Below, in pieces: positions 1-64,000 of a stretch of DNA of 64,000 bases. The notes beneath the pieces are model-generated. The model made no database searches, was not told the origin of the DNA, and worked only from the letters and a program-made list of their open reading frames with translations. Every line of letters begins with the position of its first letter. The stretch's first letter is position 1. Made by a program: the position numbers and the translations under genes. The stretch comes from Shewanella vesiculosa. GTDB lineage: Bacteria; Pseudomonadota; Gammaproteobacteria; Enterobacterales; Shewanellaceae. The stretch lies in the NCBI RefSeq assembly GCF_021560015.1, contig NZ_CP073588.1, forward strand, positions 4,200,501 through 4,264,500. The letters are read 5' to 3'.

Positions 1-99
1 CGAACCGGTGATGTTGACAATATGATGGGTAATATTGCGCGGAAATTAACAGCTGCCGAAATCGATGGATTATCGCAGTATTTTGCCAATATAAAATAA
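1..99 (+). CDS. C-terminal end of a c-type cytochrome (partial)
   Basis: The reading frame is open from the window edge to TAA and gives 32 residues. The tail has a methionine-containing stretch (NMMGNIARKL) followed by a helix ending in LSQYFANIK. This is the usual C-terminus of small class I cytochromes c (c4/c5-like), in which the Met is the distal haem ligand. It ends 10 bases before the TsdA-like dihaem cytochrome gene, so the two probably form an operon. By position it could be the electron-accepting partner (TsdB-like) of that enzyme. The haem-binding CxxCH lies outside the window, so the assignment rests on the tail only. Confidence 0.6.
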   Translation, partial: RTGDVDNMMGNIARKLTAAEIDGLSQYFANIK

Positions 100-109
100 G
101 GACATGGCT

Positions 110-1207
110 ATGAAATTATTATCGCTATTGAGCATTGGTGTCCTGTTTAGCTTGCCTTTACAGGCCAATGAAATGTTAACTGAAGTCCCTGTTACAGCTT
201 CAGCAGCACTACCTGATCGCCAAGCGGCATTGCCTGCATTACCTAAAAAAGTGGGTGAGAACTATCTACAACCTGCGTCATTAACCGATATTCCTGCGGG
301 AGTTTTTGGTGACAAAGTTCGCCTAGGTTATCAATTGTTCGTGAATACTCAAACGCTTAGAGATAAGTACGTTGGTAATCAACTCAGTTGTGCTAATTGT
401 CATATGAATGCAGGGCAACAAGCTAATTCGTCGCCTTTATGGGGGGCATATTTTGCCTATCCGGCCTATCGTAAGAAAAATGATAAAGTGAACAGCTTTC
501 AAGAGCGTGTTCAAGGTTGTTTTACTTATTCAATGAACGGTAAAGCGCCCGAGTCTGGTTCTCCTGAGTTAGTGGCAATATCTGCTTATTCATACTGGTT
601 AGGCATGAGTGGATTAATGGCACAATATAACGTTAGCGGCCCTGTGCCTGAGTTATCTGATGCTGAATTAGTGAAAGGTGCAATGCGGGATGATTTCCCG
701 ATGCCAGAGGCCATTGCCAAAAATTTAGATACCAAAGCGCTAAGTCAGTTACCTGGACGGGGCTTTCCTAAAGCGCCAGATCCAGAATTAGCCTATGCGC
801 CGGAGCGCGGTATGATTGTTTATCAAGCTCATTGCCAAACTTGTCATGGCGAAGATGGTCAAGGACAAATAATCGCTGGGGTTGCTGCCTTGCCGCCATT
901 ATGGGGACCTCAAAGCTTCAACTGGGGCGCTGGAATGCATCGCGTAAATACGGCTGCTGATTTTATTTATGAAAATATGCCGTTAGGTAAAAGTGTCCAG
1001 CTTACCGTTCAGCAAGCTTGGGATGTTGCCGCTTATGTTAATTCGTTTGATCGCCCACAAGATCCTCGTTTTGATGGTGATGTGAGTAAGACTCAAGCCA
1101 CATACCATCAGCACCAGGGCTATTATGGCCAATCGGTTGCCGGTAAGCCTATTTTAGGGACTGATTCGTATCCGGTTTTTCCGCTTAAAAATACAGTTAA
1201 GCCTTGA
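110..1207 (+). CDS. tsdA: TsdA-like dihaem cytochrome c (thiosulfate dehydrogenase / tetrathionate reductase family)
   Basis: A periplasmic dihaem cytochrome of about 365 residues. It has a signal peptide and two CxxCH haem sites (CANCH near residue 96, CQTCH near residue 244). Between them is a segment containing QGCFTYSMNG. In characterised TsdA enzymes a Cys in this position is the distal ligand of the active-site haem, so the Cys near residue 137 is the likely ligand here. The family interconverts thiosulfate and tetrathionate. An ATG at 104 sits directly against the AAGGA at 98-102. The ATG at 110 has normal spacing and is chosen. A second cytochrome c ends just upstream, and a terminator follows. 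Confidence 0.8.
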   Translation: MKLLSLLSIGVLFSLPLQANEMLTEVPVTASAALPDRQAALPALPKKVGENYLQPASLTDIPAGVFGDKVRLGYQLFVNTQTLRDKYVGNQLSCANCHMNAGQQANSSPLWGAYFAYPAYRKKNDKVNSFQERVQGCFTYSMNGKAPESGSPELVAISAYSYWLGMSGLMAQYNVSGPVPELSDAELVKGAMRDDFPMPEAIAKNLDTKALSQLPGRGFPKAPDPELAYAPERGMIVYQAHCQTCHGEDGQGQIIAGVAALPPLWGPQSFNWGAGMHRVNTAADFIYENMPLGKSVQLTVQQAWDVAAYVNSFDRPQDPRFDGDVSKTQATYHQHQGYYGQSVAGKPILGTDSYPVFPLKNTVKP

Positions 1208-1241
1208 TATCTATCTGAATTAAGATAAACCTATGAATGAT

Positions 1242-1273
1242 GCCCATTGAGTGAACGCTTAATGGGCTTTTTT
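1242..1273 (+). terminator. Rho-independent terminator after tsdA-like gene
   Basis: GCCCATT (1242-1248) pairs with AATGGGC (1261-1267) and is followed by six T residues. Confidence 0.8.
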
Positions 1274-1376
1274 GTAAGTGTACACATTACTTAGACAGAG
1301 CTTATTGAGCATAGCGATCAGAAATGGCAGTATGTTGATCTTAGCTTTTATTTATTATTACCTCATAGGTTGGGCA

Positions 1377-1631
1377 ATGACATTATTCACCTTTGCTGCA
1401 CAATTGTGCCCACTGTGCCAACAAGATAATGCTTGTGCCATGGAGCAAGGATTAGCCATAGATGCATGTTGGTGCGCTAAGCAAACAGTGGATATGCCCT
1501 CAGTTATTGCGCAGTTTAACGCAACATCTTCTGGGGTTGATTTACCCAATAATCAATGTGTTTGTCAGTCTTGTATGGCTAAATTAGTGCAACAATCTGA
1601 TATTGATGCCGTTGAAATTTATTCACCCTAA
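1377..1631 (+). CDS. Cysteine-rich CWC family protein
   Basis: A small protein of 84 residues rich in Cys pairs: CPLC, then CWC in the middle, then CVCQSC. This is the pattern of the Cys_rich_CWC family, a small probable zinc-ribbon protein of unknown function. The frame is open further upstream (an ATG at 1278), but that extension is a poor, family-atypical hydrophobic stretch and overlaps the promoter region. The ATG at 1377, preceded by a GGTTGGG stretch, gives the normal family length. The first CxxC is then only 11 residues from the start. Confidence 0.65.
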   Translation: MTLFTFAAQLCPLCQQDNACAMEQGLAIDACWCAKQTVDMPSVIAQFNATSSGVDLPNNQCVCQSCMAKLVQQSDIDAVEIYSP

Positions 1632-2218
1632 CCTTAGATTACTCATTAGCGAAATCTCAATGCTATTTGAGTGATGGTTTGTGTTACCGCTTCGAAGCGG
1701 CTTAACTTGGCATATAAACACTTAACGCCAATCAATAGCTGCTTTGATGTCCTCGCTCTTGTCCTTCCCAAGTAAGTTAATATTTTATTTATCGACCTAT
1801 AAACCAATATTGGTACTTATCTATAACCGTCTCTGAATGCATATTTGTGTCATGGCAGAACAATGCGCGATTTATATTAATAGGGGGATCTTCTGATGAC
1901 TTTAGGACGGTATTATTGAAGTTGGCGCTAGTCACATATACATGGTTGCTATGATTAACGAAATCGAGGTAATCTAAAATGATTGTTTTTCAACGGAGTT
2001 GGGCTGTTGAGGGGGAATCAGAAGATAATTAACCTCAGTTTTGGGTAATAAACGGTTTTCAAACAGCCTGGTGAGTAAAGCACAGTGTAGGTTTGATTTT
2101 GTAGATTTGGTATGACTCCCGTTTAAACGTTTTATCCTGTCTATTATCCGCGAGGTGAGGTTAGTTAATAATAATTATAACTTTAGACATAAATCATTAC
2201 TCATTATGAGGTTTTTAC
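1632..2218. other. 587-base stretch without a recognisable gene
   Basis: I see no open frame with a start, ribosome site and protein-like composition on either strand. The stretch holds a perfect 14-base palindrome (listed separately) and the upstream region of the alanine symporter gene. That region presumably carries its promoter, although I cannot pick out a clear -35/-10 pair. Confidence 0.5.
1687..1700. repeat. Perfect 14-base palindrome CCGCTTCGAAGCGG
   Basis: CCGCTTCGAAGCGG is fully self-complementary and lies about 55 bases after the CWC gene. No T run follows, so it is not a standard terminator. It could be an operator or a Rho-assisted hairpin. Confidence 0.5.
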
Positions 2219-3583
2219 ATGGAAGCAGTCACACAATTTGTCAATATGGTTAACGGTATAGTATGGGGTGTTCCCATGCTAATTATGATTTTAGGTGTCG
2301 GGCTATTTCTGTCGATTGGCTTAAAATTCATGCCTATTTTAAAGCTAAATCGAGGCTTTAGATTGTTATGGGCGGGTCGTCAGGTTACAGATGATAGCGA
2401 AAAGGGTGATGTCAGCCCGTTTAATGCATTAATGACCTCATTATCAGCCACTATTGGTACCGGTAACATTGCGGGTGTGGCAACGGCGATTTTTATTGGT
2501 GGTCCGGGTGCGCTATTTTGGATGTGGTGTACGGCGCTCGTGGGTATGGCGACTAAGTTTTCGGAAGCTGTTTTGGCGGTGAGGTTTCGTGAAACAGATG
2601 CTAATGGCAACCATGTTGGTGGCCCTATGTATTACATCAAAAACGGTTTAGGCAGTAAGTGGGCTTGGTTAGGTACTGCATTTGCTATTTTTGGCTCTAT
2701 TGCTGGTTTTGGTATTGGTAATACCGTACAAGCTAACTCGGTTGCGGATGCGATGAGCAGTAATTTTGGCGTGCCTAGTTGGGTGACCGGCGTTGTGTTA
2801 ATGGTGCTGGTTGGTGCGGTACTGATGGGCGGTATTAAGCGTATTGCAGAAGTAGCTGGTAAGCTAGTGCCATTAATGACAGTGTTTTATATTACTGCGG
2901 GTTTAGCGGTATTGATTGTTAATGCAGCGCAAGTACCCGCGGCTTTTCTGTTAATTATTGAAAGTGCTTTTAACCCGGTCGCAGCCCAAGGTGGTTTTGC
3001 AGGCGCAGCGGTATGGGCTGCAATTCGATTTGGTGTAGCGCGAGGCGTATTTTCCAATGAAGCAGGTTTAGGTAGTGCCCCGATTGCTCATGCCGCAGCA
3101 CAAACTAATAATCCTGTAAAACAAGGTTTAGTCGCTATGTTAGGCACGTTTATTGACACCCTTATTGTGTGTTCAATTACCGGTTTGGCTATTGTGGTTT
3201 CTGGTGCCTGGACATCAGGTGAAAACGGCGCGGCGTTAACCTCATTGGCATTTTCAAATGCATTGCCTATGGGAAATTATATTGTGGCAATTGCATTGGC
3301 TATATTTGCCTTTACCACCATTTTAGGTTGGAGTTTTTACAGTGAAAAATGTGTCCAATACCTTTTAGGTGATAAAGCCGTCAAACCATTTCGTCTAATT
3401 TGGACCTTAGTTGTACCGATAGGCGCAGTCAGTTCGTTAGAGTTTATTTGGTTATTAGCTGACACATTAAATGCGATGATGGCGATTCCAAACTTAATTG
3501 CGTTGGTGTTGTTAAGTCCTGTGGTGTTTGGCTTAACTCGTGAGTATTTTATTAAGCAACGAGCTTTGAAAGCTAACGCTTAA
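2219..3583 (+). CDS. Sodium:alanine symporter family protein (AGCS)
   Basis: An inner-membrane carrier of 454 residues with about ten hydrophobic helices. It has the hallmark of the alanine/glycine:cation symporter family near residue 75 (SATIGTGNIAGVATAI), followed by GPGALFWMW and a later GVFSNEAGLGSAPIAHA. These Gly/Ser/Asn-rich segments form the amino acid and Na+ sites in the family. It probably imports L- or D-alanine or glycine with Na+. Start: ATG 2219 with GAGG 8 bases upstream. The gene stands alone between a gene-free stretch and a hairpin. Confidence 0.9.
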   Translation: MEAVTQFVNMVNGIVWGVPMLIMILGVGLFLSIGLKFMPILKLNRGFRLLWAGRQVTDDSEKGDVSPFNALMTSLSATIGTGNIAGVATAIFIGGPGALFWMWCTALVGMATKFSEAVLAVRFRETDANGNHVGGPMYYIKNGLGSKWAWLGTAFAIFGSIAGFGIGNTVQANSVADAMSSNFGVPSWVTGVVLMVLVGAVLMGGIKRIAEVAGKLVPLMTVFYITAGLAVLIVNAAQVPAAFLLIIESAFNPVAAQGGFAGAAVWAAIRFGVARGVFSNEAGLGSAPIAHAAAQTNNPVKQGLVAMLGTFIDTLIVCSITGLAIVVSGAWTSGENGAALTSLAFSNALPMGNYIVAIALAIFAFTTILGWSFYSEKCVQYLLGDKAVKPFRLIWTLVVPIGAVSSLEFIWLLADTLNAMMAIPNLIALVLLSPVVFGLTREYFIKQRALKANA

Positions 3584-3628
3584 ACTCGTCTAGTTAACGA
3601 CTCACGTTAATATTTCGCAATCGTGGTT

Positions 3629-3662
3629 AAGCATGTTCATTGGTAAATAGATGAACATGCTT
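3629..3662 (+). terminator. Hairpin after the alanine symporter gene
   Basis: AAGCATGTTCAT pairs perfectly with ATGAACATGCTT. The following T run is short (TTCCTT includes the stem end), so efficiency is uncertain. Confidence 0.55.
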
Positions 3663-3678
3663 CCTTAAAAGGATTTTT

Positions 3679-4077
3679 ATGAAACATCTTACTTTTGCTG
3701 TATCAAGCGCAGCGTTATTGATGGTGATACTCTTGTCCGGGTGTTCTAATCTGTCGCTGCGAACAAATGCGGGTACCATTGCGCTTGGCAACGCCAAGAT
3801 AGCAGAGATTGATACTTATACCTCTGGAGAAATATCCCGGTTCAAAGCAAAGTTTCTAGGCGATGTGACCACTTCATATTGTGAAGTCTCATCGGATCCT
3901 GATAAGTTAGATGATCTCCCTAGCTTGTCTTCAATGACTAAATCGCTCAAATTACAAGTGAAACAACGTGGTGGAAATGCCATTGTTATGAAGCAATGCG
4001 GCAAAGTTAATTACCCATCGTGTGCTGTGTATTTAGAGTGTAATGGTGAGGCGTATGTCATCGACCGAGGTATTTAG
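3679..4077 (+). CDS. rcsF: RcsF-like outer-membrane lipoprotein
   Basis: A lipoprotein of 132 residues with signal sequence and lipobox LLSGC (Cys22). The mature part has four Cys (68, 107, 115, 121) arranged like the two crossed disulfides of RcsF. The segments LGDVTTSYCE, NAIVMKQCGKV and CAVYLECNGEAYVI align well by eye with the E. coli RcsF core. RcsF senses envelope stress and passes the signal to the Rcs phosphorelay. No rcsB/C/D/igaA genes are in this window, so its partner is unknown. The proline-rich linker between lipid anchor and core in E. coli is mostly missing. Start: ATG 3679 with AAAGGA at normal spacing. Confidence 0.65.
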   Translation: MKHLTFAVSSAALLMVILLSGCSNLSLRTNAGTIALGNAKIAEIDTYTSGEISRFKAKFLGDVTTSYCEVSSDPDKLDDLPSLSSMTKSLKLQVKQRGGNAIVMKQCGKVNYPSCAVYLECNGEAYVIDRGI

Positions 4078-4151
4078 ATAGATTCGTTACTTAGTGTCTA
4101 TTAGTGCAATATAGTGAGCGTTACCTGCATCATTTAAAAGAAGTTTATTTT

Positions 4152-4190
4152 TAATAGGCTAAGTGTGACTATCGCGCACTTAACCTATTA
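4152..4190. repeat. Inverted repeat between convergent genes
   Basis: TAATAGGCTAAGTG (4152-4165) pairs with CACTTAACCTATTA (4177-4190) with one mismatch, which becomes a G-U pair in the minus-strand transcript. There is no T run on either side. It lies between the ends of the RcsF-like gene and the DUF1704 gene and may stop both transcripts. Confidence 0.45.
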
Positions 4191-4205
4191 CATTACCACT
4201 GTGGT

Positions 4206-5558
4206 TTATTCGAAATTGTTATCAAACTCTGAGTCTTCAAATAAGTCGACGGCAGAACTTGGAACAACATTTTTGAATTGGCGAGCAAAATGGCGTTGCA
4301 CCCCTTTGAGGTCGATATTGCCTATTCCTGAGGCAAAACCAAACCAAGCATAAAGCCCGCTAATATCTTCAAACATCGGAGGTAAATACTTAGGGTGGGC
4401 AATAATACCTTCTTGATAAGCTTGGTACAGTACCGGAATATCCTCAATGGCTAATTTGCCTAAAAATAGCATAGGGATTAACTCAGGTAGCCCAGTGCTG
4501 ATGGCACTACGGATAAAGTTAATATTTTCTACATAACCGCGCACGTAAGAGATGTCTTTAGTAAAAAAGCTACCGCCGCCTACCATGCCACCACGAAATA
4601 CCCGTTGAGTTACCCGATAGCTGTCTTTTGAGCTTAAATTAAGGTCCCTGAAATAGCGGTACACTTCAATAAAATCAGCCCCTTTCTCTGCCATGTCTAC
4701 CGCAGATACTCGATCGCTAATACGTCGAGCGCGGCCCGGATTTGAGCTTAAGGTGAGCATTTCCATGAGCACAGCTAAGCCTTCTTGCGAAGCGGTAACG
4801 CGTGGTGATCCAACGCTGAGCCAAGTGGCATGAGGTTGAGCTCGGCCATTGAGTGTGGTGCCCACATGAACCCAGCCTTCATGCACTTCATAGATATTCA
4901 GATCTGATTCGCTGAACATGGCGCGAGTATTGAGCTTAACCGTATCGCCACCGACGGCGGCATCGGACACAATACCATCACTCAATTTAACGTGAATTTC
5001 ATCATTATGAAAATACTTCACTAAGCGTTCGCTGAGGACATTTACCGCTTCTGGTGCCGTTACAATCTTAGGATGGCGGCTATTCATGTGGCGCGCCGCT
5101 GGCAAAGAAAATATATGGCTTAAGCGATCGCCCAGTTGGCGTAATGTATGGCGATCGCCATGTAATTTGTGGCTGGCACTGCCGTAAAGCTCTTGGCTCA
5201 GTTTACCAAACATCGGCTTACCACGATTATGCAGCATGTCTATTACTATGCGATATTGATCAATATTGGCCAGTAAAATTTTACCTAATTTATCGCGTTT
5301 ACCTAAACCACGCTCAACGGCAGTTTTTAAACCTTGCAGGTCTGTTTGAGTTTGATCTGCGTTAAACGATAGCGGAATTGACTGATAAAAGTCATTACTA
5401 ACGTTGGGTAATTGTTTACTTTTTTGCGCTAAAAAATCATCTTCAATTTGTCTTGGCCATTTTATTGAGTCTAAAATTTTAATTGGCGCTTGGATGCGAA
5501 TTAATTCATCAGAAAAACGACGAATATCTTGTTGATAACGCAATAAAGAGTCAGACAT
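4206..5558 (-). CDS. DUF1704 / QEGLA-motif protein, probable zinc peptidase
   Basis: A 450-residue protein of the family named 'flavohemoglobin expression-modulating QEGLA motif protein'. It carries HEGWVH at residues 226-231 (an HExxxH zinc motif) and the family tag QEGLA at 258-262. The related eukaryotic protein MATCAP is a tyrosine carboxypeptidase that uses HExxxH plus a downstream Glu. The QEGLA Glu is the natural candidate for the third ligand here. The bacterial substrate is not known. No signal peptide or membrane helix is visible, so it is probably cytoplasmic. It is transcribed alone, divergent from the PDC-sensor gene. Confidence 0.8.
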   Translation of the reverse strand: MSDSLLRYQQDIRRFSDELIRIQAPIKILDSIKWPRQIEDDFLAQKSKQLPNVSNDFYQSIPLSFNADQTQTDLQGLKTAVERGLGKRDKLGKILLANIDQYRIVIDMLHNRGKPMFGKLSQELYGSASHKLHGDRHTLRQLGDRLSHIFSLPAARHMNSRHPKIVTAPEAVNVLSERLVKYFHNDEIHVKLSDGIVSDAAVGGDTVKLNTRAMFSESDLNIYEVHEGWVHVGTTLNGRAQPHATWLSVGSPRVTASQEGLAVLMEMLTLSSNPGRARRISDRVSAVDMAEKGADFIEVYRYFRDLNLSSKDSYRVTQRVFRGGMVGGGSFFTKDISYVRGYVENINFIRSAISTGLPELIPMLFLGKLAIEDIPVLYQAYQEGIIAHPKYLPPMFEDISGLYAWFGFASGIGNIDLKGVQRHFARQFKNVVPSSAVDLFEDSEFDNNFE

Positions 5559-5741
5559 TGTCTTTTCCTAATCTAGAGAAGTTGTTAGCAGTGCTAGCGG
5601 CCATATTAGCAGATGTTGATCATAAAACTGCAATGAAAAAATAACCATCTAGTCAGCACTATTTTAGTGCAATTTATCATGGCGTATAGCAATGTCTTAA
5701 GGGTGGTTTTTTTAAGTTACTAAAAATATTGAATTATTTTC

Positions 5742-5758
5742 TTGGCATTAAAACTGCT
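5742..5758 (+). promoter_or_regulatory. Sigma-54 (RpoN) type promoter before the PDC-sensor gene
   Basis: TTGGCATTAAAACTGCT has the GG-N10-GC spacing that defines sigma-54 promoters (GG 5744-5745, GC 5756-5757). It fits TGGCAC-N5-TTGCT at all but two positions. Transcription would begin near 5769, leaving a short leader with AAAAGGA before the ATG at 5793. Confidence 0.65.
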
Positions 5759-5792
5759 TTACCTAAAGTAGTAATAATTAAAAGGAAAATTT

Positions 5793-6770
5793 ATGGCAGC
5801 GATGAGCTATTTAAGTGTGATTGAGCGTTATCATGAATATGAGCATTTAGTGCACGAGCTACTAGAGTCTATTTTGATTGGTGTGGGCGATATTAATTTA
5901 TTCGAGCAACCTATATCGGCTAAAATTTTTGAAGATATGGCGATAAGCTATCCCTTCGTGGAACTGATTTATTTATTGAATGCTCAGGGCATACAGATTT
6001 GCCCCAATATCAGCGTCATTAACCAGCAGGTTAAATTAATGAATTGCGGTGACCGTGCAGATCGAAGTCAGCGGCCTTACTTTACCCAATTGACTGCGGT
6101 TGATACTGTGCATATTACTCGACCTTATTTGTCTAATTCTGGTGGTGGCTTGTGTTTGTCTGCATCACAAATGATTAGATCTGCGTCTGGGCAAGTGGTA
6201 ATTGTGGTTATTGATGTCAACTTAACGCGCTTAATTGAGTTTATGATGGGCGACAGTGCTAGACGCAAAATGTCGCCTTTTTTTAAAAGTATTTATGCTG
6301 CAATTGTACTGGGCCTTTTTGTGTTAGTGAGCGTGCTAATGTGGACTGTAGTTCGTGACATTTATACCCTTTTTAGCCAAATTTCTGCTACCCATGATCC
6401 ATTGCAACCCTTCGGCATTATTATTTTTCTTACCTTGGCATTAGCCATTTTTGATTTGGGTAAAACTATTTTGGAAGAAGAAGTATTGATGCATAAAGAT
6501 ATTTTTCGTCACAGTTCAACTCGACGAACGATTACGCGGTTTATTTCGACCATTTTGATTGCGATTTCAATAGAAGCCTTGTTGACTATGTTTAAAGCGT
6601 CGCTAGGGGAAAAGCAATATATTGAGCCAGCAATTTTAATGATGTTAGCCGTAGTGGGCTTGTTGGTAGGGCTGGGAATCTATGTCTATCTAGGGGCCAA
6701 AGCCGAGCTGCTGCTCACCCAAACCCAAGCGGGTAAGCATATGCGGCGCGAACAAATTAAAAGCGTATAG
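5793..6770 (+). CDS. PDC-sensor domain membrane protein
   Basis: A 325-residue protein. Residues about 20-155 look like a PDC/Cache ligand-sensing fold, with the typical RSQRPYFTQL turn and a following strand ending in VIVVIDVNL. About four hydrophobic helices follow (roughly 168-190, 207-225, 253-272, 281-303). There is no helix before the sensor domain, so the domain may be cytoplasmic, unlike most Cache domains. There is no kinase, GGDEF or chemoreceptor output domain, so signalling would need a partner. The ribosome site AAAAGGA and a sigma-54 promoter match lie directly upstream. Sigma-54 control suggests a motility, nitrogen or surface-related role (inference). Confidence 0.7.
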   Translation: MAAMSYLSVIERYHEYEHLVHELLESILIGVGDINLFEQPISAKIFEDMAISYPFVELIYLLNAQGIQICPNISVINQQVKLMNCGDRADRSQRPYFTQLTAVDTVHITRPYLSNSGGGLCLSASQMIRSASGQVVIVVIDVNLTRLIEFMMGDSARRKMSPFFKSIYAAIVLGLFVLVSVLMWTVVRDIYTLFSQISATHDPLQPFGIIIFLTLALAIFDLGKTILEEEVLMHKDIFRHSSTRRTITRFISTILIAISIEALLTMFKASLGEKQYIEPAILMMLAVVGLLVGLGIYVYLGAKAELLLTQTQAGKHMRREQIKSV

Positions 6771-6820
6771 CATATTGATCAGCGCCTAACATCCGCTGAG
6801 ATAAAGATGATAATACAGAC

Positions 6821-6856
6821 AGGGATAAACGATATAAGCGTTTATCCCTATTTTTT
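6821..6856 (+). terminator. Strong rho-independent terminator
   Basis: AGGGATAAACG (6821-6831) pairs perfectly with CGTTTATCCCT (6839-6849) and is followed by ATTTTTT. The T run overlaps the stop codon of the convergent small gene. Confidence 0.85.
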
Positions 6857-7031
6857 AGAAAAAGTCATCGTCACCAATTGCTTTGCGTAATTGGGCTTGT
6901 TCGAGAAAATCTTCTAATCTTCGTTTCACTTGGCGTTTATGCTGTAAACTTTCGGCAGACTTAACGTTTCTAGGCGTCGTCATCGCATCTATTTCTGTGT
7001 CATCAGGCACTATTTCACTAATATTAGCCAT
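6855..7031 (-). CDS. Small PA3496-like putative envelope integrity protein (58 aa)
   Basis: A short gene encoding 58 residues. The start is ATG at 7031 with GAGGG seven bases upstream, and TAA lies at 6857-6855. The C-terminal half is strongly charged and reads KRRLEDFLEQAQLRKAIGDDD. This resembles the RRxLEDYLExxxLRxxIGD core of the small proteins annotated as PA3496-family envelope integrity proteins. There is no signal peptide. The function is not established. It converges on the PDC-sensor gene and shares its terminator region. The opposite-strand open frame here (6883-7068) is its shadow. Confidence 0.65.
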   Translation of the reverse strand: MANISEIVPDDTEIDAMTTPRNVKSAESLQHKRQVKRRLEDFLEQAQLRKAIGDDDFF

Positions 7032-7351
7032 CACAAAACCCTCATGTAAAATAAAAGCGTGGTATTAATTCAATGAGCATTTTCTAACTAAAAAAACGTT
7101 AATAGGGAAGTAAAATATTTTTCCTTAATTGGACAGCTATTTTTACCCTTCGTTTTGAGCTTAGCAGTAAATGTATTTCTTGCTAGTAAAACATAAAGCC
7201 AAGTGCGAAGAGTGCGTGCTTAAACAAGTATTATCTATGCCATGATGTCACCAGAGAATACTGCTTCTATCTGCTACAGATAGAAAAACGCCACCTGTTA
7301 ATGAGGTGGCGTTGATATACTCATAAAGCGAGCCAGTAATGGTGTTACTCG
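7032..7351. other. Gene-free stretch between two minus-strand genes
   Basis: It holds the terminator of the TorF-like gene at its right side and the upstream region of the small PA3496-like gene at its left side. I see no further coding frame. Confidence 0.5.
7282..7313 (-). terminator. Rho-independent terminator of the TorF-like porin gene
   Basis: On the minus strand AACGCCACCT (from 7313) pairs with AGGTGGCGTT and runs into TTTTTCTATC. Confidence 0.8.
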
Positions 7352-8038
7352 TTATAGTGTAAACCCGTAAGAGTAGCCTAAAACAACTTTTGCATCATTG
7401 TCTGGTAAGTCAGTATCAGCCGCCATGAAGGATACGGTACCTATGTCTGTTTCAGCACTTAATGTGACGTTGTAGTCTGCATAAGTGTCACCGAATAAAT
7501 CTTCAACTACATCGCCTTGTGAATAACCATAGTGGAATGCGACGCTGAGCTTTTCTGTTAACGGGAAGCTAGCATTGGCCTGGATATAGCTCCAATCTGT
7601 TTCGTCACTGGCACCAGAAACACCTGAATCAGCATTAATTACTTTAGAATAGCCAACATCTAGCCATTTCCATCCAAGAGTGAGCGCGACTTCACCAAAA
7701 TCAATACTGCCACCAGCATCTGGGTAAGCATAATAAAGGTAGCTAATGTCGTAAGTTAAGTCTTCAGTAAAGTTACCACCATAACCGCCGTACAAATCTA
7801 ACTCATAACTGGTTTCATCACCGAAATCGACATTAGATACCCAAGTGCCAGCATAAAAACCAGAGTCATGAGCATAATCAATGCCACCTTGAACCGCAGC
7901 CGCATCATTAGTTTGTGTAGTGCCACGCCATAAATAGTTTGATGTTGCGCCAATATTACCCGTAACTTCAGCAAGGGCAGAGCCACTCAGTAATAAGCCT
8001 GTTGATAATGCAATTGCTTGATATAGTGATTTTTTCAT
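7352..8038 (-). CDS. TorF family putative porin
   Basis: An outer-membrane protein of about 228 residues with a cleavable signal (GSALAEV). The beta-barrel pattern includes NYLWRGTTQT, SGFYAGTWVSNV and a terminal aromatic strand ending VVLGYSYGFTL. This is the TorF/Gcw_chp family, common in Shewanella. TorF itself is linked to trimethylamine N-oxide metabolism, but most members have no known substrate. Two start codons are possible. The ATG at 8038 is seven bases from AAGGG, while the ATG at 8044 abuts it, so 8038 is chosen. Confidence 0.8.
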   Translation of the reverse strand: MKKSLYQAIALSTGLLLSGSALAEVTGNIGATSNYLWRGTTQTNDAAAVQGGIDYAHDSGFYAGTWVSNVDFGDETSYELDLYGGYGGNFTEDLTYDISYLYYAYPDAGGSIDFGEVALTLGWKWLDVGYSKVINADSGVSGASDETDWSYIQANASFPLTEKLSVAFHYGYSQGDVVEDLFGDTYADYNVTLSAETDIGTVSFMAADTDLPDNDAKVVLGYSYGFTL

Positions 8039-8044
8039 CTTCAT

Positions 8045-8372
8045 CCCTTAACGTTTTATTATCAATGAGGCATTTATGTGTCACTAAATGAACTCAATGT
8101 TGGTTTGTCTGAAGATTAATTAGCGAATCGCATGCCAACTCTATTTTCTTATTAAAGTCAGCTGCTTATGTATTTATGGATCATTTTGTTGCATATTTGT
8201 TGCAACTTAATGATGCAAGCTCGCCCCTTTTTTGTGCAACAGTGCTCAGCATCCTAATATTCGTTGATGTTGAATTAAGAGATAATACTGTTTGCAGAGG
8301 ATAAATATAAAAAGCAGGCAATAAAAAACCTCCATAGAGGAGGTTTCTAGCAAAAAAAGAGTAAACGAATAA
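8045..8372. other. Gene-free stretch with HU terminator
   Basis: It contains the upstream region of the TorF-like gene, with a short direct repeat TTGTTGCA near 8186-8205, and the HU terminator. I find no supported gene. Confidence 0.45.
8321..8346 (-). terminator. Rho-independent terminator of the HU gene
   Basis: On the minus strand AAACCTCC pairs with GGAGGTTT around a five-base loop and is followed by a T run (TTTTTTAT). Confidence 0.85.
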
Positions 8373-8645
8373 TTAATTAACGCTATCTTTTAGTGTTTTT
8401 CCAGCTTTAAACTTAGGCACTGTAGCTGCTGCGATTTGAATTTCTTTGCCAGTTTGTGGATTACGACCAGTACGCGCGGCACGTTGAGTGGTTTCAAAAG
8501 AACCAAAGCCAACAATAGAAATTTTATCACCATTTTTCATGGCTTCAGTTACCGCTTGTTCGAAAGACTTTAGAGCGCGGCCAGCTTCAGCTTTTGTTAG
8601 TTCCGCATTTTCAGCGATTTTTGCAATTAATTCACTTTTGTTCAT
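8373..8645 (-). CDS. HU family DNA-binding protein
   Basis: A 90-residue histone-like protein. It has the N-terminal helical dimer part, the VGFGSFE turn, and the DNA-grasping arm signature [11 protein letters not shown] followed by [14 protein letters not shown] binds and bends DNA without strong sequence preference and shapes the nucleoid. The length is exactly that of HU. I cannot separate HupA from HupB by eye. It has its own strong terminator and is probably expressed as a single gene. Confidence 0.93.
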
Positions 8646-8801
8646 ATTGATATTCTCTGCTTTCCATAGAAGTGTTTTTTTAAAACATGATTAACATGCC
8701 ACAAGCGATGCTGGTTTAAAAGCACTTTATCCCATAAATTCAGTATCTGTAATGGTTTTAAAGCAAAATTAGCACAAATAATGTCTTTATTTGCCTTGTT
8801 G

Positions 8802-9599
8802 TTACTCTTCTAAGAGCTGATAAAGAATTTTCTTAACTAACTGCGGCTCGAAAGGCTTGTCACAAAGCGCATTGACGCCAGCACTAAATACATTACTCAG
8901 ATGAGTGTCGTTGGCTTCTGACGATACCATTAGGATTGGAATATGAGATTGTTGACTGTGGTTACGGATGTACTGAGTCAGTGCAAGTCCGTCTACCGAG
9001 GGCATATTGTAATCAGTGATCACTAAATCATACATATTGTCTTTCATTAGGCTAATCGCTTGTTCACCATCAACAGCCTCAGTAATTAGCTGTATGCCTA
9101 AATTGCCTATGGTGCGCTTAATAACATTTCGTGCCATTCGGCTATCATCAACCACCAATACTCTAATGCTGTGAACATCAAAGTGGGTTAAATCGAGCTC
9201 GTCATTGCTCAGTAAATCAATGGTTGAGTTAAGTGCCGTAGCTAAGTGTTCGGCATTAAATGGTTTTGGTAAAATAGCCACCACGCCTGATTGTCTAAAA
9301 ATTTCTAGCTGTTCACGACGACACTCACTGGAAACCAGCATAAATTGAATATCACTCAATGCTGGAGTCATTTTAATGTACTGCAATAACTCAGTGGCTT
9401 CGCCATCGATAAAATGCAGTGCGCTGGCAATTAAGTCTGGTTTATGGCGATGGATTATCTCTTTAGCTTCAGCAATGGTTGCGGCAGTTTGGATGCTGCT
9501 GACACCTTCTTGCTGAAGGCGAGTAATAATGATCTTACGTTGAGTCTCGGAAGGCTCAAGTAATAGGATGGATAATTCACTTGGAGATAAGCTATTCAT
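8802..9599 (-). CDS. Tandem receiver-domain response regulator
   Basis: 265 residues made of two CheY-like receiver domains and nothing else. The second (about 145-262) is canonical: VVDDSRMARN acidic pair, VITDYNMP phospho-acceptor Asp, MVSSE and KPF. The first (about 8-125) lacks the acidic pair (LLEPSE) and has PDLIASALHF where the phospho-Asp should be, so it probably cannot be phosphorylated. It does keep the KPF switch Lys. Such proteins act through protein contacts, with the degenerate domain as a partner-binding or dimer module (inference). No cognate kinase is adjacent. Confidence 0.85.
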   Translation of the reverse strand: MNSLSPSELSILLLEPSETQRKIIITRLQQEGVSSIQTAATIAEAKEIIHRHKPDLIASALHFIDGEATELLQYIKMTPALSDIQFMLVSSECRREQLEIFRQSGVVAILPKPFNAEHLATALNSTIDLLSNDELDLTHFDVHSIRVLVVDDSRMARNVIKRTIGNLGIQLITEAVDGEQAISLMKDNMYDLVITDYNMPSVDGLALTQYIRNHSQQSHIPILMVSSEANDTHLSNVFSAGVNALCDKPFEPQLVKKILYQLLEE

Positions 9600-9717
9600 A
9601 ATTCACGTTCCACAGATATTTATTATTAGTATTATTTTAATGTTGCATGTGTGAGTAAATTGTACACTAAAAAAATGCTAGAGATGATAGTTAAGCTAGG
9701 CCTATAGCACTTGGTGT

Positions 9718-10125
9718 TTATTTTTGAGCAAGATAGTCTCTGGTCGCGTTCGACAGACCAACCCACCATTGAAACACCACCACACTTAACAGTAATAACC
9801 ATAGCGGAATTAATGGAATATTATAGCCTCGAAATACCAGTTTGACGTCTTCAGGGGTGATTTGATAGGCAATCAACGCCGTTGTTGTCATTGCAACTAA
9901 CCCTAGGCTTTGTAAGGCGACATAGCTGAGTAGCAGTACTTTTGTCCATGGCGCACGTATTAGTAAACCAATAAAAACCGGTATCACTCCCAGAGTTAAT
10001 AAGTCAAAGGCTTCAAAGGTGATCGCGCGCCAAATAGCAACAAGAGTGAGTACAACATACAGTGAGATAAGGATCATCACTCTAACGGGCATTCGTTGGG
10101 CTGAATTTTGGTTCATATTGATCAT
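9718..10125 (-). CDS. Small multi-helix membrane protein, unknown
   Basis: About 135 residues with four hydrophobic segments (ILISLYVVLTLVAI, LTLGVIPVFIGLLI, VLLLSYVALQSLGL, LIPLWLLLLSVVVF) and a basic N-terminus. The frame extends to 10197, but that longer form would overlap the divergent gene start at 10183, so I choose ATG 10125. ATG 10116 is equally possible, because neither has a clear ribosome site. I do not recognise a family. Confidence 0.55.
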   Translation of the reverse strand: MINMNQNSAQRMPVRVMILISLYVVLTLVAIWRAITFEAFDLLTLGVIPVFIGLLIRAPWTKVLLLSYVALQSLGLVAMTTTALIAYQITPEDVKLVFRGYNIPLIPLWLLLLSVVVFQWWVGLSNATRDYLAQK

Positions 10126-10182
10126 AGTACTGGAGAATTTGAGGTAGAATATCGCACAAAACAGAGTGATGGGTATATTTTG

Positions 10183-10692
10183 ATGACAGAAACACATTTT
10201 TGGGCGCTAGTGACCCGCGATAAACCTGAGCAGTCTTCTGCAGATCTTACCCTGAGTTTACGCCAGCAATTAGAAAGCTTGGACGATGAAGCACTCAAGG
10301 CATTTGATAAAATATTAGGCCAACAATTACGTCGCAGTTATTCCTGGTCGATTTGGGGAGCAGCATACATAGTGACAGGTTGCGATTCTGATGATGCTTT
10401 TACTGAGTTTAGGTGTTTTTTATTGTCGTTAGGTCAGCAATGGTACAACAAGATTATCGCTAATCCAGATAGCTTAGGGGAATTAGAACATTGGCCGTTA
10501 GTGGACGATTATGCTTACCCGTTTGTTGAAGATTATGATTTGATTGCAGGACAAGTCTACGAAGACCGCACTGGCTTAGAGCTGCCATTCTTACCCTCAG
10601 GACACAGTACTCCAGAAGGGAAAAAATTTAGCACTAAACCAAAAATTATGCGTCAAACCTATCCTTTATTGAGTGCGCGTTTTCCATTTTAG
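10183..10692 (+). CDS. DUF4240 domain-containing protein
   Basis: 169 residues starting MTETHFW. The N-terminal half matches the DUF4240 layout: a start helix with xFW, a central LYRSYSWSIWGAAYI-like stretch (here RRSYSWSIWGAAYI), then FRCFLLSLGQQWYNKII and a P-D pair. The family has no known function and is soluble. The frame is open back to 10108, but ATG 10183 has GGG upstream and matches the family start. It is divergent from the membrane protein gene with about 57 bases between starts. Confidence 0.65.
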   Translation: MTETHFWALVTRDKPEQSSADLTLSLRQQLESLDDEALKAFDKILGQQLRRSYSWSIWGAAYIVTGCDSDDAFTEFRCFLLSLGQQWYNKIIANPDSLGELEHWPLVDDYAYPFVEDYDLIAGQVYEDRTGLELPFLPSGHSTPEGKKFSTKPKIMRQTYPLLSARFPF

Positions 10693-10910
10693 TGGACCGC
10701 TTGATCTTAGGCGTTGTTAAGCTTTGGTTCAGCTTATGAGGACTATAGTCAATTTATAGTGATGATAGCTTAATGGCTAACATTTGATTTGATGATAAGT
10801 ATCGGCGTGCAAATATGGTCAAAGTTGCTTTAACAGAAGCTGAATAGCGTTATCTGAAGCAGCCTTGAAACCTGTGTTATCACAAGCGCCTAAGTCCCAG
10901 GAGGTCTATT

Positions 10911-11435
10911 ATGAATGTAAAATATATAATGCTAGCTTCGGTATTAGTATCCCAAATTGTTATGGCTGAAGATGCGCCACCACCTAATCCTGTTACTGAA
11001 GTTGGGCTGGTAAAAATTGAATGGCAAAATCCAAAAGATTTCAGTGATATCAGAACTTCTAACGAGCTTCAGTCACGATTTGAAAACCGTTTATTTGACA
11101 CTTTAACCAAGAACATCAATAAAGAAGCCGAAAAAACCCTCAAGCCAGGACAGACACTGCAAATGACAGTGACTAACTTTGATCTAGCGGGAGACATGCG
11201 ACCAACATTTGGTGCCACGCCGGGTGATTTACGTGTTGTAAAAGATTTATACCCACCCAGAGCCACCTTTAGTTACACGATTAAAGAAGGTGACAAGGTG
11301 ATTATTGTTGGTGATGAAAAAATCACAGATATGAGTTTTATGTCTAACTCACATCGCTTTAATGACCGACCATTTCAGTACGAAACAACTTTATTTACCG
11401 ATTGGTTACAAAAGAGTGTCGCACCTAAACTATAG
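10911..11435 (+). CDS. DUF3016 family periplasmic protein
   Basis: 174 residues with a signal peptide (cleavage likely after VMA). The mature part reads VKIEWQNPKDFSDIR, then LTKNINKEAEKTLKPGQTLQMTVTNFDLAGD. This is typical of DUF3016, a family of secreted proteins of unknown role in Shewanella and relatives. A strong ribosome site (AGGAGG) precedes ATG 10911. It is a single gene, with no terminator hairpin seen. Confidence 0.75.
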   Translation: MNVKYIMLASVLVSQIVMAEDAPPPNPVTEVGLVKIEWQNPKDFSDIRTSNELQSRFENRLFDTLTKNINKEAEKTLKPGQTLQMTVTNFDLAGDMRPTFGATPGDLRVVKDLYPPRATFSYTIKEGDKVIIVGDEKITDMSFMSNSHRFNDRPFQYETTLFTDWLQKSVAPKL

Positions 11436-11628
11436 CCCTTGGCGACAGTACTTAGGATTATATCGATAAGGTTGATTTAGCGCAGGGGTTGTCTGTTTTA
11501 TCTGTAGTGACTTGATGAATCGTTGTTGATAACCAAATGTGCCAGTGACGCTGGTTACGCTTGATTGTCGCCATTGGGTTTTATCAATGATTGTCGCCGC
11601 AACATGTAAAGGTCATATCAACTAAGGT

Positions 11629-11657
11629 TGCTCCTGCATGAAGATTCCGCAGGAGCA
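11629..11657. repeat. Inverted repeat after the 11664 gene
   Basis: TGCTCCTGC (11629-11637) pairs perfectly with GCAGGAGCA (11649-11657). It lies just beyond the stop of the minus-strand gene. No good T run follows on either strand, so it is at best a weak terminator. Confidence 0.45.
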
Positions 11658-11663
11658 TAAAGA

Positions 11664-11972
11664 TTATTTAGACAGTTTAAATACTTGCAGCGTTTGCAGT
11701 AAAGTCGCAAGTTTTTTGACAAAGGCTTCGAGAGTTTCAGGTGCGACATGAGTACTACTCTGCATCGCATCAAACTCAGCTACCAATTCTTGTACATAGG
11801 GCAAGAAACGGTTGCTACTTTCCGTAAATCCTTGATCTTCAGTAAAGATAGCCACAAACTTACCATGTCCTGCTTTACGCAATTCGTCAAGGCGAGCATC
11901 AGAGTCAATCGCTTGTCTATAGGCTACTTGCAGGTTTTCTTTTATCTGTAGAAAAACATTGGTGTACGGCAT
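11664..11972 (-). CDS. Conserved-looking small helical protein, unknown
   Basis: About 102 residues, starting MPYTNVF at ATG 11972 with GAGG six bases upstream (an ATG six codons earlier lacks this). The protein is soluble and largely helical, with an alternating pattern at the C-terminus (LEAFVKKLATLLQTLQVFKLSK) that could form a coiled coil. I do not recognise a family. It is divergent from the TraB/GumN gene. Confidence 0.55.
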   Translation of the reverse strand: MPYTNVFLQIKENLQVAYRQAIDSDARLDELRKAGHGKFVAIFTEDQGFTESSNRFLPYVQELVAEFDAMQSSTHVAPETLEAFVKKLATLLQTLQVFKLSK

Positions 11973-12024
11973 AATTGCCTCATAGTGCATTTGTAAATAA
12001 TAAAGCTAATTATAAGGAGCCGCT

Positions 12025-12933
12025 ATGCTGGCAACAAGGAAAAGTCCGCTTATTTTTAATATAGGGATGATTTATCGTCGTTTACAGCGATATAGCTTTA
12101 GTTTAGTGGTATTTCTACTGTGTTTTGGCTCTACATCGGCAACGGCATTGGATTCGCCAGTATTTTATAAAATTGAGTATCAACAACAGCAAGCGTATTT
12201 ACTGGGTTCAATTCATATCGGTCGCCAAGATTTTTACCCATTAGGACAACATATTGAGTCGGCATTTAAACAAGCAGATGCACTCGTGGTTGAGGCCGAT
12301 ATTAGCCAAGGTGACACGGGAGCGCTATTACAGCAGTACGGTGCATTGTCTGCCGATATTGCCGCAGACGTTAATGTGATACGCCAAGTTTATTGCCAAA
12401 GTCATCAAAGTTTGTGTCAGGCATTAGCACCATATGCTCCCTGGTTACAGTCAGCACAAATTAGTATGGGCCGTTATGCGCAATTGGGTTATAGCGCAGA
12501 CCAAGGCGTCGATGCTTATTTTATGGCAAATCGCAGTGACAAAGCCCTAGTTGAACTTGAAAGTATGCAGTTTCAATTTGAATTAATTTCATCATTTTCA
12601 ACCGCGACCCAGATGCAAATGCTGGATGATTCGATCAACGTCAGTGATGCCGAAATGCTTGATTTAATTTATGCTTGGCGCCAAGGTGATGCCAGTGCAT
12701 TGGCAACCATTATGGAATCGCAAGCGGGCGATGCCAATGAATTGCTTGAAAAATTACTGTGGCAACGCAATCGCACCATGACGCAAAAAATTATCCAGTT
12801 GCTACAACAGCGTAATTATAAACAGCTGTTTATTGTGGTTGGAGCAGGCCATATTGTTGGTCAGCAAGCCATTCCTGACTTACTTAAACAGCAAGGTGCA
12901 ACGGTCACCCCTTGTACCTTTTTGCAGTGTTAA
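12025..12933 (+). CDS. TraB/GumN family protein
   Basis: 302 residues with an N-terminal hydrophobic signal or anchor (about 15-40). The family signatures follow: LLGSIHIGRQDFYPL near the start of the mature part, VVEADIS, a central ELESMQFQFELISSF, and the C-terminal IVVGAGHIVGQQAIPDLLKQQG. TraB/GumN proteins keep paired GxxH motifs and Glu residues that suggest a metallohydrolase. A few members degrade peptides, and most are uncharacterised. Start: ATG 12025 with AAGGAG at good spacing. It probably acts outside the cytoplasm. Confidence 0.8.
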   Translation: MLATRKSPLIFNIGMIYRRLQRYSFSLVVFLLCFGSTSATALDSPVFYKIEYQQQQAYLLGSIHIGRQDFYPLGQHIESAFKQADALVVEADISQGDTGALLQQYGALSADIAADVNVIRQVYCQSHQSLCQALAPYAPWLQSAQISMGRYAQLGYSADQGVDAYFMANRSDKALVELESMQFQFELISSFSTATQMQMLDDSINVSDAEMLDLIYAWRQGDASALATIMESQAGDANELLEKLLWQRNRTMTQKIIQLLQQRNYKQLFIVVGAGHIVGQQAIPDLLKQQGATVTPCTFLQC

Positions 12934-12981
12934 GGAGAATGTTGTGCGTTCACAAGGGCCAATAATAGTATAACTTTATGC

Positions 12982-13755
12982 TTATATTGGCTTTGTTTGA
13001 CCAAGAAAATGAACATATCGACCTAAGGATAAATATGGCTCACGTTGTGAATAAGCCAATTCCATTTCAATAAGCTGATGTTTATCGAAGTTGGGCGGGA
13101 GATTATTTTTTAAGTAATCATTAATCACCCTAACCCCAGATTGACTGATCATCGACAGTTGCCATTGGGCAAACCAAGCGCGAACATCTGCAATATACAG
13201 GGGATGGTTGGGGGTTAATCCAACCTTCTTTTTAACCTTAAAATCACGCTTAACATAGTCAAAGTTGCCTGAAATTAAACTGTGAAAGCGCAATGCTTCC
13301 TTATTAAAAAACATCAGCGAAAATAACCCATTCGGTTTTAGCAGGCTTAATAACCCATGCAAAGTCGATTCAGCATCAGTGAGCCATTCGGCTACAGCGT
13401 GGCATAAGATGACATCAAACTGACCAAACTGCTGCACGGTTAGTGCTTGAATAGGGCTATGCACTAACTCGATTGATAATTCTGTGTCTGAGGCGGCAAT
13501 CTGTTGTTGGGCTATGGCCAACATCTGCTCAGAAATATCACATAGCACCACATCATGGCCCAACGCAGCCAGTTTTTGGCTCAAAAAACCAAACCCTCCC
13601 CCAGCATCTAAAATGCGTAATCGTGGTTTATTCAAGCGAGTTAATGCTGGGATTAAGTCTCGCCACAATACTGCAGCACGGATTTCACCTTTAGTGGTGC
13701 CATAGATGTTTTGCGCAAACTTTTGACTAAGAGTATCGAAATTTTTATCTTGCAC
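12982..13755 (-). CDS. cmoM: tRNA 5-carboxymethoxyuridine methyltransferase CmoM
   Basis: A 257-residue SAM-dependent methyltransferase. Motif I is RILDAGGGFGFLSQKLA and motif II has VVLCDIS. The family-specific CHAVAEWL and SLMFFNKEALRFHSLISGNF match CmoM (formerly SmtA). CmoM methylates cmo5U to mcmo5U at the wobble position of some tRNAs. Its length agrees with E. coli CmoM. The gene is single and convergent with the TraB/GumN gene, about 48 bases apart. Confidence 0.85.
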   Translation of the reverse strand: MQDKNFDTLSQKFAQNIYGTTKGEIRAAVLWRDLIPALTRLNKPRLRILDAGGGFGFLSQKLAALGHDVVLCDISEQMLAIAQQQIAASDTELSIELVHSPIQALTVQQFGQFDVILCHAVAEWLTDAESTLHGLLSLLKPNGLFSLMFFNKEALRFHSLISGNFDYVKRDFKVKKKVGLTPNHPLYIADVRAWFAQWQLSMISQSGVRVINDYLKNNLPPNFDKHQLIEMELAYSQREPYLSLGRYVHFLGQTKPI

Positions 13756-14051
13756 GATTTAAGTTACATCACGTTATTGAGCCGATATGGAGTAACGTAA
13801 TTGTCGCACTGTAGGCTGAAAAAGGTAAAGACAAATCAGTGATTGTGTATAGAGGGTAAATAAAAGTTTATCGATTAATCAATATAAGCAGCAATGACAA
13901 CCGACTTTAAACGCATTTTATAATTAGCTGTTTAGCAACAGTAAGAGTCTAAGGTATAATGATCGACTAACCATCTTTGCAGCGCATACTTTTTGCTGCC
14001 TATTTAGGGTACAACATTGTGAGTCACGACTACGCTATCGAATTACAGGCG

Positions 14052-14883
14052 ATGCCTTCGCTGTTGTCTTTGTATCGAAAAATCCTATTTGGTCGTAAAC
14101 CGGGATGGGATCAACAACCGCTGCCGAATATTTATGTGCAAGCTTCTAATGTGGTGCTGTCGCAAGAGAAAATTCGGCAATATGCCGCTGTATGTGGTTT
14201 TGAATACGATGATAGGGTGTTACCTCCAACGTATTTATATGTGTGGGCATTTCGTTTGCATGCGATGATTTTTACTCATAAAGCCGTGACATTTCCGTTG
14301 CTTGGAATGATCCACTTAAAAAATAGTATTAGTGTATTTCGTCCTGTACGTACTGATGAAATATTGACTGTGCAGTGCGAACTGTCAGCGAGTCGCACTA
14401 CAGATGCTGGACTTGAGTTTGATTTAGTTTCAAAAGTGTTGGTTGGTGAAGAGCTTGTATGGCAAGCGTTATCAACATACTTATATCGCATTGAGTCTGC
14501 TGGGCGGCGGGCTCGTCCGCCTAAAGCGTCTGAGATGGCATGGGAAAATGTCCAGCAATGGCGTTTAACCGATGACTTAGGCCGTCGTTATGCCAAAGCT
14601 TCGGGCGATTATAACTTGATCCATTTGCATCCTTTATTGTCAAAACGCTTTGGTTTTGAGCGAGTGTTGGCCCATGGCATGTGGTCTAAAGCGCGTGCAT
14701 TATCTCAGTTGATGACTTATATCGGTGATCGACCTTCAGGTTGATGTTGAATTTAAATTACCGGTGTTTATGCCGTCTGAAGTGACATTTGCATTTGAAA
14801 GTACTGAGAATGGTAAACGTTTTCAAATACGTGATGTCAAAGGTCGTCGACCGCATTTGCAGGGTGATGTTACCTATTTATAA
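14052..14883 (+). CDS. MaoC-like (hot-dog fold) dehydratase family protein, frameshifted
   Basis: The first frame contains a hot-dog-type domain ending in a MaoC-type motif (YAKASGDYNLIHLHPLLSK, then FERVLAHGMWSKA). It then stops at 14744 after IGDRPSG. Another frame continues without a break as QVDVEFKLPVFMPSEV through RPHLQGDVTYL to TAA at 14881. Removing one base in CCTT near 14735 restores a single gene of about 276 residues. MaoC-like proteins hydrate or dehydrate acyl-thioesters. The Asp/His of the motif (GDYNLIH) are present. The start is uncertain: ATG 14052 is chosen, with GTG 14019 and TTG 13977 as alternatives. Confidence 0.65.
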
Positions 14884-14939
14884 GCAGATAGACCTCGCTG
14901 AGGTGGCTTAAACGTCAGTGGTAAGTCAATTGCGAACAT

Positions 14940-14972
14940 AAAAAAGCTCAGGTTAATACCTGAGCTTTTTTT
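14940..14972. terminator. Bidirectional terminator between MaoC-like and aldo/keto reductase genes
   Basis: AAAAAAGCTCAGGT and ACCTGAGCTTTTTTT form a stem with a TAAT loop. The A/T flanks give a T run in both directions. Confidence 0.85.
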
Positions 14973-14981
14973 ATGGCAGAC

Positions 14982-15872
14982 TTAAGGTACCGAGTGGCCC
15001 ATTGCCGCTTCCCAAATGCTAAACCATTGTTGTCGATCAAGTTCAATGTTAGCTGAATTTACCGCGCTGGTGATACGTTCTAGATTACCACTGCCGATAA
15101 TAGGAGCAGGGCGACTTGGATGCATACGAACCCAAGCATAAATCACTTGGCTAATGTCTTGTGCGCCAACTTGCTGAGCAATATCGTGCAGGGTATTGCG
15201 AATTCTCAGTGCTTGGGGCGTGTTCGCTGAAAGGAGATCTCCACCGCCCAAACAAGACCATGCCATTGGGGTGATGCGGTATTGTTGACACTGATCAAGC
15301 ACACCATCATGCAAGCTCTGCATGGCTAAAGGCGATATTTCAACTTGGTTAGTGATCAACGGAGCATTGAGGCGTGATTGCAGTAAATCAAATTGGCTGG
15401 TGGTAAAGTTAGATACACCAAAGTGGCTGACTTTACCTTGGGCATGCAATTGCTCGAAAGCGGCAGCCATTTCGTCAGCATTCATTAATGGATCGGGGCG
15501 ATGGATGAGTAACACATCTAAGTGATCAGTTTTTAATTCAGTAAGTGAATTTTCAACACTTTGAATAATATGCGCTTTACTTGTGTCGTAATGATTAACA
15601 TAACGACCATCATAGCCATCAAACAAGGGTTTAATGCCACACTTACTGATCAACTGCATTTGCTGACGTAACTGTGGTTTAAGGGTTAACGCTTCACCAA
15701 ATAAGGTTTCACACTGATACATACCATATATATCAGCGTGGTCCATGGTCGTGACGCCAAGATCAAGATAATGCTCAATTAAGCCAAGTAGTTGCTGTGG
15801 CGACATATTCCAAGCATCAGCACGCCAAAATCCGGCGATAAAATCAGAAAATCTAAAAGTAGATTGGGTCAT
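14982..15872 (-). CDS. Aldo/keto reductase (YdhF-like)
   Basis: A 296-residue TIM-barrel NAD(P)H oxidoreductase. The catalytic tetrad is visible: Asp and Tyr in DHADIYG, Lys in ISKCG and His in LLIHRPD. The cofactor region is IIGSGNLERI near the C-terminus. The family reduces aldehydes and ketones, and this YdhF-type branch has no firm substrate. The gene is single, with a terminator shared with the convergent MaoC-like gene. Confidence 0.88.
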   Translation of the reverse strand: MTQSTFRFSDFIAGFWRADAWNMSPQQLLGLIEHYLDLGVTTMDHADIYGMYQCETLFGEALTLKPQLRQQMQLISKCGIKPLFDGYDGRYVNHYDTSKAHIIQSVENSLTELKTDHLDVLLIHRPDPLMNADEMAAAFEQLHAQGKVSHFGVSNFTTSQFDLLQSRLNAPLITNQVEISPLAMQSLHDGVLDQCQQYRITPMAWSCLGGGDLLSANTPQALRIRNTLHDIAQQVGAQDISQVIYAWVRMHPSRPAPIIGSGNLERITSAVNSANIELDRQQWFSIWEAAMGHSVP

Positions 15873-16021
15873 AAGTTAATTTTAACCTTAGTTAGGGGTA
15901 ATAAATGCTTATTAAAGCACTTTTAGATCGACATTGACTGAAAAGCAACTCGCTATCAAAAGCCAACGAATCTTAGCAAGACAGAACAAAATCACTGAGC
16001 CAGTGTTATTTTTACCTATTT

Positions 16022-16046
16022 ACCTCATCCGCTAAATGGATGAGGT
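16022..16046. repeat. Inverted repeat between minus-strand genes
   Basis: ACCTCATCC (16022-16030) pairs perfectly with GGATGAGGT (16038-16046) about 100 bases beyond the mscS-like stop codon. There is no T run on the minus strand, so it is possibly a weak terminator. Confidence 0.45.
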
Positions 16047-16143
16047 GAGTTAATCATTGTTGTAGCATACTTTGACACAATGTTTGACTACATTAGGCGA
16101 CATAGCATGCCATTGATTTAGCTTGATTAGCTTAAGCACTGGG

Positions 16144-17785
16144 TTATTTTTGATAAATATGTACATCGCGTTGTGGGAACGGAATACTAATGCCTTCAGC
16201 ATCAAAGCGTATTTTCACTGCACGAGTAATATCCCAGTAAACCTCCCAGTAATCATCAGGGTTAACCCAAGGCCTGACAACAAAGTCGACTGAAGATTCA
16301 CCTAATGTGTGCAGTTTTACAATTGGTTCTGGATGTTCTTGCACCTTAGGGTGTTGCTCAACAATACTTTTTAAAATGGTTTCAGCATGTTCAACATTGT
16401 CGCTGTAACTAATACCAAAAATCATGTCTACGCGGCGCTGATGCTCGGCAGTAATATTGTTAATGGTATCGCCCCAAATTTTATTGTTTGGCACAATCAA
16501 GCGTTGGTTATCGAGGGTTTTGATGGTTGTTGATACTAAGCTCATGTGACTCACACGACCGGTAACATTGGCTGCATTAATTAGATCACCGACATCAAAT
16601 GGACGATAGATTAAGATCATCATCCCAGATGCAAAGTTTGATAATGTGTCTTGTAATGCAAAACCAATAATCACACCGGCAATACCAAAGCCAGCGAGCA
16701 AAGGCCCAAGCTCAAACCCGAGCTGTGATAAGGCAATTAATAATCCTAATGCAAATACCACCTTACTGGACAACGAAATAAAGAAGTCTTGCAGTAATTG
16801 GCTAAATTGTAATTTTGATGCTTTTACTGTTTTCGAGATAATTTTGGTGACAATTTTGGCCACTAAACTGGCTAAAAATAAAATAAATACAAAGACTAAA
16901 ATTTTGAAGGTTAAGCTAGGACCATTATTAATGGTTTGATCTTTGATGACGTTAAGCCAGCCTTGCAGCAGATTAGACGCGACACTGAAGTTCAATACAT
17001 CTTGGGTAATATCACCAGACACGCTAAACAAGGTTTGTTTAAAAGCCGTGACATCTTGGCCTAGTGTTTCGAGCATTCCCGCTGATACAGCTAGGCTTGA
17101 GCTACTTTGATCTAAACGTTCTTTTAGTGCCATCACCTCTGCTTTTTGTTCGGCAGTGATATCGGCCCCAGCGCTTTCAGCTTCTGAAACGGCTTTTTGT
17201 AATTCATCTTGTGTGTAATGCACTAAACTGTCGAAATGGTCGGCGCGTTTGAGCATAAAATCGGTTAATTTCTGTTGTTGAATACTGACATCCATATTCA
17301 AGGTTTTAGCCCATTGCAGCGAGGTTAATTGTGCCTTGAGATAGTGGTCTCGTTCAAATTCTCGTTGTGATATAGCTAAGACAACCTTACTTTCATCACC
17401 TTGCTTGATATCAAGACGCATAAGCATAATTTGATCGTCTAAATAACTCCCGACACTGTTTAAAAAAATCCAGCTGACTTTGAACTAAAGTGATTAGGTA
17501 TTGCGGGTTTTCATCTGGAGTTTTGATCAGCTGCGCAATTATATCGCGTAATTCAGATGACTTGTTCTTAATCCTATATTCAGTAAAGTTACGTAATTCA
17601 CCTTTTGCCTTAAACAGTAGGAGGGTATCTTGATCAATTGTTTGTTGTAATCGGCTGATTTTATTTTGAGTGTCGGTTAACTGACTGGTGGTGACAATCG
17701 GTGCTGTTGCATCTTGTTCTGCGCTAGCTGTTGGCGACATAAACACCACTAAGGTGAATAATATCGTAAATAAAATCCGTAGCAT
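16144..17785 (-). CDS. MscS-family mechanosensitive channel with periplasmic N-terminal region, frameshifted
   Basis: The N-terminal part (signal peptide ending TASA, then a helical coiled region) is read from 17785, and the rest in another frame. Shortening the run of seven A at 17462-17468 by one joins them as LDFLNSVGSYLDDQIMLMRLD and gives one protein of about 546 residues. After a second helical region come membrane helices and the MscS core: the Gly/Ala-rich pore helix (LLAGFGIAGVIIGFALQDTLSNFASG), the beta domain (RPFDVGDLI) and an ending SIPFPQRDVHIYQK. MscS channels release solutes on osmotic down-shock. Confidence 0.82.
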
Positions 17786-17909
17786 GAAAGGTCGTCCTTT
17801 GGCGTTGAGTTGTGCCTATAATAGTGGAAAACGCCTATAGTAGCCAAGTACAGCAATTCTTAGGGTTATTTGTTACACTTGCCGCCATTATTGAACTGAG
17901 GGAATTATC

Positions 17910-18240
17910 ATGTCGCTGCAATGTGCTCATTGCTATAAATCTTTTTTCAATTGCGAAGGTCAATGACAGTCGTGGTAAAGGTTTGTCAGTTGAGGTGCAA
18001 TGCCCTCATTGTGCTGCATGGCTTGGGCATAACAAGTTGTTATCAATTGCTAAGATGTTTGGGTTTTATGGTGGCGTAGTTGCCGCGGTAGTTGGTTATT
18101 TTTTTGACAATGTAGCGTCGATCACCACGCCATTGATTATATTAGCGGTTATCATTGTTGGTTTATCGCATATTATGGACCATTTACAGCTGATCGAAGC
18201 CCCTGAAAATGATCCTAGTACAGAACCTGGTGCAAAATAG
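17910..18240 (+). CDS. Zinc-ribbon membrane protein, frameshifted
   Basis: ATG 17910 has AGGGA seven bases upstream and starts MSLQCAHCYKS. That frame soon stops, but the neighbouring frame continues to 18240. Shortening the run of six T (17942-17947 region) to five gives KSFSIAKVNDSRGKG and a single protein of about 109 residues. It has two Cys pairs (CAHC and CPHC), forming a zinc ribbon, then two hydrophobic helices (FYGGVVAAVVGYFF, TPLIILAVIIVGL). The function is unknown. It ends one base before the stop of the convergent 41-residue gene. Confidence 0.65.
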
Positions 18241-18241
18241 G

Positions 18242-18367
18242 TTAATTCACCTCAATCACTTGGCTTTCTAATGAGGCTTCAACGTAGTAAATACCGCCTA
18301 GTACAACAACAGCAACAATGGCTATTACTAAAATGATGCCAATGTTTTCACGAATAAATAGTGCCAT
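18242..18367 (-). CDS. 41-residue single-helix membrane protein
   Basis: A very short gene. The start is ATG at 18367 with AGGA eight bases upstream, and TAA is at 18244-18242. The product has a charged N-terminus (MALFIREN), one hydrophobic helix (IGIILVIAIVAVVVLGGIYY) and an acidic tail (VEASLESQVIEVN), so it should be a single-span inner-membrane protein. I do not recognise a family. The protein-like composition and the tight, non-overlapping packing against the zinc-ribbon gene support it being real. Confidence 0.5.
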   Translation of the reverse strand: MALFIRENIGIILVIAIVAVVVLGGIYYVEASLESQVIEVN

Positions 18368-18579
18368 GGTGTTTGTCCTGTAATGATGATGTTTACTCAT
18401 GCATTATGGTATGGGTAATAGCTTAAGACTATCTTAAAAATAACGACTTAGTTATTTGTCGGTAGTTTATGATTTTACTGTCAATATGTCGCCATGATTT
18501 ATCACAATCTAAGTGTTGCTTTTTATTGGTGGTCTTTTACACTAATGGCCACTTTTATTAACCTGATGGATTTTTACTG

Positions 18580-18870
18580 GTGAGTTCCCGCATCAAAATA
18601 AAACAAACTATCGCAATCTGGCTTAGTGCCATTTTGATTGTGTTGTCTGTTGCTGCGTCAGCCCATTCAGTTAGACATCTCGATGACGGTGTAAAAAATC
18701 ACTGTACCTTGTGTTTTCACCAACTTCATCTTAATAAAACCCTGCAGTTTTCCAGTTTTGTGTTTGCCGTTACTAAGCAAACTTTTGAACTTCAGCAGTA
18801 TACTCTACCTCCTTTCTCATCGGTTTTTCATCGCTATTACCACAGTCGCGCGCCACCACAATCCCTGTAA
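18580..18870 (+). CDS. Small secreted Cys/His protein of the zinc operon (putative zinc chaperone)
   Basis: 96 residues starting with GTG at 18580. It has a signal peptide (cleaved near SAHS) followed by a metal-binding-looking segment HCTLCFHQLHLNK and further His residues at the C-terminus. Similar small proteins in front of zinc-uptake genes in Shewanella and Vibrio relatives are labelled 'ABC-type zinc uptake system zinc chaperone'. I assign it from that memory plus context. It is followed at 90 bases by the His-rich porin gene and then znuA/znuB-like genes. I see no clear Zur box upstream. Confidence 0.55.
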   Translation: MSSRIKIKQTIAIWLSAILIVLSVAASAHSVRHLDDGVKNHCTLCFHQLHLNKTLQFSSFVFAVTKQTFELQQYTLPPFSSVFHRYYHSRAPPQSL

Positions 18871-18959
18871 TTCAACACATACATTTATTAATTTTTCCGT
18901 TATCGGATAGTTCATATTGAACAGCGATAGGCGGATATTTGTTGTATTTTGGAGATTTT

Positions 18960-20159
18960 ATGTCTGCGTTAAACACCCGTGTGTCAATTTTAGCATTAGC
19001 TTGTGCTGTGAGTTCTTATTCTGTCATGGCAGAAGATTCTAGTTTAACCAACCCTAATATAAGTGCAGTGCTCGATGGTTACTATCAAACAGGTGACCGA
19101 CCATTAGCTGAGCGTGCAGAAGGTTTTGGTTTAGGTGAAACTGAGTTGGCCTTGAGTGCCAATATTGATGAAATGTTTTACGGTAAAGTGACCGCCATTA
19201 TTGAGTCACATGACGGTGAAACAGAGCTTAATTTAGAAGAAGCCTTTATTCAAACATTAGCTATGCCTTATGGTTTATCGGTTCGTGCAGGTCGTTTTTT
19301 ATCTGACATTGGCTATTTAAATAACCAACATTTACACACAGACTCATTTTCTGATCGTCCAGCTGCTTACCGTGCATTTTTAGGCGGACATTATTTTGAT
19401 GATGGTATTCGTTTAAACTATGTCGCGCCAACCGATCTCTACTGGACTCTGGGTGTCGAAGCGTTTAAGGGAGAAAGTTTACGTGCTGCGGATGCACATG
19501 GTGAGCGCGATTTTGATAACCTTGGGGTGTACAGTGCGTTAACCAAGATGGGGGGTGATATTGGTATAGAAAGTTCTTGGCAGTTAGGCTTAAGTTATCT
19601 TCGCAATCAAAATGGTCAAGCTTATGCCGAAGATGAGCATAATGAGGAAGAAGAGGGGCATGATGAAGAACATGCTGGACATAGCCATAGTGCTTCTTAT
19701 ACAGGTAAAAACACCTACATTGCTGATGTTGTTTATAAGTGGGCACCTAATGGTAACTACAAATACCAAAATTTAACTGTCAGTGGTGAATATTTTAGAG
19801 TAACTGATATTTTTGCTATGGAACCTGGTCATATTGTTGAGGCCGACCATGAAGATATTAGTAGTGATGACTATCACCAGGGCTGGTATGTCAGTAGTGT
19901 GTATCAATTTTCTCCTCGTTGGTCTGCTGGGATTCGTTATGGTCAAGTGGATACTTATGAAGTCCATGGCGATCACCTTCATCCACAACAATTGAAAGAG
20001 TCAGAAGTCAGTTTAGCATGGCACAGTAGTCATTTTTCGACAGTGCGCTTGCAATACACTCATCAGACTGGGACTAATTTCGATGGTTTTGAAGATGATA
20101 ATATCCTTACTTTACAATATGTCATGTCATTAGGAGCTCACGGTGCGCATCAATACTAA
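18960..20159 (+). CDS. Outer-membrane porin-like protein with His/Glu-rich zinc-binding loop
   Basis: About 399 residues with signal peptide (VMAEDS), then a beta-barrel protein. A low-complexity loop near residue 230-250 alternates acidic residues and His (EEGHDEEHAGHSHSA). More His pairs occur at VHGDHLHP, and the protein ends GAHGAHQY. Such loops bind zinc. Together with the following znuA-like and znuB-like genes this marks an outer-membrane zinc importer or concentrator. It has no TonB box or plug domain that I can see. Start: ATG 18960 has GGAG upstream. The gene overlaps the next by 17 bases. Confidence 0.7.
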   Translation: MSALNTRVSILALACAVSSYSVMAEDSSLTNPNISAVLDGYYQTGDRPLAERAEGFGLGETELALSANIDEMFYGKVTAIIESHDGETELNLEEAFIQTLAMPYGLSVRAGRFLSDIGYLNNQHLHTDSFSDRPAAYRAFLGGHYFDDGIRLNYVAPTDLYWTLGVEAFKGESLRAADAHGERDFDNLGVYSALTKMGGDIGIESSWQLGLSYLRNQNGQAYAEDEHNEEEEGHDEEHAGHSHSASYTGKNTYIADVVYKWAPNGNYKYQNLTVSGEYFRVTDIFAMEPGHIVEADHEDISSDDYHQGWYVSSVYQFSPRWSAGIRYGQVDTYEVHGDHLHPQQLKESEVSLAWHSSHFSTVRLQYTHQTGTNFDGFEDDNILTLQYVMSLGAHGAHQY

Positions 20160-21048
20160 ATTGCTTTTAGCAGTGGCTTCAATGTCACTGCTGTTTACCG
20201 CGACAGCACAAGCGGAACTCAATGTGTTTGCATGTGAACCTGAATATGCAGCACTGACATTAGCGCTAGCACCCGATGCAAAAGTGTATTCGGCAACAAC
20301 AGCGATGCAAGATCCACATCAAGTACAAGCAAGACCAAGCCTGATTGCGAAGATGCGTCAAGCTGATGTAGTGGTTTGTGCAGGGGCAGACTTAGAAATA
20401 GGTTGGCTGCCTATGCTGCAAATGAAGTCGGCTAATCCTCAGGTTAGGTCGACGGATAAGGGCTTATTTTTTGCTGCAGAGCATATTGATACCTTGGATA
20501 AGTTAGCCTCAGTGGATCGTTCAATGGGCGATGTTCATGCAAAGGGAAATCCCCATTTGCATCTTGATCCGCAGCGGATGTTAATAGTTGCACAGGCCTT
20601 GAGTACTAAATTTACTCAAATCGATCCTGACAATGCCAGTCTTTATCGTCAGTCGTTGGCCGATTTTAGCCAAGCTTGGCAAGCTAAAATACCGCAATGG
20701 CAACAGCAGGCTAAAGATTTAGCTGGTAAGAAGGTTATCGCCTACCATTCAAGCTTTCGTTATTTGTTCAAATGGATTGGCATTGAGCAAGTAGCCGATC
20801 TTGAGCCCAAGCCAGGTATCGCACCTACGAGTAGCCATTTAGCCTCTTTGCTTGTTCGTGCGGAAAAAGGCGATGTAATGGCGATTATTGTGGCGTCATA
20901 CCAAGATGAGCGTGGGGCAAAATGGTTAGGCGAACGCGCTAATCTGCCAGTATTGGTGCTACCGATATCGGTGGGTGGCAACGAAGAGAGTAAAGACCTG
21001 ATTAGCTTATACGACAGCATACTTAGCCTATTGAATAAGGTGAAATAA
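20143..21048 (+). CDS. znuA: Zinc ABC transporter periplasmic binding protein (ZnuA-like)
   Basis: 301 residues starting at GTG 20143, with AGGAG upstream and a signal peptide ending AQAEL. This is the cluster A-I metal-binding fold. Likely zinc ligands are His in DPHQVQARPS, His residues in GNPHLHLDP, His in IAYHSSFRYL and an acidic residue in the C-terminal VASYQDERGAKW region. It is translationally coupled to the porin by overlap and is 4 bases before the permease gene. It captures Zn2+ in the periplasm and hands it to the permease. Confidence 0.82.
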   Translation: MRINTKLLLAVASMSLLFTATAQAELNVFACEPEYAALTLALAPDAKVYSATTAMQDPHQVQARPSLIAKMRQADVVVCAGADLEIGWLPMLQMKSANPQVRSTDKGLFFAAEHIDTLDKLASVDRSMGDVHAKGNPHLHLDPQRMLIVAQALSTKFTQIDPDNASLYRQSLADFSQAWQAKIPQWQQQAKDLAGKKVIAYHSSFRYLFKWIGIEQVADLEPKPGIAPTSSHLASLLVRAEKGDVMAIIVASYQDERGAKWLGERANLPVLVLPISVGGNEESKDLISLYDSILSLLNKVK

Positions 21049-21052
21049 CACT

Positions 21053-21826
21053 ATGTTTGATGTTGAGTTACTGTCTATCTTGTTGCCTGCGTTAGCGGCA
21101 GGGTTATTGGTATTATCAACCCATGTGCTGTTAGGTCAACAAGTGCTTAAGCGTGGCATTATCTTTATTGATTTGGCTATTGCTCAAGTTGCAGCCTTAG
21201 GGGCGATAGTATCGCACATTGATCATAGGCTAGAGGATTTACCCTATGCCCATGTGTGGATGCCTGCGTTGTTTGCCCTAGGCGGTGCAGGCATTATTGC
21301 TTGGATGGCAAAGCGGTTAGTCGGTGAGCTCGAGGCATTTATTGGCTGCTTTTATGTGCTCAGTGCGGTGGCGGCAATGTTGTTATTAGCCAACGACCCT
21401 CATGGTGCTGAGTTATTAAAGCAATTAATGTCGGGGCAAATATTGTGGGTGAGTTGGTCTCAGTTAGCACTACCGGCAGTGGTTTCTGCCGGTATTCTGG
21501 GGATTATTATCGCCAAACCGCAAATATTAGATGGTGCTGGGTTTTACTTTCTATTTGCCTTAGTGATTACTTTGTCGGTGGAACTCGTGGGAGTGTATTT
21601 AGTGTTTAGCACCCTAATTTTGCCGGCTTTAGCCTTAAACCAATATCATGGTAAACCCAAACTCGCTTTGGCGTATGGGGTCGGTATTGTGGGTTATATT
21701 GCTGGGTTGCTGTTGTCTGCTAGTTATGACTTACCCAGTGGTGCAGCCATAGTGGCAACATTAGCGTTAAGTGCATTTTTATTTAGAATGTTGCTAAAAC
21801 TGCGATTGCCAGTATTAGCTGGTTAA
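21053..21826 (+). CDS. znuB: Zinc ABC transporter permease (ZnuB-like)
   Basis: 257 residues with seven to eight hydrophobic helices. The family landmarks are LGQQVLKRGIIFIDLAIAQVAALG near the N-terminus and LVFSTLILPALALNQ near the C-terminus. It forms the inner-membrane channel for Zn2+. The gene starts 4 bases after the ZnuA-like gene, and the operon ends at a hairpin. No ATP-binding subunit (ZnuC) is encoded in this cluster, so that part must come from elsewhere in the genome. Confidence 0.85.
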   Translation: MFDVELLSILLPALAAGLLVLSTHVLLGQQVLKRGIIFIDLAIAQVAALGAIVSHIDHRLEDLPYAHVWMPALFALGGAGIIAWMAKRLVGELEAFIGCFYVLSAVAAMLLLANDPHGAELLKQLMSGQILWVSWSQLALPAVVSAGILGIIIAKPQILDGAGFYFLFALVITLSVELVGVYLVFSTLILPALALNQYHGKPKLALAYGVGIVGYIAGLLLSASYDLPSGAAIVATLALSAFLFRMLLKLRLPVLAG

Positions 21827-21881
21827 GCCACTAATAATTAACTTGTTAACCCAATGGCTAATCTTTCATAGAAAGCTTGTT

Positions 21882-21909
21882 ACTCTGCCCCTGCTCACAG
21901 GGGCAGAGT
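21882..21909 (+). terminator. Hairpin ending the zinc operon
   Basis: ACTCTGCCCCTG pairs perfectly with CAGGGGCAGAGT around CTCA. The stem is very stable, but only ATTTC follows. Confidence 0.7.
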
Positions 21910-21994
21910 ATTTCAGCGTACATATGTAAACAAAACGTTGAGTCCCTAGACTAGCATCGCTATACTGACGCCAATTTTATTGCAGGAGTATGCT

Positions 21995-22726
21995 GTGCTG
22001 CTTATCGCTCGTTCAATCATTCTCGCCGTGCTATTATTTTTAGCCTTTATATTTTCGGTTGTCATTTGCCTATTTCGGCCTATGCATCGCGACAATGTAC
22101 ATTTTGTGGCCCGTTTTTTTGGTTCCGTTGCGCCAGTATTGGGCATTAAAGTCATTAAACGTGTTCACTCAGCGAGTGCTACTCCGCAACCTTGTATTTA
22201 CTTAGCTAATCATCAAAATAATTTTGATTTATTTACCCATACATCAGTGGTGCCTAAAGCGACAGTGAGCTTAGGTAAAAAAAGTTTGCTATGGATGCCG
22301 TTATTCGGGCAAATTTATTGGTTATCGGGCAATATTCTTATTGATCGTAAAAACCGTCATAGTGCGTTTGATACTATGGCGAAAACAGTCGATAAGATGA
22401 AAAATAAACTCCTGTCAGTGTGGATATTTCCTGAAGGAACTCGTTCTCGTGGTCGTGGATTATTACCCTTTAAAGTGGGTGCTTTTCACACTGCGATAGC
22501 TGCCCAAGCACCCATAGTGCCAGTCTTAGCGTCTTGTCAGAATCATATAAACCTAAATCGTTGGAACAACGGTGTGGTGATTGTAGAAATGATGGCGCCA
22601 GTAGCCACGGCAGGTTTAGATAAAAATGATGTGAAAGCATTAAATGCTAAAGTGCATCAATTAATGTCAGCACGTTTGGTCGAATTGAATAAAGAAGCAC
22701 AAGCATTAATGCTACAAGCGCAATAA
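21995..22726 (+). CDS. plsC: 1-acyl-sn-glycerol-3-phosphate acyltransferase
   Basis: 243 residues in the form starting at GTG 21995 (AGGAG six bases upstream). A TTG at 21980 lies before the ribosome site and is rejected. It matches E. coli PlsC along its length: NHQNNFD (the NHx4D catalytic pair), VGKKSLLWMPLFGQIYWLSGNILIDR, FPEGTRSRGRGLLPFK and INLNRWNNG. It acylates lysophosphatidate to phosphatidate in the inner membrane, an essential phospholipid step. An N-terminal hydrophobic helix anchors it. Confidence 0.92.
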   Translation: MLLIARSIILAVLLFLAFIFSVVICLFRPMHRDNVHFVARFFGSVAPVLGIKVIKRVHSASATPQPCIYLANHQNNFDLFTHTSVVPKATVSLGKKSLLWMPLFGQIYWLSGNILIDRKNRHSAFDTMAKTVDKMKNKLLSVWIFPEGTRSRGRGLLPFKVGAFHTAIAAQAPIVPVLASCQNHINLNRWNNGVVIVEMMAPVATAGLDKNDVKALNAKVHQLMSARLVELNKEAQALMLQAQ

Positions 22727-22826
22727 TATTGTTATCGGTCGCCTAACATCGCTCATAAACTCGCAACTTGTGTCAGTTTGGGTATAATTGAATAAATTTT
22801 TACAGGTCCTATTTACGGAGTAATCC

Positions 22827-23264
22827 ATGTCTGTTGAGCGTCAGTTAAAAGAACAATTTGCTGAAAATCTTGAAATTGTTGATGCCTTACTTGCCGATGG
22901 TTCAGAGCCTGATGCGGAATATACTATTGAACATCATTTTTCTGCGACCAATTTTGATCGTTTAGAAAAAGCCGCTGTTGACGCATTTAAACTCGGTTTT
23001 GAAGTGAACGATGCCGAAGAAATGGAGCTTGAAGATGGCTCGATTATTTTCTGTTTTGATGCTATCGCTAAGCATAAGCTAGAAGTGCCTTTATTGGATA
23101 AAGCCTGTGAACAGTTAATTCAACTCGCCGCCAAGCAAAAAGTAGACTATGACGGTTGGGGAACTTACTTTGTTGGTGATGAAGTTGAAGGCGACGAAGA
23201 AGACGATGAATTTGAAGATGATGAATACGAAGATGACAATGACTCAGATGATAAATTTCACTAA
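22827..23264 (+). CDS. rraB: Regulator of ribonuclease E activity B
   Basis: 145 residues. The N-terminal domain (about 1-112) has the RraB features [33 protein letters not shown] and [14 protein letters not shown]. The C-terminus is a strongly acidic tail rich in Asp and Glu. RraB binds the C-terminal part of RNase E and alters which RNAs it degrades. Start: ATG 22827 with ACGGAG upstream. It ends at a long bidirectional terminator. Confidence 0.9.
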
Positions 23265-23272
23265 GTAATCAT

Positions 23273-23335
23273 TTGCTATTCAGCCATAAAAAAACGCTCA
23301 TCCATGATGAGCGTTTTTTTATGGCTGAATAGCAA
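23273..23335. terminator. Long bidirectional terminator (30-bp perfect stem)
   Basis: TTGCTATTCAGCCATAAAAA at 23273 begins a 30-base arm (23273-23302) that pairs perfectly with 23306-23335 around a CAT loop. The runs of seven A and seven T give a T run in both directions, serving rraB and the convergent diguanylate cyclase gene. Confidence 0.9.
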
Positions 23336-23349
23336 TTATTGATAACCTA

Positions 23350-24306
23350 TTATTTATTAATAACGCTTTGATTACGACCTTGTTGTTTAGCAAGATATAG
23401 TGCTTTATCTGCACCGGATAACCAGGTAGAGCTATTGTCTATTTCTGAATCTAAATCATTAATCCCTATACTTATAGTGACTTTTATCAGGCGATTTTCG
23501 AATGCTATTTCAGATTCTTCAATGCGTTTTCGTAACCGTTCGGTAAAGTTCAGTGCATCTTCTGCTGTGGTTTTAGATAACACCACGCCAAACTCTTCAC
23601 CACCATAACGGCCGGCACAGTCGGTTTCACGTAATGCTTGTTTTAACAGATAAGCGATATGTTGGATAACTTTATCGCCAGCAGGGTGACCATACTTGTC
23701 GTTAATTAGTTTGAAATTATCAATATCAATCATGACTAAAGATGCCGCATCACCGTAACGTGAATAGCGATCAAACTCTTTTTCCATACAATCTTGCCAG
23801 TGGCGACGGTTATGTAGCTGGGTTAAGCCATCGGTTTGGCTTAATTGCTCCAGTTGCTCATTGGCCGATTTTAATTGCAGTTTATTTACCGCTATATCGG
23901 TTACATCATAGACAATAATACTGATGTGGGTGATTTGCCCTGTTAATGAAGCTAATGGCAGTAAGGTAATGTTCTGAAACATAAAATCTGCTCGTCCCGT
24001 TACTGGCCGATAGTTTTTAAACTTAAATACGTATGGACGTTGTTCCCAACTAATAAAAGTGCGATTTTTTAATAAAAATACCGATTCCATTTTTTTCTTC
24101 AGCCAATCAGCCTGTAAATCTGGAAACTGTTCGAACAGATTTTTACCCTTAATGGAGTTCGGTGATACGCCGCTGTGGTTTTCCATAAAACCATTCCAAA
24201 GCTGGATATTATAGTCGCGATCGAGCACAACTAAGCCTACCTCAATGGTTTGCACCATATCGATTAGCCAGTGAAGCTCATTCATCGCACTTTGGTCATT
24301 TGACAT
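23350..24306 (-). CDS. PAS-GGDEF diguanylate cyclase
   Basis: 318 residues. A PAS domain occupies about 10-130 (VGLVVLDRDYNIQLWNGF). A short helix (LQLKSANEQLEQLSQTD) links to a GGDEF domain (150-318) with the active-site GGEEF and an RETD five residues before it, which is a complete inhibitory I-site. It should make cyclic di-GMP with product feedback. It is the second gene of an operon with the REC-CheC protein (15 bases apart), which probably controls or is controlled with it. Confidence 0.9.
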   Translation of the reverse strand: MSNDQSAMNELHWLIDMVQTIEVGLVVLDRDYNIQLWNGFMENHSGVSPNSIKGKNLFEQFPDLQADWLKKKMESVFLLKNRTFISWEQRPYVFKFKNYRPVTGRADFMFQNITLLPLASLTGQITHISIIVYDVTDIAVNKLQLKSANEQLEQLSQTDGLTQLHNRRHWQDCMEKEFDRYSRYGDAASLVMIDIDNFKLINDKYGHPAGDKVIQHIAYLLKQALRETDCAGRYGGEEFGVVLSKTTAEDALNFTERLRKRIEESEIAFENRLIKVTISIGINDLDSEIDNSSTWLSGADKALYLAKQQGRNQSVINK

Positions 24307-24321
24307 AAAGAGTATCCAACA

Positions 24322-25317
24322 TTAATCGAGTAAGTAGCCAAGCTTATAGTTAAGCGTAGGAATAGAGTCTTCAGTAAACAGCAGCAAAAGATCACATTGA
24401 ATATTGTAATCTTCGATTCGATAGTTGATTTCCATCGCTAGAGTTCGTTGCCATTTGTCTGAGTTGTCGTGAATGAGTTCATTGACGCTGCAATGTCTGC
24501 CAAGTACAACCGGATGTGCCTGACTGAATTTCATGTCAAGTTGTTCAGATATACCATTTAGAAATGCTCCGATGAGCACGTTACCGGTATCCATCATCAC
24601 TTCTATTTCTGTGGTGATGTCCTCTGGGTTATCTAAGCCCATCAATTTGGCCATGTCTTCAAAGCTAGAGTCATGGAACAGCAATAACGCTTCACCAGCG
24701 ATTCCTGCACCAATAAATCCTTGGCACAGCCCTGATACAGTTGAGTTTCGCTCGGTGGCTTTTAAGGCCATGGTTAATTCACTAACTTCTAGCACGTTCA
24801 CATTTGGGATTGGTAATAATACAAATACATCTAGAAGCTTAGCGAGTAAGTCTGCGGCTCTACCCATAGCGACGTTAGCGATTTCTTGGCATGCGTCACG
24901 CATATCAACTTTCATCATTGGAGTGTCGTCAGCTTTATTACCCTGAGTAAGGGTTAAAATGCCGTACTCTTGCAAAATATGGCTGATAGCTTCTGCACTA
25001 ACGGGTTTTTGAATAAAGTCTAGAGCACCTAAAGCTTTGACTCGCTCATGGGCTTTAATTTGAATATCACCTGACACCACAATGATCAGCGCGGGTAAAT
25101 CTTGCTGTTGTACCGCTTGGAGTACTTCATAACCATCCATCACCGGCATGTTGAGATCGAGAAAGACAATCTCACCTTTACCTGCGCGAATGACCTCAAG
25201 CCCTTCTGCACCATTGGTGGCGTAGCTAATTTCAACGTCCCAGTCTTTGGGGAGAGTTCTTGCCATTTGTTTTCTGGCGAGTGCAGAGTCGTCGCATATT
25301 AATATTGGAATGGTCAT
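24322..25317 (-). CDS. Response regulator with CheC-like phosphatase domain
   Basis: 331 residues. The N-terminal receiver domain (1-125) is intact: ICDDSALARK, FLDLNMP phospho-Asp, VVSGD and KPVSAE. A CheC/CheX-type domain follows (about 140-331), with the phosphatase patterns DACQEIANVAMG (D/ExxxExxN) and EVMMDTGNVLIG (ExxxDxxN). CheC proteins remove phosphate from CheY. This fusion could be a phosphorylation-gated CheY phosphatase or receiver sink. It is operon-linked to the GGDEF protein. Confidence 0.85.
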   Translation of the reverse strand: MTIPILICDDSALARKQMARTLPKDWDVEISYATNGAEGLEVIRAGKGEIVFLDLNMPVMDGYEVLQAVQQQDLPALIIVVSGDIQIKAHERVKALGALDFIQKPVSAEAISHILQEYGILTLTQGNKADDTPMMKVDMRDACQEIANVAMGRAADLLAKLLDVFVLLPIPNVNVLEVSELTMALKATERNSTVSGLCQGFIGAGIAGEALLLFHDSSFEDMAKLMGLDNPEDITTEIEVMMDTGNVLIGAFLNGISEQLDMKFSQAHPVVLGRHCSVNELIHDNSDKWQRTLAMEINYRIEDYNIQCDLLLLFTEDSIPTLNYKLGYLLD

Positions 25318-25520
25318 TGTTGCTGGTCTTCCTTATTTCGCCTTTAAGAAAAAAACACTCATTAATGCAACCGCGAGTGGTATGAGGCGGATAGTTATAA
25401 TTATAAGACTATTTACAGCGATTTTTTGTTCGTTAGCTCATTATACGTATTTGCTTACAATATTGATAACTTAGTTTTAACATTTAATTAAGTTGGTAAC
25501 ATTTGTATAGCTGTTACCAC

Positions 25521-25546
25521 AATGTCATCAATGTCATCAATGTCAT
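25521..25546. repeat. Short tandem repeat of AATGTCATC (almost 3 copies)
   Basis: AATGTCATC occurs at 25521 and 25530, and AATGTCAT at 25539. It may be slippage or a regulator array. It lies about 215 bases before the crotonase gene. Confidence 0.6.
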
Positions 25547-25732
25547 ATCAATCTGGCGTTACATTTCGTGTAGAAGCATGAAGATTGGATGGTTATGCCT
25601 AAATTGATACTGTATCAGGCTAACACTCAATGGAATATTGTTCAAAATAAAGCGTGGCAACATTTTGACCAATGCTGATTATTTGTCATGTTATTACTAT
25701 TCGGCAGATAGTCCAGATATGTTAGTCTAAAG

Positions 25733-25747
25733 ACTGGCCTGACCAGT
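25733..25747 (+). promoter_or_regulatory. FadR-like operator before the crotonase gene
   Basis: ACTGGCCTGACCAGT differs at one position from the symmetric gammaproteobacterial FadR target ACTGGTCNGACCAGT. It lies 13 bases before the start codon and just ahead of the AGGG ribosome site, a position suited to repression by FadR released by long-chain acyl-CoA. Confidence 0.65.
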
Positions 25748-25760
25748 AATAGGGTGCTTT

Positions 25761-26567
25761 ATGGAAAAAGAGTTAATTAAGTTCAGGGTTGAGCATGGTA
25801 TTGCCCATGTTTGCTTAAACAGACCCAGTAAAATAAATGCGCTTAATGTTGAGATGTTTACCGCGATAGATGTGCTTATTAAGCAGATCAGAGCGGATAA
25901 ACAGATTAATGCGGTGATTTTATCCGGCGCCGAAGGCAATTTCTGTTCAGGCTTAGATGTGAAGAGTGTGGCGAGTTCACCCACCAGTGCCTTGAAGCTA
26001 TTATTTAAGTGGTTGCCAGGTAATGCAAACTTAGCTCAGCGGGTGTCTTTGGGCTGGCAGCGTTTACCGATTCCTGTTATTGCGGTGTTAGACGGCTGTT
26101 GTTATGGCGGTGGCACCCAAATAGCTTTAGGGGCTGATATTCGTATTGCCACGCCACATTGTAAGTTGTCGATAATGGAAGCAAAGTGGGGGCTTGTGCC
26201 AGATATGGCTGGTTTGGTGGCATTAAGACAAATTATGCCGAAAGACAAAGCGTTGATGTTGACCTATACCGCGGATATTTTAACTGCTGAGCAAGCGCTT
26301 GAGCTAGGTTTGGTGACTCAAATAAGTGATAACGCTTATGAGTATGCTACGGCATTAGCTCAAAAAATTATGCGTACTTCGCCCGATGCCAATGCCGCCA
26401 TTAAACGCAGTATCAATCAAAGTTGGAGTGCCTCTGTACGCAGTTTATTAGCCCGGGAATCGTTGAGCCAAATTCGATTGTTATTGGGGAAAAACCGGGT
26501 GATTGCTGCGATTAGACAAACTAAAAATCCACATAAGGCCTATCGCGTTCGTCAGTCTTGGTGGTAA
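25761..26567 (+). CDS. Crotonase / enoyl-CoA hydratase family protein
   Basis: 268 residues of the crotonase fold. The oxyanion-hole segments are FCSGLDV (near 58) and GCCYGGGTQIALGADIRIA (near 112), with the following EAKWGLVPDMAG. An acidic residue in the last motif stands where catalytic Glu/Asp residues occur in hydratases and isomerases, but the exact reaction cannot be read from sequence. A FadR-like operator directly upstream ties it to fatty-acid degradation. Start: ATG 25761, with AGGG seven bases before. Confidence 0.85.
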   Translation: MEKELIKFRVEHGIAHVCLNRPSKINALNVEMFTAIDVLIKQIRADKQINAVILSGAEGNFCSGLDVKSVASSPTSALKLLFKWLPGNANLAQRVSLGWQRLPIPVIAVLDGCCYGGGTQIALGADIRIATPHCKLSIMEAKWGLVPDMAGLVALRQIMPKDKALMLTYTADILTAEQALELGLVTQISDNAYEYATALAQKIMRTSPDANAAIKRSINQSWSASVRSLLARESLSQIRLLLGKNRVIAAIRQTKNPHKAYRVRQSWW

Positions 26568-26602
26568 GTAAATCGATTAGCACTAATGTATCAATGCAAT
26601 GA

Positions 26603-27478
26603 CTATCTACCGATAACGGTTCGGGAAAAGCCTTCAATTTGATTCAGGGCTTCTTCCCAGCCACTAGCATTGCTTAAATCTAAACTCATCTGATATTGGC
26701 GATAGTATCGAGCCGGTTTAACTTGATTGTAATTAAGTCGAGTAGTGGCTTGTTCAATCGAATTAGGGTGTGCATCAGCCGATTGAATATCGAGTATTGG
26801 AATCGACATAGTCACTAATTGCTCGGCAATTGATTTACGCTGACTTTGCGGATCGATTAAATATTCGTACTCGCGATAAGGGTTGATGATGACCAGTACA
26901 TCTGGCGTAGGAATTTTTTTTTCATAGAGCAAATTGATGATCATGCCGGCGCTGTCATCAAGCACAATCATAATCTTTCCGCCTGGGAATAAACTGGTGG
27001 TTGCGGGTAATTGATTTAGGGCTTCATTTAGATTGGTTTGTTGAAAATTTCTCAGTTCAAGTAACTGAGATGATTCATATTTAGGAATGCTTTTGTCACT
27101 ACTTAATTGTAATTGTTCTGTGCCTGCTTTAGTAATTTCTTCAGGTTTAGTGGCATAGTTTGGTCGATATAAGCCTTTTGCTGGTGTGAGGCTAATACTC
27201 GCCCAGCCGAGGCTATTAATATTAGTCCGCAGATAGCTGGCTAAACCCGCGGCATCTGCATCTGTGTCTGACGCGGCCACAATCACCGCCGAGCCAAAGT
27301 GTTTTTTGCTCTGCCAAGACCGGACCAGAATTTCACTTTGTTTACCGTCAATAGTGATAAATTTTATTTCATCAGCAGATAGGTAAGCATAAGGTTGCTG
27401 CGCTTTTACGCTCGGCATGGCCATTAATAAGCTTACTGTTACGATTAATAACAGACTTAGTCGTCCTAATTGCACCAT
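26603..27478 (-). CDS. DUF3530 family protein (alpha/beta-hydrolase-like)
   Basis: 291 residues with a signal peptide (PSVKAQQ), so it is periplasmic or lipid-facing. The middle has the layout of a degenerate alpha/beta hydrolase: GSAVIVAASDTDADA near 65, a later IMIVLDDSAGMIINLL where a nucleophile elbow would be (Ser in DDSAG), then VLVIINPYRE and IPILDIQSADAHP. DUF3530 proteins are uncharacterised. It follows rapA on the same strand, but a terminator separates them. Confidence 0.75.
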   Translation of the reverse strand: MVQLGRLSLLLIVTVSLLMAMPSVKAQQPYAYLSADEIKFITIDGKQSEILVRSWQSKKHFGSAVIVAASDTDADAAGLASYLRTNINSLGWASISLTPAKGLYRPNYATKPEEITKAGTEQLQLSSDKSIPKYESSQLLELRNFQQTNLNEALNQLPATTSLFPGGKIMIVLDDSAGMIINLLYEKKIPTPDVLVIINPYREYEYLIDPQSQRKSIAEQLVTMSIPILDIQSADAHPNSIEQATTRLNYNQVKPARYYRQYQMSLDLSNASGWEEALNQIEGFSRTVIGR

Positions 27479-27530
27479 AACCTCTCAGTAAAAAACACAT
27501 AATATGATTAGCTTAATGTATAACGATGAG

Positions 27531-27560
27531 TAAAAACAATGCCCTGATAAACAGGGCATT
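27531..27560 (-). terminator. Terminator of rapA
   Basis: AATGCCCTG (27538-27546) pairs perfectly with CAGGGCATT (27552-27560). On the minus strand GTTTTTACTC follows the stem. The plus strand also has a T run. Confidence 0.85.
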
Positions 27561-27595
27561 TTTTACACGACATTATTGCTACAACGAGTTAAGCG

Positions 27596-30502
27596 TTATA
27601 CGTGGCTAACAAGCACCATACGTATTGCATCAAGCTGTAATTGACTGTTGTCCATGTAACCCGTTAATTCGACCATTTGATTACGAATATATTCTAGTTC
27701 GTCTTCACGAATGTTCGGATTAACTGCTTTTAAGGCTTCTAGTCTTTCCAATTCGCCAGTGAGTTGCTGAGTCATTTTAGCGCGGCCATCGACCACTAAC
27801 TGTGCTAGCGATTGCTTGGCAAACTCTTCACCTTTGGCCAATAAAGGGTGCAAAATAGGCTGCGATGCATTAACAAGCTTACTGGCAATATGACGGTTAA
27901 CCGCACTAAGTTGCTTATCAAAGCTGGCATAATCCACTTTGTCAGCCATGTTTAAGCCATTTTTATCCAGCAACACTCTAATAGGAGTGGGTGGTAAATA
28001 ACGGTATAGCTGACTCGCCTTTGGCGCCGAAGCATCGGCCATGTAAATCAATTCTAAAAACAGGGTACCTGCAGGTAACGCCTTATTTTTTAGAATGGCC
28101 ACACTGGTGGTGCCGGTATCTGAGCCGGTGATTAAATCTAAGCCAGTTTGTACTAAAGGGTGCTCTTGCGAAATAAAGGCAATGTCATCACGTGCCAACG
28201 CAGTGGTGCGATCGAAGGTGACTGTGATGCCATCTTCATGCAGTCCAGGATACGTTGGGAACATCATATGTTCACTAGGGCGCAAGATAATCGAGTTTTC
28301 ACCACGATCTTCTTGATCAACACCAATAATGTCCCATAAACGGATCACTGAACCGATTAGATGGGTATCATTATCACTGTCTGACAAGCGTTTAATTAAC
28401 GCATTAGCACGCTCGCCGCCATGAGAGTTGATCTCTAGCAGTTTATCGCGGCCTTGCTCCATTGCTTGCTTAAGCTCTTTGTAGCGATGCTGAGTATGAT
28501 TGAGTAATTGGGTCATTACCTCTTCATCATCGTCGCACAGCACGTTAATCAGCTCATCAGCAAATTCGTTAAATAACACATGTCCGCTCGGGCAAGTGAG
28601 TTCAAACGCATTTAATCCTTGATGATACCAACGCATTAATCTTTCTTGGGCGGTATCGCGCAGGTAAGGTAAATGAATTTGAATATCGTTTAGCTGACCA
28701 ATACGATCTAAACGGCCAATCCGCTGCTCTAGTAAATCAGGGTTAAGCGGCAAATCGAACAGTACTAGGTGGCTAGCAAATTGGAAATTGCGACCTTCAG
28801 AACCGATTTCAGAACAAATTAATGCCTGAGCACCGCCTTCTTCTTGGGCAAAATACGCCCCGGCTTTGTCACGTTCAATAATCGACATTTCTTCATGAAA
28901 AACCGTTGCCTGAATACCTTCGCGAGTACGTAATGCTTCTTCAAGACTCAAAGCCGTTTCAGCTTGGCTGGCAATAATCAGTACTTTTTTGCTGCGGTGA
29001 GACTTTAAAAACTCAATTAACCAATCTACTCGAGGATCAAATTTCCACCAACTGGCACTGTCGCTTTCAAAAGCTTGATACAGTTTTTCAGGGCTCAATG
29101 CCTGAGCGGCTTTATCTTGTGGTTGTTTGGCGCTGCCCATCATGGCATTGACACGTTCCGCGGTAACGTATTGTGCTGGCATGTCTTGTGGGTAGGCATT
29201 AAACAAACGCTTAGGAAAGCCTTTCACTGAGGCGCGACTGTTACGATAAAGAACGCGGCCAGTACCATGACGATCGAGTAATTCTTGCAGTAATTCTTGA
29301 CGTGCCGCTTGCTGTGATTCGGCATCAACATCCTTTGACTGGATCAAGCGGATACTTGGCTCGATGTCTTTTTCGCTCAGCAATTCGGTTAAGCTATTAA
29401 TGGCGCTGTCGGGTAATTTACTGTCTTTACTTAATGCTTCAGCGGCTTCTGCCACATCTTTATAGCTTGATTCTTCTGCTAAAAAAGCATCGTAGTCATA
29501 AAAACGATCTGGGTCGAGTAGGCGCAAACGAGCAAAGTGACTTTGATGGCCCAGTTGATCTGGTGTTGCAGTTAATAGCAATACGCCAGGGACGACTTCA
29601 CTTAACGCTTCAACGATTTTATAGGCGCGGCTTGGCGCATCTTCTGACCATTCTAAATGGTGAGCTTCATCGACAACCATTAAGTCCCAATCGGCATCGA
29701 CAGCTTGTTCAAGACGTTTTTTCTTACGCAATAAATCAAGTGAACAAATAACCAATTGTTCGGTATAGAACGGATTATCATTGTCGGCATAAGCTTCAAC
29801 ACAACGATCTTCATCAAATACTGAAAAACGTAAATTAAAGCGACGTAACATTTCAACTAACCACTGGTGACGTAGCGTATCGGGTACGATAATTAAAATG
29901 CGTTCAGCACGACCTGTGAGTAACTGCTGATGAATAATTAAACCCGCTTCAATGGTTTTACCTAACCCTACTTCATCGGCCAATAATACTCGCGGCGCAT
30001 AGCGACTACCGACTTCATGAGCAATCCATTGTTGATGAGCAATTAAGCCAACTCGTGGGCCTTGCTGACCGAGTAAGTCTGATGTGGCTAATTTGTGGCG
30101 TAATAACTGACATTGGTAACGTACACCAAAGCGTTCTAAGCGATCAATTTGCCCAGCAAATAAACGGTCTTGGGGCTTATTGAAACGAATATTGTGGTTC
30201 AGCATCGTCTCACGAAGACTGACCTTTTCTTTGGTTTCGCTGTGGATCCCGTGATAAATCACCAATTGATTTTTTTCTTCAAGCTCTTCAATGGTGATAC
30301 TCCAACCTTCACCGCTTTCGACAGTGTCTCCGGGGTTAAAAATAACCCGGGTTAAGGGAGCTTCACTGCGAGAAAACATCCGGTTTTCTCCAGTGGCAGG
30401 AAATAGCAGCGTAACCATGCGGCCTTCAACTTGAACGACTGTTCCTAATCCGAGTTCTGACTCGGTATCACTTATCCAGCGTTGACCTAAGGCAAACGGC
30501 AT
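27596..30502 (-). CDS. rapA: RNA polymerase-associated ATPase RapA
   Basis: 968 residues, the full RapA length. Domains in order: N-terminal Tudor-like beta domains (starting [21 protein letters not shown]); SWI2/SNF2 helicase core with Walker [14 protein letters not shown] and DEAH box [10 protein letters not shown]; second RecA lobe with [12 protein letters not shown]; and a long C-terminal RapA-specific region. RapA binds core RNA polymerase and recycles it from stalled post-termination complexes using ATP. It is single-gene, with a strong terminator. Divergent from phoH. Confidence 0.96.
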
Positions 30503-30826
30503 CTTCTACTCTCATTTATTGCGTGAAACAAAAAAGGGGGCGTATGTTAAACCAAACCCATCCAGATTGAAATTCTAGCATTGATTTATCGTGTAGATGT
30601 TCATTTTTACACCATCTTGACATGTTAGCGTCACATTGACGTCATAGTGTGAAACAAAGGCGTTAATGATGACATTGAGTTTTTCTTCAGCCAGTGGCAT
30701 ATTTTATGAAGGCAGCATTGTTATGGCAATGGCCTGTTTTCAATAAAGACTTTAATTATCCCTTTAATGTTATACGTTTAGCTAAGTGATACTGATTCTA
30801 TTCATTGAGAGCACTCTGGAGGCACC
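30503..30826. other. Divergent promoter region rapA / phoH
   Basis: 324 bases without a supported gene. It must carry promoters for both genes. A TTGACA (near 30618) is present, but I see no convincing -10 at the right distance. Confidence 0.45.
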
Positions 30827-32223
30827 ATGCAACAAGACGACAAAAAGTTGTTTGTACTGGATACCAACGTGTTACTGCATGAACCTTTAGCGATATATTC
30901 GTTTAAAGAACATGACGTAATTATTCCCATGACTGTGTTAGAAGAGCTCGACAGTATTAAGGACAGGAAGCGAGATGTGAGTCGTGATGCTCGGGTTGCC
31001 ATACGAGCATTAGAAGATATTTTGGGGGGGACCCACTACTCCGGAGCAAATTTTAAAAGGCGTTCCATTACCTTCACGCGAGGAGCATGCTGAGGTATCG
31101 GGGCATTTGTCGATTTTTCCTGATCATCAAATAGAATTTATTATCGGCTCACTCCCTGGCGATAATAACGATAACCGCATTATTAATACCGCGCTGCATT
31201 TACAAAAAACTTCATTTTCCCCGCACCGTAGTGCTCGTTACCAAAGACATTAACATGCGCTTAAAGGCCAAAGGCGCGGGTATTGAGCGAGTAGAAGATT
31301 ATCGTTCTGATCAATTGATTGATGATGTGCGCTTTCTTGCTAAAGGCTTTTACCAGTTCCCAGGTGATTTTTGGCAAAATATCGATAAAGTCTCTACCGA
31401 TCGCAAAGACCGCCATACTGTTCATCAAGTACCATTGGAGCATCTTGGTAATGAAAACTTTTATCTTAATCAGTATTTAATTGACGACAGTTCCGATTTT
31501 TGCGGCCGTGTTGCCAGTAAAACAGATCAATACCTAGAGATCATTGATCGTGGCCGCGATCGCTTATTGCATCATCAAGCTTGGGGGGTTAAACCGAAGA
31601 ATATTTATCAAGGCATGGCACTTGATGCCTTGCTGGATCCTGACATCGAACTGATTATTCTGACGGGGCCCGCTGGCTGCGGTAAAACACTATTAGCCAT
31701 GGCGGCAGCATTAGAGCTGGTGGTTGAGCGTAAACTTTACGACAAAATCATTGTAACTCGTAATACCCCCGAAATTGCTGAGTCGATAGGTTTTTTACCT
31801 GGCACCGAGGAAGAGAAGATGACTCCCTGGCTAGCCGCAATTACCGATACCTTAGAAGTGCTCCACAAAAATGATGTTAACCCTAGCGGCAGCGTGAACT
31901 ACATAATGGAAAAGGCCAACATTCAATTTAAGTCGATTAACTTTATGCGTGGTCGCTCGATTCAAAACTCAGTGGTCATTTTAGATGAATGCCAAAACCT
32001 CACCGCATCACAAATTAAGACCATGATCACCCGAATGGGTGAGGGTACTAAGCTGATCTGCAGTGGTAATTTAGCGCAAATAGATTCGACTTACTTAACC
32101 GCAGTGACGTCAGGCTTAACCTACATAGTCGAGCGTTTTAAAGACTTTGAAGGCAGCGCTAATATTTATCTCAATGGTGTGGTTCGTTCACGATTAGCTG
32201 AATTTGCTGAGGAGCATCTGTAG
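30827..32223 (+). CDS. PhoH-family ATPase with N-terminal PIN domain, two frameshifts
   Basis: Reading from ATG 30827 (GGAGG upstream) gives a PIN-domain start (FVLDTNVLLHEP, then VLEELDSIKDRKRDVSRDAR). Two one-base excesses interrupt it: the run of seven G at 31024-31030 and the run of six A at 31204-31209. Shortening each by one gives a continuous protein of about 464 residues. Its PhoH ATPase half has Walker A ILTGPAGCGKTLLAMA, Walker B VVILDECQN and GEGTKLICSGNLAQID. Such PIN-PhoH proteins are thought to be RNA helicase/nucleases. Acidic PIN residues are present. Confidence 0.85.
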
Positions 32224-32277
32224 TCGGTTAACCAATAGAAAGCGTTATCTGCACCAAAGAAGCTGATATTCTCTTAC

Positions 32278-32320
32278 ATACATAAGGTTACATTGGGTAA
32301 CCTTATGTATTATCACTCTT
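32278..32320 (+). terminator. Probable terminator after phoH
   Basis: ATACATAAGGTTAC pairs perfectly with GTAACCTTATGTAT (14 bp stem) and is followed by TATCACTCTTTT. The T run is imperfect. Confidence 0.65.
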
Positions 32321-32501
32321 TTAAATAAGTCTTAAGGTTTGTGATGTTTACTGGCCGCAGGTTGGGCAAGTCCCTTGGGCTATTAATACATGTGCTTGAG
32401 CTTATGTTCCTGATATCATAATCAATAGTTTTATATTACCGAATTTTTTGGTGTTATTCGTTCGACAGCGGGTCTTTCTTACGCTGTATCAAGGGTGGTT
32501 A

Positions 32502-35500
32502 ATGAAACCGACTGAGCCAGATTTACAACTAAAATCTCCTATTCAACGTAATTATAACCGAGCGGTGTTCTACACTTATATCGGGGTAATTGTGATGGCG
32601 TTACTGACGGCAGGCATTATGTTTGAACGTCAAAAAGAGCAGCAAATTCAACAGCGAGAAGAGCAGGTTGCCCGTCATGTTATGCAAATCGACTTATTGC
32701 TCGAGTCGAGTATTCGCGCAGTGAAAAGTTTACGTGATGTGGCTGTTGATCATTTACGCTTGGGTGAGTTTGTGCGTAAACAACGCTTACCAGAATATGA
32801 AAAGTTTAACGAAGATGGCCAGTATTTTACCTTAGAACCCAATTACGCTAACAGCGGCTTGCCATTTACTAACATGGGCAGGATTACTGGTGCGGGCTCA
32901 CTAGAAGGACGTAGTGAGAGCTTCTACCAAGAGTTGGAAATGCTGTTTGAGCTATCATTATCTTTCCCCGTTGCCAAAGAAGCAGCCCCTAAAGCCTCAT
33001 CAATTTATTATATTTCTAAACGTCGAATGATGTCATTTTACCCATGGGAAAGTAATGACTTACGCTTTAGAGATGAATTACTCAATAAGAAACAGTTTCA
33101 ATTATCGACCCCTTCAATGAACCCGCAACGCAGCGTATTTTGGAGTGAGGCCTACATTGACTCCGCCCACAAAGGCTTAATTACTACGCTAGGTTTACCG
33201 GTATATTTAGACGATGAGTTTATTGGTTCGATTAATTTAGACATGACCTTATCGTCGTTAGATAAGCAAATTCGTACTTACTTTAAAATGCCTGGTACGG
33301 TGATTTTGCTTGATCAGCAAAACAATATTTTATCTCACAGTGACTTTGATTCTAATGAGATGAATAAGGTTTATCACATTAGCCAGCGCATTCCGGCAGA
33401 GTTACATTCGTTGTCTGAATCTGAGTTATTTGATGCCCACGAAGGCATTTTACGTAACGGCTATTATATTCACAGCGTTGCACTGCATAACGCCCCATGG
33501 CGCTTGCTGTATTTGCAAGATGAAGATGATTTATTTAAAGATTCGTGGGACAAGCTGCAACTGAGCTTTTTGTTAGTGGTGCTGGCCCTGTCACTGCTGG
33601 TCACTATTGTGCATTGGCAAACGCGTCGTGCATTCGTTAGCCCAGCTTCACGCTTGCTCACACACTTGGAAGCGTGTTCTCAAACACCAATCAGACCGCC
33701 GGAAAAAATGACTCATGGCTGGGAGCCGTGGTTTGCACTGGTGAGCCGTATTTTTGAAGAAAACCGCCAATATACTCATCATCTAGCCGAACAAAATAAA
33801 CGCCTAGATAATTTAGTGGCGCGCCGAACTCAGCGTTTACGTGAAACGACTGAGCGCCGTGAACGTGAATTTGCACTACTGCGGTCATTAATCGACTCAA
33901 TCCCTGAAGCGATTGTGTTTAAAGACAAAGAAGGTAAATATTTAGGCTGTAACAAATCAGCAGAAAGAATGCTGGGTTACTGCGAAAATGAGATTATTGG
34001 CTTAACCTCATCAGAAGTGGTTAGCCCAGAGCAGGGCCAGCGTATTGGTGAGGAAGATAACAAAGTATTGACCCAACAGCATTCATTACGTTACCAAGAG
34101 CGGGTGAATATTGAAGGTAAACCAGTATTACTCGATACCTTTAAACTGCCATTTTATAATCGCCGTGGCGACCTATTAGGTTTGATTTCCGTTTGGCGTG
34201 ATATTACTCGTGAATACGAGGCAGCTGAACAATTGCGGATGTCTGAGCAACGTTATCATCTTGCTATGGATGCGGTAGAAGATGGATTGTGGGATTGGTA
34301 CATTGATTCGGAACAGATTATTTGTAACCCGGCCTTCTATTCGATGTTGGGTTATCAAGCCCATGAATTTCCGCCATTACTCGAATCAATCGATGAATTG
34401 TATCACCTGACGATCGTGACCGGGTGCAGGAATATCGCTCTCAGTATGTGCGTGATCCGGTTGGTACTTATGAAATTGAGTTCAGAATGCGCGGTAAAAA
34501 TGGCCAGTATTACTGGGTGTTATCCCGTGGTCGCGCCGTCGAATTTTCTGAGGACGGTTGCAGTAAGCGGATGCTCGGTACTCATAAAGACATTACTCGT
34601 CAGAAGAGTAACGAAGTGGCCTTGCTCGAAGCCAAACAAGATGCTGAATTGGCCAATATGTACAAAAGTGAGTTTTTGGCTAACATGAGTCATGAAATTC
34701 GCACGCCAATGAACGCGATTATTGGCATGCTGCAGTTGGCGCAACGGACTAATTTAACCCCGCAACAGCAAGATTACCTTCATAAAGCTGGTTTCTCAGC
34801 GCAGTCGTTACTGCGTATTATCAACGATATTCTAGATTTTTCTAAAATCGAAGCCGGTAAATTAGAGTTAGAAAGAGTCGCTTTCCCGCTGGATAAAGTG
34901 CTTGATCATGTTATTGATATTAATGCCATGAAAGCGCAAGAAAAAGGCGTTGAATTACTGCTGTATGCGCCTGTCACCGCAGGACTTATCCTGTACGGCG
35001 ATCCACTGCGTTTAGGCCAAGTCATCGTTAATTTATTATCTAATGCGGTTAAATTTACCCAAACGGGTGAAGTTGAGCTGGGTTGTGAAGATGTGGGTGA
35101 GCGTGACGATCGCATTACCATGAAGTTTTGGGTACGCGATACCGGTATTGGGATCAGTAAAGATCAACAAGCAATGCTGTTTGATGCCTTTTCACAAGCA
35201 GATGGTTCAACCACACGTAAATATGGTGGTACTGGTTTAGGTTTATCGATCAGTAAACATTTAGTGTCGATGATGGGCGGCACCATGCAAGTTGAGTCCG
35301 AGCTAGGATCGGGCAGTACCTTCAGTTTTACCATTAGCTTTGAAATTGCCGAAGAACAAGTCGTCGAGCCATTAGTGGTGCCAGAACAATTAAATAATCT
35401 CACTACACTGGTGGTTGATGACAATCCAAGTGCATTACAGATTTACTCTACATTAATGACAGATTTCAGCTTTGGAGTGAATACCGCCGATAGCGGCCAA

Positions 35501-36211
35501 AAGGCTCTGGAGATTTTACGTAAAAAGCCGGTCGATTTATTATTGCTAGATTGGATGATGCCAGAAATGAACGGTTGTGACGTGATTAAAGCCGTTGATC
35601 AAATGATTGAAGACGGCAGCTTAGAAAAACGTCCGATTATTATTTTAATGACAGCTTATGCCGCAGAACCATTAGACCATGAATTACAAAAAGATTCTGT
35701 TTATGCGGTATTACAAAAACCGTTCAAAGCTTCGGCCTTGTTTGATGAAATTATTAATGCTTTTGCCAAAGAGCCAAAGCTTAATGCTATGCCGGTCATT
35801 ATTGAAGCCGAACCTACTAAAGCATCCGGTTTAGTGCTATTGGTTGAAGATAACTTTATTAATCAACAAGTGGCATCTGAATTACTCAAAAGTGCCGGTT
35901 ATGAAGTGGTGATTGCCGATAATGGCCAAGTGGCGTTAGATGTGATCGATTCTAAGCCGTTTGATGCAGTGTTAATGGACATTCAAATGCCAATAATGGA
36001 TGGATTAACCGCTACCGCAGAATTACGCAAACGTTTTAGTAAAGAACAAATGCCGATTATTGCCATGACTGCCCATGCAATGTCCGGTGATAAAGAGAAA
36101 AGTTTAGCCGCAGGCATGAATGCCCATATCACTAAGCCAATTGTGCTTACTGAATTATTTGAAACCTTATCGCATTGGATTACATATAAACACAATCATC
36201 AAGACGAGTAG
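32502..36211 (+). CDS. Hybrid sensor histidine kinase (Cache-PAS-PAS-HisKA-HATPase-REC-REC), frameshifted
   Basis: A missing C in CACCTGAC (34404-34411) splits the gene. CACCCTGAC restores the PAS motif HPDDRDRVQEYR and a protein of about 1236 residues. In order: membrane helix near 35-55, periplasmic Cache-like sensor, second helix near 355, coiled coil, two PAS domains (LIDSIPEAIVFKDKEG; AVEDGLWDWYID), HisKA with NMSHEIRTPMNAIIGM, HATPase with GTGLGLSISKH, and two receivers (LLLLDWMMPEMNG; AVLMDIQMPIMDG), both with phospho-Asp. There is no HPt domain. Start ATG 32502 follows AGGGTGG. The metalloprotease gene follows after 39 bases. Confidence 0.88.
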
Positions 36212-36250
36212 TCTTTTGACGATAGGACATTACCGACAAGGAGATTAATT

Positions 36251-38648
36251 ATGGTCCGCCGTAGTATTTCATTGGCACTGTTGCTGGCAATTACGCCAGC
36301 AACATTATTTTCTACAGCCGCAATAGCGGCTAGCGACTCAGCCCAAACAATAATCAACAATGCTGAGGCTGCAACAGGCTTTATCAATCTATTTTACGAT
36401 GCTAAATCCGCTGAGTTATACCTACAAGCAGATAAACTCAATCAACCCTTTTTTATTGCTGACCAGCTTACCTCATGGTGTGGGTTCCAATGATATTGGT
36501 TTAGATCGTGGCCAATTAGGCCAAACCCGCATGGTGCAATTTGAACAGCACGGCCCTTTCATTATTTTAAAGCAGCTTAATCCTAATTTTCGCGCCTCTA
36601 GTGATAATGTCGCTGAACGCCAAGCAGTTACACAAGCCTTTGCGGAGTCGATTTTATGGCGCGGTAAAGTTGTGGCAGGTAAAACGGCAATCGTTGCAAT
36701 TAATGACCTAGTGATTAATGATTTGCATGGTGTAGCTGATGTGTTGGCGGCAACCAATCAAGGCACCTATAGCTTAGACCGCAGCCGTTCCGTCATTTTA
36801 CCGCAAGGGATTAAATCGTTTGCACGTAATGCAGATGTTGATGTTAATTTAACCTTTACGGCTAGCAAAGCGGGTAAGCAAGTTGAGCAAGTCACTCCAG
36901 ACGGTAAAATGCTGTCTGTACGGGTGCGTTATTCATTTGTACAACTGCCAGAGGCCGGTTATCAAGCACGCAATTATCATCCTATGAGCGGTTATTTGTC
37001 TGATCAATATGCCGATTATTCTACTGCGGTTGATCAACCGCTGATACAACGTCATTTATTACGCCACCGATTACAGAAGGTCACGCCTGGGGATGCGCCT
37101 AGCAAAGTGGTTAAGCCCATTGTGTATTACCTTGATCCCGGTGTACCAGAGCCGATCCGCAGCGCCTTACTCGAAGGCGCCCGCTGGTGGGAAACGGCCT
37201 TTACTGACGCTGGCTTTATCGATGGTTTTAAGGTGGAATTACTGCCCGAAGGTGCTGACCCTCAAGATGTGCGTTATAACATGATCCAATGGGTACATCG
37301 CGCCACCCGAGGCTGGTCATATGGCGCAGCGGTTACCGATCCGCGAACGGGTGAAATTATTAAAGGTAATGTCACTTTAGGCAGTTTGAGAGTTCGCCAA
37401 GATCACCTCATCGCTAGGGGACTTATTGCTGGATGGCCAGATCGTAAAGCCGCCGCCGACGCGGCAATGGCATTATCACTTGCTCGTATTCGTCAGTTAG
37501 CCGCGCATGAGGTGGGCCATACTTTAGGACTGGATCATAACTTTGCCGCATCAACAAATGATGATGCCTCGGTGATGGATTATCCGCACCCATATGCCAG
37601 TATTCAAAACGATAAAATCGATATCGCCACCCCATATCGTGAAGGTATTGGTGAGTGGGATAAATACACCATAGCGTATGGTTATGGTGATATAAAACAA
37701 ACGGATGCATTGTTAACATCGACCTTGACTAAAGGTTTTCGTTATATTGGTGAAGCAGATTCTCGCAGTGTTAGCGCCAGTAATGCATATGCCAGTTTAT
37801 GGGATCGCGGTAACGATGCTGTTGCTGAGTTAGTGCGTTTAGAAACCGTGCGCCGTAAAGCGATTGACGATTTTAATTCAGATGCATTATTAGCCGATGA
37901 GCCCCATGGCGAATTAGCCGATGTGTTTGTGCCTATCTACTTGCTGACTCGTTATCAAATCGACGCCGCAGCGAAGTGGATCGGCGGAACAGATTACAGT
38001 TATCAACAAGTCGGCGCTGGTGTACGTTGGAATTATATTCGCCCTGAAATGCAATTTGCTGCACTCGATACCTTGTTGATGAGTTTGCAAACCAAGAGTT
38101 TATTAGTGCCGAGTAATGTGTTGCAAGCTTTGGTACCTAAAGCGGGAAACTATGCTAAAACCCGCGAAAGTTTTGGATCAAACTTAGGTGTGATTACTGA
38201 TCCCGCTGCGATGGCTGAAGTCATGAGCCGTCATGTTGTGACCCAACTATTAGCGCCAGAGCGTTTAAATCGAGTCAGTCAGGCCTATATGGGTGATAGT
38301 CAGCAGCTGTCGGTGGTTAAATTAGTTGATAAACTTGTTGGCGCAACCTTGTACCAAGATTTACCTAGTGGACAAGGCTTAGCAGAGCAAATGCGGGTGA
38401 ACACCGTGGTGATTGATGGCCTATTAGCGACGTATCATAATCCTAAAACAGCCCCTGAAGTGAAAGCCCAGTTGGCGGCAAGAGTTGATTATATTATCAA
38501 GCAGCTTAAACGCCGCAGTAATCGTGGTAGCGATTATCAATCAGCACATTATGATTGGTTATTTCAAGGGATAACCAAAGGGATGGATGACTCAAGTTAT
38601 CGACTCATTACTAAGCCTGTGGACATGCCACCTGGCTCGCCGATTTAA
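36251..38648 (+). CDS. Zinc-dependent metalloprotease (DUF5117/DUF4953 type), frameshifted
   Basis: The N-terminus (signal peptide ATLFSTAAIAASD) and the rest are in different frames. Shortening the run of six T at 36449-36454 to five gives NQPFLLLTSLPHGVGSNDIG and one protein of about 798 residues. The active site is HEVGHTLGLDHNF, the HExxHxxGxxH zinc site of metzincins, followed by a Met-turn-like SVMDYPHPYA. The upstream PITYYLDPG-like stretch (IVYYLDPGVPEPIR) is typical of this secreted family. The substrate is unknown. Start: ATG 36251 with AAGGAG. It sits 39 bases after the sensor kinase, so the two are probably co-transcribed. Confidence 0.85.
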
Positions 38649-38691
38649 CATAGCCCATTATTTTTAACTGCTAATAATTTTGACGGCTAAT

Positions 38692-38719
38692 AAAACGCGA
38701 CCCTATCGGGTCGCGTTTT
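38692..38719. terminator. Bidirectional terminator
   Basis: AAAACGCGACCC pairs perfectly with GGGTCGCGTTTT around TATC. It serves the metalloprotease gene and could serve the convergent kinase gene. Confidence 0.8.
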
Positions 38720-38792
38720 AGCTTGTGGCAGCTTAAAAACATGCTTGTTATGTGGTTAAAAATATTAAAGTGGATACCGGCATATAGTTTCA

Positions 38793-40619
38793 TCACTCAT
38801 TACGCGCAACTTTATGATCAATTACTTTAGGGTTTTTAGGATAGAAGTTATCTGCTTTACGATCGATATGGCTAAATTGACGGGTATTCTTGTAGGGCAG
38901 TTTCATGAAGCCTGAAATCCCATGACCTTGAATTTTATTGGCATGAGCGATAATACGATCTAAACAGGCCCGAAACGAAGCTTGTTTACGTGGATTTAAT
39001 AACCGTAAATAGCTATGAATTTTTAAGTGGTTTGGTAGCGCTTCAAAAATAATACAACCTGTGTGATGTATTTGGTTTAACCAGCCAAGTTCTGTCATGA
39101 TTTCAGCTGGTAGTTCTAAGTTTTCTTCTGGATCTTTTCCGTCTTCAAAATATGAATGCAGCCGAGATTTGTCTTCTAAAGTGGGCACATCACCGACTTC
39201 AAAAGGCATTTGCAGTTCACCGGTTATTTTATATTGGTGCTCAGTGCTTTTTCGCTCAAGATGCAAGGTATCTTTAGCATTGAAGAAACAAGCTTTAAAT
39301 ACTCCGATTCGTTTAATTCCCCGCGCCATAGTGACCATGTTATTCACCGCTAATATTAACGGTGCTTTGCTGTCGGGATCGTAAATGGCTAAATTGGAGT
39401 CAATAAATACCCCTGATTCTTGCCAATGGATCACGAGACCACCGACAATCGGATACTGTGCTAAACGGCCTACTGCAGCAATAAAGCCTTTTTCGGTATC
39501 AGCCATACCGGCCATAAAGTTACGATAATATTTATCCAGTTGCACATCATCCATTTTAGCAATGGGATCTTGAGTATTGTGCTCTTTTAAAAATGATTTT
39601 CGTGAACTATAACTCACGGTTTCAACCGTTTTTGAGCGCGGTTGGGCCCACACTGGAATGTCGGGGGTTAACGGCGGAGTCGATAATATCGGTAAATGCA
39701 TTCTATGGCTGTGACGCAGACTTTTGAGGAAATAATCACCAGCAAGATTGCGCCGTTCTACATCGTCACTGAGCATTGCATCGAGTGTTTTTGCCAGTTC
39801 TATGGGCAATCCTATGCTGGTGGCTGGAATGACTTTGGTGCCGAAACGACTGATTTGGCCTGACGCGAGTGCATACAGGGTTGCTGCTGCGCCTTGCTCG
39901 TCAAATCTTGGTGTTGATAATGCGCCACTCAGTTGCTCGTCACCAATAAAGTAAACATCTCCCATGCGAGCATTGGTATGCTGCTGATCGCTGGATAATA
40001 AGGACATAACATTGTCATCAACCGCGCGGTTGTGTTCATCTCGCTGAGCAAATACCGCAGACCCCCAATCGATTAATGATAGCTTGTCGGTTTCAATATC
40101 ATAAACTAAGTTCGATGGCTTAATATCGCCGTGTACTAGAGGCTTGCCTTTGCGCAGATAATATAAAATATTAGCTAATTGCCTGGCAATACTCACCACC
40201 ATTACAGGGGGTAAGGCACCTAATCGCTGACAAATTTTGTCTAAATCTTCGCCTTGAGCCCGCTCCATGACTAATATTCCCTGCTTACCTACGCGTTCAA
40301 ATTTAATTGCTCCAGGCACGTTAGGATGATGCACTTGGCTGAGCATATAGGCTTCTTCTTCCAGCCTATCTTGAACACTTTGGGGTAAATTTACTCTTGA
40401 GAATTTAAACACATGCGACTGGTTAAACTCATTGACTCCTGCAAACACAAAACCATAAGCGCCTTTACCAATAAATTCAATTTGTTGATATCCCAGCTTG
40501 CTAAGCTGTTGCTTACACAGACGAACCCAGGCTTTATGCTTACGGGCGTCATTAGCGCTTAGCAGGTAGATAGACTGCTCTTCGTTAATATAAAAGTGCT
40601 GCAGCTGCGGTGTTTGCAA
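38793..40619 (-). CDS. Hanks-type serine/threonine protein kinase with unknown C-terminal domain
   Basis: 608 residues. The kinase domain lies at about 45-310: glycine loop GKGAYGFVFAG (51-61), Lys72 in VFKFSR, catalytic HGDIKPSN (163-170) and metal-binding DWG (184-186). HGD and DWG replace the usual HRD and DFG, but all key catalytic residues are kept, so it should be active. The C-terminal ~270 residues (from KSFLKEHNTQDPIAKMDDVQ) resemble nothing I can name and have no membrane helix. The kinase is therefore cytoplasmic, unlike PknB-type kinases. No phosphatase partner is adjacent. Confidence 0.82.
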   Translation of the reverse strand: MQTPQLQHFYINEEQSIYLLSANDARKHKAWVRLCKQQLSKLGYQQIEFIGKGAYGFVFAGVNEFNQSHVFKFSRVNLPQSVQDRLEEEAYMLSQVHHPNVPGAIKFERVGKQGILVMERAQGEDLDKICQRLGALPPVMVVSIARQLANILYYLRKGKPLVHGDIKPSNLVYDIETDKLSLIDWGSAVFAQRDEHNRAVDDNVMSLLSSDQQHTNARMGDVYFIGDEQLSGALSTPRFDEQGAAATLYALASGQISRFGTKVIPATSIGLPIELAKTLDAMLSDDVERRNLAGDYFLKSLRHSHRMHLPILSTPPLTPDIPVWAQPRSKTVETVSYSSRKSFLKEHNTQDPIAKMDDVQLDKYYRNFMAGMADTEKGFIAAVGRLAQYPIVGGLVIHWQESGVFIDSNLAIYDPDSKAPLILAVNNMVTMARGIKRIGVFKACFFNAKDTLHLERKSTEHQYKITGELQMPFEVGDVPTLEDKSRLHSYFEDGKDPEENLELPAEIMTELGWLNQIHHTGCIIFEALPNHLKIHSYLRLLNPRKQASFRACLDRIIAHANKIQGHGISGFMKLPYKNTRQFSHIDRKADNFYPKNPKVIDHKVARNE

Positions 40620-40828
40620 AGGTTAGCCTCCATTGACTGTTAACTCATTAAACCTTGATTAACCTTACGACGGCAAGTGCTGGTTATTTAAAACATGCGA
40701 TTCCATTGATATATCAATAAAGTCTATTTAACCTTTTTAGCTGCAAATCACTCAAAGAGCCCATATCAGTCGCTATTTTTAACTGATTAACAGCGGCTTC
40801 CTATCTAAAAAAATCCGATATGTAAACC

Positions 40829-40842
40829 TTGACCTATATCAA
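40829..40842 (+). promoter_or_regulatory. FNR/EtrA-like site upstream of the Cys-rich gene
   Basis: TTGACCTATATCAA matches the FNR box TTGATNNNNATCAA at nine of ten fixed positions. It is centred about 74 bases before the start codon at 40910, which is compatible with activation under low oxygen. Confidence 0.5.
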
Positions 40843-40909
40843 ATCAAAATGAATCAACACTGGGTATTATGGTTGCAGCAGTTAATGAATGTTTTTTGTG
40901 AGAGGTTAT

Positions 40910-41257
40910 ATGCATAATATAAATAAAGCTGAATTAATTCAGTTGTTTAATTTTCCTCGGCAGCGAATTTTACAGTCTATGGAAGTGACCCATTGTCCGC
41001 ATGCGGTATTTTTTAATCAAAGTGATGAGCAATGCATAACATGTCATCAGGGTGAAGAATGTGTGTGGATTAATCATAATGATGAAATGGTCGCACTTGA
41101 GTTGAAGTCAATCGACGAATTAAAGCAGCAATTATTAATCGCAGTTGATTACATCGATTCTAATTTAAGCCCACACCATATGTCGCGAAGAAAGTGCCAA
41201 TGTGAAAACTGTCGTTGGTTAAGGCAAGTACAAATGACTCTAGACGGCAAAGCCTAG
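40910..41257 (+). CDS. Cysteine-rich small protein, unknown
   Basis: 115 residues starting at ATG 40910 (GAGAGG upstream; the ATG at 40889 lies before that site). It has Cys clusters: CPHA, CITCHQGEEC and CQCENC near the C-terminus. The spacing suggests one or two zinc or iron-sulfur sites. There are no haem CxxCH features with a signal peptide: the CITCH motif is present, but the protein lacks an export signal, so haem attachment is unlikely. An FNR-like site lies upstream. I do not recognise a family. Confidence 0.6.
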   Translation: MHNINKAELIQLFNFPRQRILQSMEVTHCPHAVFFNQSDEQCITCHQGEECVWINHNDEMVALELKSIDELKQQLLIAVDYIDSNLSPHHMSRRKCQCENCRWLRQVQMTLDGKA

Positions 41258-41355
41258 GTCGCATATTGCTAAATCAGTAACGGCAGTTGCATCCCTTTTT
41301 TTTAGTCTTTAAAGTAGCCTGCACAACACTAGCAACTTGACTGAAGAATAGCATT

Positions 41356-42015
41356 ATGGAACCCAGCTTTTGGCATGAAAAATGGCAATTACAACAAATC
41401 GGTTTTCATTTAAACCAAGTGAACCCATTTTTAGTAAAATATTGGCCGCATTTGGGCTTACCTGAAAATAGTGAGGTGTTTGTTCCTTTATGTGGTAAAT
41501 CGTTAGATATGTTTTATTTGGCCGAACAGCGTCATACGGTGTTAGGCTGTGAATTAAGCTTAATCGCGGTAAAAGATTTTTTTACTGATAACGATATAGT
41601 GTATCAAGAGTCTCGTATTAATGATCACGCGGTATTCTCTGCCGAGCAAGTGACCTTATATCAAGGTGATATTTTTACTCTACCTTCCCAATTAACATCA
41701 TCGATTAGCGGCTTTTATGATCGCGCGGCACTGATTGCTTGGCCTGAAGAAATGCGCCAACAGTATGTTCATACACTAGCGGCACTAGTGCCTGCTGATG
41801 TTAGTGGTTTACTCATTACCCTTGATTACCCACAAGAAACCCTAAAAGGACCACCGTTTGCTGTGAGTCCAACCTGGATTGAAACCTACTTAACAGCTTA
41901 TTTTACGGTCGAATTACTTGAGTGTGCTGACGTGTTGGCCGATAACTCTAGGTTTGTTTATAAACAGGTGCCTTGGCTTAATGAAGCTGTGTATAAATTG
42001 ACTCGAAAATCATAA
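41356..42015 (+). CDS. tpm: Thiopurine S-methyltransferase
   Basis: 219 residues of the TPMT family. The features are MEPSFWHEKWQLQQIGFH, the SAM-binding VFVPLCGKSLDMFYLAEQ, and DRAALIAWPEEMRQQYV. Bacterial Tpm proteins transfer methyl groups from SAM to thiopurines and to selenium or tellurium compounds, and can give resistance to those oxyanions. The protein is cytoplasmic. It is a single gene with its own terminator. Confidence 0.92.
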   Translation: MEPSFWHEKWQLQQIGFHLNQVNPFLVKYWPHLGLPENSEVFVPLCGKSLDMFYLAEQRHTVLGCELSLIAVKDFFTDNDIVYQESRINDHAVFSAEQVTLYQGDIFTLPSQLTSSISGFYDRAALIAWPEEMRQQYVHTLAALVPADVSGLLITLDYPQETLKGPPFAVSPTWIETYLTAYFTVELLECADVLADNSRFVYKQVPWLNEAVYKLTRKS

Positions 42016-42025
42016 CAATGCCCCC

Positions 42026-42057
42026 AAAAACCTACCGATATACTCTGTAGGTTTTTT
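42026..42057 (+). terminator. Rho-independent terminator of tpm
   Basis: AAAAACCTAC pairs with GTAGGTTTTT and is followed by further T. Confidence 0.85.
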
Positions 42058-42088
42058 AGGTTCAATAGTTTGTTAAGCCATTGTAGTG

Positions 42089-42111
42089 GAGAGCATAAGG
42101 ATTATGCTCTC
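42089..42111. repeat. Perfect 10-bp hairpin, no T run
   Basis: GAGAGCATAA pairs with TTATGCTCTC around GGA. It lies about 30 bases beyond the tpm terminator. Its role is unclear. Confidence 0.5.
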
Positions 42112-42119
42112 AGCGTTAT

Positions 42120-42248
42120 CTATGGACACAAATCGATTTCAGCGTCGGCATAAATTGCCGCAAAATGTGCCAGCTCACGGACCGAGTCTAGCTGTACAGG
42201 TAGAGTAAGAGCATAACTAAGGCCAAACCAAGGGTTAATAGTAACAGG
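42120..42248 (-). other. Start-less open stretch, possible gene remnant
   Basis: The minus strand reads 42 codons with coding-like composition and then TAG (42122-42120). It includes VQLDSVRELAHFAAIYADAE followed by IDLCP. It has no start codon and a stop immediately upstream. The sequence weakly recalls HPr-like small proteins. It may be the decayed end of a gene, or chance. Confidence 0.2.
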
Positions 42249-42300
42249 CTAAGTCAGCTATTTTCTGTAGGCTACCACATGAATAATCAAAGGATCCGCA

Positions 42301-43434
42301 ATGAACTTCAGTGATAAACCTGACCGCAGATGGTCAAAAGCCCATAAATGGGAAAAATACAAAGGTACAGATATATTGCCTATGTGGATTGCTGATACTG
42401 AGTTTCGCTGTGCAGAACCTATTTTGTCTGCCTTACATCAGCGCATTGATGATGGCCTTTTCGGTTATACCTCACCGGCTCACGATACCGATGCCTGTGA
42501 GGCCGTTGTGGCGTGGTGTCAACGTCAATATAACTGGAAGATTGATCCCAGTTGGCTAGTGTGGACTCCGGGTGTAGTGCCGGCGTTTAATGTGGCTATA
42601 AAAGCATATTGCCAAGCAGGGGATACGGTTATCGTACAAACACCCAATTATCCTCCTATATTAGCTGCAGCGGGTATTAATCATCTCAACCGAACCTGTA
42701 TAGGCTCGATAAAAGTGGCAGGGCGCTGGACACTCGATTTTAGTGCTTTAGAAGCGGCGGCCGCGGATCCTAAAGCCAGCTTATTTATTATGTGTAATCC
42801 AATGAATCCGCTTGGAACAGTCTTAAACCAAGCAGAACTCGACACAATTGCAGCAATATGCACAAAGCATGGCGTCATGCTGTGTTCGGATGAAATACAC
42901 TGTGATTTAATTTTAGATGACGTGCCACATTTACCCGCCAGTGCGCACCCAGAGTTGGCTGAGCATTCAGTGACATTGATGGCCGCGAGTAAAACCTTCA
43001 ATATTGCGGGATTAGGTACGTCTTTTGCTATTATTCCCAACGCAAAATTAAGAGCCGCCTTTAACCATGCCGCCCGTGGAATTATGCCATCGGTCACTGT
43101 GACAGGCCTTACTGCCACCAATGCAGCCTTCAGACATTGTGATGAGTGGCATCAACAACAAGTGGCTTATTTAACAGAAAATCGCGATTATTTAGTCACT
43201 GAAATTAACAAAATCGACGGTTTAAAAGCTATCGCACCCGCGGCGACTTTTTTACTCTGGGTTGATGCCAGCGGGTTGCAAGTTACCGATACGCAAGCCT
43301 GGTGTGAAGCCAAAGGTGTCGGCCCATCAGCGGGCAAAGACTTTGGTGATAAAGACTGTTTTCGCTTGAACTTCGGCTGTTCACGAGATTATTTAGTCGA
43401 AGCCATTAAAAAACTGCAGGGCAGAGACGTTTAA
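42301..43434 (+). CDS. ovoB: PLP-dependent C-S lyase, MalY/PatB family; probable ovothiol lyase OvoB
   Basis: 377 residues, fold-type I PLP enzyme. The segments DILPMWIADTEF and GLFGYTSP mark the MalY/PatB branch. NPMNPLG and SDEIHCDLI precede the PLP Lys in AASKTFNIAG, and the C-terminal Arg is in FRLNFGCSR. On sequence alone it is a cysteine-S-conjugate beta-lyase. Directly downstream (118 bases) is ovoA, whose sulfoxide product needs a PLP beta-lyase (OvoB in Erwinia) to give 5-thiohistidine. I therefore infer that it is OvoB. Confidence 0.75.
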   Translation: MNFSDKPDRRWSKAHKWEKYKGTDILPMWIADTEFRCAEPILSALHQRIDDGLFGYTSPAHDTDACEAVVAWCQRQYNWKIDPSWLVWTPGVVPAFNVAIKAYCQAGDTVIVQTPNYPPILAAAGINHLNRTCIGSIKVAGRWTLDFSALEAAAADPKASLFIMCNPMNPLGTVLNQAELDTIAAICTKHGVMLCSDEIHCDLILDDVPHLPASAHPELAEHSVTLMAASKTFNIAGLGTSFAIIPNAKLRAAFNHAARGIMPSVTVTGLTATNAAFRHCDEWHQQQVAYLTENRDYLVTEINKIDGLKAIAPAATFLLWVDASGLQVTDTQAWCEAKGVGPSAGKDFGDKDCFRLNFGCSRDYLVEAIKKLQGRDV

Positions 43435-43552
43435 CCGCCGGCAAAACTTTTGTTTTTTACGGGTAATATCAATATAAAGTAAAAAAATTGACCCTTCATC
43501 CAGTAGTTACTCGTATAAATGTAGAATAAGAATTAAGGGAACGTGTTCCACG

Positions 43553-45715
43553 ATGACATTACCTATACAAAACGCTCAAGAAATGGCTAAACGATCGACA
43601 ACGTTTGTTGACTCTGGAGCATTGCGCAGAACCCCTAAACTCAACAGTGGCACCGTGGATGATAAGCGCCAAGAAATAGCGCTTTACTTCACCAACACCT
43701 TTGATACCTATACGCAACTGTTTGATTGTTTGCGCGATGATGCCGGTTTTTATCAAAAACCTATCCCCTTGCGCCACCCGCTTATTTTCTATCTTGGGCA
43801 TACGGCCACTTTTTTCATCAACAAGCTACTATTGGCAAAGCTGATACCTGATAGGATTAATCCTCATATGGAATCAATTTTTGCGGTGGGTGTTGATGAA
43901 ATGAGCTGGGATGATCTGTCTGAAGACAGTTATGACTGGCCCAGTGTTGCTGCGGTAAAAGACTATCGCGCTAAAGTACGTGCCACAGTATTAACATTAA
44001 TTGATACCTTGGACCTGGTGCTACCCATTGATTGGGACAACACTTGGTGGCCTATCGTCATGGGTATTGAGCATGAGCGTATCCACCTTGAGACGTCATC
44101 GGTACTCATTCGCCAACATGAATTAGCCAAAGTCCAGCCATTACCTCAATGGCAAGCTTGCAAAGATACTGGCCAAGCTCCAAAAAATAAACTTATCAGC
44201 GTTGCCGCTGGCTCAGTAAATCTTGGCAAATCACTTGATAGTGCCTTCTATGGCTGGGACAACGAATATGGCCAACATCAGGCAGAGGTCGCTGAATTTA
44301 AAGCCAGCCAATATTTAGTCAGTAATCAGGAGTTTCTCGAGTTTGTTGAGGACGGTGGATATGAGCAAAATCGTTTCTGGAGCGATGAAGGCCTTGCTTG
44401 GCGGCAATTTACTGAGGCGAAACACCCAGCATTTTGGCGTTGGCATAATGGCTGGTATTTGCGCTTGATGACGGAAGAAGTTGATATGGCTTGGGACTGG
44501 CCTGCTGAAGTTAACTACCATGAAGCGAAAGCGTTTTGTGAATGGAAAACAGTAGTAACCGGGCAACAAATTCGCATGCCAACTGAAGACGAATGGTATC
44601 GCTTGTGTGCACAAGCGGGCGTCGAAGAGTTGGGGAATAGTGCCGCCAATGCTAACTTGCATCTTGACCATTTTGCCTCATGCTGCCCGGTAACGCGCTA
44701 TCAACATGGTAATTGGTTTGATGTGGTGGGCAATGTATGGCAATGGACCGAAACGCCGATTTACCCGTTCGATAACTTTAAAGTACACCCATTGTATGAC
44801 GATTTCACCACGCCAACTTTTGATGGTAAACACAACCTGATCAAAGGTGGTTCATGGATTTCAAGTGGCAACGAAACACGCCTTAGTGCACGTTATGCAT
44901 TTAGGCGTCACTTTTTGCAGCACGCAGGATTTCGCTATATTGCCTCTGAAGTGGAGGCAACGTCTCATAAGGCTTACTACGAAAGTGACCAGTTGCTGTC
45001 AGAATATGCAGAGTTTCACTTTGGTGACACCTGGTATGGCGTAGATAATTTCCCTAAAGCCTTAGCTGATATTGCACTTGAGGCAATGAAGGGTAAACCC
45101 ACTGTTAAAGCCCTTGATCTAGGCTGTGCCTGTGGCCGAGCAAGTTTTGAGTTGGCGCGTCAGTTCGATGAAGTAGACGGTATTGATTTCTCTGCAAACT
45201 TTACTCGCCTAGCGGCTAAAATGGCACAGCAAGGCGCAGTGCGTTATGCCCGAGCGGAAGAAGGCGAATTAGTGAGCTATCATACTCGAACCCTGCAAGA
45301 ACTAGGGTTGGAAGCTTATGCAAACCGTGTCGCATTTCATCAAGGTGATGCCTGTAACCTCAAACCCCAATTCACTGCTTATGATTTAGTGCTAGCAGCT
45401 AATTTGATTGATAGGCTCTACCAGCCAAGCCGTTTTCTGGCGGATATGGCACAGCGCATCAATGATGGCGGTTTGCTTATTATTGCATCGCCTTACACTT
45501 GGCTGGAAGAACATACACCCAAGGCAGAATGGATAGGGGGTTTCAAAAAAGATGGTGAAAACTACAGCACGTTAGATGGCTTGAAAGATCAACTATCAAG
45601 CCACTTTAAGTTGATCGGTGAGCCGCGCAAAGTGCCGTTTGTGATCCGTGAAACTCAGCACAAGTTTCAGCATACCTTGTCTGAACTTACGGTTTGGGAG
45701 CGCTTGCCACGCTGA
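43553..45715 (+). CDS. ovoA: Ovothiol biosynthesis enzyme OvoA (5-histidylcysteine sulfoxide synthase / methyltransferase)
   Basis: 720 residues with all three OvoA domains: N-terminal DinB-like iron domain with the ligand set His83 (LGHTATF) and HERIHLE (His174, His178, Glu180); FGE/sulfatase-modifying domain (about 210-465) ending GGSWISSGNETRLSARYAFR; and a C-terminal SAM methyltransferase (from about 515) with LDLGCACGRASFELA. OvoA joins Cys to the imidazole of His using O2. After C-S cleavage its methyltransferase domain makes ovothiol A, a strong antioxidant thiol. Its last 29 bases overlap the convergent ADP-ribosylglycohydrolase gene. Confidence 0.93.
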   Translation: MTLPIQNAQEMAKRSTTFVDSGALRRTPKLNSGTVDDKRQEIALYFTNTFDTYTQLFDCLRDDAGFYQKPIPLRHPLIFYLGHTATFFINKLLLAKLIPDRINPHMESIFAVGVDEMSWDDLSEDSYDWPSVAAVKDYRAKVRATVLTLIDTLDLVLPIDWDNTWWPIVMGIEHERIHLETSSVLIRQHELAKVQPLPQWQACKDTGQAPKNKLISVAAGSVNLGKSLDSAFYGWDNEYGQHQAEVAEFKASQYLVSNQEFLEFVEDGGYEQNRFWSDEGLAWRQFTEAKHPAFWRWHNGWYLRLMTEEVDMAWDWPAEVNYHEAKAFCEWKTVVTGQQIRMPTEDEWYRLCAQAGVEELGNSAANANLHLDHFASCCPVTRYQHGNWFDVVGNVWQWTETPIYPFDNFKVHPLYDDFTTPTFDGKHNLIKGGSWISSGNETRLSARYAFRRHFLQHAGFRYIASEVEATSHKAYYESDQLLSEYAEFHFGDTWYGVDNFPKALADIALEAMKGKPTVKALDLGCACGRASFELARQFDEVDGIDFSANFTRLAAKMAQQGAVRYARAEEGELVSYHTRTLQELGLEAYANRVAFHQGDACNLKPQFTAYDLVLAANLIDRLYQPSRFLADMAQRINDGGLLIIASPYTWLEEHTPKAEWIGGFKKDGENYSTLDGLKDQLSSHFKLIGEPRKVPFVIRETQHKFQHTLSELTVWERLPR

Positions 45716-46820
45716 TAAGCGCCTCAATTTCCTCAGCAATCAATTTGTGGTCTACCAGTTGTTCAAACCAACTGGTGGCCACAATATCGCTTTGCAATCC
45801 AAGCAAGGTTCCCAGCACTATGCCGCGATGTACGTTGTCGCCGCCTAAGTTAGTATTCACTCGCAGTGCTTGCCAAGGATCATGTTGGTATTTACAGGCC
45901 AGATACAAGACCACAGGCCAAGAATCTGAAATATAACATGCCCTTGAAAACACTTGGCCGACGACCTGATTGTCGGGCACGTTACGTTTTAACAGGCCAG
46001 CTAAATGAGTACTCGTTAAGCCTTTACTTGCTTCAAGTAAAAGTGCTTTCGCGCTGGCCTCATCGGGCCCTTCCATCAGAGCACACAAGAGTTGTACGTA
46101 GCTATCACACACCTGCATTAAGGATTCATCAGGATGGGTTAAGGCCAGATGCGCTCGGCAGGTAATCTTTATTTCGGCTTCGCTTATGCCCTTAAGTCGT
46201 TCTGAAAACACCAAAGGCGCTATGGTCACCAATGCACCAATGGATGCGGTGTCGTGAGTTATCATGCCACAATTTTCAGGCTTGCGTCCCTGTGCCAAGT
46301 TAGCAAAAAATCCTCTATGGTAGGACTCTGCATAAGTATCGGGATGAGCGGCGGGAGTCATTGTCATAAAGTCAATATAGTCATTAACAAATGCTTGTCG
46401 GTCGTAGCGTTGTGGCGTACTCGCCAGAGTGCGCATCAGTACGCGAGCGCAATGGGCGTTAAGGGTATTTTCTCCCGCCTGCATGCCTTGATGATAATGC
46501 ACATTCGGTCTGTCCCAAAACTGCGCCTTATCTTTTAAAATAATATCGCCTATTACTTGCGGCGGCTGATCGTGAGCTGCATGTCCCTTAGACGACCGAT
46601 CATTGGATTGTCGCCCTCCTTTGTGTTTTGAGTGCAATGACATAATAGATGAAGGGTGAAACTCAGGTGCAGCTTCAAAGCGCTGAATACCACCAGTAAA
46701 AGCACGCTCGATTTCCATTGGTTGATAATACCAATGCACTGGCATGGCTAAAGCATCAGCAATAAAGCTTGTTTTAAGTGCCCAGGTAACGCGAAGTGGC
46801 TGAGAAGAGTTGTGATTCAT
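45687..46820 (-). CDS. ADP-ribosylglycohydrolase (DraG) family protein
   Basis: About 377 residues starting at ATG 46820 (AGAGGC seven bases upstream; the frame is open to 46901 but has no ribosome site there). Family segments are IADALAMPVHWYY at the N-terminus, HDTASIGALVTIAPLVF in the middle, and NTNLGGDNVHRGIVLGTLLG, the Asp-rich metal site, near the C-terminus. DraG-like enzymes remove ADP-ribose from proteins or small molecules using two Mg2+. The target is unknown. It overlaps the 3' end of ovoA tail to tail and is preceded by an 11-base tandem repeat. Confidence 0.82.
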   Translation of the reverse strand: MNHNSSQPLRVTWALKTSFIADALAMPVHWYYQPMEIERAFTGGIQRFEAAPEFHPSSIMSLHSKHKGGRQSNDRSSKGHAAHDQPPQVIGDIILKDKAQFWDRPNVHYHQGMQAGENTLNAHCARVLMRTLASTPQRYDRQAFVNDYIDFMTMTPAAHPDTYAESYHRGFFANLAQGRKPENCGMITHDTASIGALVTIAPLVFSERLKGISEAEIKITCRAHLALTHPDESLMQVCDSYVQLLCALMEGPDEASAKALLLEASKGLTSTHLAGLLKRNVPDNQVVGQVFSRACYISDSWPVVLYLACKYQHDPWQALRVNTNLGGDNVHRGIVLGTLLGLQSDIVATSWFEQLVDHKLIAEEIEALISVASAPKP

Positions 46821-46877
46821 GGTAATGCCTCTTTCACATGGTATAAAAGCACTCGCATCTAGATTAGATACAGCAAC

Positions 46878-46930
46878 AATGGATAACCAATGGATAACCA
46901 ATGGATAACCAATGGGTAACCAATGGATAA
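46878..46930. repeat. 11-base tandem repeat, about 4.8 copies, before the DraG-like gene
   Basis: AATGGATAACC is repeated at 46878, 46889, 46900 and 46911 (one G for A), with a partial copy at 46922. The period is close to one turn of DNA. The array lies 58 bases upstream of the DraG-family start codon on the minus strand. Confidence 0.9.
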
Positions 46931-47280
46931 TTTTTACGATGTGAATATTGATTAAAAACGTCTGTGTTTATATTTGATACGTGATTTATACAAAACTAGA
47001 CGTTTTTTTAAGGCAATAGGTTAAATTTATTTCGTAAGCATAATCTTCACCCCGACAAGTACAACCGCTTTTTGAGTGTGTGGAAGATATAGAGGACGTA
47101 ACAGATTATGTACAGCAATCTATGATGATATATCTGTTGATTCGGCTTTTGCTTCGGGGCTAAACCATTGCTGCTAAAAGATGAAAGGTTTATTTTTGAT
47201 ATCCTGCTTGTTTATAGTTTACCCAATTATCTGTACTGATATACTCAGCTTTATCTCAATTGTTACCATAATGTGTGCCA
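46931..47280. other. Gene-free region between DraG-like and nhaC-like genes
   Basis: 350 bases with no supported gene on either strand. It must hold the nhaC-like promoter. I cannot identify it confidently. Confidence 0.45.
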
Positions 47281-48693
47281 ATGTCTGTAATCACTCTCAA
47301 CTTACCCCGTAGCCCTAGTTTTTTGCAGTCTCTTATCTGTTTTAGCGTGATTATCATCACCATTGCAGGTGGGCTTTTTGGTCTAGGGATCAGCCTGCAT
47401 ACATTGATGTTCCTGTGTCTGTTGTGGGTAGGACTCAACGCTTTTAGTCTTGGTTACGGCTATATACATATACGTGAGTTGATGACTAACGCCCTCACCA
47501 GAGCCATGCCTGCCATCTATATATTTATATTGATCGGCATGGTGATTGCCAGTTTTATGCACAGTGGAACCATCGCCACGCTGATTTATTATGGCCTTAG
47601 TTGGCTGAGTCCGAGTTTGTTTCTGGCTGTCGGTTTATTACTGTGCGCCTTGATGTCGCTAGCAACTGGAACATCTTGGGGTACCGTCGGCACCTTAGGC
47701 GTGGTTTTTATTGGCATTGGTTCTGCCATGAATATTCCCCTGCCTTTGGTTGCAGGTATGATTGTCTGCGGTGCCACCTTCGGTGATAAAATGTCGCCGA
47801 TTTCAGATACCACAAACCTCGCCGCTATGAGTGCTGGCACCGATCTTTATCGACATATTTATGCCATGCTGTTCACCACAACGCCGACCTTTATCCTCAC
47901 TTTCTTAATATTTTTAGTGATCGGATTGAACTATGGCGAGCAAAATATAGACTTGGCAGAGGTCACTTCAATTCAAACAGCACTTGCTAACAATTACAGC
48001 CTTACGCCGCTGATCACCTTATTACCCCTGATTTTACTCGCGGTACTGAGCATTAAAAAAGTGCCCGCTGAAGTGACTATGTCATGCAGTATTATACTTG
48101 CTGTGTTAATTGCGATTTTTTATCAGCAACAAAGTGCTATCTCTGTGCTAAATGCGCTGTGGGAAAATACGCCCGAATCAACCGGTATTGCCAGTTTAGA
48201 TGCTTTGCTTGGTCGCGGTGGCATTAGCAGCATGAGCTGGACCTTACTGCTGGCGTTAATGGCTATCGCGCTAGGCGGAATTTTGCACGGCGCGGGATTT
48301 CTCAGCGCACTATTGGCCGGTATTATAAAAAGAGTGCAGCGCACCGCCACCCTTATTGCGACGACGATTATGTCCGGCTTCTTAGGTAACATTGCTATGG
48401 GTGAGGCTTATATTTCGATTATTCTAAGTTGCCAACTGTTTAAGCCCAAATATGAGCAACAAAATGTAGAGGCAGCCATTCTTTCGCGCTCAGTAGAAGA
48501 AGGGGCCACTATGACCACAGGCCTTATTCCGTGGACCACGGCCGGTGCCTTTTATACTGCCACTCTAGGGGTAAACGTACTTGACTACGCACCCTATGCT
48601 TTTTTCAACTACCTTAATGCCATCATAGCAGTGGCAATGGCCGCCTTTGGCATTGGTCTTCTCAAACCGAAAACCAAACCTGCGCTGACGTAA
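47281..48693 (+). CDS. NhaC-type Na+/H+ antiporter family protein
   Basis: 470 residues with about eleven hydrophobic helices. Family landmarks are SLATGTSWGTVGTLGVVFIG, ATFGDKMSPISDTTNLAA and the C-terminal VEEGATMTTGLIPWTTAGAF. Members exchange Na+ for H+ or organic substrates (malate/lactate relatives exist), so the cargo is not certain. ATG 47281 is chosen over GTG 47275. Neither has a clear ribosome site. It stands next to the ovothiol genes but on its own transcript. Confidence 0.83.
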   Translation: MSVITLNLPRSPSFLQSLICFSVIIITIAGGLFGLGISLHTLMFLCLLWVGLNAFSLGYGYIHIRELMTNALTRAMPAIYIFILIGMVIASFMHSGTIATLIYYGLSWLSPSLFLAVGLLLCALMSLATGTSWGTVGTLGVVFIGIGSAMNIPLPLVAGMIVCGATFGDKMSPISDTTNLAAMSAGTDLYRHIYAMLFTTTPTFILTFLIFLVIGLNYGEQNIDLAEVTSIQTALANNYSLTPLITLLPLILLAVLSIKKVPAEVTMSCSIILAVLIAIFYQQQSAISVLNALWENTPESTGIASLDALLGRGGISSMSWTLLLALMAIALGGILHGAGFLSALLAGIIKRVQRTATLIATTIMSGFLGNIAMGEAYISIILSCQLFKPKYEQQNVEAAILSRSVEEGATMTTGLIPWTTAGAFYTATLGVNVLDYAPYAFFNYLNAIIAVAMAAFGIGLLKPKTKPALT

Positions 48694-49174
48694 AGGAGAT
48701 TAATCTTATATCAGTGAGTAGGGCTTTTAGGGTTAATACTGTAAATCTGGTCAATGCTTGAGTTGAATCGACCGCTGGGGTGTTTAACATGTATTGTAGA
48801 GAATATGGATTATTCCTCTTAAGCGTCACAGTGGCCTTTTTAATATAAAAGGCCTATTTTACGTTTGAAATATACAGGCTAAATAGTCAAACTCAGTTAA
48901 CGTTAAGGGTGAGTTGTCTTACCTCTCTAGTTGTTTGCCCACTGTTTTAATGATGTTCACATACCCAATAAAATGACGTTAATCCATAACCGAAGAGTTA
49001 AATATTAGCGTTCAATAAGCTTAATTAGCGTCACAATGCTAATTTTATCTCTGTCTTTCGTGCGGTTTTATGCATCCAACTTAACTCAATAAAGCCTAAA
49101 ATATCCTCTGTTAAACACAAGTTTGATTTTGCATAATATGGATATTTTATAATGTTTATTTTTAATGCTACTAG
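48694..49174. other. Gene-free stretch after the antiporter gene
   Basis: 481 bases. It contains a hairpin (listed separately) and three scattered ATTAGCGT/ATGCTAAT-like words near 48999-49044. I see no supported coding frame. Confidence 0.45.
48833..48860 (+). terminator. Possible terminator
   Basis: GGCCTTTT (48833-48840) pairs with AAAAGGCC (48847-48854) and is followed by TATTTTACG. It is about 140 bases after the nhaC-like stop. Confidence 0.5.
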
Positions 49175-49369
49175 CTAGACTTCGTCTTCAAAAATGCTTT
49201 CAATGGGTAAGTTAAACAATCTGGCTGCTTTAAAGGCTAATGGTAAACTGGGATCAAACTTACCAGTTTCGATCGCATTAATGGTTTGCCTAGAAACATT
49301 AAGCAAATCAGCTAGCTGTGCTTGGGTAAAGCCTTGCTCTGCTCGGAGCACTTTTAAGCGATTTTTCAT
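49175..49369 (-). CDS. Small XRE-family transcriptional regulator
   Basis: 64 residues, essentially only a helix-turn-helix: LRAEQGFTQAQLADLLNVSRQTINAIETGKFDPSLPLAFKAARLF, cut here at residues 8-52, then a short acidic tail IESIFEDEV. It resembles the compact single-domain regulators that accompany small membrane proteins. Its start overlaps the stop of the upstream membrane gene by four bases (ATGA), so the two are translationally coupled. It probably acts on the symmetric operator around the operon promoter near 49818-49880. Confidence 0.88.
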   Translation of the reverse strand: MKNRLKVLRAEQGFTQAQLADLLNVSRQTINAIETGKFDPSLPLAFKAARLFNLPIESIFEDEV

Positions 49370-49782
49370 TGATACTTCCTATGACCTAGAATTATGCCAA
49401 CTAAATAGCTTAGGCTCATGATAATGACCAAATGTGAAATCTCAGCATGACCGCTTATTAGGTTAGTGGTGTCCAAATTTGAGTAGCTCAAACCAACAAT
49501 TAACCCCACCCCTAGACTGAGTCCCATCGCATGTAATTGAATTTTTTGCTGTAGCTCATCTAGGCCAAGTAGTTGGCGGCGGTTGGCCATAATCATCCCA
49601 ATACCAATTATAAAGTTAATCCCAATGGCCAGAGCTGTGATGGCTTGTTGTTGCCACAGATATATTGGGCCAAAGTTTGCTATGGCCATAGTGATCACCC
49701 AAGCGAAGGTCCACTTTGCTAAGCGAGCAGTGTTTTGTTTGTTGGCGTTTTTCCAGTCTCGTGGATCTGATTGTGATGACAT
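49366..49782 (-). CDS. Four-helix membrane protein coupled to an XRE regulator
   Basis: 138 residues. A polar N-terminus (MSSQSDPRDWKNANK) precedes four hydrophobic helices: WTFAWVITMAIANFGPIYLW, ALAIGINFIIGIGMIMA, LSLGVGLIVGLSYS and LVIIMSLSYLVGIILG. Between helices 2 and 3 is a charged loop with LDELQQKIQLHAM. The two-gene layout (membrane protein then small XRE regulator) recurs in many bacteria. The membrane protein's role is unknown. It is the first gene of the operon, behind a strong promoter. Confidence 0.7.
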   Translation of the reverse strand: MSSQSDPRDWKNANKQNTARLAKWTFAWVITMAIANFGPIYLWQQQAITALAIGINFIIGIGMIMANRRQLLGLDELQQKIQLHAMGLSLGVGLIVGLSYSNLDTTNLISGHAEISHLVIIMSLSYLVGIILGHRKYQ

Positions 49783-49817
49783 GATTAATACTCCTTTGGT
49801 CGTGTTTGTTTGTCATT

Positions 49818-49880
49818 AAGTAAAGTAAGCTTGACTTAATTTAACGCAACCTCACAATAAATGTCAAGCACGCTTTACTT
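49818..49880 (-). promoter_or_regulatory. Promoter with flanking inverted operator arms for the XRE module
   Basis: On the minus strand TTGACA (49867-49862) is spaced 17 bases from TTAAAT (49844-49839), a near-consensus sigma-70 promoter. AAGTAAAGTAAGCTTGAC at 49818-49835 and GTCAAGCACGCTTTACTT at 49863-49880 are inverted copies (15 of 18 match). One covers the likely start point, the other the -35. Confidence 0.65.
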
Positions 49881-50247
49881 TTAGTCGTGGCTTAAATTGA
49901 TGATAGAAGCAAAACCCTTAACTAAGCATCACCTTGTGTCATTCGAGTGATGAATGAACTTATTTATGGTTTTTAGCGAATGAATAAATGAATAAATGAG
50001 TGATTAAATATGAATGTAAGCGCATAACTGAGGGCACTTTTAGTTGCAAGTTTAGGCGCTATCACACTTACATCATGATGATTTTTGTATAGTGCTAAGT
50101 CACTCATGAGCCTCTGTGTATTTATATTGGACTAAAGTGTCGACTATCTTGTTGATATACATAGAAGTGTCTATGAGTATAATCGCCAAATAGCCAGTAA
50201 AAATCATTTTAATCAATTCACCTAAATTGAGTAGGACAGCTATCCCC
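49881..50247. other. Upstream region of the nucleoside hydrolase gene
   Basis: 367 bases without a supported gene. A minus-strand open frame overlapping the nucleoside hydrolase start (50351-50100) is a shadow with no ribosome site. There is a run of short A/T-rich near-repeats (GAATGAATAAATGAATAAATGAG) near 49980, quoted here only in part: GAATGAATAAATG. Confidence 0.4.
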
Positions 50248-51231
50248 ATGATAACTAAAATTATATTAGACACAGATCCCGGTATTGATGATGTATTTGC
50301 GATTCTATTTGCCCAAGCGCATCCAGCAATTGAACTAAAAGCGATCACCACGGTTTATGGCAATGTGACCATTGAAAATGCGACCCATAATGCGCTTTAT
50401 CTTAAGCAAAAATATCAGTTACAGGCTGATATTGTCACAGGTGCGAGTAAACCTATCGTACGATCTCCGCTAGGACCTACAGTAGTTGTTCATGGCGAAG
50501 GTGGTTTTGGTGATGTCATGGTTCCTTCTGAGGTCGAGGGGCAAGCGGATCCTCGTCCTGCATATCAATATATTATCGATACAGTAAAAGCCGAGCCAGG
50601 TGAAATTACCTTGGTAGCTATCGGTCCGTTAACTAACCTTGCACTCGCGCTTCAGGCTGATCCCACGATTGTTGATTTAGTTAAACAAGTGGTCATCATG
50701 GGTGGGGCCTTTGGTGAGAACAATCACAGTGGCAATGTGACTCCATTTGCTGAAGCCAATATTCATGATGACCCTCATGCGGCTGATATGGTTTTAACCG
50801 CCTCTTGGCCTGTGGTAGTGATTGGTTTAGATGTCACCGAGCAAAGTTTCTTTACCTGAGAGTATCTTGATAAGTTGCGCGATGATGCTGGTGAGCTAGG
50901 TCAGTTTATTTGGGATATTAGCCGGTTCTATTTACGGTTTTACAGTGAAAAAGTTGGCCTCGAGGCTTGCCATGTACACGATCCATCAGCGATTGCCTAT
51001 GTGATTAATCCAGCGCTTTTTACTCTCAGAGAAGGGCCAATACGGGTCGTGACCGATGGAGTCGCTGAAGGAATGACTATTCAGAAATTAGATAGCCGTG
51101 TGTATCTGCATGATGAATGGATGAGTAAGCCCTCACAAAAGGTTGGTGTTGCAGTAAAAAATCTCGAGTTGTTGGAGTTATACCGCAGCAGTATCATCGA
51201 ATATGCCGCACGCTTGAAACCATCCAGTTAG
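50248..51231 (+). CDS. Inosine/uridine-preferring nucleoside hydrolase, interrupted by an in-frame TGA
   Basis: Reads in one frame for about 327 codons apart from TGA at 50857-50859, between SFFT and EYLDKLRDD. Family signatures before the stop are LDTDPGIDDVFAI (calcium-binding Asp cluster), GNVTIENATHNAL, AIGPLTNLALALQ and GNVTPFAEANIHDDPHAA. After it come the C-terminal CHVHDPSAIAYV His/Asp pair. It hydrolyses ribonucleosides to base and ribose. No run-length change fixes this stop, so it is a substitution: either a true nonsense mutation or an error. If real, the active-site His/Asp after the stop would be lost. Confidence 0.8.
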
Positions 51232-51461
51232 TCAATTAACGTAAAAGTGCAGTTATATTTACTCAGATAACGGTGCTGTTATTGGCTGTTTTGTGCCGGC
51301 TGAGCCACTGCGATGTAAAAATTGCATAGCATGCAGACTCGTTATATTGGGTGTAACCCTCGCGACTTTTAGTTAGACGTTAGCTTATGCTGCAATGAGG
51401 GAGGCTAAGCGTTATGTGCTGGCCTCCATAGCGCTGAAGACTAACCGCCCAAATGCTAATA

Positions 51462-52294
51462 CTAGCGCTGTAAATGAATTTCCTTCACAGGACAAGGGAT
51501 AGTAATGTTGCTGCCGTTAGCGCCTTCATAATGGCTAAGTTAGTGTGATATTTTTCTTCATAGTAACGTTGTGTTGGCACCCAATAGCGTACGCCAATCT
51601 CAATACCGATAGCATTAAAGCCATTAATGCCGACCAAGGGTTTCTTTTCTTGATAAATCGCAGGTGAGGCGGCTAGTACAGCGTTTATTAATTGGATAAT
51701 GTGATCGGCATCGGCTTGATAATCAATATTGAATTTATTCTCAACCAGCTTATAAGCGAATGAGTTATGTAAAATCTCGCCAATAATATGTTTGTTGGGG
51801 ATGCTGATCTGCTCACCTTCTTCATTCGTTAAAATGGTTTGGCCTAATTTTATTGTCTCAACAACACCACTAACATCCTTAATTTCAATGGTGTTGCCCA
51901 CCACAAAAGGGCGGGTAACAATAATCGTAACGCCAGCAGCATAATTAGCTAGCATGCCCTGTAATGCCAAGCCTGCACCTAGAGATGCGGCACCAATTGC
52001 AGCCACCATAGGTGTTACGCTAATTCCCAGTTTGCCTAAACAAATTACCGCGACCATTACGATAATGATTATTCTGACTAAGTTTGAGGCAAAATTACTG
52101 AGGGTGATATCAATGTTATGTTTTTGCAGTTGAGCGGCGACTATGCTGGCAGCTTTACTGGCAAGCCAAAGCCCCAATAAGAAAATAATAATTGCGCCTG
52201 CGATTTGAAAACTATATTCAATGACAAACTCAGTGATGAGGCTATAAACATTTTGCAGTTGTTGGAGCTCTTGATCTAAACTGGGTTCGTTCAT
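51462..52294 (-). CDS. mscS: Small-conductance mechanosensitive channel (MscS), frameshifted near the C-terminus
   Basis: About 278 residues when a missing base near 51523 (CC for CCC on the plus strand) is restored. The tail then reads NGSNITIPCPVKEIHLQR instead of stopping as TAATLLSLVL. It has three N-terminal helices, the MscS pore helix AAIGAASLGAGLALQGMLANYAAG, then RPFVVGNTIEI and ISIPNKHIIGEILHN of the beta domain. This is close to E. coli MscS in size and layout, so it is probably an osmotic safety valve. Confidence 0.82.
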
Positions 52295-52648
52295 TTAATG
52301 TTCCTTATTGAAGATCATTGAGTTGATATCAACCTAGATAATAACAACTTTTCATACTCAGGGCTAAATCTGAGGCGAGTGTAAAAGCCATCATAGTGAA
52401 ATATTTTACTGGCTTCATGCGCATTATCCTCACGAATGACTATACTTTTAGGCACAAAAGCGAATCAATTATGCGGATAAGTGGGTTGGCAATTTAGACA
52501 TTTTGATTAAATTGCTTTAAAGAATAAAAAACTACACTTCCTGCATAAAAATTCGTTGCGTAATGATTAGAAATATCGTTTACTGCGCATGTTTTTACAC
52601 AATAGCATTGACACTTTTTTCGCCCAACTAACAGGAGGCACTGGCCTA
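52295..52648. other. Divergent intergenic region mscS / decarboxylase
   Basis: 354 bases, no supported gene. It contains a perfect 12-base palindrome GTTGATATCAAC at 52321-52332, close to the mscS start. AGGAGG near 52632 belongs to the decarboxylase gene. Confidence 0.45.
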
Positions 52649-53822
52649 ATGAGCCAATTTCAATCGATTGATGTTGCAGATTATTATGACAAGGACACGT
52701 TTGACCGCATTAAGGCATTTGCTGAAGATAAGCCAACGCCATTTGTCGTTATTGACACCCAAATCGTTGCGAAACAATACGATGATATGGTTACCAATTT
52801 TCCTTTCGCAAATATTTATTATGCGGTTAAGGCAAATCCGGCCAAAGAGATTTTAACTTTATTGCGAGATAAAGGTTCAAACTTTGATATTGCATCCATT
52901 TATGAACTTGAAATGGTGACGTCGATAGGCGTTTCTACTGATCGTGTTAGCTACGGCAACACTATTAAGAAACGTGTAGATGTTCGCTCTTTCTATAAGC
53001 AAGGCGTTCGTATGTTCGCTTCAGATTCTGAAGCTGATTTACGTATGATTGCTGAAGAAGCCCCAGGTTCAAAAGTATATGTACGTATTTTAACTGAAGG
53101 TACCCACACCGCTGACTGGCCTTTATCGCGTAAGTTTGGTTGCCAAAATGAAATGGCTTATGACTTATTAGTGTTAGCAAAAGAGTTAGGCTTACAACCC
53201 CATGGTATTTCGTTCCATGTAGGCTCACAACAACGTGATATCGGTGCGTGGGATTCTGCTATCGGCAAAGTAAAAAGTATTTATGACCGTTTAAAAGAAG
53301 AACATGGCATCGTACTTAAAATGATTAACTTAGGTGGTGGTTTTCCTGCTAACTACATGGATAAAACTAATGAGTTAGGCATTTATGCACAGCAGATAAA
53401 GCATTTCCTAGAAGATTTTGGTGATGAATTGCCTGAAATCATTTTAGAACCGGGTCGTTCATTACTTTCAAATGCCGGCGTATTGGTGTCTGAAGTGGTC
53501 TTGATTTCTCGTAAGTCGCACACCGCTTTAGAGCGTTGGGTATTTACTGATGTGGGTAAATTCTCTGGTTTAATTGAAACCATGGACGAAGCCATTAAAT
53601 TCCCTATCTACACTGACCGCAGAGGGGGAGTTAGATAAGTGTGTGATTGCCGGACCAACCTGTGATAGCGCTGATATTATGTACGAGCATTACAGTTATG
53701 GTTTACCGGTTGATCTTGCTATTGGTGACCGCATGTATTGGTTAACTGCAGGTGCTTACACCACCACATACTCGGCAGTCTGTTTTAACGGTTTTCCGCC
53801 ACTTAAAGATTATTACCTTTAA
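52649..53822 (+). CDS. Type III PLP-dependent ornithine/lysine decarboxylase, frameshifted
   Basis: About 390 residues once the run of five G at 53624-53628 is shortened to four, joining IYTDRRG to ELDKCVIAGPTCDSADI. The alanine-racemase-like fold holds the PLP Lys61 in YYAVKANP, then HVGSQ, NLGGGFP, EPGRS and the catalytic Cys in GPTCDSAD, which lies after the shift. The enzyme makes putrescine or cadaverine. The sequence does not settle substrate choice. ATG 52649 is chosen because AGGAGG lies 11 bases before it. It ends at a terminator. Confidence 0.88.
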
Positions 53823-53856
53823 CTGATTGGTTTTAGATATCATTCTTTGTAAGACA

Positions 53857-53885
53857 AAAGGACGCTAGTGCGTCCTTTATTTTTA
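53857..53885 (+). terminator. Rho-independent terminator of the decarboxylase gene
   Basis: AAAGGACGC pairs with GCGTCCTTT around TAGT and is followed by ATTTTTATC. Confidence 0.85.
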
Positions 53886-53905
53886 TCTGTGACCTGAACT
53901 TAGGT

Positions 53906-54121
53906 TTATTCCTGATGGCTTTTTAACATCTCAAATATTTGTTCTTTAAGATGTAATCGCTTAGTTTTCATTAGTTTGAGCTCTGGTGTAGCATCGCTGC
54001 TACTGTGTTTTTCTAATTCGGTAATTTCTGCATCAAGCTGATTATGTTCATTAAATTTTTTTAAAAAATGATTATCAGTTGTTTTAAGTGTTGTAATTAA
54101 ATCTCGGTACTCTGGAAACAT
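53906..54121 (-). CDS. YdcH family protein (DUF465)
   Basis: 71 residues forming two helices of a likely coiled-coil hairpin: FPEYRDLITTLKTTDNHFLKKFNEHNQLD, cut here at its first part, then LKLMKTKRLHLKEQIFEML. This is the YdcH/DUF465 pattern of small cytoplasmic proteins of unknown function. Ribosome site AAGGAG lies before ATG 54121 on the minus strand. It converges on the decarboxylase gene. Confidence 0.8.
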   Translation of the reverse strand: MFPEYRDLITTLKTTDNHFLKKFNEHNQLDAEITELEKHSSSDATPELKLMKTKRLHLKEQIFEMLKSHQE

Positions 54122-54578
54122 ACGTGACTCCTTATAAGTTAAGTTGACAATGCCGATCTCATATCGAACAAATTAATGGCATTATGGTAATTGACATTGA
54201 TTGTATAAAATCATGAGTCCCTGCAGCAGTATCAACAGCTCTTCCAAAGATGGCATATATTAAAGCGACTATTGTATGTGCGTGACACTCTGTGATGGTG
54301 GTTAGCTTCAGCCTAGAATCATTGCTGTTAGGTTAACTTGATGTAAATCACGTTAATGCTTTTTGGGTTAGATAAATAGATTGTTGTTTATGCCTGTCCT
54401 CCATTATGCTGAAGTCCATGTATTTGGTGGGTTATGGTCATTTATTAGTAATAATTTAACGAATCAATATTATCTATTATGAATTTATATGTGATCAAGT
54501 TAACCTTATCGTTCGAAAGACTAGGTTAAAGTCTGTGATATAAGAATTTAATATTCAAAAATGAAAGGGGTTTTCATA
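54122..54578. other. Divergent intergenic region ydcH / uridine phosphorylase
   Basis: 457 bases without a supported gene. It holds a CRP-like site (listed separately) and otherwise A/T-rich sequence. Confidence 0.45.
54490..54505 (+). promoter_or_regulatory. CRP-like site upstream of uridine phosphorylase
   Basis: TGTGATCAAGTTAACC has a perfect left half (TGTGA), the correct six-base spacer and three of five bases of the right half (TCACA). E. coli udp is CRP-controlled, which makes the weak match worth noting. Confidence 0.35.
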
Positions 54579-55337
54579 ATGTCCGATGTATTTCACTTAG
54601 GATTAACTAAAAAAATGTTAGATGGCGCAACCTTAGCAATCGTTCCTGGTGATCCAGAACGTGTTAAGCGAATTGCCGAGCTAATGGACAATGCAACATT
54701 CTTAGCAAGTCACCGTGAATATACTAGCTATTTAGCTTATATCGATGGCAAAGCTGTGGTTGTTTGTTCAACAGGTATCGGCGGACCATCAACGTCTATT
54801 GCAGTTGAAGAATTAGCACAACTAGGTGTAAGAACATTCTTGCGCGTAGGTACCACTGGCGCCATTCAACCAAACGTCAATGTAGGTGATGTTATTGTCA
54901 CTCAAGCTTCTGTACGTTTAGATGGTGCGAGCTTACATTTTGCACCGCTTGAGTTCCCAGCTGCAGCAAACTTTGAATGTACTACAGCTATGGTAGCAGC
55001 ATGTCGTGATGCAGGTGTAGAACCACATGTTGGTATCACTGCTTCTTCTGACACCTTCTATCCAGGTCAAGAGCGTTACGATACTGTGTCTGGTCGCATT
55101 ACTCAGCGTTTTGTTGGTTCTATGAAAGAATGGCAATCAATGGGCGTGCTGAACTATGAAATGGAATCAGCGACACTATTTACTATGTGTGCGACTCAAG
55201 GTTGGCGTGCAGCATGTGTTGCGGGTGTTATTGTTAACCGTACACAGCAAGAAATTCCTGATGAAGCAACAATGAAGAAAACTGAAGTGAGTGCCGTTTC
55301 TATTGTTGTCGCAGCAGCGAAAAAATTGCTAGCGTAA
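54579..55337 (+). CDS. udp: Uridine phosphorylase
   Basis: 252 residues starting [10 protein letters not shown] at ATG 54579 (AAAGGGG nine bases before; the earlier ATG 54561 overlaps that site). It matches E. coli Udp closely: [15 protein letters not shown] (phosphate Gly/Arg), [26 protein letters not shown] and [11 protein letters not shown] (ribose-binding Glu-Met-Glu). It splits uridine to uracil and ribose-1-phosphate. The nearby Tsx-like porin and nucleoside hydrolase suggest a nucleoside-scavenging neighbourhood, although each has its own transcript. Confidence 0.95.
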
Positions 55338-55377
55338 GTTAACGCTTTTAATCAGCGATTACGTAAAAATACGTATT

Positions 55378-55404
55378 AAAAAAGGTGCCCTAGGCACCTT
55401 TTTT
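55378..55404. terminator. Bidirectional terminator between udp and the Tsx-like gene
   Basis: AAAAAAGGTGCC and GGCACCTTTTTT form a perfect 12-bp stem with a CTA loop, with T runs in both directions. Confidence 0.9.
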
Positions 55405-55435
55405 GTTAGCTGATTATTATCAATTGCTACGCGGA

Positions 55436-56188
55436 TTAGAAATGATATTGTGCAATGATTGAATAGGTATTTTGATCAATACCAGCAACACCATATTTAC
55501 TCTGCCAGTAATCATATTCAAAACCGACTAGCAGCTGGTTTTGTTTGTGATCACCAAATAAACTTTTGCCTAAGTCATATTTGATTTGCGGATTAATGTG
55601 TAGGTTTTCGTCATAGCCGTTATTGTCGGCAGAAAATACCCAATCAATAAAACCATCAACAATGATATTGGCATTACCGATAGGCATGTCGATTCTAAAT
55701 ACCGGGGTGAATTGCCAACCATCACTGATATTGCCATTGCTTATGGCATCACGACGGTAGGTGTTTAGCTGTAAGTAGCTAAAAAATGGTACGTCAATGT
55801 CTAGACCAATACCATAAAGCATGCTGTTAACTGGGCCTTCACCTTCTTCGAAAGTCAGTGCTAAAGAGACATCTTTTATCGCACCAAAGCCAACTGGCTG
55901 ACCTAATATTTTGCTCGCACTAAAACGCGGTGAAATTTCGCCATAAGTGGTGCTATCAACACCGTTATTATTGCCATTAAAATTAATAAAATCTTGGAAG
56001 ACAAACCAATCACCATATTTCCAGCCGCCAGCGGTTTCCAGTGTAATAGTGGTTTGCCTTTCTGATGGTGCTAAGTCATAGTTTTCGCCATGCAAGACAG
56101 TTGCGCTAACATCCCACCATTGCACTAAATCATCAGCAAAAACATTTTGAGAAAGTATAAGTGTTGCTAATAGGCAGATTTTTTTCAT
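55436..56188 (-). CDS. Tsx/OmpK-like nucleoside-specific outer-membrane channel
   Basis: 250 residues with a signal peptide (QNVFADD). It has the 12-strand barrel look of the Tsx/OmpK family: DLVQWWDVSATVLHG at the mature start, DWFVFQDFINFNGNN, EISPRFSASKI, and a terminal aromatic strand TYSIIAQYHF. The family passes nucleosides (Tsx) or serves as phage receptor (OmpK). The convergent neighbour udp supports nucleoside uptake. A symmetric 18-base palindrome lies 131 bases upstream. Confidence 0.82.
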   Translation of the reverse strand: MKKICLLATLILSQNVFADDLVQWWDVSATVLHGENYDLAPSERQTTITLETAGGWKYGDWFVFQDFINFNGNNNGVDSTTYGEISPRFSASKILGQPVGFGAIKDVSLALTFEEGEGPVNSMLYGIGLDIDVPFFSYLQLNTYRRDAISNGNISDGWQFTPVFRIDMPIGNANIIVDGFIDWVFSADNNGYDENLHINPQIKYDLGKSLFGDHKQNQLLVGFEYDYWQSKYGVAGIDQNTYSIIAQYHF

Positions 56189-56663
56189 TTTTCTTCCGGT
56201 TAGTTAAGTGGCCAAGTACGCCACAATGGAGCATTTTAGAGTTAATTGTAGCTCGCTTGAGTGTAAATTTGTGAGCTATTATTTCTGTTGGTGCACAATG
56301 GGGCGCAATATATTCAATATTGTGATAAATCACAATTAAAACTGAGCCAAATATACAGATTTCATTGTTTTCGTGGTTAATATAATAATGTAATGCTTAA
56401 TAACACTGCCAATATGATGTGACACACAGCGGTGATATGTTTGCACTGTTATGGTGAAGGGGACGTGTTATTTTTATACTGGTCACTGAGGCTTAATTCA
56501 CTAGCTATATAAGTTAATGTTTTTCGTTTATCTGCAGACAATGTTGAGTTGATGAGGTGCGTATCATATTTAATAAAACAAGTTAATTTGACATAATATG
56601 TCGCAATGGTTCATAAAGCTGTTATAGTAAATTTAAGGTCATTCTCATTGTATGGAGGATAAT
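56189..56663. other. Divergent intergenic region tsx-like / nfeD
   Basis: 475 bases with no supported gene. It contains the 18-base palindrome listed separately. Confidence 0.45.
56319..56336. promoter_or_regulatory. 18-base palindrome upstream of the Tsx-like gene
   Basis: ATTGTGATAAATCACAAT is symmetric at all positions except the two central bases. It contains TGTGA and TCACA, but with a 4-base instead of 6-base spacer, so it is not a standard CRP site. It may be an operator for a local repressor. Confidence 0.55.
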
Positions 56664-57125
56664 ATGGAATTTTCAAATCCCATTGCAGTCTGGCTAGTAC
56701 TTGGGCTGTTATTAATGCTCTCGGAAATTGTCATTCCTGGGGGCATTGTTATTTTATTGGGGGCGGCTTGTGTTATCGTCGCATCAGCACTGGCTATTGG
56801 CATTGTCGAAGGCTTGGTGCAAAGTCTGACACTATGGTTTATGGCCTCTATGGTGCTGTTATTGAGTTTTCGTCATGTGACCCAGCGTTTGGTCGGAGGG
56901 GATTCTCATGTGGATAATACCGACGAAGAAGTGGACCTCTATAATCAGGTCGCTATCGTAAAGCAAGCCATAGGCCCAGGTCAAAAGACCGGTAGAATTA
57001 GCTGCTTAGGCTCTAATTGGACTGCATTAGGTGATGGTACTCTGATAAAAAAGGGCACCAAAGTTAGGATTATTTGTCGAGATAATATTGCTTTTGTTGT
57101 TGAGCCTATAATTGATTCAGTATAG
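56664..57125 (+). CDS. NfeD-like membrane protein (short form)
   Basis: 153 residues starting MEFSNP at ATG 56664 (GGAGG six bases upstream). Two to three hydrophobic helices fill residues 5-75 (LVLGLLLMLSEIVIPGG, the NfeD start; then LTLWFMASMVLLLSF). A soluble OB-fold domain follows, with GRISCLGSNWTALGDG and GTKVRIICRDNIAFVVEPI. Short NfeD proteins pair with SPFH proteins in membrane microdomains. Here two SPFH genes follow directly, supporting one functional unit. Confidence 0.88.
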   Translation: MEFSNPIAVWLVLGLLLMLSEIVIPGGIVILLGAACVIVASALAIGIVEGLVQSLTLWFMASMVLLLSFRHVTQRLVGGDSHVDNTDEEVDLYNQVAIVKQAIGPGQKTGRISCLGSNWTALGDGTLIKKGTKVRIICRDNIAFVVEPIIDSV

Positions 57126-57242
57126 TGATTTTGAGTATTGTGATTTGTACTTAACCAACATTTTTATTTAATAAACTAATAATATAGTGCTGTGATAGCT
57201 ATTAAGCGTCATCTAGGAAAGTCAGATTAAAAGGGAGCAGAT

Positions 57243-58172
57243 ATGTTTGTGTTAACCATTGTTTTTTTATTTGTATTATTCATTTTGTACAAATTAATGT
57301 TAATCGTGCCAATGCGAGAAGTACATGTCATTGAGCGTTTAGGTAAGTTCCGTACCGTACTCGAGCCAGGGTTTCATTTTCTTGTTCCGTTTGTCGATCG
57401 CGTTGCTTATCGACACGACACGCGTGAAGAAGTGCTTGATGTGCCACCACAAAGTTGTATTTCAAAAGATAACACCCAATTAGAGGTTGATGGCTTGGTC
57501 TACCTTAAGGTGATGGACGGTAAGCTTGCCAGTTATGGTATTGAAAATTATCGCCGTGCAGCAGTTAACTTAGCGCAAACCACTATGCGTTCAGAAATTG
57601 GTAAGCTGACATTGACACAAACGTTTTCAGAGCGTGACAGTTTAAATGAATCGATTGTGCGTGAAATTGATAAAGCATCCGATCCTTGGGGGATCAAAGT
57701 CTTACGCTATGAAATAAAGAATATCTCACCTTCGCAAAAAGTGATTCATACCCTAGAAAAACAAATGGAAGCAGAGCGTCGTAAGCGAGCTGAAATCACC
57801 TTAGCCAATGCTGAAAAAGCGGCAATGATTAATATGTCGCAAGGTGAACGCCAAGAAGCGATTAATTTATCTGAAGGTCAAAAACAAAAACGTATTAATG
57901 AGGCTTTAGGTACCGGACAAGAAATTTCGATTATTGCTAATGCCAAGGCTGAAGGCATGGAAATTATCTGTAAATCTTTAACGGTTAATGGTGGCAATGA
58001 TGCAATGAATATGCTGTTAAAAGAGCAGTTTATTGGTCAAGTTGGTAAGATTTTATCTGAAGCTCAAGTCTCAGTGGTGCCTGCAGAAATGGCTAAGTTA
58101 GAAGGCTTTTTTGAAGGCATGGAACAAGTGACTCATGCCGTATCCAATTCATCAGAAAAAGGAGCACGCTAA
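57243..58172 (+). CDS. SPFH/Band 7 (stomatin/QmcA-like) protein 1
   Basis: 309 residues: one N-terminal membrane helix (1-20), a Band 7 domain (VIERLGKFRTVLEPGFHFLVPFVDRVAYRHD, cut to its key VIERLGKF and EPGFHFLVPF), and a long coiled coil after about 180 (KQMEAERRKRAEITLANAEKA type). It oligomerises at the inner membrane, probably with the NfeD partner upstream. GGGAG before ATG 57243 gives translation. It overlaps the next gene by one base (TAATG). Confidence 0.9.
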   Translation: MFVLTIVFLFVLFILYKLMLIVPMREVHVIERLGKFRTVLEPGFHFLVPFVDRVAYRHDTREEVLDVPPQSCISKDNTQLEVDGLVYLKVMDGKLASYGIENYRRAAVNLAQTTMRSEIGKLTLTQTFSERDSLNESIVREIDKASDPWGIKVLRYEIKNISPSQKVIHTLEKQMEAERRKRAEITLANAEKAAMINMSQGERQEAINLSEGQKQKRINEALGTGQEISIIANAKAEGMEIICKSLTVNGGNDAMNMLLKEQFIGQVGKILSEAQVSVVPAEMAKLEGFFEGMEQVTHAVSNSSEKGAR

Positions 58173-59110
58173 TGTCGTTTAATGGAATTGATACCGATCT
58201 TATCGTGATGGCGATTTGGGGCATTATTTTTGCTATCTTTGTGCTGAAATTATTTCAATCTATTTGCCTGGTTCCGACAAAGTCAGCTTATATTGTTGAG
58301 CGTTTAGGTAAATATCACAGTACTTTAGATGCAGGCTTCCATGCTCTGATCCCCTTCTTTGATAAAGTGGCTTATATCCACGACTTAAAGGAAGAAACCA
58401 TTGATGTACCGCCGCAAGAGTGTTTTTCCAGTGATGAAGTGAATGTTGAAGTGGATGGGGTGATTTATATTTCCGTTACCGATCCCGTTAAAGCCAGTTA
58501 TGGTATTACTGATTACCGTTATGCTGCTATTCAGCTAGCCCAAACAACAACACGTTCAGTGATCGGAACTCTAGATCTTGATCGCACCTTTGAAGAGCGT
58601 GATGTGATTTCAGCTAAAGTGGTGGAAGTGCTCGATGAAGCTGGTTCTATGTGGGGGATTCGCGTTCACCGTTATGAGATTAAAAATATTACCCCACCTG
58701 AAACGGTTAAAAATGCCATGGAAATGCAGGTGAATGCCGAGCGTGAGCGCCGGGCATTGCTGGCTAAAAGTGAAGGTGATAAGCAAAGCAAAATTAACCG
58801 TTCAGAAGGTGTGATGGCGGAAACTATTAACCGCTCTGAAGGTGAAATGCAACGCCGTATCAATGAGGCCGAAGGTAAAGCTCAAGAGATTTTGACGTTA
58901 GCTAAAGCGACGGCTGAATCAATTGAGCGCTTAGCTGTGGTGATTTCATCTGAAGGTGGGCAAAGTGCCTTGCGGATGCAACTCGGTGAGCAATATATGA
59001 GACAACTCGATGGCTTAAGCAAACCTGATAGCCGCATTGTGTTACCGGGTAACTTAGTGAATTTTGAATACTGGATGGACAGTATTGGCTTGAAAGACGA
59101 TCAGAAATAG
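58172..59110 (+). CDS. SPFH/Band 7 (stomatin/QmcA-like) protein 2
   Basis: 312 residues, a paralogue of the preceding gene with the same plan: N-terminal helix, VERLGKYHSTLDAGFHALIPF, VDVPPQECFSSDEVNVEVDG region, and a C-terminal coiled coil with repeated RSEG units (KINRSEGVMAE, TINRSEGEMQR). Its start overlaps the stop of gene 1, so the two are translationally coupled and probably form a hetero-oligomer, as HflK/HflC do. It ends at a strong terminator. Confidence 0.9.
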   Translation: MSFNGIDTDLIVMAIWGIIFAIFVLKLFQSICLVPTKSAYIVERLGKYHSTLDAGFHALIPFFDKVAYIHDLKEETIDVPPQECFSSDEVNVEVDGVIYISVTDPVKASYGITDYRYAAIQLAQTTTRSVIGTLDLDRTFEERDVISAKVVEVLDEAGSMWGIRVHRYEIKNITPPETVKNAMEMQVNAERERRALLAKSEGDKQSKINRSEGVMAETINRSEGEMQRRINEAEGKAQEILTLAKATAESIERLAVVISSEGGQSALRMQLGEQYMRQLDGLSKPDSRIVLPGNLVNFEYWMDSIGLKDDQK

Positions 59111-59157
59111 TGATCTCGGTTAAGCGCTGTTGATCGCAGGGCAGTGAACATTGACAC

Positions 59158-59190
59158 AAAAAAGGTTAGCAAATTCGCTAACCTTTTTTT
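59158..59190 (+). terminator. Rho-independent terminator of the nfeD-SPFH operon
   Basis: AAAAAAGGTTAGC pairs with GCTAACCTTTTTT around AAATTC and is followed by further T. It also works on the minus strand for the LysR gene. Confidence 0.9.
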
Positions 59191-59227
59191 ATGGCTTATT
59201 ACATATTACCGTGAGTTGTTTAGTACT

Positions 59228-60106
59228 CTAATTCGCTGTCATCTCGGTAAACAAATGTTCGCAAAAGGCTTTGGCCACAGAAGATTGAGGGCTTTTGGTG
59301 GAGTATACCAAGCTGATATCAGCAAAGCCGATGCTGTGTTGCGGTAAAATGTTAATTAATTGCCCCAGCTCGACAGCTTCATCCGCGATAACGTGTGGCA
59401 ACAATGCGATACCCGCTCCCGCTAAACAGAAGTGATACAGGGAGTTAAAATCACTGCAAATAACTTTGTAGTGCGTGGGCACATTAGCGTGTTGAAAATG
59501 CCAAGTTTGCTCAAGTTGGCCATGGGCATCTCTAAAGCCCAATAAAGAGTGGTATTGCAGATCATCGGTATTCTCTATCAGTGATGATTTTTCTAAATAA
59601 CCTGGGCTAGCATAGATTTTACGCTCGAAGGTTGTCAGTTTATGAACCGCAAGGTTGGCCCCATTGACCTCATTAGCATCAATAATCACATCGAGTCCCA
59701 AGCGATTGAGCTCTTTGCTGCCACCGGAGACAATTAATACTTCTAATTGCACTTGCGGATAAGCATGAATGAAACGAGCGATATATTTATCCATAAGCTT
59801 GTCGACAAACGGCAGTAAGCCAATGCGCAACTTGCCTTGCACTTCATCATGACGATGTTTGAACACATAACCAGCATGATTTAATTGATTTACTAAAGGT
59901 TCGATTTGAGCAAGGTATTGCCGACCCGCGGTGGTTAAAGTCATTACTCTTGTGGTGCGGGTAAATAAAGGTGCCCCGAGCTGTTTTTCTATTTCCCCAA
60001 TACGACGACTGACTAATGCTCTGCGAGTATCAAAAGATTTTGCAGCTTTAGAAAAACTGCCTAACTTTGCTACCGCAATGAATAACTCTAAATCTTTGAT
60101 ATCCAA
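59228..60106 (-). CDS. LysR-family transcriptional regulator
   Basis: 292 residues: N-terminal winged helix-turn-helix (DLELFIAVAKLGSFSKAAKSF, cut to AVAKLGSFSKAAKSF; RRIGEIEKQLGAPLFTRTTR) and a C-terminal effector-binding domain with the usual GAGIALLPHVIADEAV near the end. The recognition helix differs from most relatives (DTRRALVSRRI). The target and inducer are unknown. LysR genes are usually divergent from a target, but the next gene on the far side is uvrD, about 450 bases away, which is unlikely to be regulated. Confidence 0.9.
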   Translation of the reverse strand: MDIKDLELFIAVAKLGSFSKAAKSFDTRRALVSRRIGEIEKQLGAPLFTRTTRVMTLTTAGRQYLAQIEPLVNQLNHAGYVFKHRHDEVQGKLRIGLLPFVDKLMDKYIARFIHAYPQVQLEVLIVSGGSKELNRLGLDVIIDANEVNGANLAVHKLTTFERKIYASPGYLEKSSLIENTDDLQYHSLLGFRDAHGQLEQTWHFQHANVPTHYKVICSDFNSLYHFCLAGAGIALLPHVIADEAVELGQLINILPQHSIGFADISLVYSTKSPQSSVAKAFCEHLFTEMTAN

Positions 60107-60554
60107 TATGACAACCTATACAGCGCATGCTGTGGGTAATAAATGCATTTTTAATCGGCTTGAGTATTAACAAGAATAGTAAACAGGTTACTTAAAATAA
60201 TTGGTCCTAAACAAGCACAATTACCCAGCTTATTTACCACAAGTATAAAAAATCAATCTACTGTTTTTAGTCATCTATTTAGTGCGTTTTAGCAACTATC
60301 AGAGCTATTGGCTAATACTAAAATTAATTAACACCTTTATTTGTATAGTAATTTTCGCTTACGACTTTGTCAATTTAGGCCTCATTGTCGCAGTTAAACA
60401 TCACAACCCGATGATTTTAGTGGCTTTGATATTACTCCGCTGACTAGATTATCTCAGCCAGAGCAGTGAATTGTTGTTATAAAATAGCTGAAGTATTGCA
60501 CGCCATTAAGCCGCTATTTAAGATATAATGTCCCGCAGATTTCTGGGAGGAAGA
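60107..60554. other. Divergent intergenic region LysR / uvrD
   Basis: 448 bases, A/T-rich, no supported gene. It presumably contains the uvrD promoter. I see no LexA box of the CTGT-N8-ACAG type. Confidence 0.45.
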
Positions 60555-62744
60555 ATGGACGTATCATCATTATTAGACGGCCTAAACGATAAGCAGCGTG
60601 AGGCAGTCGGCGCGCCACTTTCAAATATGTTGGTGTTAGCGGGTGCCGGTAGCGGTAAAACCCGTGTATTAACTCATCGTATTGCGTGGTTAATGCAAGT
60701 AGAACAACAAAGTCCATATTCTATTTTGGCAGTGACCTTTACCAATAAAGCCGCGGCAGAAATGCGTGAACGGGTTGAAAAGGTTGTGGGCACAAATATG
60801 GGGCGCATGTGGATAGGTACATTCCACGGTTTAGCTCACCGCCTACTTCGCACTCACTATCAAGATGCTAATTTACCGCAAAGCTTTCAGATTATCGATT
60901 CAGACGATCAGTTGCGTTTATTAAAACGTATTCTTAAAAGCCTTAATTTAGATGAGAAGCAATATCCTCCTCGTCAGGCCCAAGGCTATATTAACGGTAA
61001 AAAAGACCAAGGTTTACGCCCTAAGCATATTGATGCGGGTGGTTTTCCGATTGAACAAAATTTACTGAATATTTATAAGGTTTACCAAGAGTCTTGCGAT
61101 CGCGCGGGCTTGGTCGACTTTGCTGAAATTTTATTGCGTGCTCACGAGTTATGGCTCAATAAGCCACACTTACTGGCCCATTACCAAGAGCGCTTCCGTC
61201 ATATTTTAGTCGATGAGTTTCAAGATACTAACGCGATTCAATATGCGTGGATCCGGGTGTTAGCCGGTAATACTGCCAATGTGATGATAGTTGGTGATGA
61301 CGATCAGTCTATTTACGGCTGGCGTGGTGCGCAAATAGAAAACTTACATCGTTTCTTAAAAGATTTTTCCGGTGCGACTACCATTCGTTTAGAGCAAAAT
61401 TATCGTTCAACCGCGAATATTTTGAATGCTTCTAACGCGGTTATCTCTAATAACCCTGACCGTCTGGGCAAAGAGTTATGGACTGAAGATAAAGATGGTG
61501 AGCCGATTTCGGTTTATTGCGCCTTTAATGAGATGGATGAAGCCAAGTTTATTGTCGGTCGCATTAGCGACTGGCATGACAAAGGCGGTAGTTTGAGCGA
61601 ATGCGCTATTTTATATCGTTCAAATGCGCAATCGCGGGTATTAGAAGAGGCTTTTTACACAAAGGGTTAGCGTACCGTATTTACGGTGGTTTACGCTTTT
61701 TCGAGCGCCAAGAAATTAAAGATGCGATGGGCTATATGCGTCTGATTAATAACCAAAATGATGATGCGGCATTTGAGCGTGTGGTGAATACCCCAGCTCG
61801 TGGTATCGGCGATCGTACTTTGGATATTATACGCTCAACCGCAAGACAGCATGAGCTGACTCTGTGGCAAGCTTGCGTGAGTTTAATTGAAGAAAAGGTC
61901 CTTGCTGGACGTGCGGCTAATGCCATCAATGGCTTTATGGAACTGATTATTGCAATGCGCACGGATACGGCAGATATGTTGCTGTACCGTATGGCAGATA
62001 GCGTGATTGATCGTTCTGGCTTGCGTACCATGTACGAGGCTGAAAAAGGCGAGAAAGCCCAAGCGCGAATTGAAAACTTAAATGAATTAGTCACAGCCGC
62101 GCGCAGTTTCGAAATGCCTGAAGAGCTTGAAGACATGGGCGAGTTAAATGCCTTCTTGTCTCATGCTGCATTAGAAGCTGGCGAAGGTCAGGCTGACGCC
62201 TTTACCGATGCTGTTCAGTTAATGACTTTGCATTCTGCTAAAGGACTTGAGTTCCCAATGGTGTTTATGGCGGGCGTTGAAGAAGGATTATTCCCGAGCA
62301 AGATGGCGTTAGACGAAGGCGATCGTTTAGATGAAGAACGCCGTTTGTGTTATGTCGGTATGACCCGTGCCATGCAAAAACTGTATATCAGTTATGCTGA
62401 ATCTCGTCGTATTTACGGTCGTGAAGATTATGCCAGCCCATCGCGGTTCATTAATGAGATTCCTGAAAAGTTTGTTGAACAAATTCGCATTCGTGCGCAG
62501 GTCACGCCATCAATTAGTCAGCGTTTCCCTGCTCGTGCAGCAGCGGTTACTGTAACTAAAAAACCTCATGGTTTTAATGATACAGGCCATAAAGTGGGTT
62601 CTAAAGTGAAGCACTTTAAGTTTGGCGAAGGGGTTGTGACTAGCTTTGAAGGTTCTGGTGAAAAAAGGCCGTGTACAAGTTAATTTTGTCGATTTTGGCA
62701 GTAAATGGCTGTTAGTGTCATTAGCAAAATTAGAGCGTTGTTAA
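60555..62744 (+). CDS. uvrD: DNA helicase II UvrD, two frameshifts
   Basis: About 729 residues after two corrections: the run of five T at 61652-61656 needs one more (restores [16 protein letters not shown]), and the run of six A at 62661-62666 needs one fewer (restores [20 protein letters not shown] to the true end). Superfamily 1 motifs are [73 protein letters not shown] and VGMTRAM. UvrD unwinds DNA in mismatch and nucleotide-excision repair. ATG 60555 follows GGGAGGA. The gene is essential for repair in the family, so decay is unlikely. Confidence 0.93.
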
Positions 62745-62772
62745 GGTGTTTCGCTGGCAAAATCAGGGAGAG

Positions 62773-63642
62773 ATGAAACCAATGTTATTGCAAGACAAGC
62801 TGCATGCTTATGCGCGACTGATGCGGATTGATAGACCCATTGGCACCTTACTTTTGCTTTGGCCATGTTTAATGGCCTTAGTGTTAGCTGCTCAAGGGTT
62901 ACCAGATATTAAGGTACTGGTGATTTTTGTGGTTGGCGTAGTCATTATGCGTGCTAATGGCTGCATCATTAATGATTTTGCTGATCGCAACTTAGATGCG
63001 CATGTTGAGCGCACCAGTATGCGTCCTTTAGTATCGGGCGAAGTGTCTGTTAAAGAGGCGCTGAGCTTATTTACTGTCTTAGGTTTGCTTGCGTTTAGCT
63101 TAGTGTTATTACTCAATCCATTAGTCGTGCAGTTATCTGTCGTCGGGATTGTGTTAACAGTGATGTATCCGTTTATGAAACGGGTGACCAACATGCCACA
63201 GATGTTTTTAGGTATTGTGTGGAGTTGGTCAATTCCGATGGCCTATGCCGCTCAACTTGGTGAAGTGCCTGTGGAAGCTTGGTGGTTATTTATGGCGAAT
63301 TGGTGTTGGACGGTAGCGTACGACACTATGTATGCCATAGTCGATCGTGACGATGACTTAAAAGTCGGCATTAAATCAACCGCCATCTTGTTTGGCCGCT
63401 TTGATCGACAGATTATCGGCATATTTCAACTTGCTGCCCTAGGGTGTTTTGTTATGGCTGGGCTGGTGGCCGATCGTGGGGTTATTTATGGCTTGGGCAT
63501 TATCAGCTTCATTGGGTTTGGTGTGTACCAGCAACGATTAATCTTTGGTCGTGAACGTGCACCATGTTTTAAAGCCTTTTTAAATAATAACTGGGCAGGC
63601 ATGGTAGTGTTTATTGCACTTGCACTGGATTATATGATTTAA
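62773..63642 (+). CDS. ubiA: 4-hydroxybenzoate octaprenyltransferase
   Basis: 289 residues, about eight membrane helices. The two Asp-rich prenyl-diphosphate/Mg2+ motifs are NDFADRNLD (near 75) and [16 protein letters not shown] (near 190), with [14 protein letters not shown] at the start. It attaches the polyprenyl chain to 4-hydroxybenzoate in ubiquinone synthesis. ATG 62773 or 62782 could be the start; GGGAGAG lies close before the first. It follows uvrD by 28 bases, and no ubiC gene is next to it. Confidence 0.93.
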
Positions 63643-63675
63643 GGTTTGTGGTTTATTACCTTGTGGCAGGGATGC

Positions 63676-64000
63676 ATGAAAACAACTGTTTGGTTAATCG
63701 TCGCGATAATGTGTTGTTGGTTATCCCTCGCCAGTGCGTCAACTCACAATGATGCTGTACTGGCTGGCTTACCAAACAACACTGCTGATGTGCATTCTTC
63801 TGCTGCGCTAGTTAATATTCCTCGTACCCGTCAATTTGTGCTTGAAGATGGTGATCGCCACTATCAAGTGATGATCAAATTGCCAAAAGATTATCGCCAC
63901 AATAGCACTCATCGTTACCCTGTCGTCTATATGACGGATTCTATGTATAGCTTGCAAGTGGTGTCTGGTGCGACGCGATTTCCAATGAACACCAATATGA
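63676..64000 (+). CDS. Secreted esterase of the alpha/beta-hydrolase fold (partial, N-terminus)
   Basis: 108 codons to the window edge. Signal peptide (LASASTHN) followed by the N-terminal part of a putative-esterase fold: PRTRQFVLEDGDRHYQVMIK, LPKDYRHNSTHRYPVVYMTD. This is the start seen in BesA/IroE/Fes-like and S-formylglutathione-hydrolase-like esterases. The catalytic Ser, Asp and His lie beyond the window. It follows ubiA at 33 bases but is unlikely to be functionally tied. Confidence 0.65.
   Translation, partial: MKTTVWLIVAIMCCWLSLASASTHNDAVLAGLPNNTADVHSSAALVNIPRTRQFVLEDGDRHYQVMIKLPKDYRHNSTHRYPVVYMTDSMYSLQVVSGATRFPMNTNM

Follow-up and report, generated by a model that had tools for sequence, protein, structure and literature searches.

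How can a single stretch of a one-contig Shewanella vesiculosa genome contain so many broken genes? The stretch analysed here (64,000 nucleotides, hereafter the window) comprises bases 4,200,501-4,264,500 of a genome of 4,782,877 bases that is estimated to be 99.97% complete. A first-pass annotation, made from the letters of the window, had listed at least eleven single-base frameshifts, almost all in homopolymers, and had attributed them to homopolymer sequencing error as opposed to gene decay. Comparison with related genomes leads us to regard the breaks as most probably residual base-calling or consensus errors in the deposited record, a reading to which we assign a probability of about 0.97; the sequencing and assembly process is the cause that we infer.

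Relatives of the same genus were picked by means of the uvrD stretch, for which 60 genomes were drawn. The nearest of the 60, G025, has 91% DNA identity over uvrD and is followed by G044, G055, G051 and G035. Placing the open frames of nine relatives on the window yielded 51 gene clusters, each containing two or more relatives; nine of these were antisense shadows and were left out before multi-relative alignment, and 42 were kept. The window genes that carry lesions are listed here, with frame changes as net changes in the record:

13977..14880, plus strand: MaoC-like dehydratase gene (Pfam MaoC_dehydratas on the G025 ortholog); break near 14735, net -2, outside a long run.
16147..17785, minus strand: MscS-type mechanosensitive channel gene (Pfam MS_channel_2nd/3rd on the G044 ortholog); break near 17469, net +1, in A7 on the plus strand.
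17910..18240, plus strand: small gene, 109 aa in G025; break in T6 at 17942-17947, net +1.
30827..32223, plus strand: phoH gene (PIN and PhoH, Pfam); breaks at 31024-31030 (G7, net +1) and near 31210 (net +1, beside A6).
32502..36211, plus strand: hybrid sensor kinase gene (PAS, HisKA, HATPase and receiver, Pfam); break near 34406, net -1.
36251..38648, plus strand: Met-zincin metalloprotease gene (DUF4953/DUF5117, Pfam); break in T6 near 36449, net +1.
50227..51231, plus strand: inosine-uridine nucleoside hydrolase gene (Pfam IU_nuc_hydro on both halves); in-frame TGA at 50857-50859.
51485..52294, minus strand: second MscS-type channel gene (Pfam); break near 51509, close to the 3' end, net -1.
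52589..53822, plus strand: Orn/Arg/DAP-type pyridoxal decarboxylase gene (Pfam); break near 53622 in G5, net +1.
60528..62744, plus strand: uvrD helicase gene (Pfam); breaks near 61652 (T5, net -1) and 62666 (A6, net +1).

Alignment with the relatives revealed an altered frame at all eleven of the sites first listed; seven of the changes are net +1, three are -1 and one is -2. At ten of them (14735, 17469, 31024, 31210, 34406, 36449, 51509, 53622, 61652 and 62666) a frame-changing gap separates the window from every aligned relative (42 genes, 43,885 bp, three to seven relatives for each broken gene), and at the eleventh, the T6 of the small gene, the frame change is seen against G025, G044 and G055. 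Indels private to one assembly and absent from close relatives are what homopolymer error should leave behind, and all eleven sites are of this kind; the proposed alignment to related Shewanella genomes has borne out the original suspicion, the aligned relatives lacking the indels of the window. The description of the lesions as single-base fails at 14735, where two bases are missing on balance, and their placement almost entirely in homopolymers proved somewhat too strong: runs of at least five bases occur at eight of the eleven sites, the exceptions being 14735, 34406 and 51509. Four more gap sites appeared in the 42-gene alignment, each against one relative and at the edge of a gene.

Two of the positions required correction. 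The break that had been put at 51523 in the second mscS gene, as a base missing from CC, is indeed a net -1 break but lies near 51509, where A3 has become A2 on the gene strand. Similarly, the second phoH lesion, assigned to an A6 run at 31206, is a net +1, but the A6 (31206-31210) is no longer than in G025, G044, G055 and the draft genome of Shewanella sp. SG41-4 (which matches the kinase segment at 96% protein identity), and the extra base directly adjoins the run. For the 109-aa gene, initially read as a zinc-ribbon protein, no Pfam match was found at E 1e-5. Searching a database for a close intact copy of the MaoC piece gave a best identity of 91%. The metalloprotease has four full-length database counterparts of 798 residues each (source undisclosed), 98-99% identical; over residues 57-798 they match the piece after the break at 98.4-98.5%, and the alignment of the piece before the break, which covers residues 1-78 and extends past the break, gives 87-88%. 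UvrD has a full-length match in 57 of the 60 Shewanella genomes surveyed (the record's own included in the 60) at a cut-off of E 1e-250, and ten of these 57 matches have one stop listed inside the matched stretch. The exceptions at this strict cut-off are the own genome (residues 1-382), G035 (residues 273-736) and G054 (no match). Both G035 (at G035:C1:4058523-4059914) and G054 are, like the present record, one-contig Shewanella genomes, and they may have similar quality problems.

Although the eleven listed sites stand, one lesion had been missed. The nucleoside hydrolase gene contains an in-frame TGA at 50857-50859, where G025, G035 and G044 read through; it is not a run-length error, and may be an erroneous substitution or a genuine lesion. 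In total, 22 in-frame stops were called, this one included, 18 of them no further than codon 34 of the relative's frame. We consider it unlikely, at roughly the level of an outside chance, that a few real strain-specific losses lie among the many false breaks; if so, this TGA and the mscS break at 51509 would be the most plausible candidates.

The extent of the problem was assessed in a second region of 400 kb, about 0.76 Mb from the window, set against the corresponding 400 kb of G025. A simple gap count, which had given 33 events for the window and 266 for the second region, was replaced by a caller of persistent frame changes, because the count contained many paired compensating gaps and gaps at gene edges. 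With this caller the window gave 11 calls in nine of 47 genes, ten of them kept in eight genes, and the second region gave 49 calls in 40 of 298 genes, with 43 breaks kept in 36 genes. Seven of the 60 calls were left out before counting. Four fell below 75% identity, and one of the four in addition extended over 60-118 bases; two others extended over stretches of 24-39 bases, and the last, of net +7, lay close to the start of a window gene. The 53 breaks that were kept do not include the T6 site at 17942.

As a control, G025, G044 and G055 were compared among themselves over the window region, which yielded three calls in 173 gene comparisons (one in 43, two in 43, none in 44 and none in 43); in all three the first aligned segment is no longer than 73 nt. 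The breaks called in the window are more than chance produces. This control covers the window region only. It was adopted because the reverse scan, in which open frames of the record are placed on G025, is not independent. Indeed, the reverse scan mostly re-found the record's own sites through out-of-frame tails, and a reading of the contexts assigned to such sites 19 of its 30 calls in the second region and five of six in the window. Of the other 11 calls in the second region, one crosses a large gap; in each of the remaining ten, one aligned segment is no longer than 92 nt, and two of the ten concern open frames that lie within rRNA operons. An earlier reverse scan by protein pieces had picked out five own frames from 317 in the second region, and two from 51 in the window.

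That the breaks reach well past the window is strongly supported, and the first-pass annotation understated their scale. On average, the second region has a break every 7.0 kb and the window one every 5.1 kb; each of the ten 40 kb bins of the second region holds 1 to 10 breaks, with none empty. Together, the two regions contain 53 kept breaks in 353 kb of aligned gene sequence, or about one per 6.7 kb, affecting 44 of 345 genes. Extrapolated with an assumed 85% of coding sequence from these two regions (about 464 kb of 4.78 Mb), the genome-wide number of false breaks is estimated at around 600.

The kept breaks comprise 35 of +1, 11 of -1, five of -2 and two of +2. For the 35 net +1 calls the rate climbs with the length of the run as read: in A/T runs, from 1 of 2,778 at length four through 4 of 978 at five and 5 of 341 at six to 8 of 73 at seven; in G/C runs, from 3 of 87 at length five to 6 of 16 at six. 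Deletions, on the other hand, occur mostly outside long runs. Homopolymer miscounting alone falls short of explaining all cases, because three of the 11 window breaks and most deletions elsewhere lie outside long runs. It is established that slippage mutations, too, favor long runs, and both uvrD and rep are broken in this record. One could therefore envisage a mutator lineage, in which loss of the mismatch and excision repair helicase encoded by uvrD raised slippage in runs and genes subsequently decayed. We judge this to be very improbable, in view of the genes that are hit.

A search of NCBIfam with the G025 orthologs of 20 of the 40 broken genes returned matches at E 1e-20 for 18 and none for two. 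The broken genes named in this way include rpoC, rpsL, rplD, ftsX, ilvC, argG, acetylornithine deacetylase, aroK, moaA and rep. Three of them, rpoC, rpsL and rplD, are essential genes. Throughout the record's own genome, rpoC (net -1) and rpsL (net +1) each exist solely as two pieces in different frames, and in G025 and G044 each is one open frame. The change in rplD is net +2, yet both protein pieces are 100% identical to G025. A mutator, or decay into pseudogenes, should spare essential genes, whose essentiality is established knowledge; here they are not spared, and such lesions would be lethal.

RNA genes are affected likewise, as would be expected of errors that are indifferent to gene function. 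In the first rRNA operon, identified by Rfam SSU and LSU rRNA, two G5 runs of the 16S gene each carry an extra base when set against the two G025 copies, and the 23S gene has lost one base in each of five G runs that are intact in its other own copy and in the G025 pair. The other own 23S copy (of which 700 bases of its slice, and its 16S, read N) has its own -1 elsewhere. One 23S loss is common to both own copies and is either systematic or real. Differing lesions in the two operons, at positions where other copies agree, are the pattern of independent reading errors; the different indels of the two 23S copies, and the hits at rRNA positions identical in the two G025 copies, hits that would by established knowledge be lethal, argue further against a mutator. 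Among 11 tRNA genes in the second region, the two that differ in length from G025 were compared: an extra A is present in a tRNA-Tyr gene, and one G is missing from a neighboring tRNA gene. Beside tRNA-Gly, at L154:14978-15052, both genomes have what ARAGORN calls a tRNA-Ile (anticodon aat), and the own copy lacks one base; gene order points to a threonine tRNA, and we presume that the ARAGORN name is doubtful.

A correct genome whose proteins are restored by programmed frameshifting or by transcriptional slippage at runs is scarcely credible. RNA polymerase can slip at A or T runs of 6-9 bases, and several of the sites are runs of this type; nevertheless, indels in rRNA and tRNA genes are beyond repair by translation, the extra base in phoH is missing in seven relatives, and the breaks also include G/C runs and deletions outside runs. 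Moreover, programmed frameshifting predicts a shift site conserved among relatives, and the sites are not common to the aligned relatives.

Selection in the broken genes was evaluated against G025. Per-site divergence is 0.129 in intact genes, 0.130 before the first break and 0.137 after it, and the share of substitutions at third codon positions is 0.766, 0.774 and 0.798, respectively. Constraint beyond the breaks is as strong as in intact genes, which fits there being no break in the organism, although very recent mutations would give the same picture. The relaxed selection after a break that a mutator or pseudogenes would entail is not seen, with the same reservation that very recent events could look the same. 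Ordinary recent pseudogenes in a declining genome could explain any single window gene, since relatives have intact copies, but as a general account they have next to no plausibility when gene sequence is broken about every 6.7 kb, with essential genes among those broken, a substitution pattern still constrained after breaks and, in the case of the metalloprotease, intact copies that are 98-99% identical.

The breaks are best viewed as a consensus-quality artefact and not as gene decay or the work of a mutator, because no cell could live with these sequences. Such an artefact would mainly have added bases in the reading of runs of some four or more identical bases, with an occasional loss of one or two bases, mostly outside long runs; the true genes would be intact in the organism. 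The initial attribution to homopolymer sequencing error and not gene decay is upheld by the dependence on run length, by the essential, rRNA and tRNA genes that are hit and by purifying selection after breaks.

This kind of artefact is already known. The complete genome of Vibrio cholerae LMA3984-4 is reported to have 196 frameshifts and that of Advenella kashmirensis WT001, in a similar situation, 925; the authors suspected sequence errors behind many of the frameshifts that they met, close relatives being intact (PMC6403173). The present record resembles these two in having many frameshifts across a deposited complete genome with RNA polymerase subunit genes touched. The organisms differ, and rRNA operons, run-length dependence and selection after breaks were also examined here. 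Kastor addresses gene-fragmenting errors of long-read assemblies (PMC12007338), and Homopolish describes residual errors that are mainly indels in homopolymers (PMC8011154). These errors, like the present ones, split genes and inflate pseudogene counts; unlike the present record, the assemblies concerned come from a known platform (PMC12007338, PMC8011154).

The consequences extend to users of the record, which represents its species in the genome set searched (one genome per species). In automatic annotation, essential genes would be labelled as pseudogenes or as split; the record would also mislead studies of gene loss, pseudogenes, mutator status and rRNA variation. The completeness score of 99.97% gave no warning of this, whereas comparison with the open frames of one relative did.

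Two further observations concern the arrangement of the genome. Positions 42242-48799 of the window (about 6.6 kb) have 91% DNA identity to G025, compared with about 81-86% in the adjoining blocks; the genes there encode an aminotransferase, an FGE-sulfatase/methyltransferase fusion, an ADP-ribosylglycohydrolase and a member of a Na+/H+ antiporter family, and the interval holds no gene cluster with two or more relatives. Finally, the start of the record's contig (G000:C1) may not be the usual origin, as the interval from uvrD to rep maps across the ends of the G025 contig, which we take to start at the origin.
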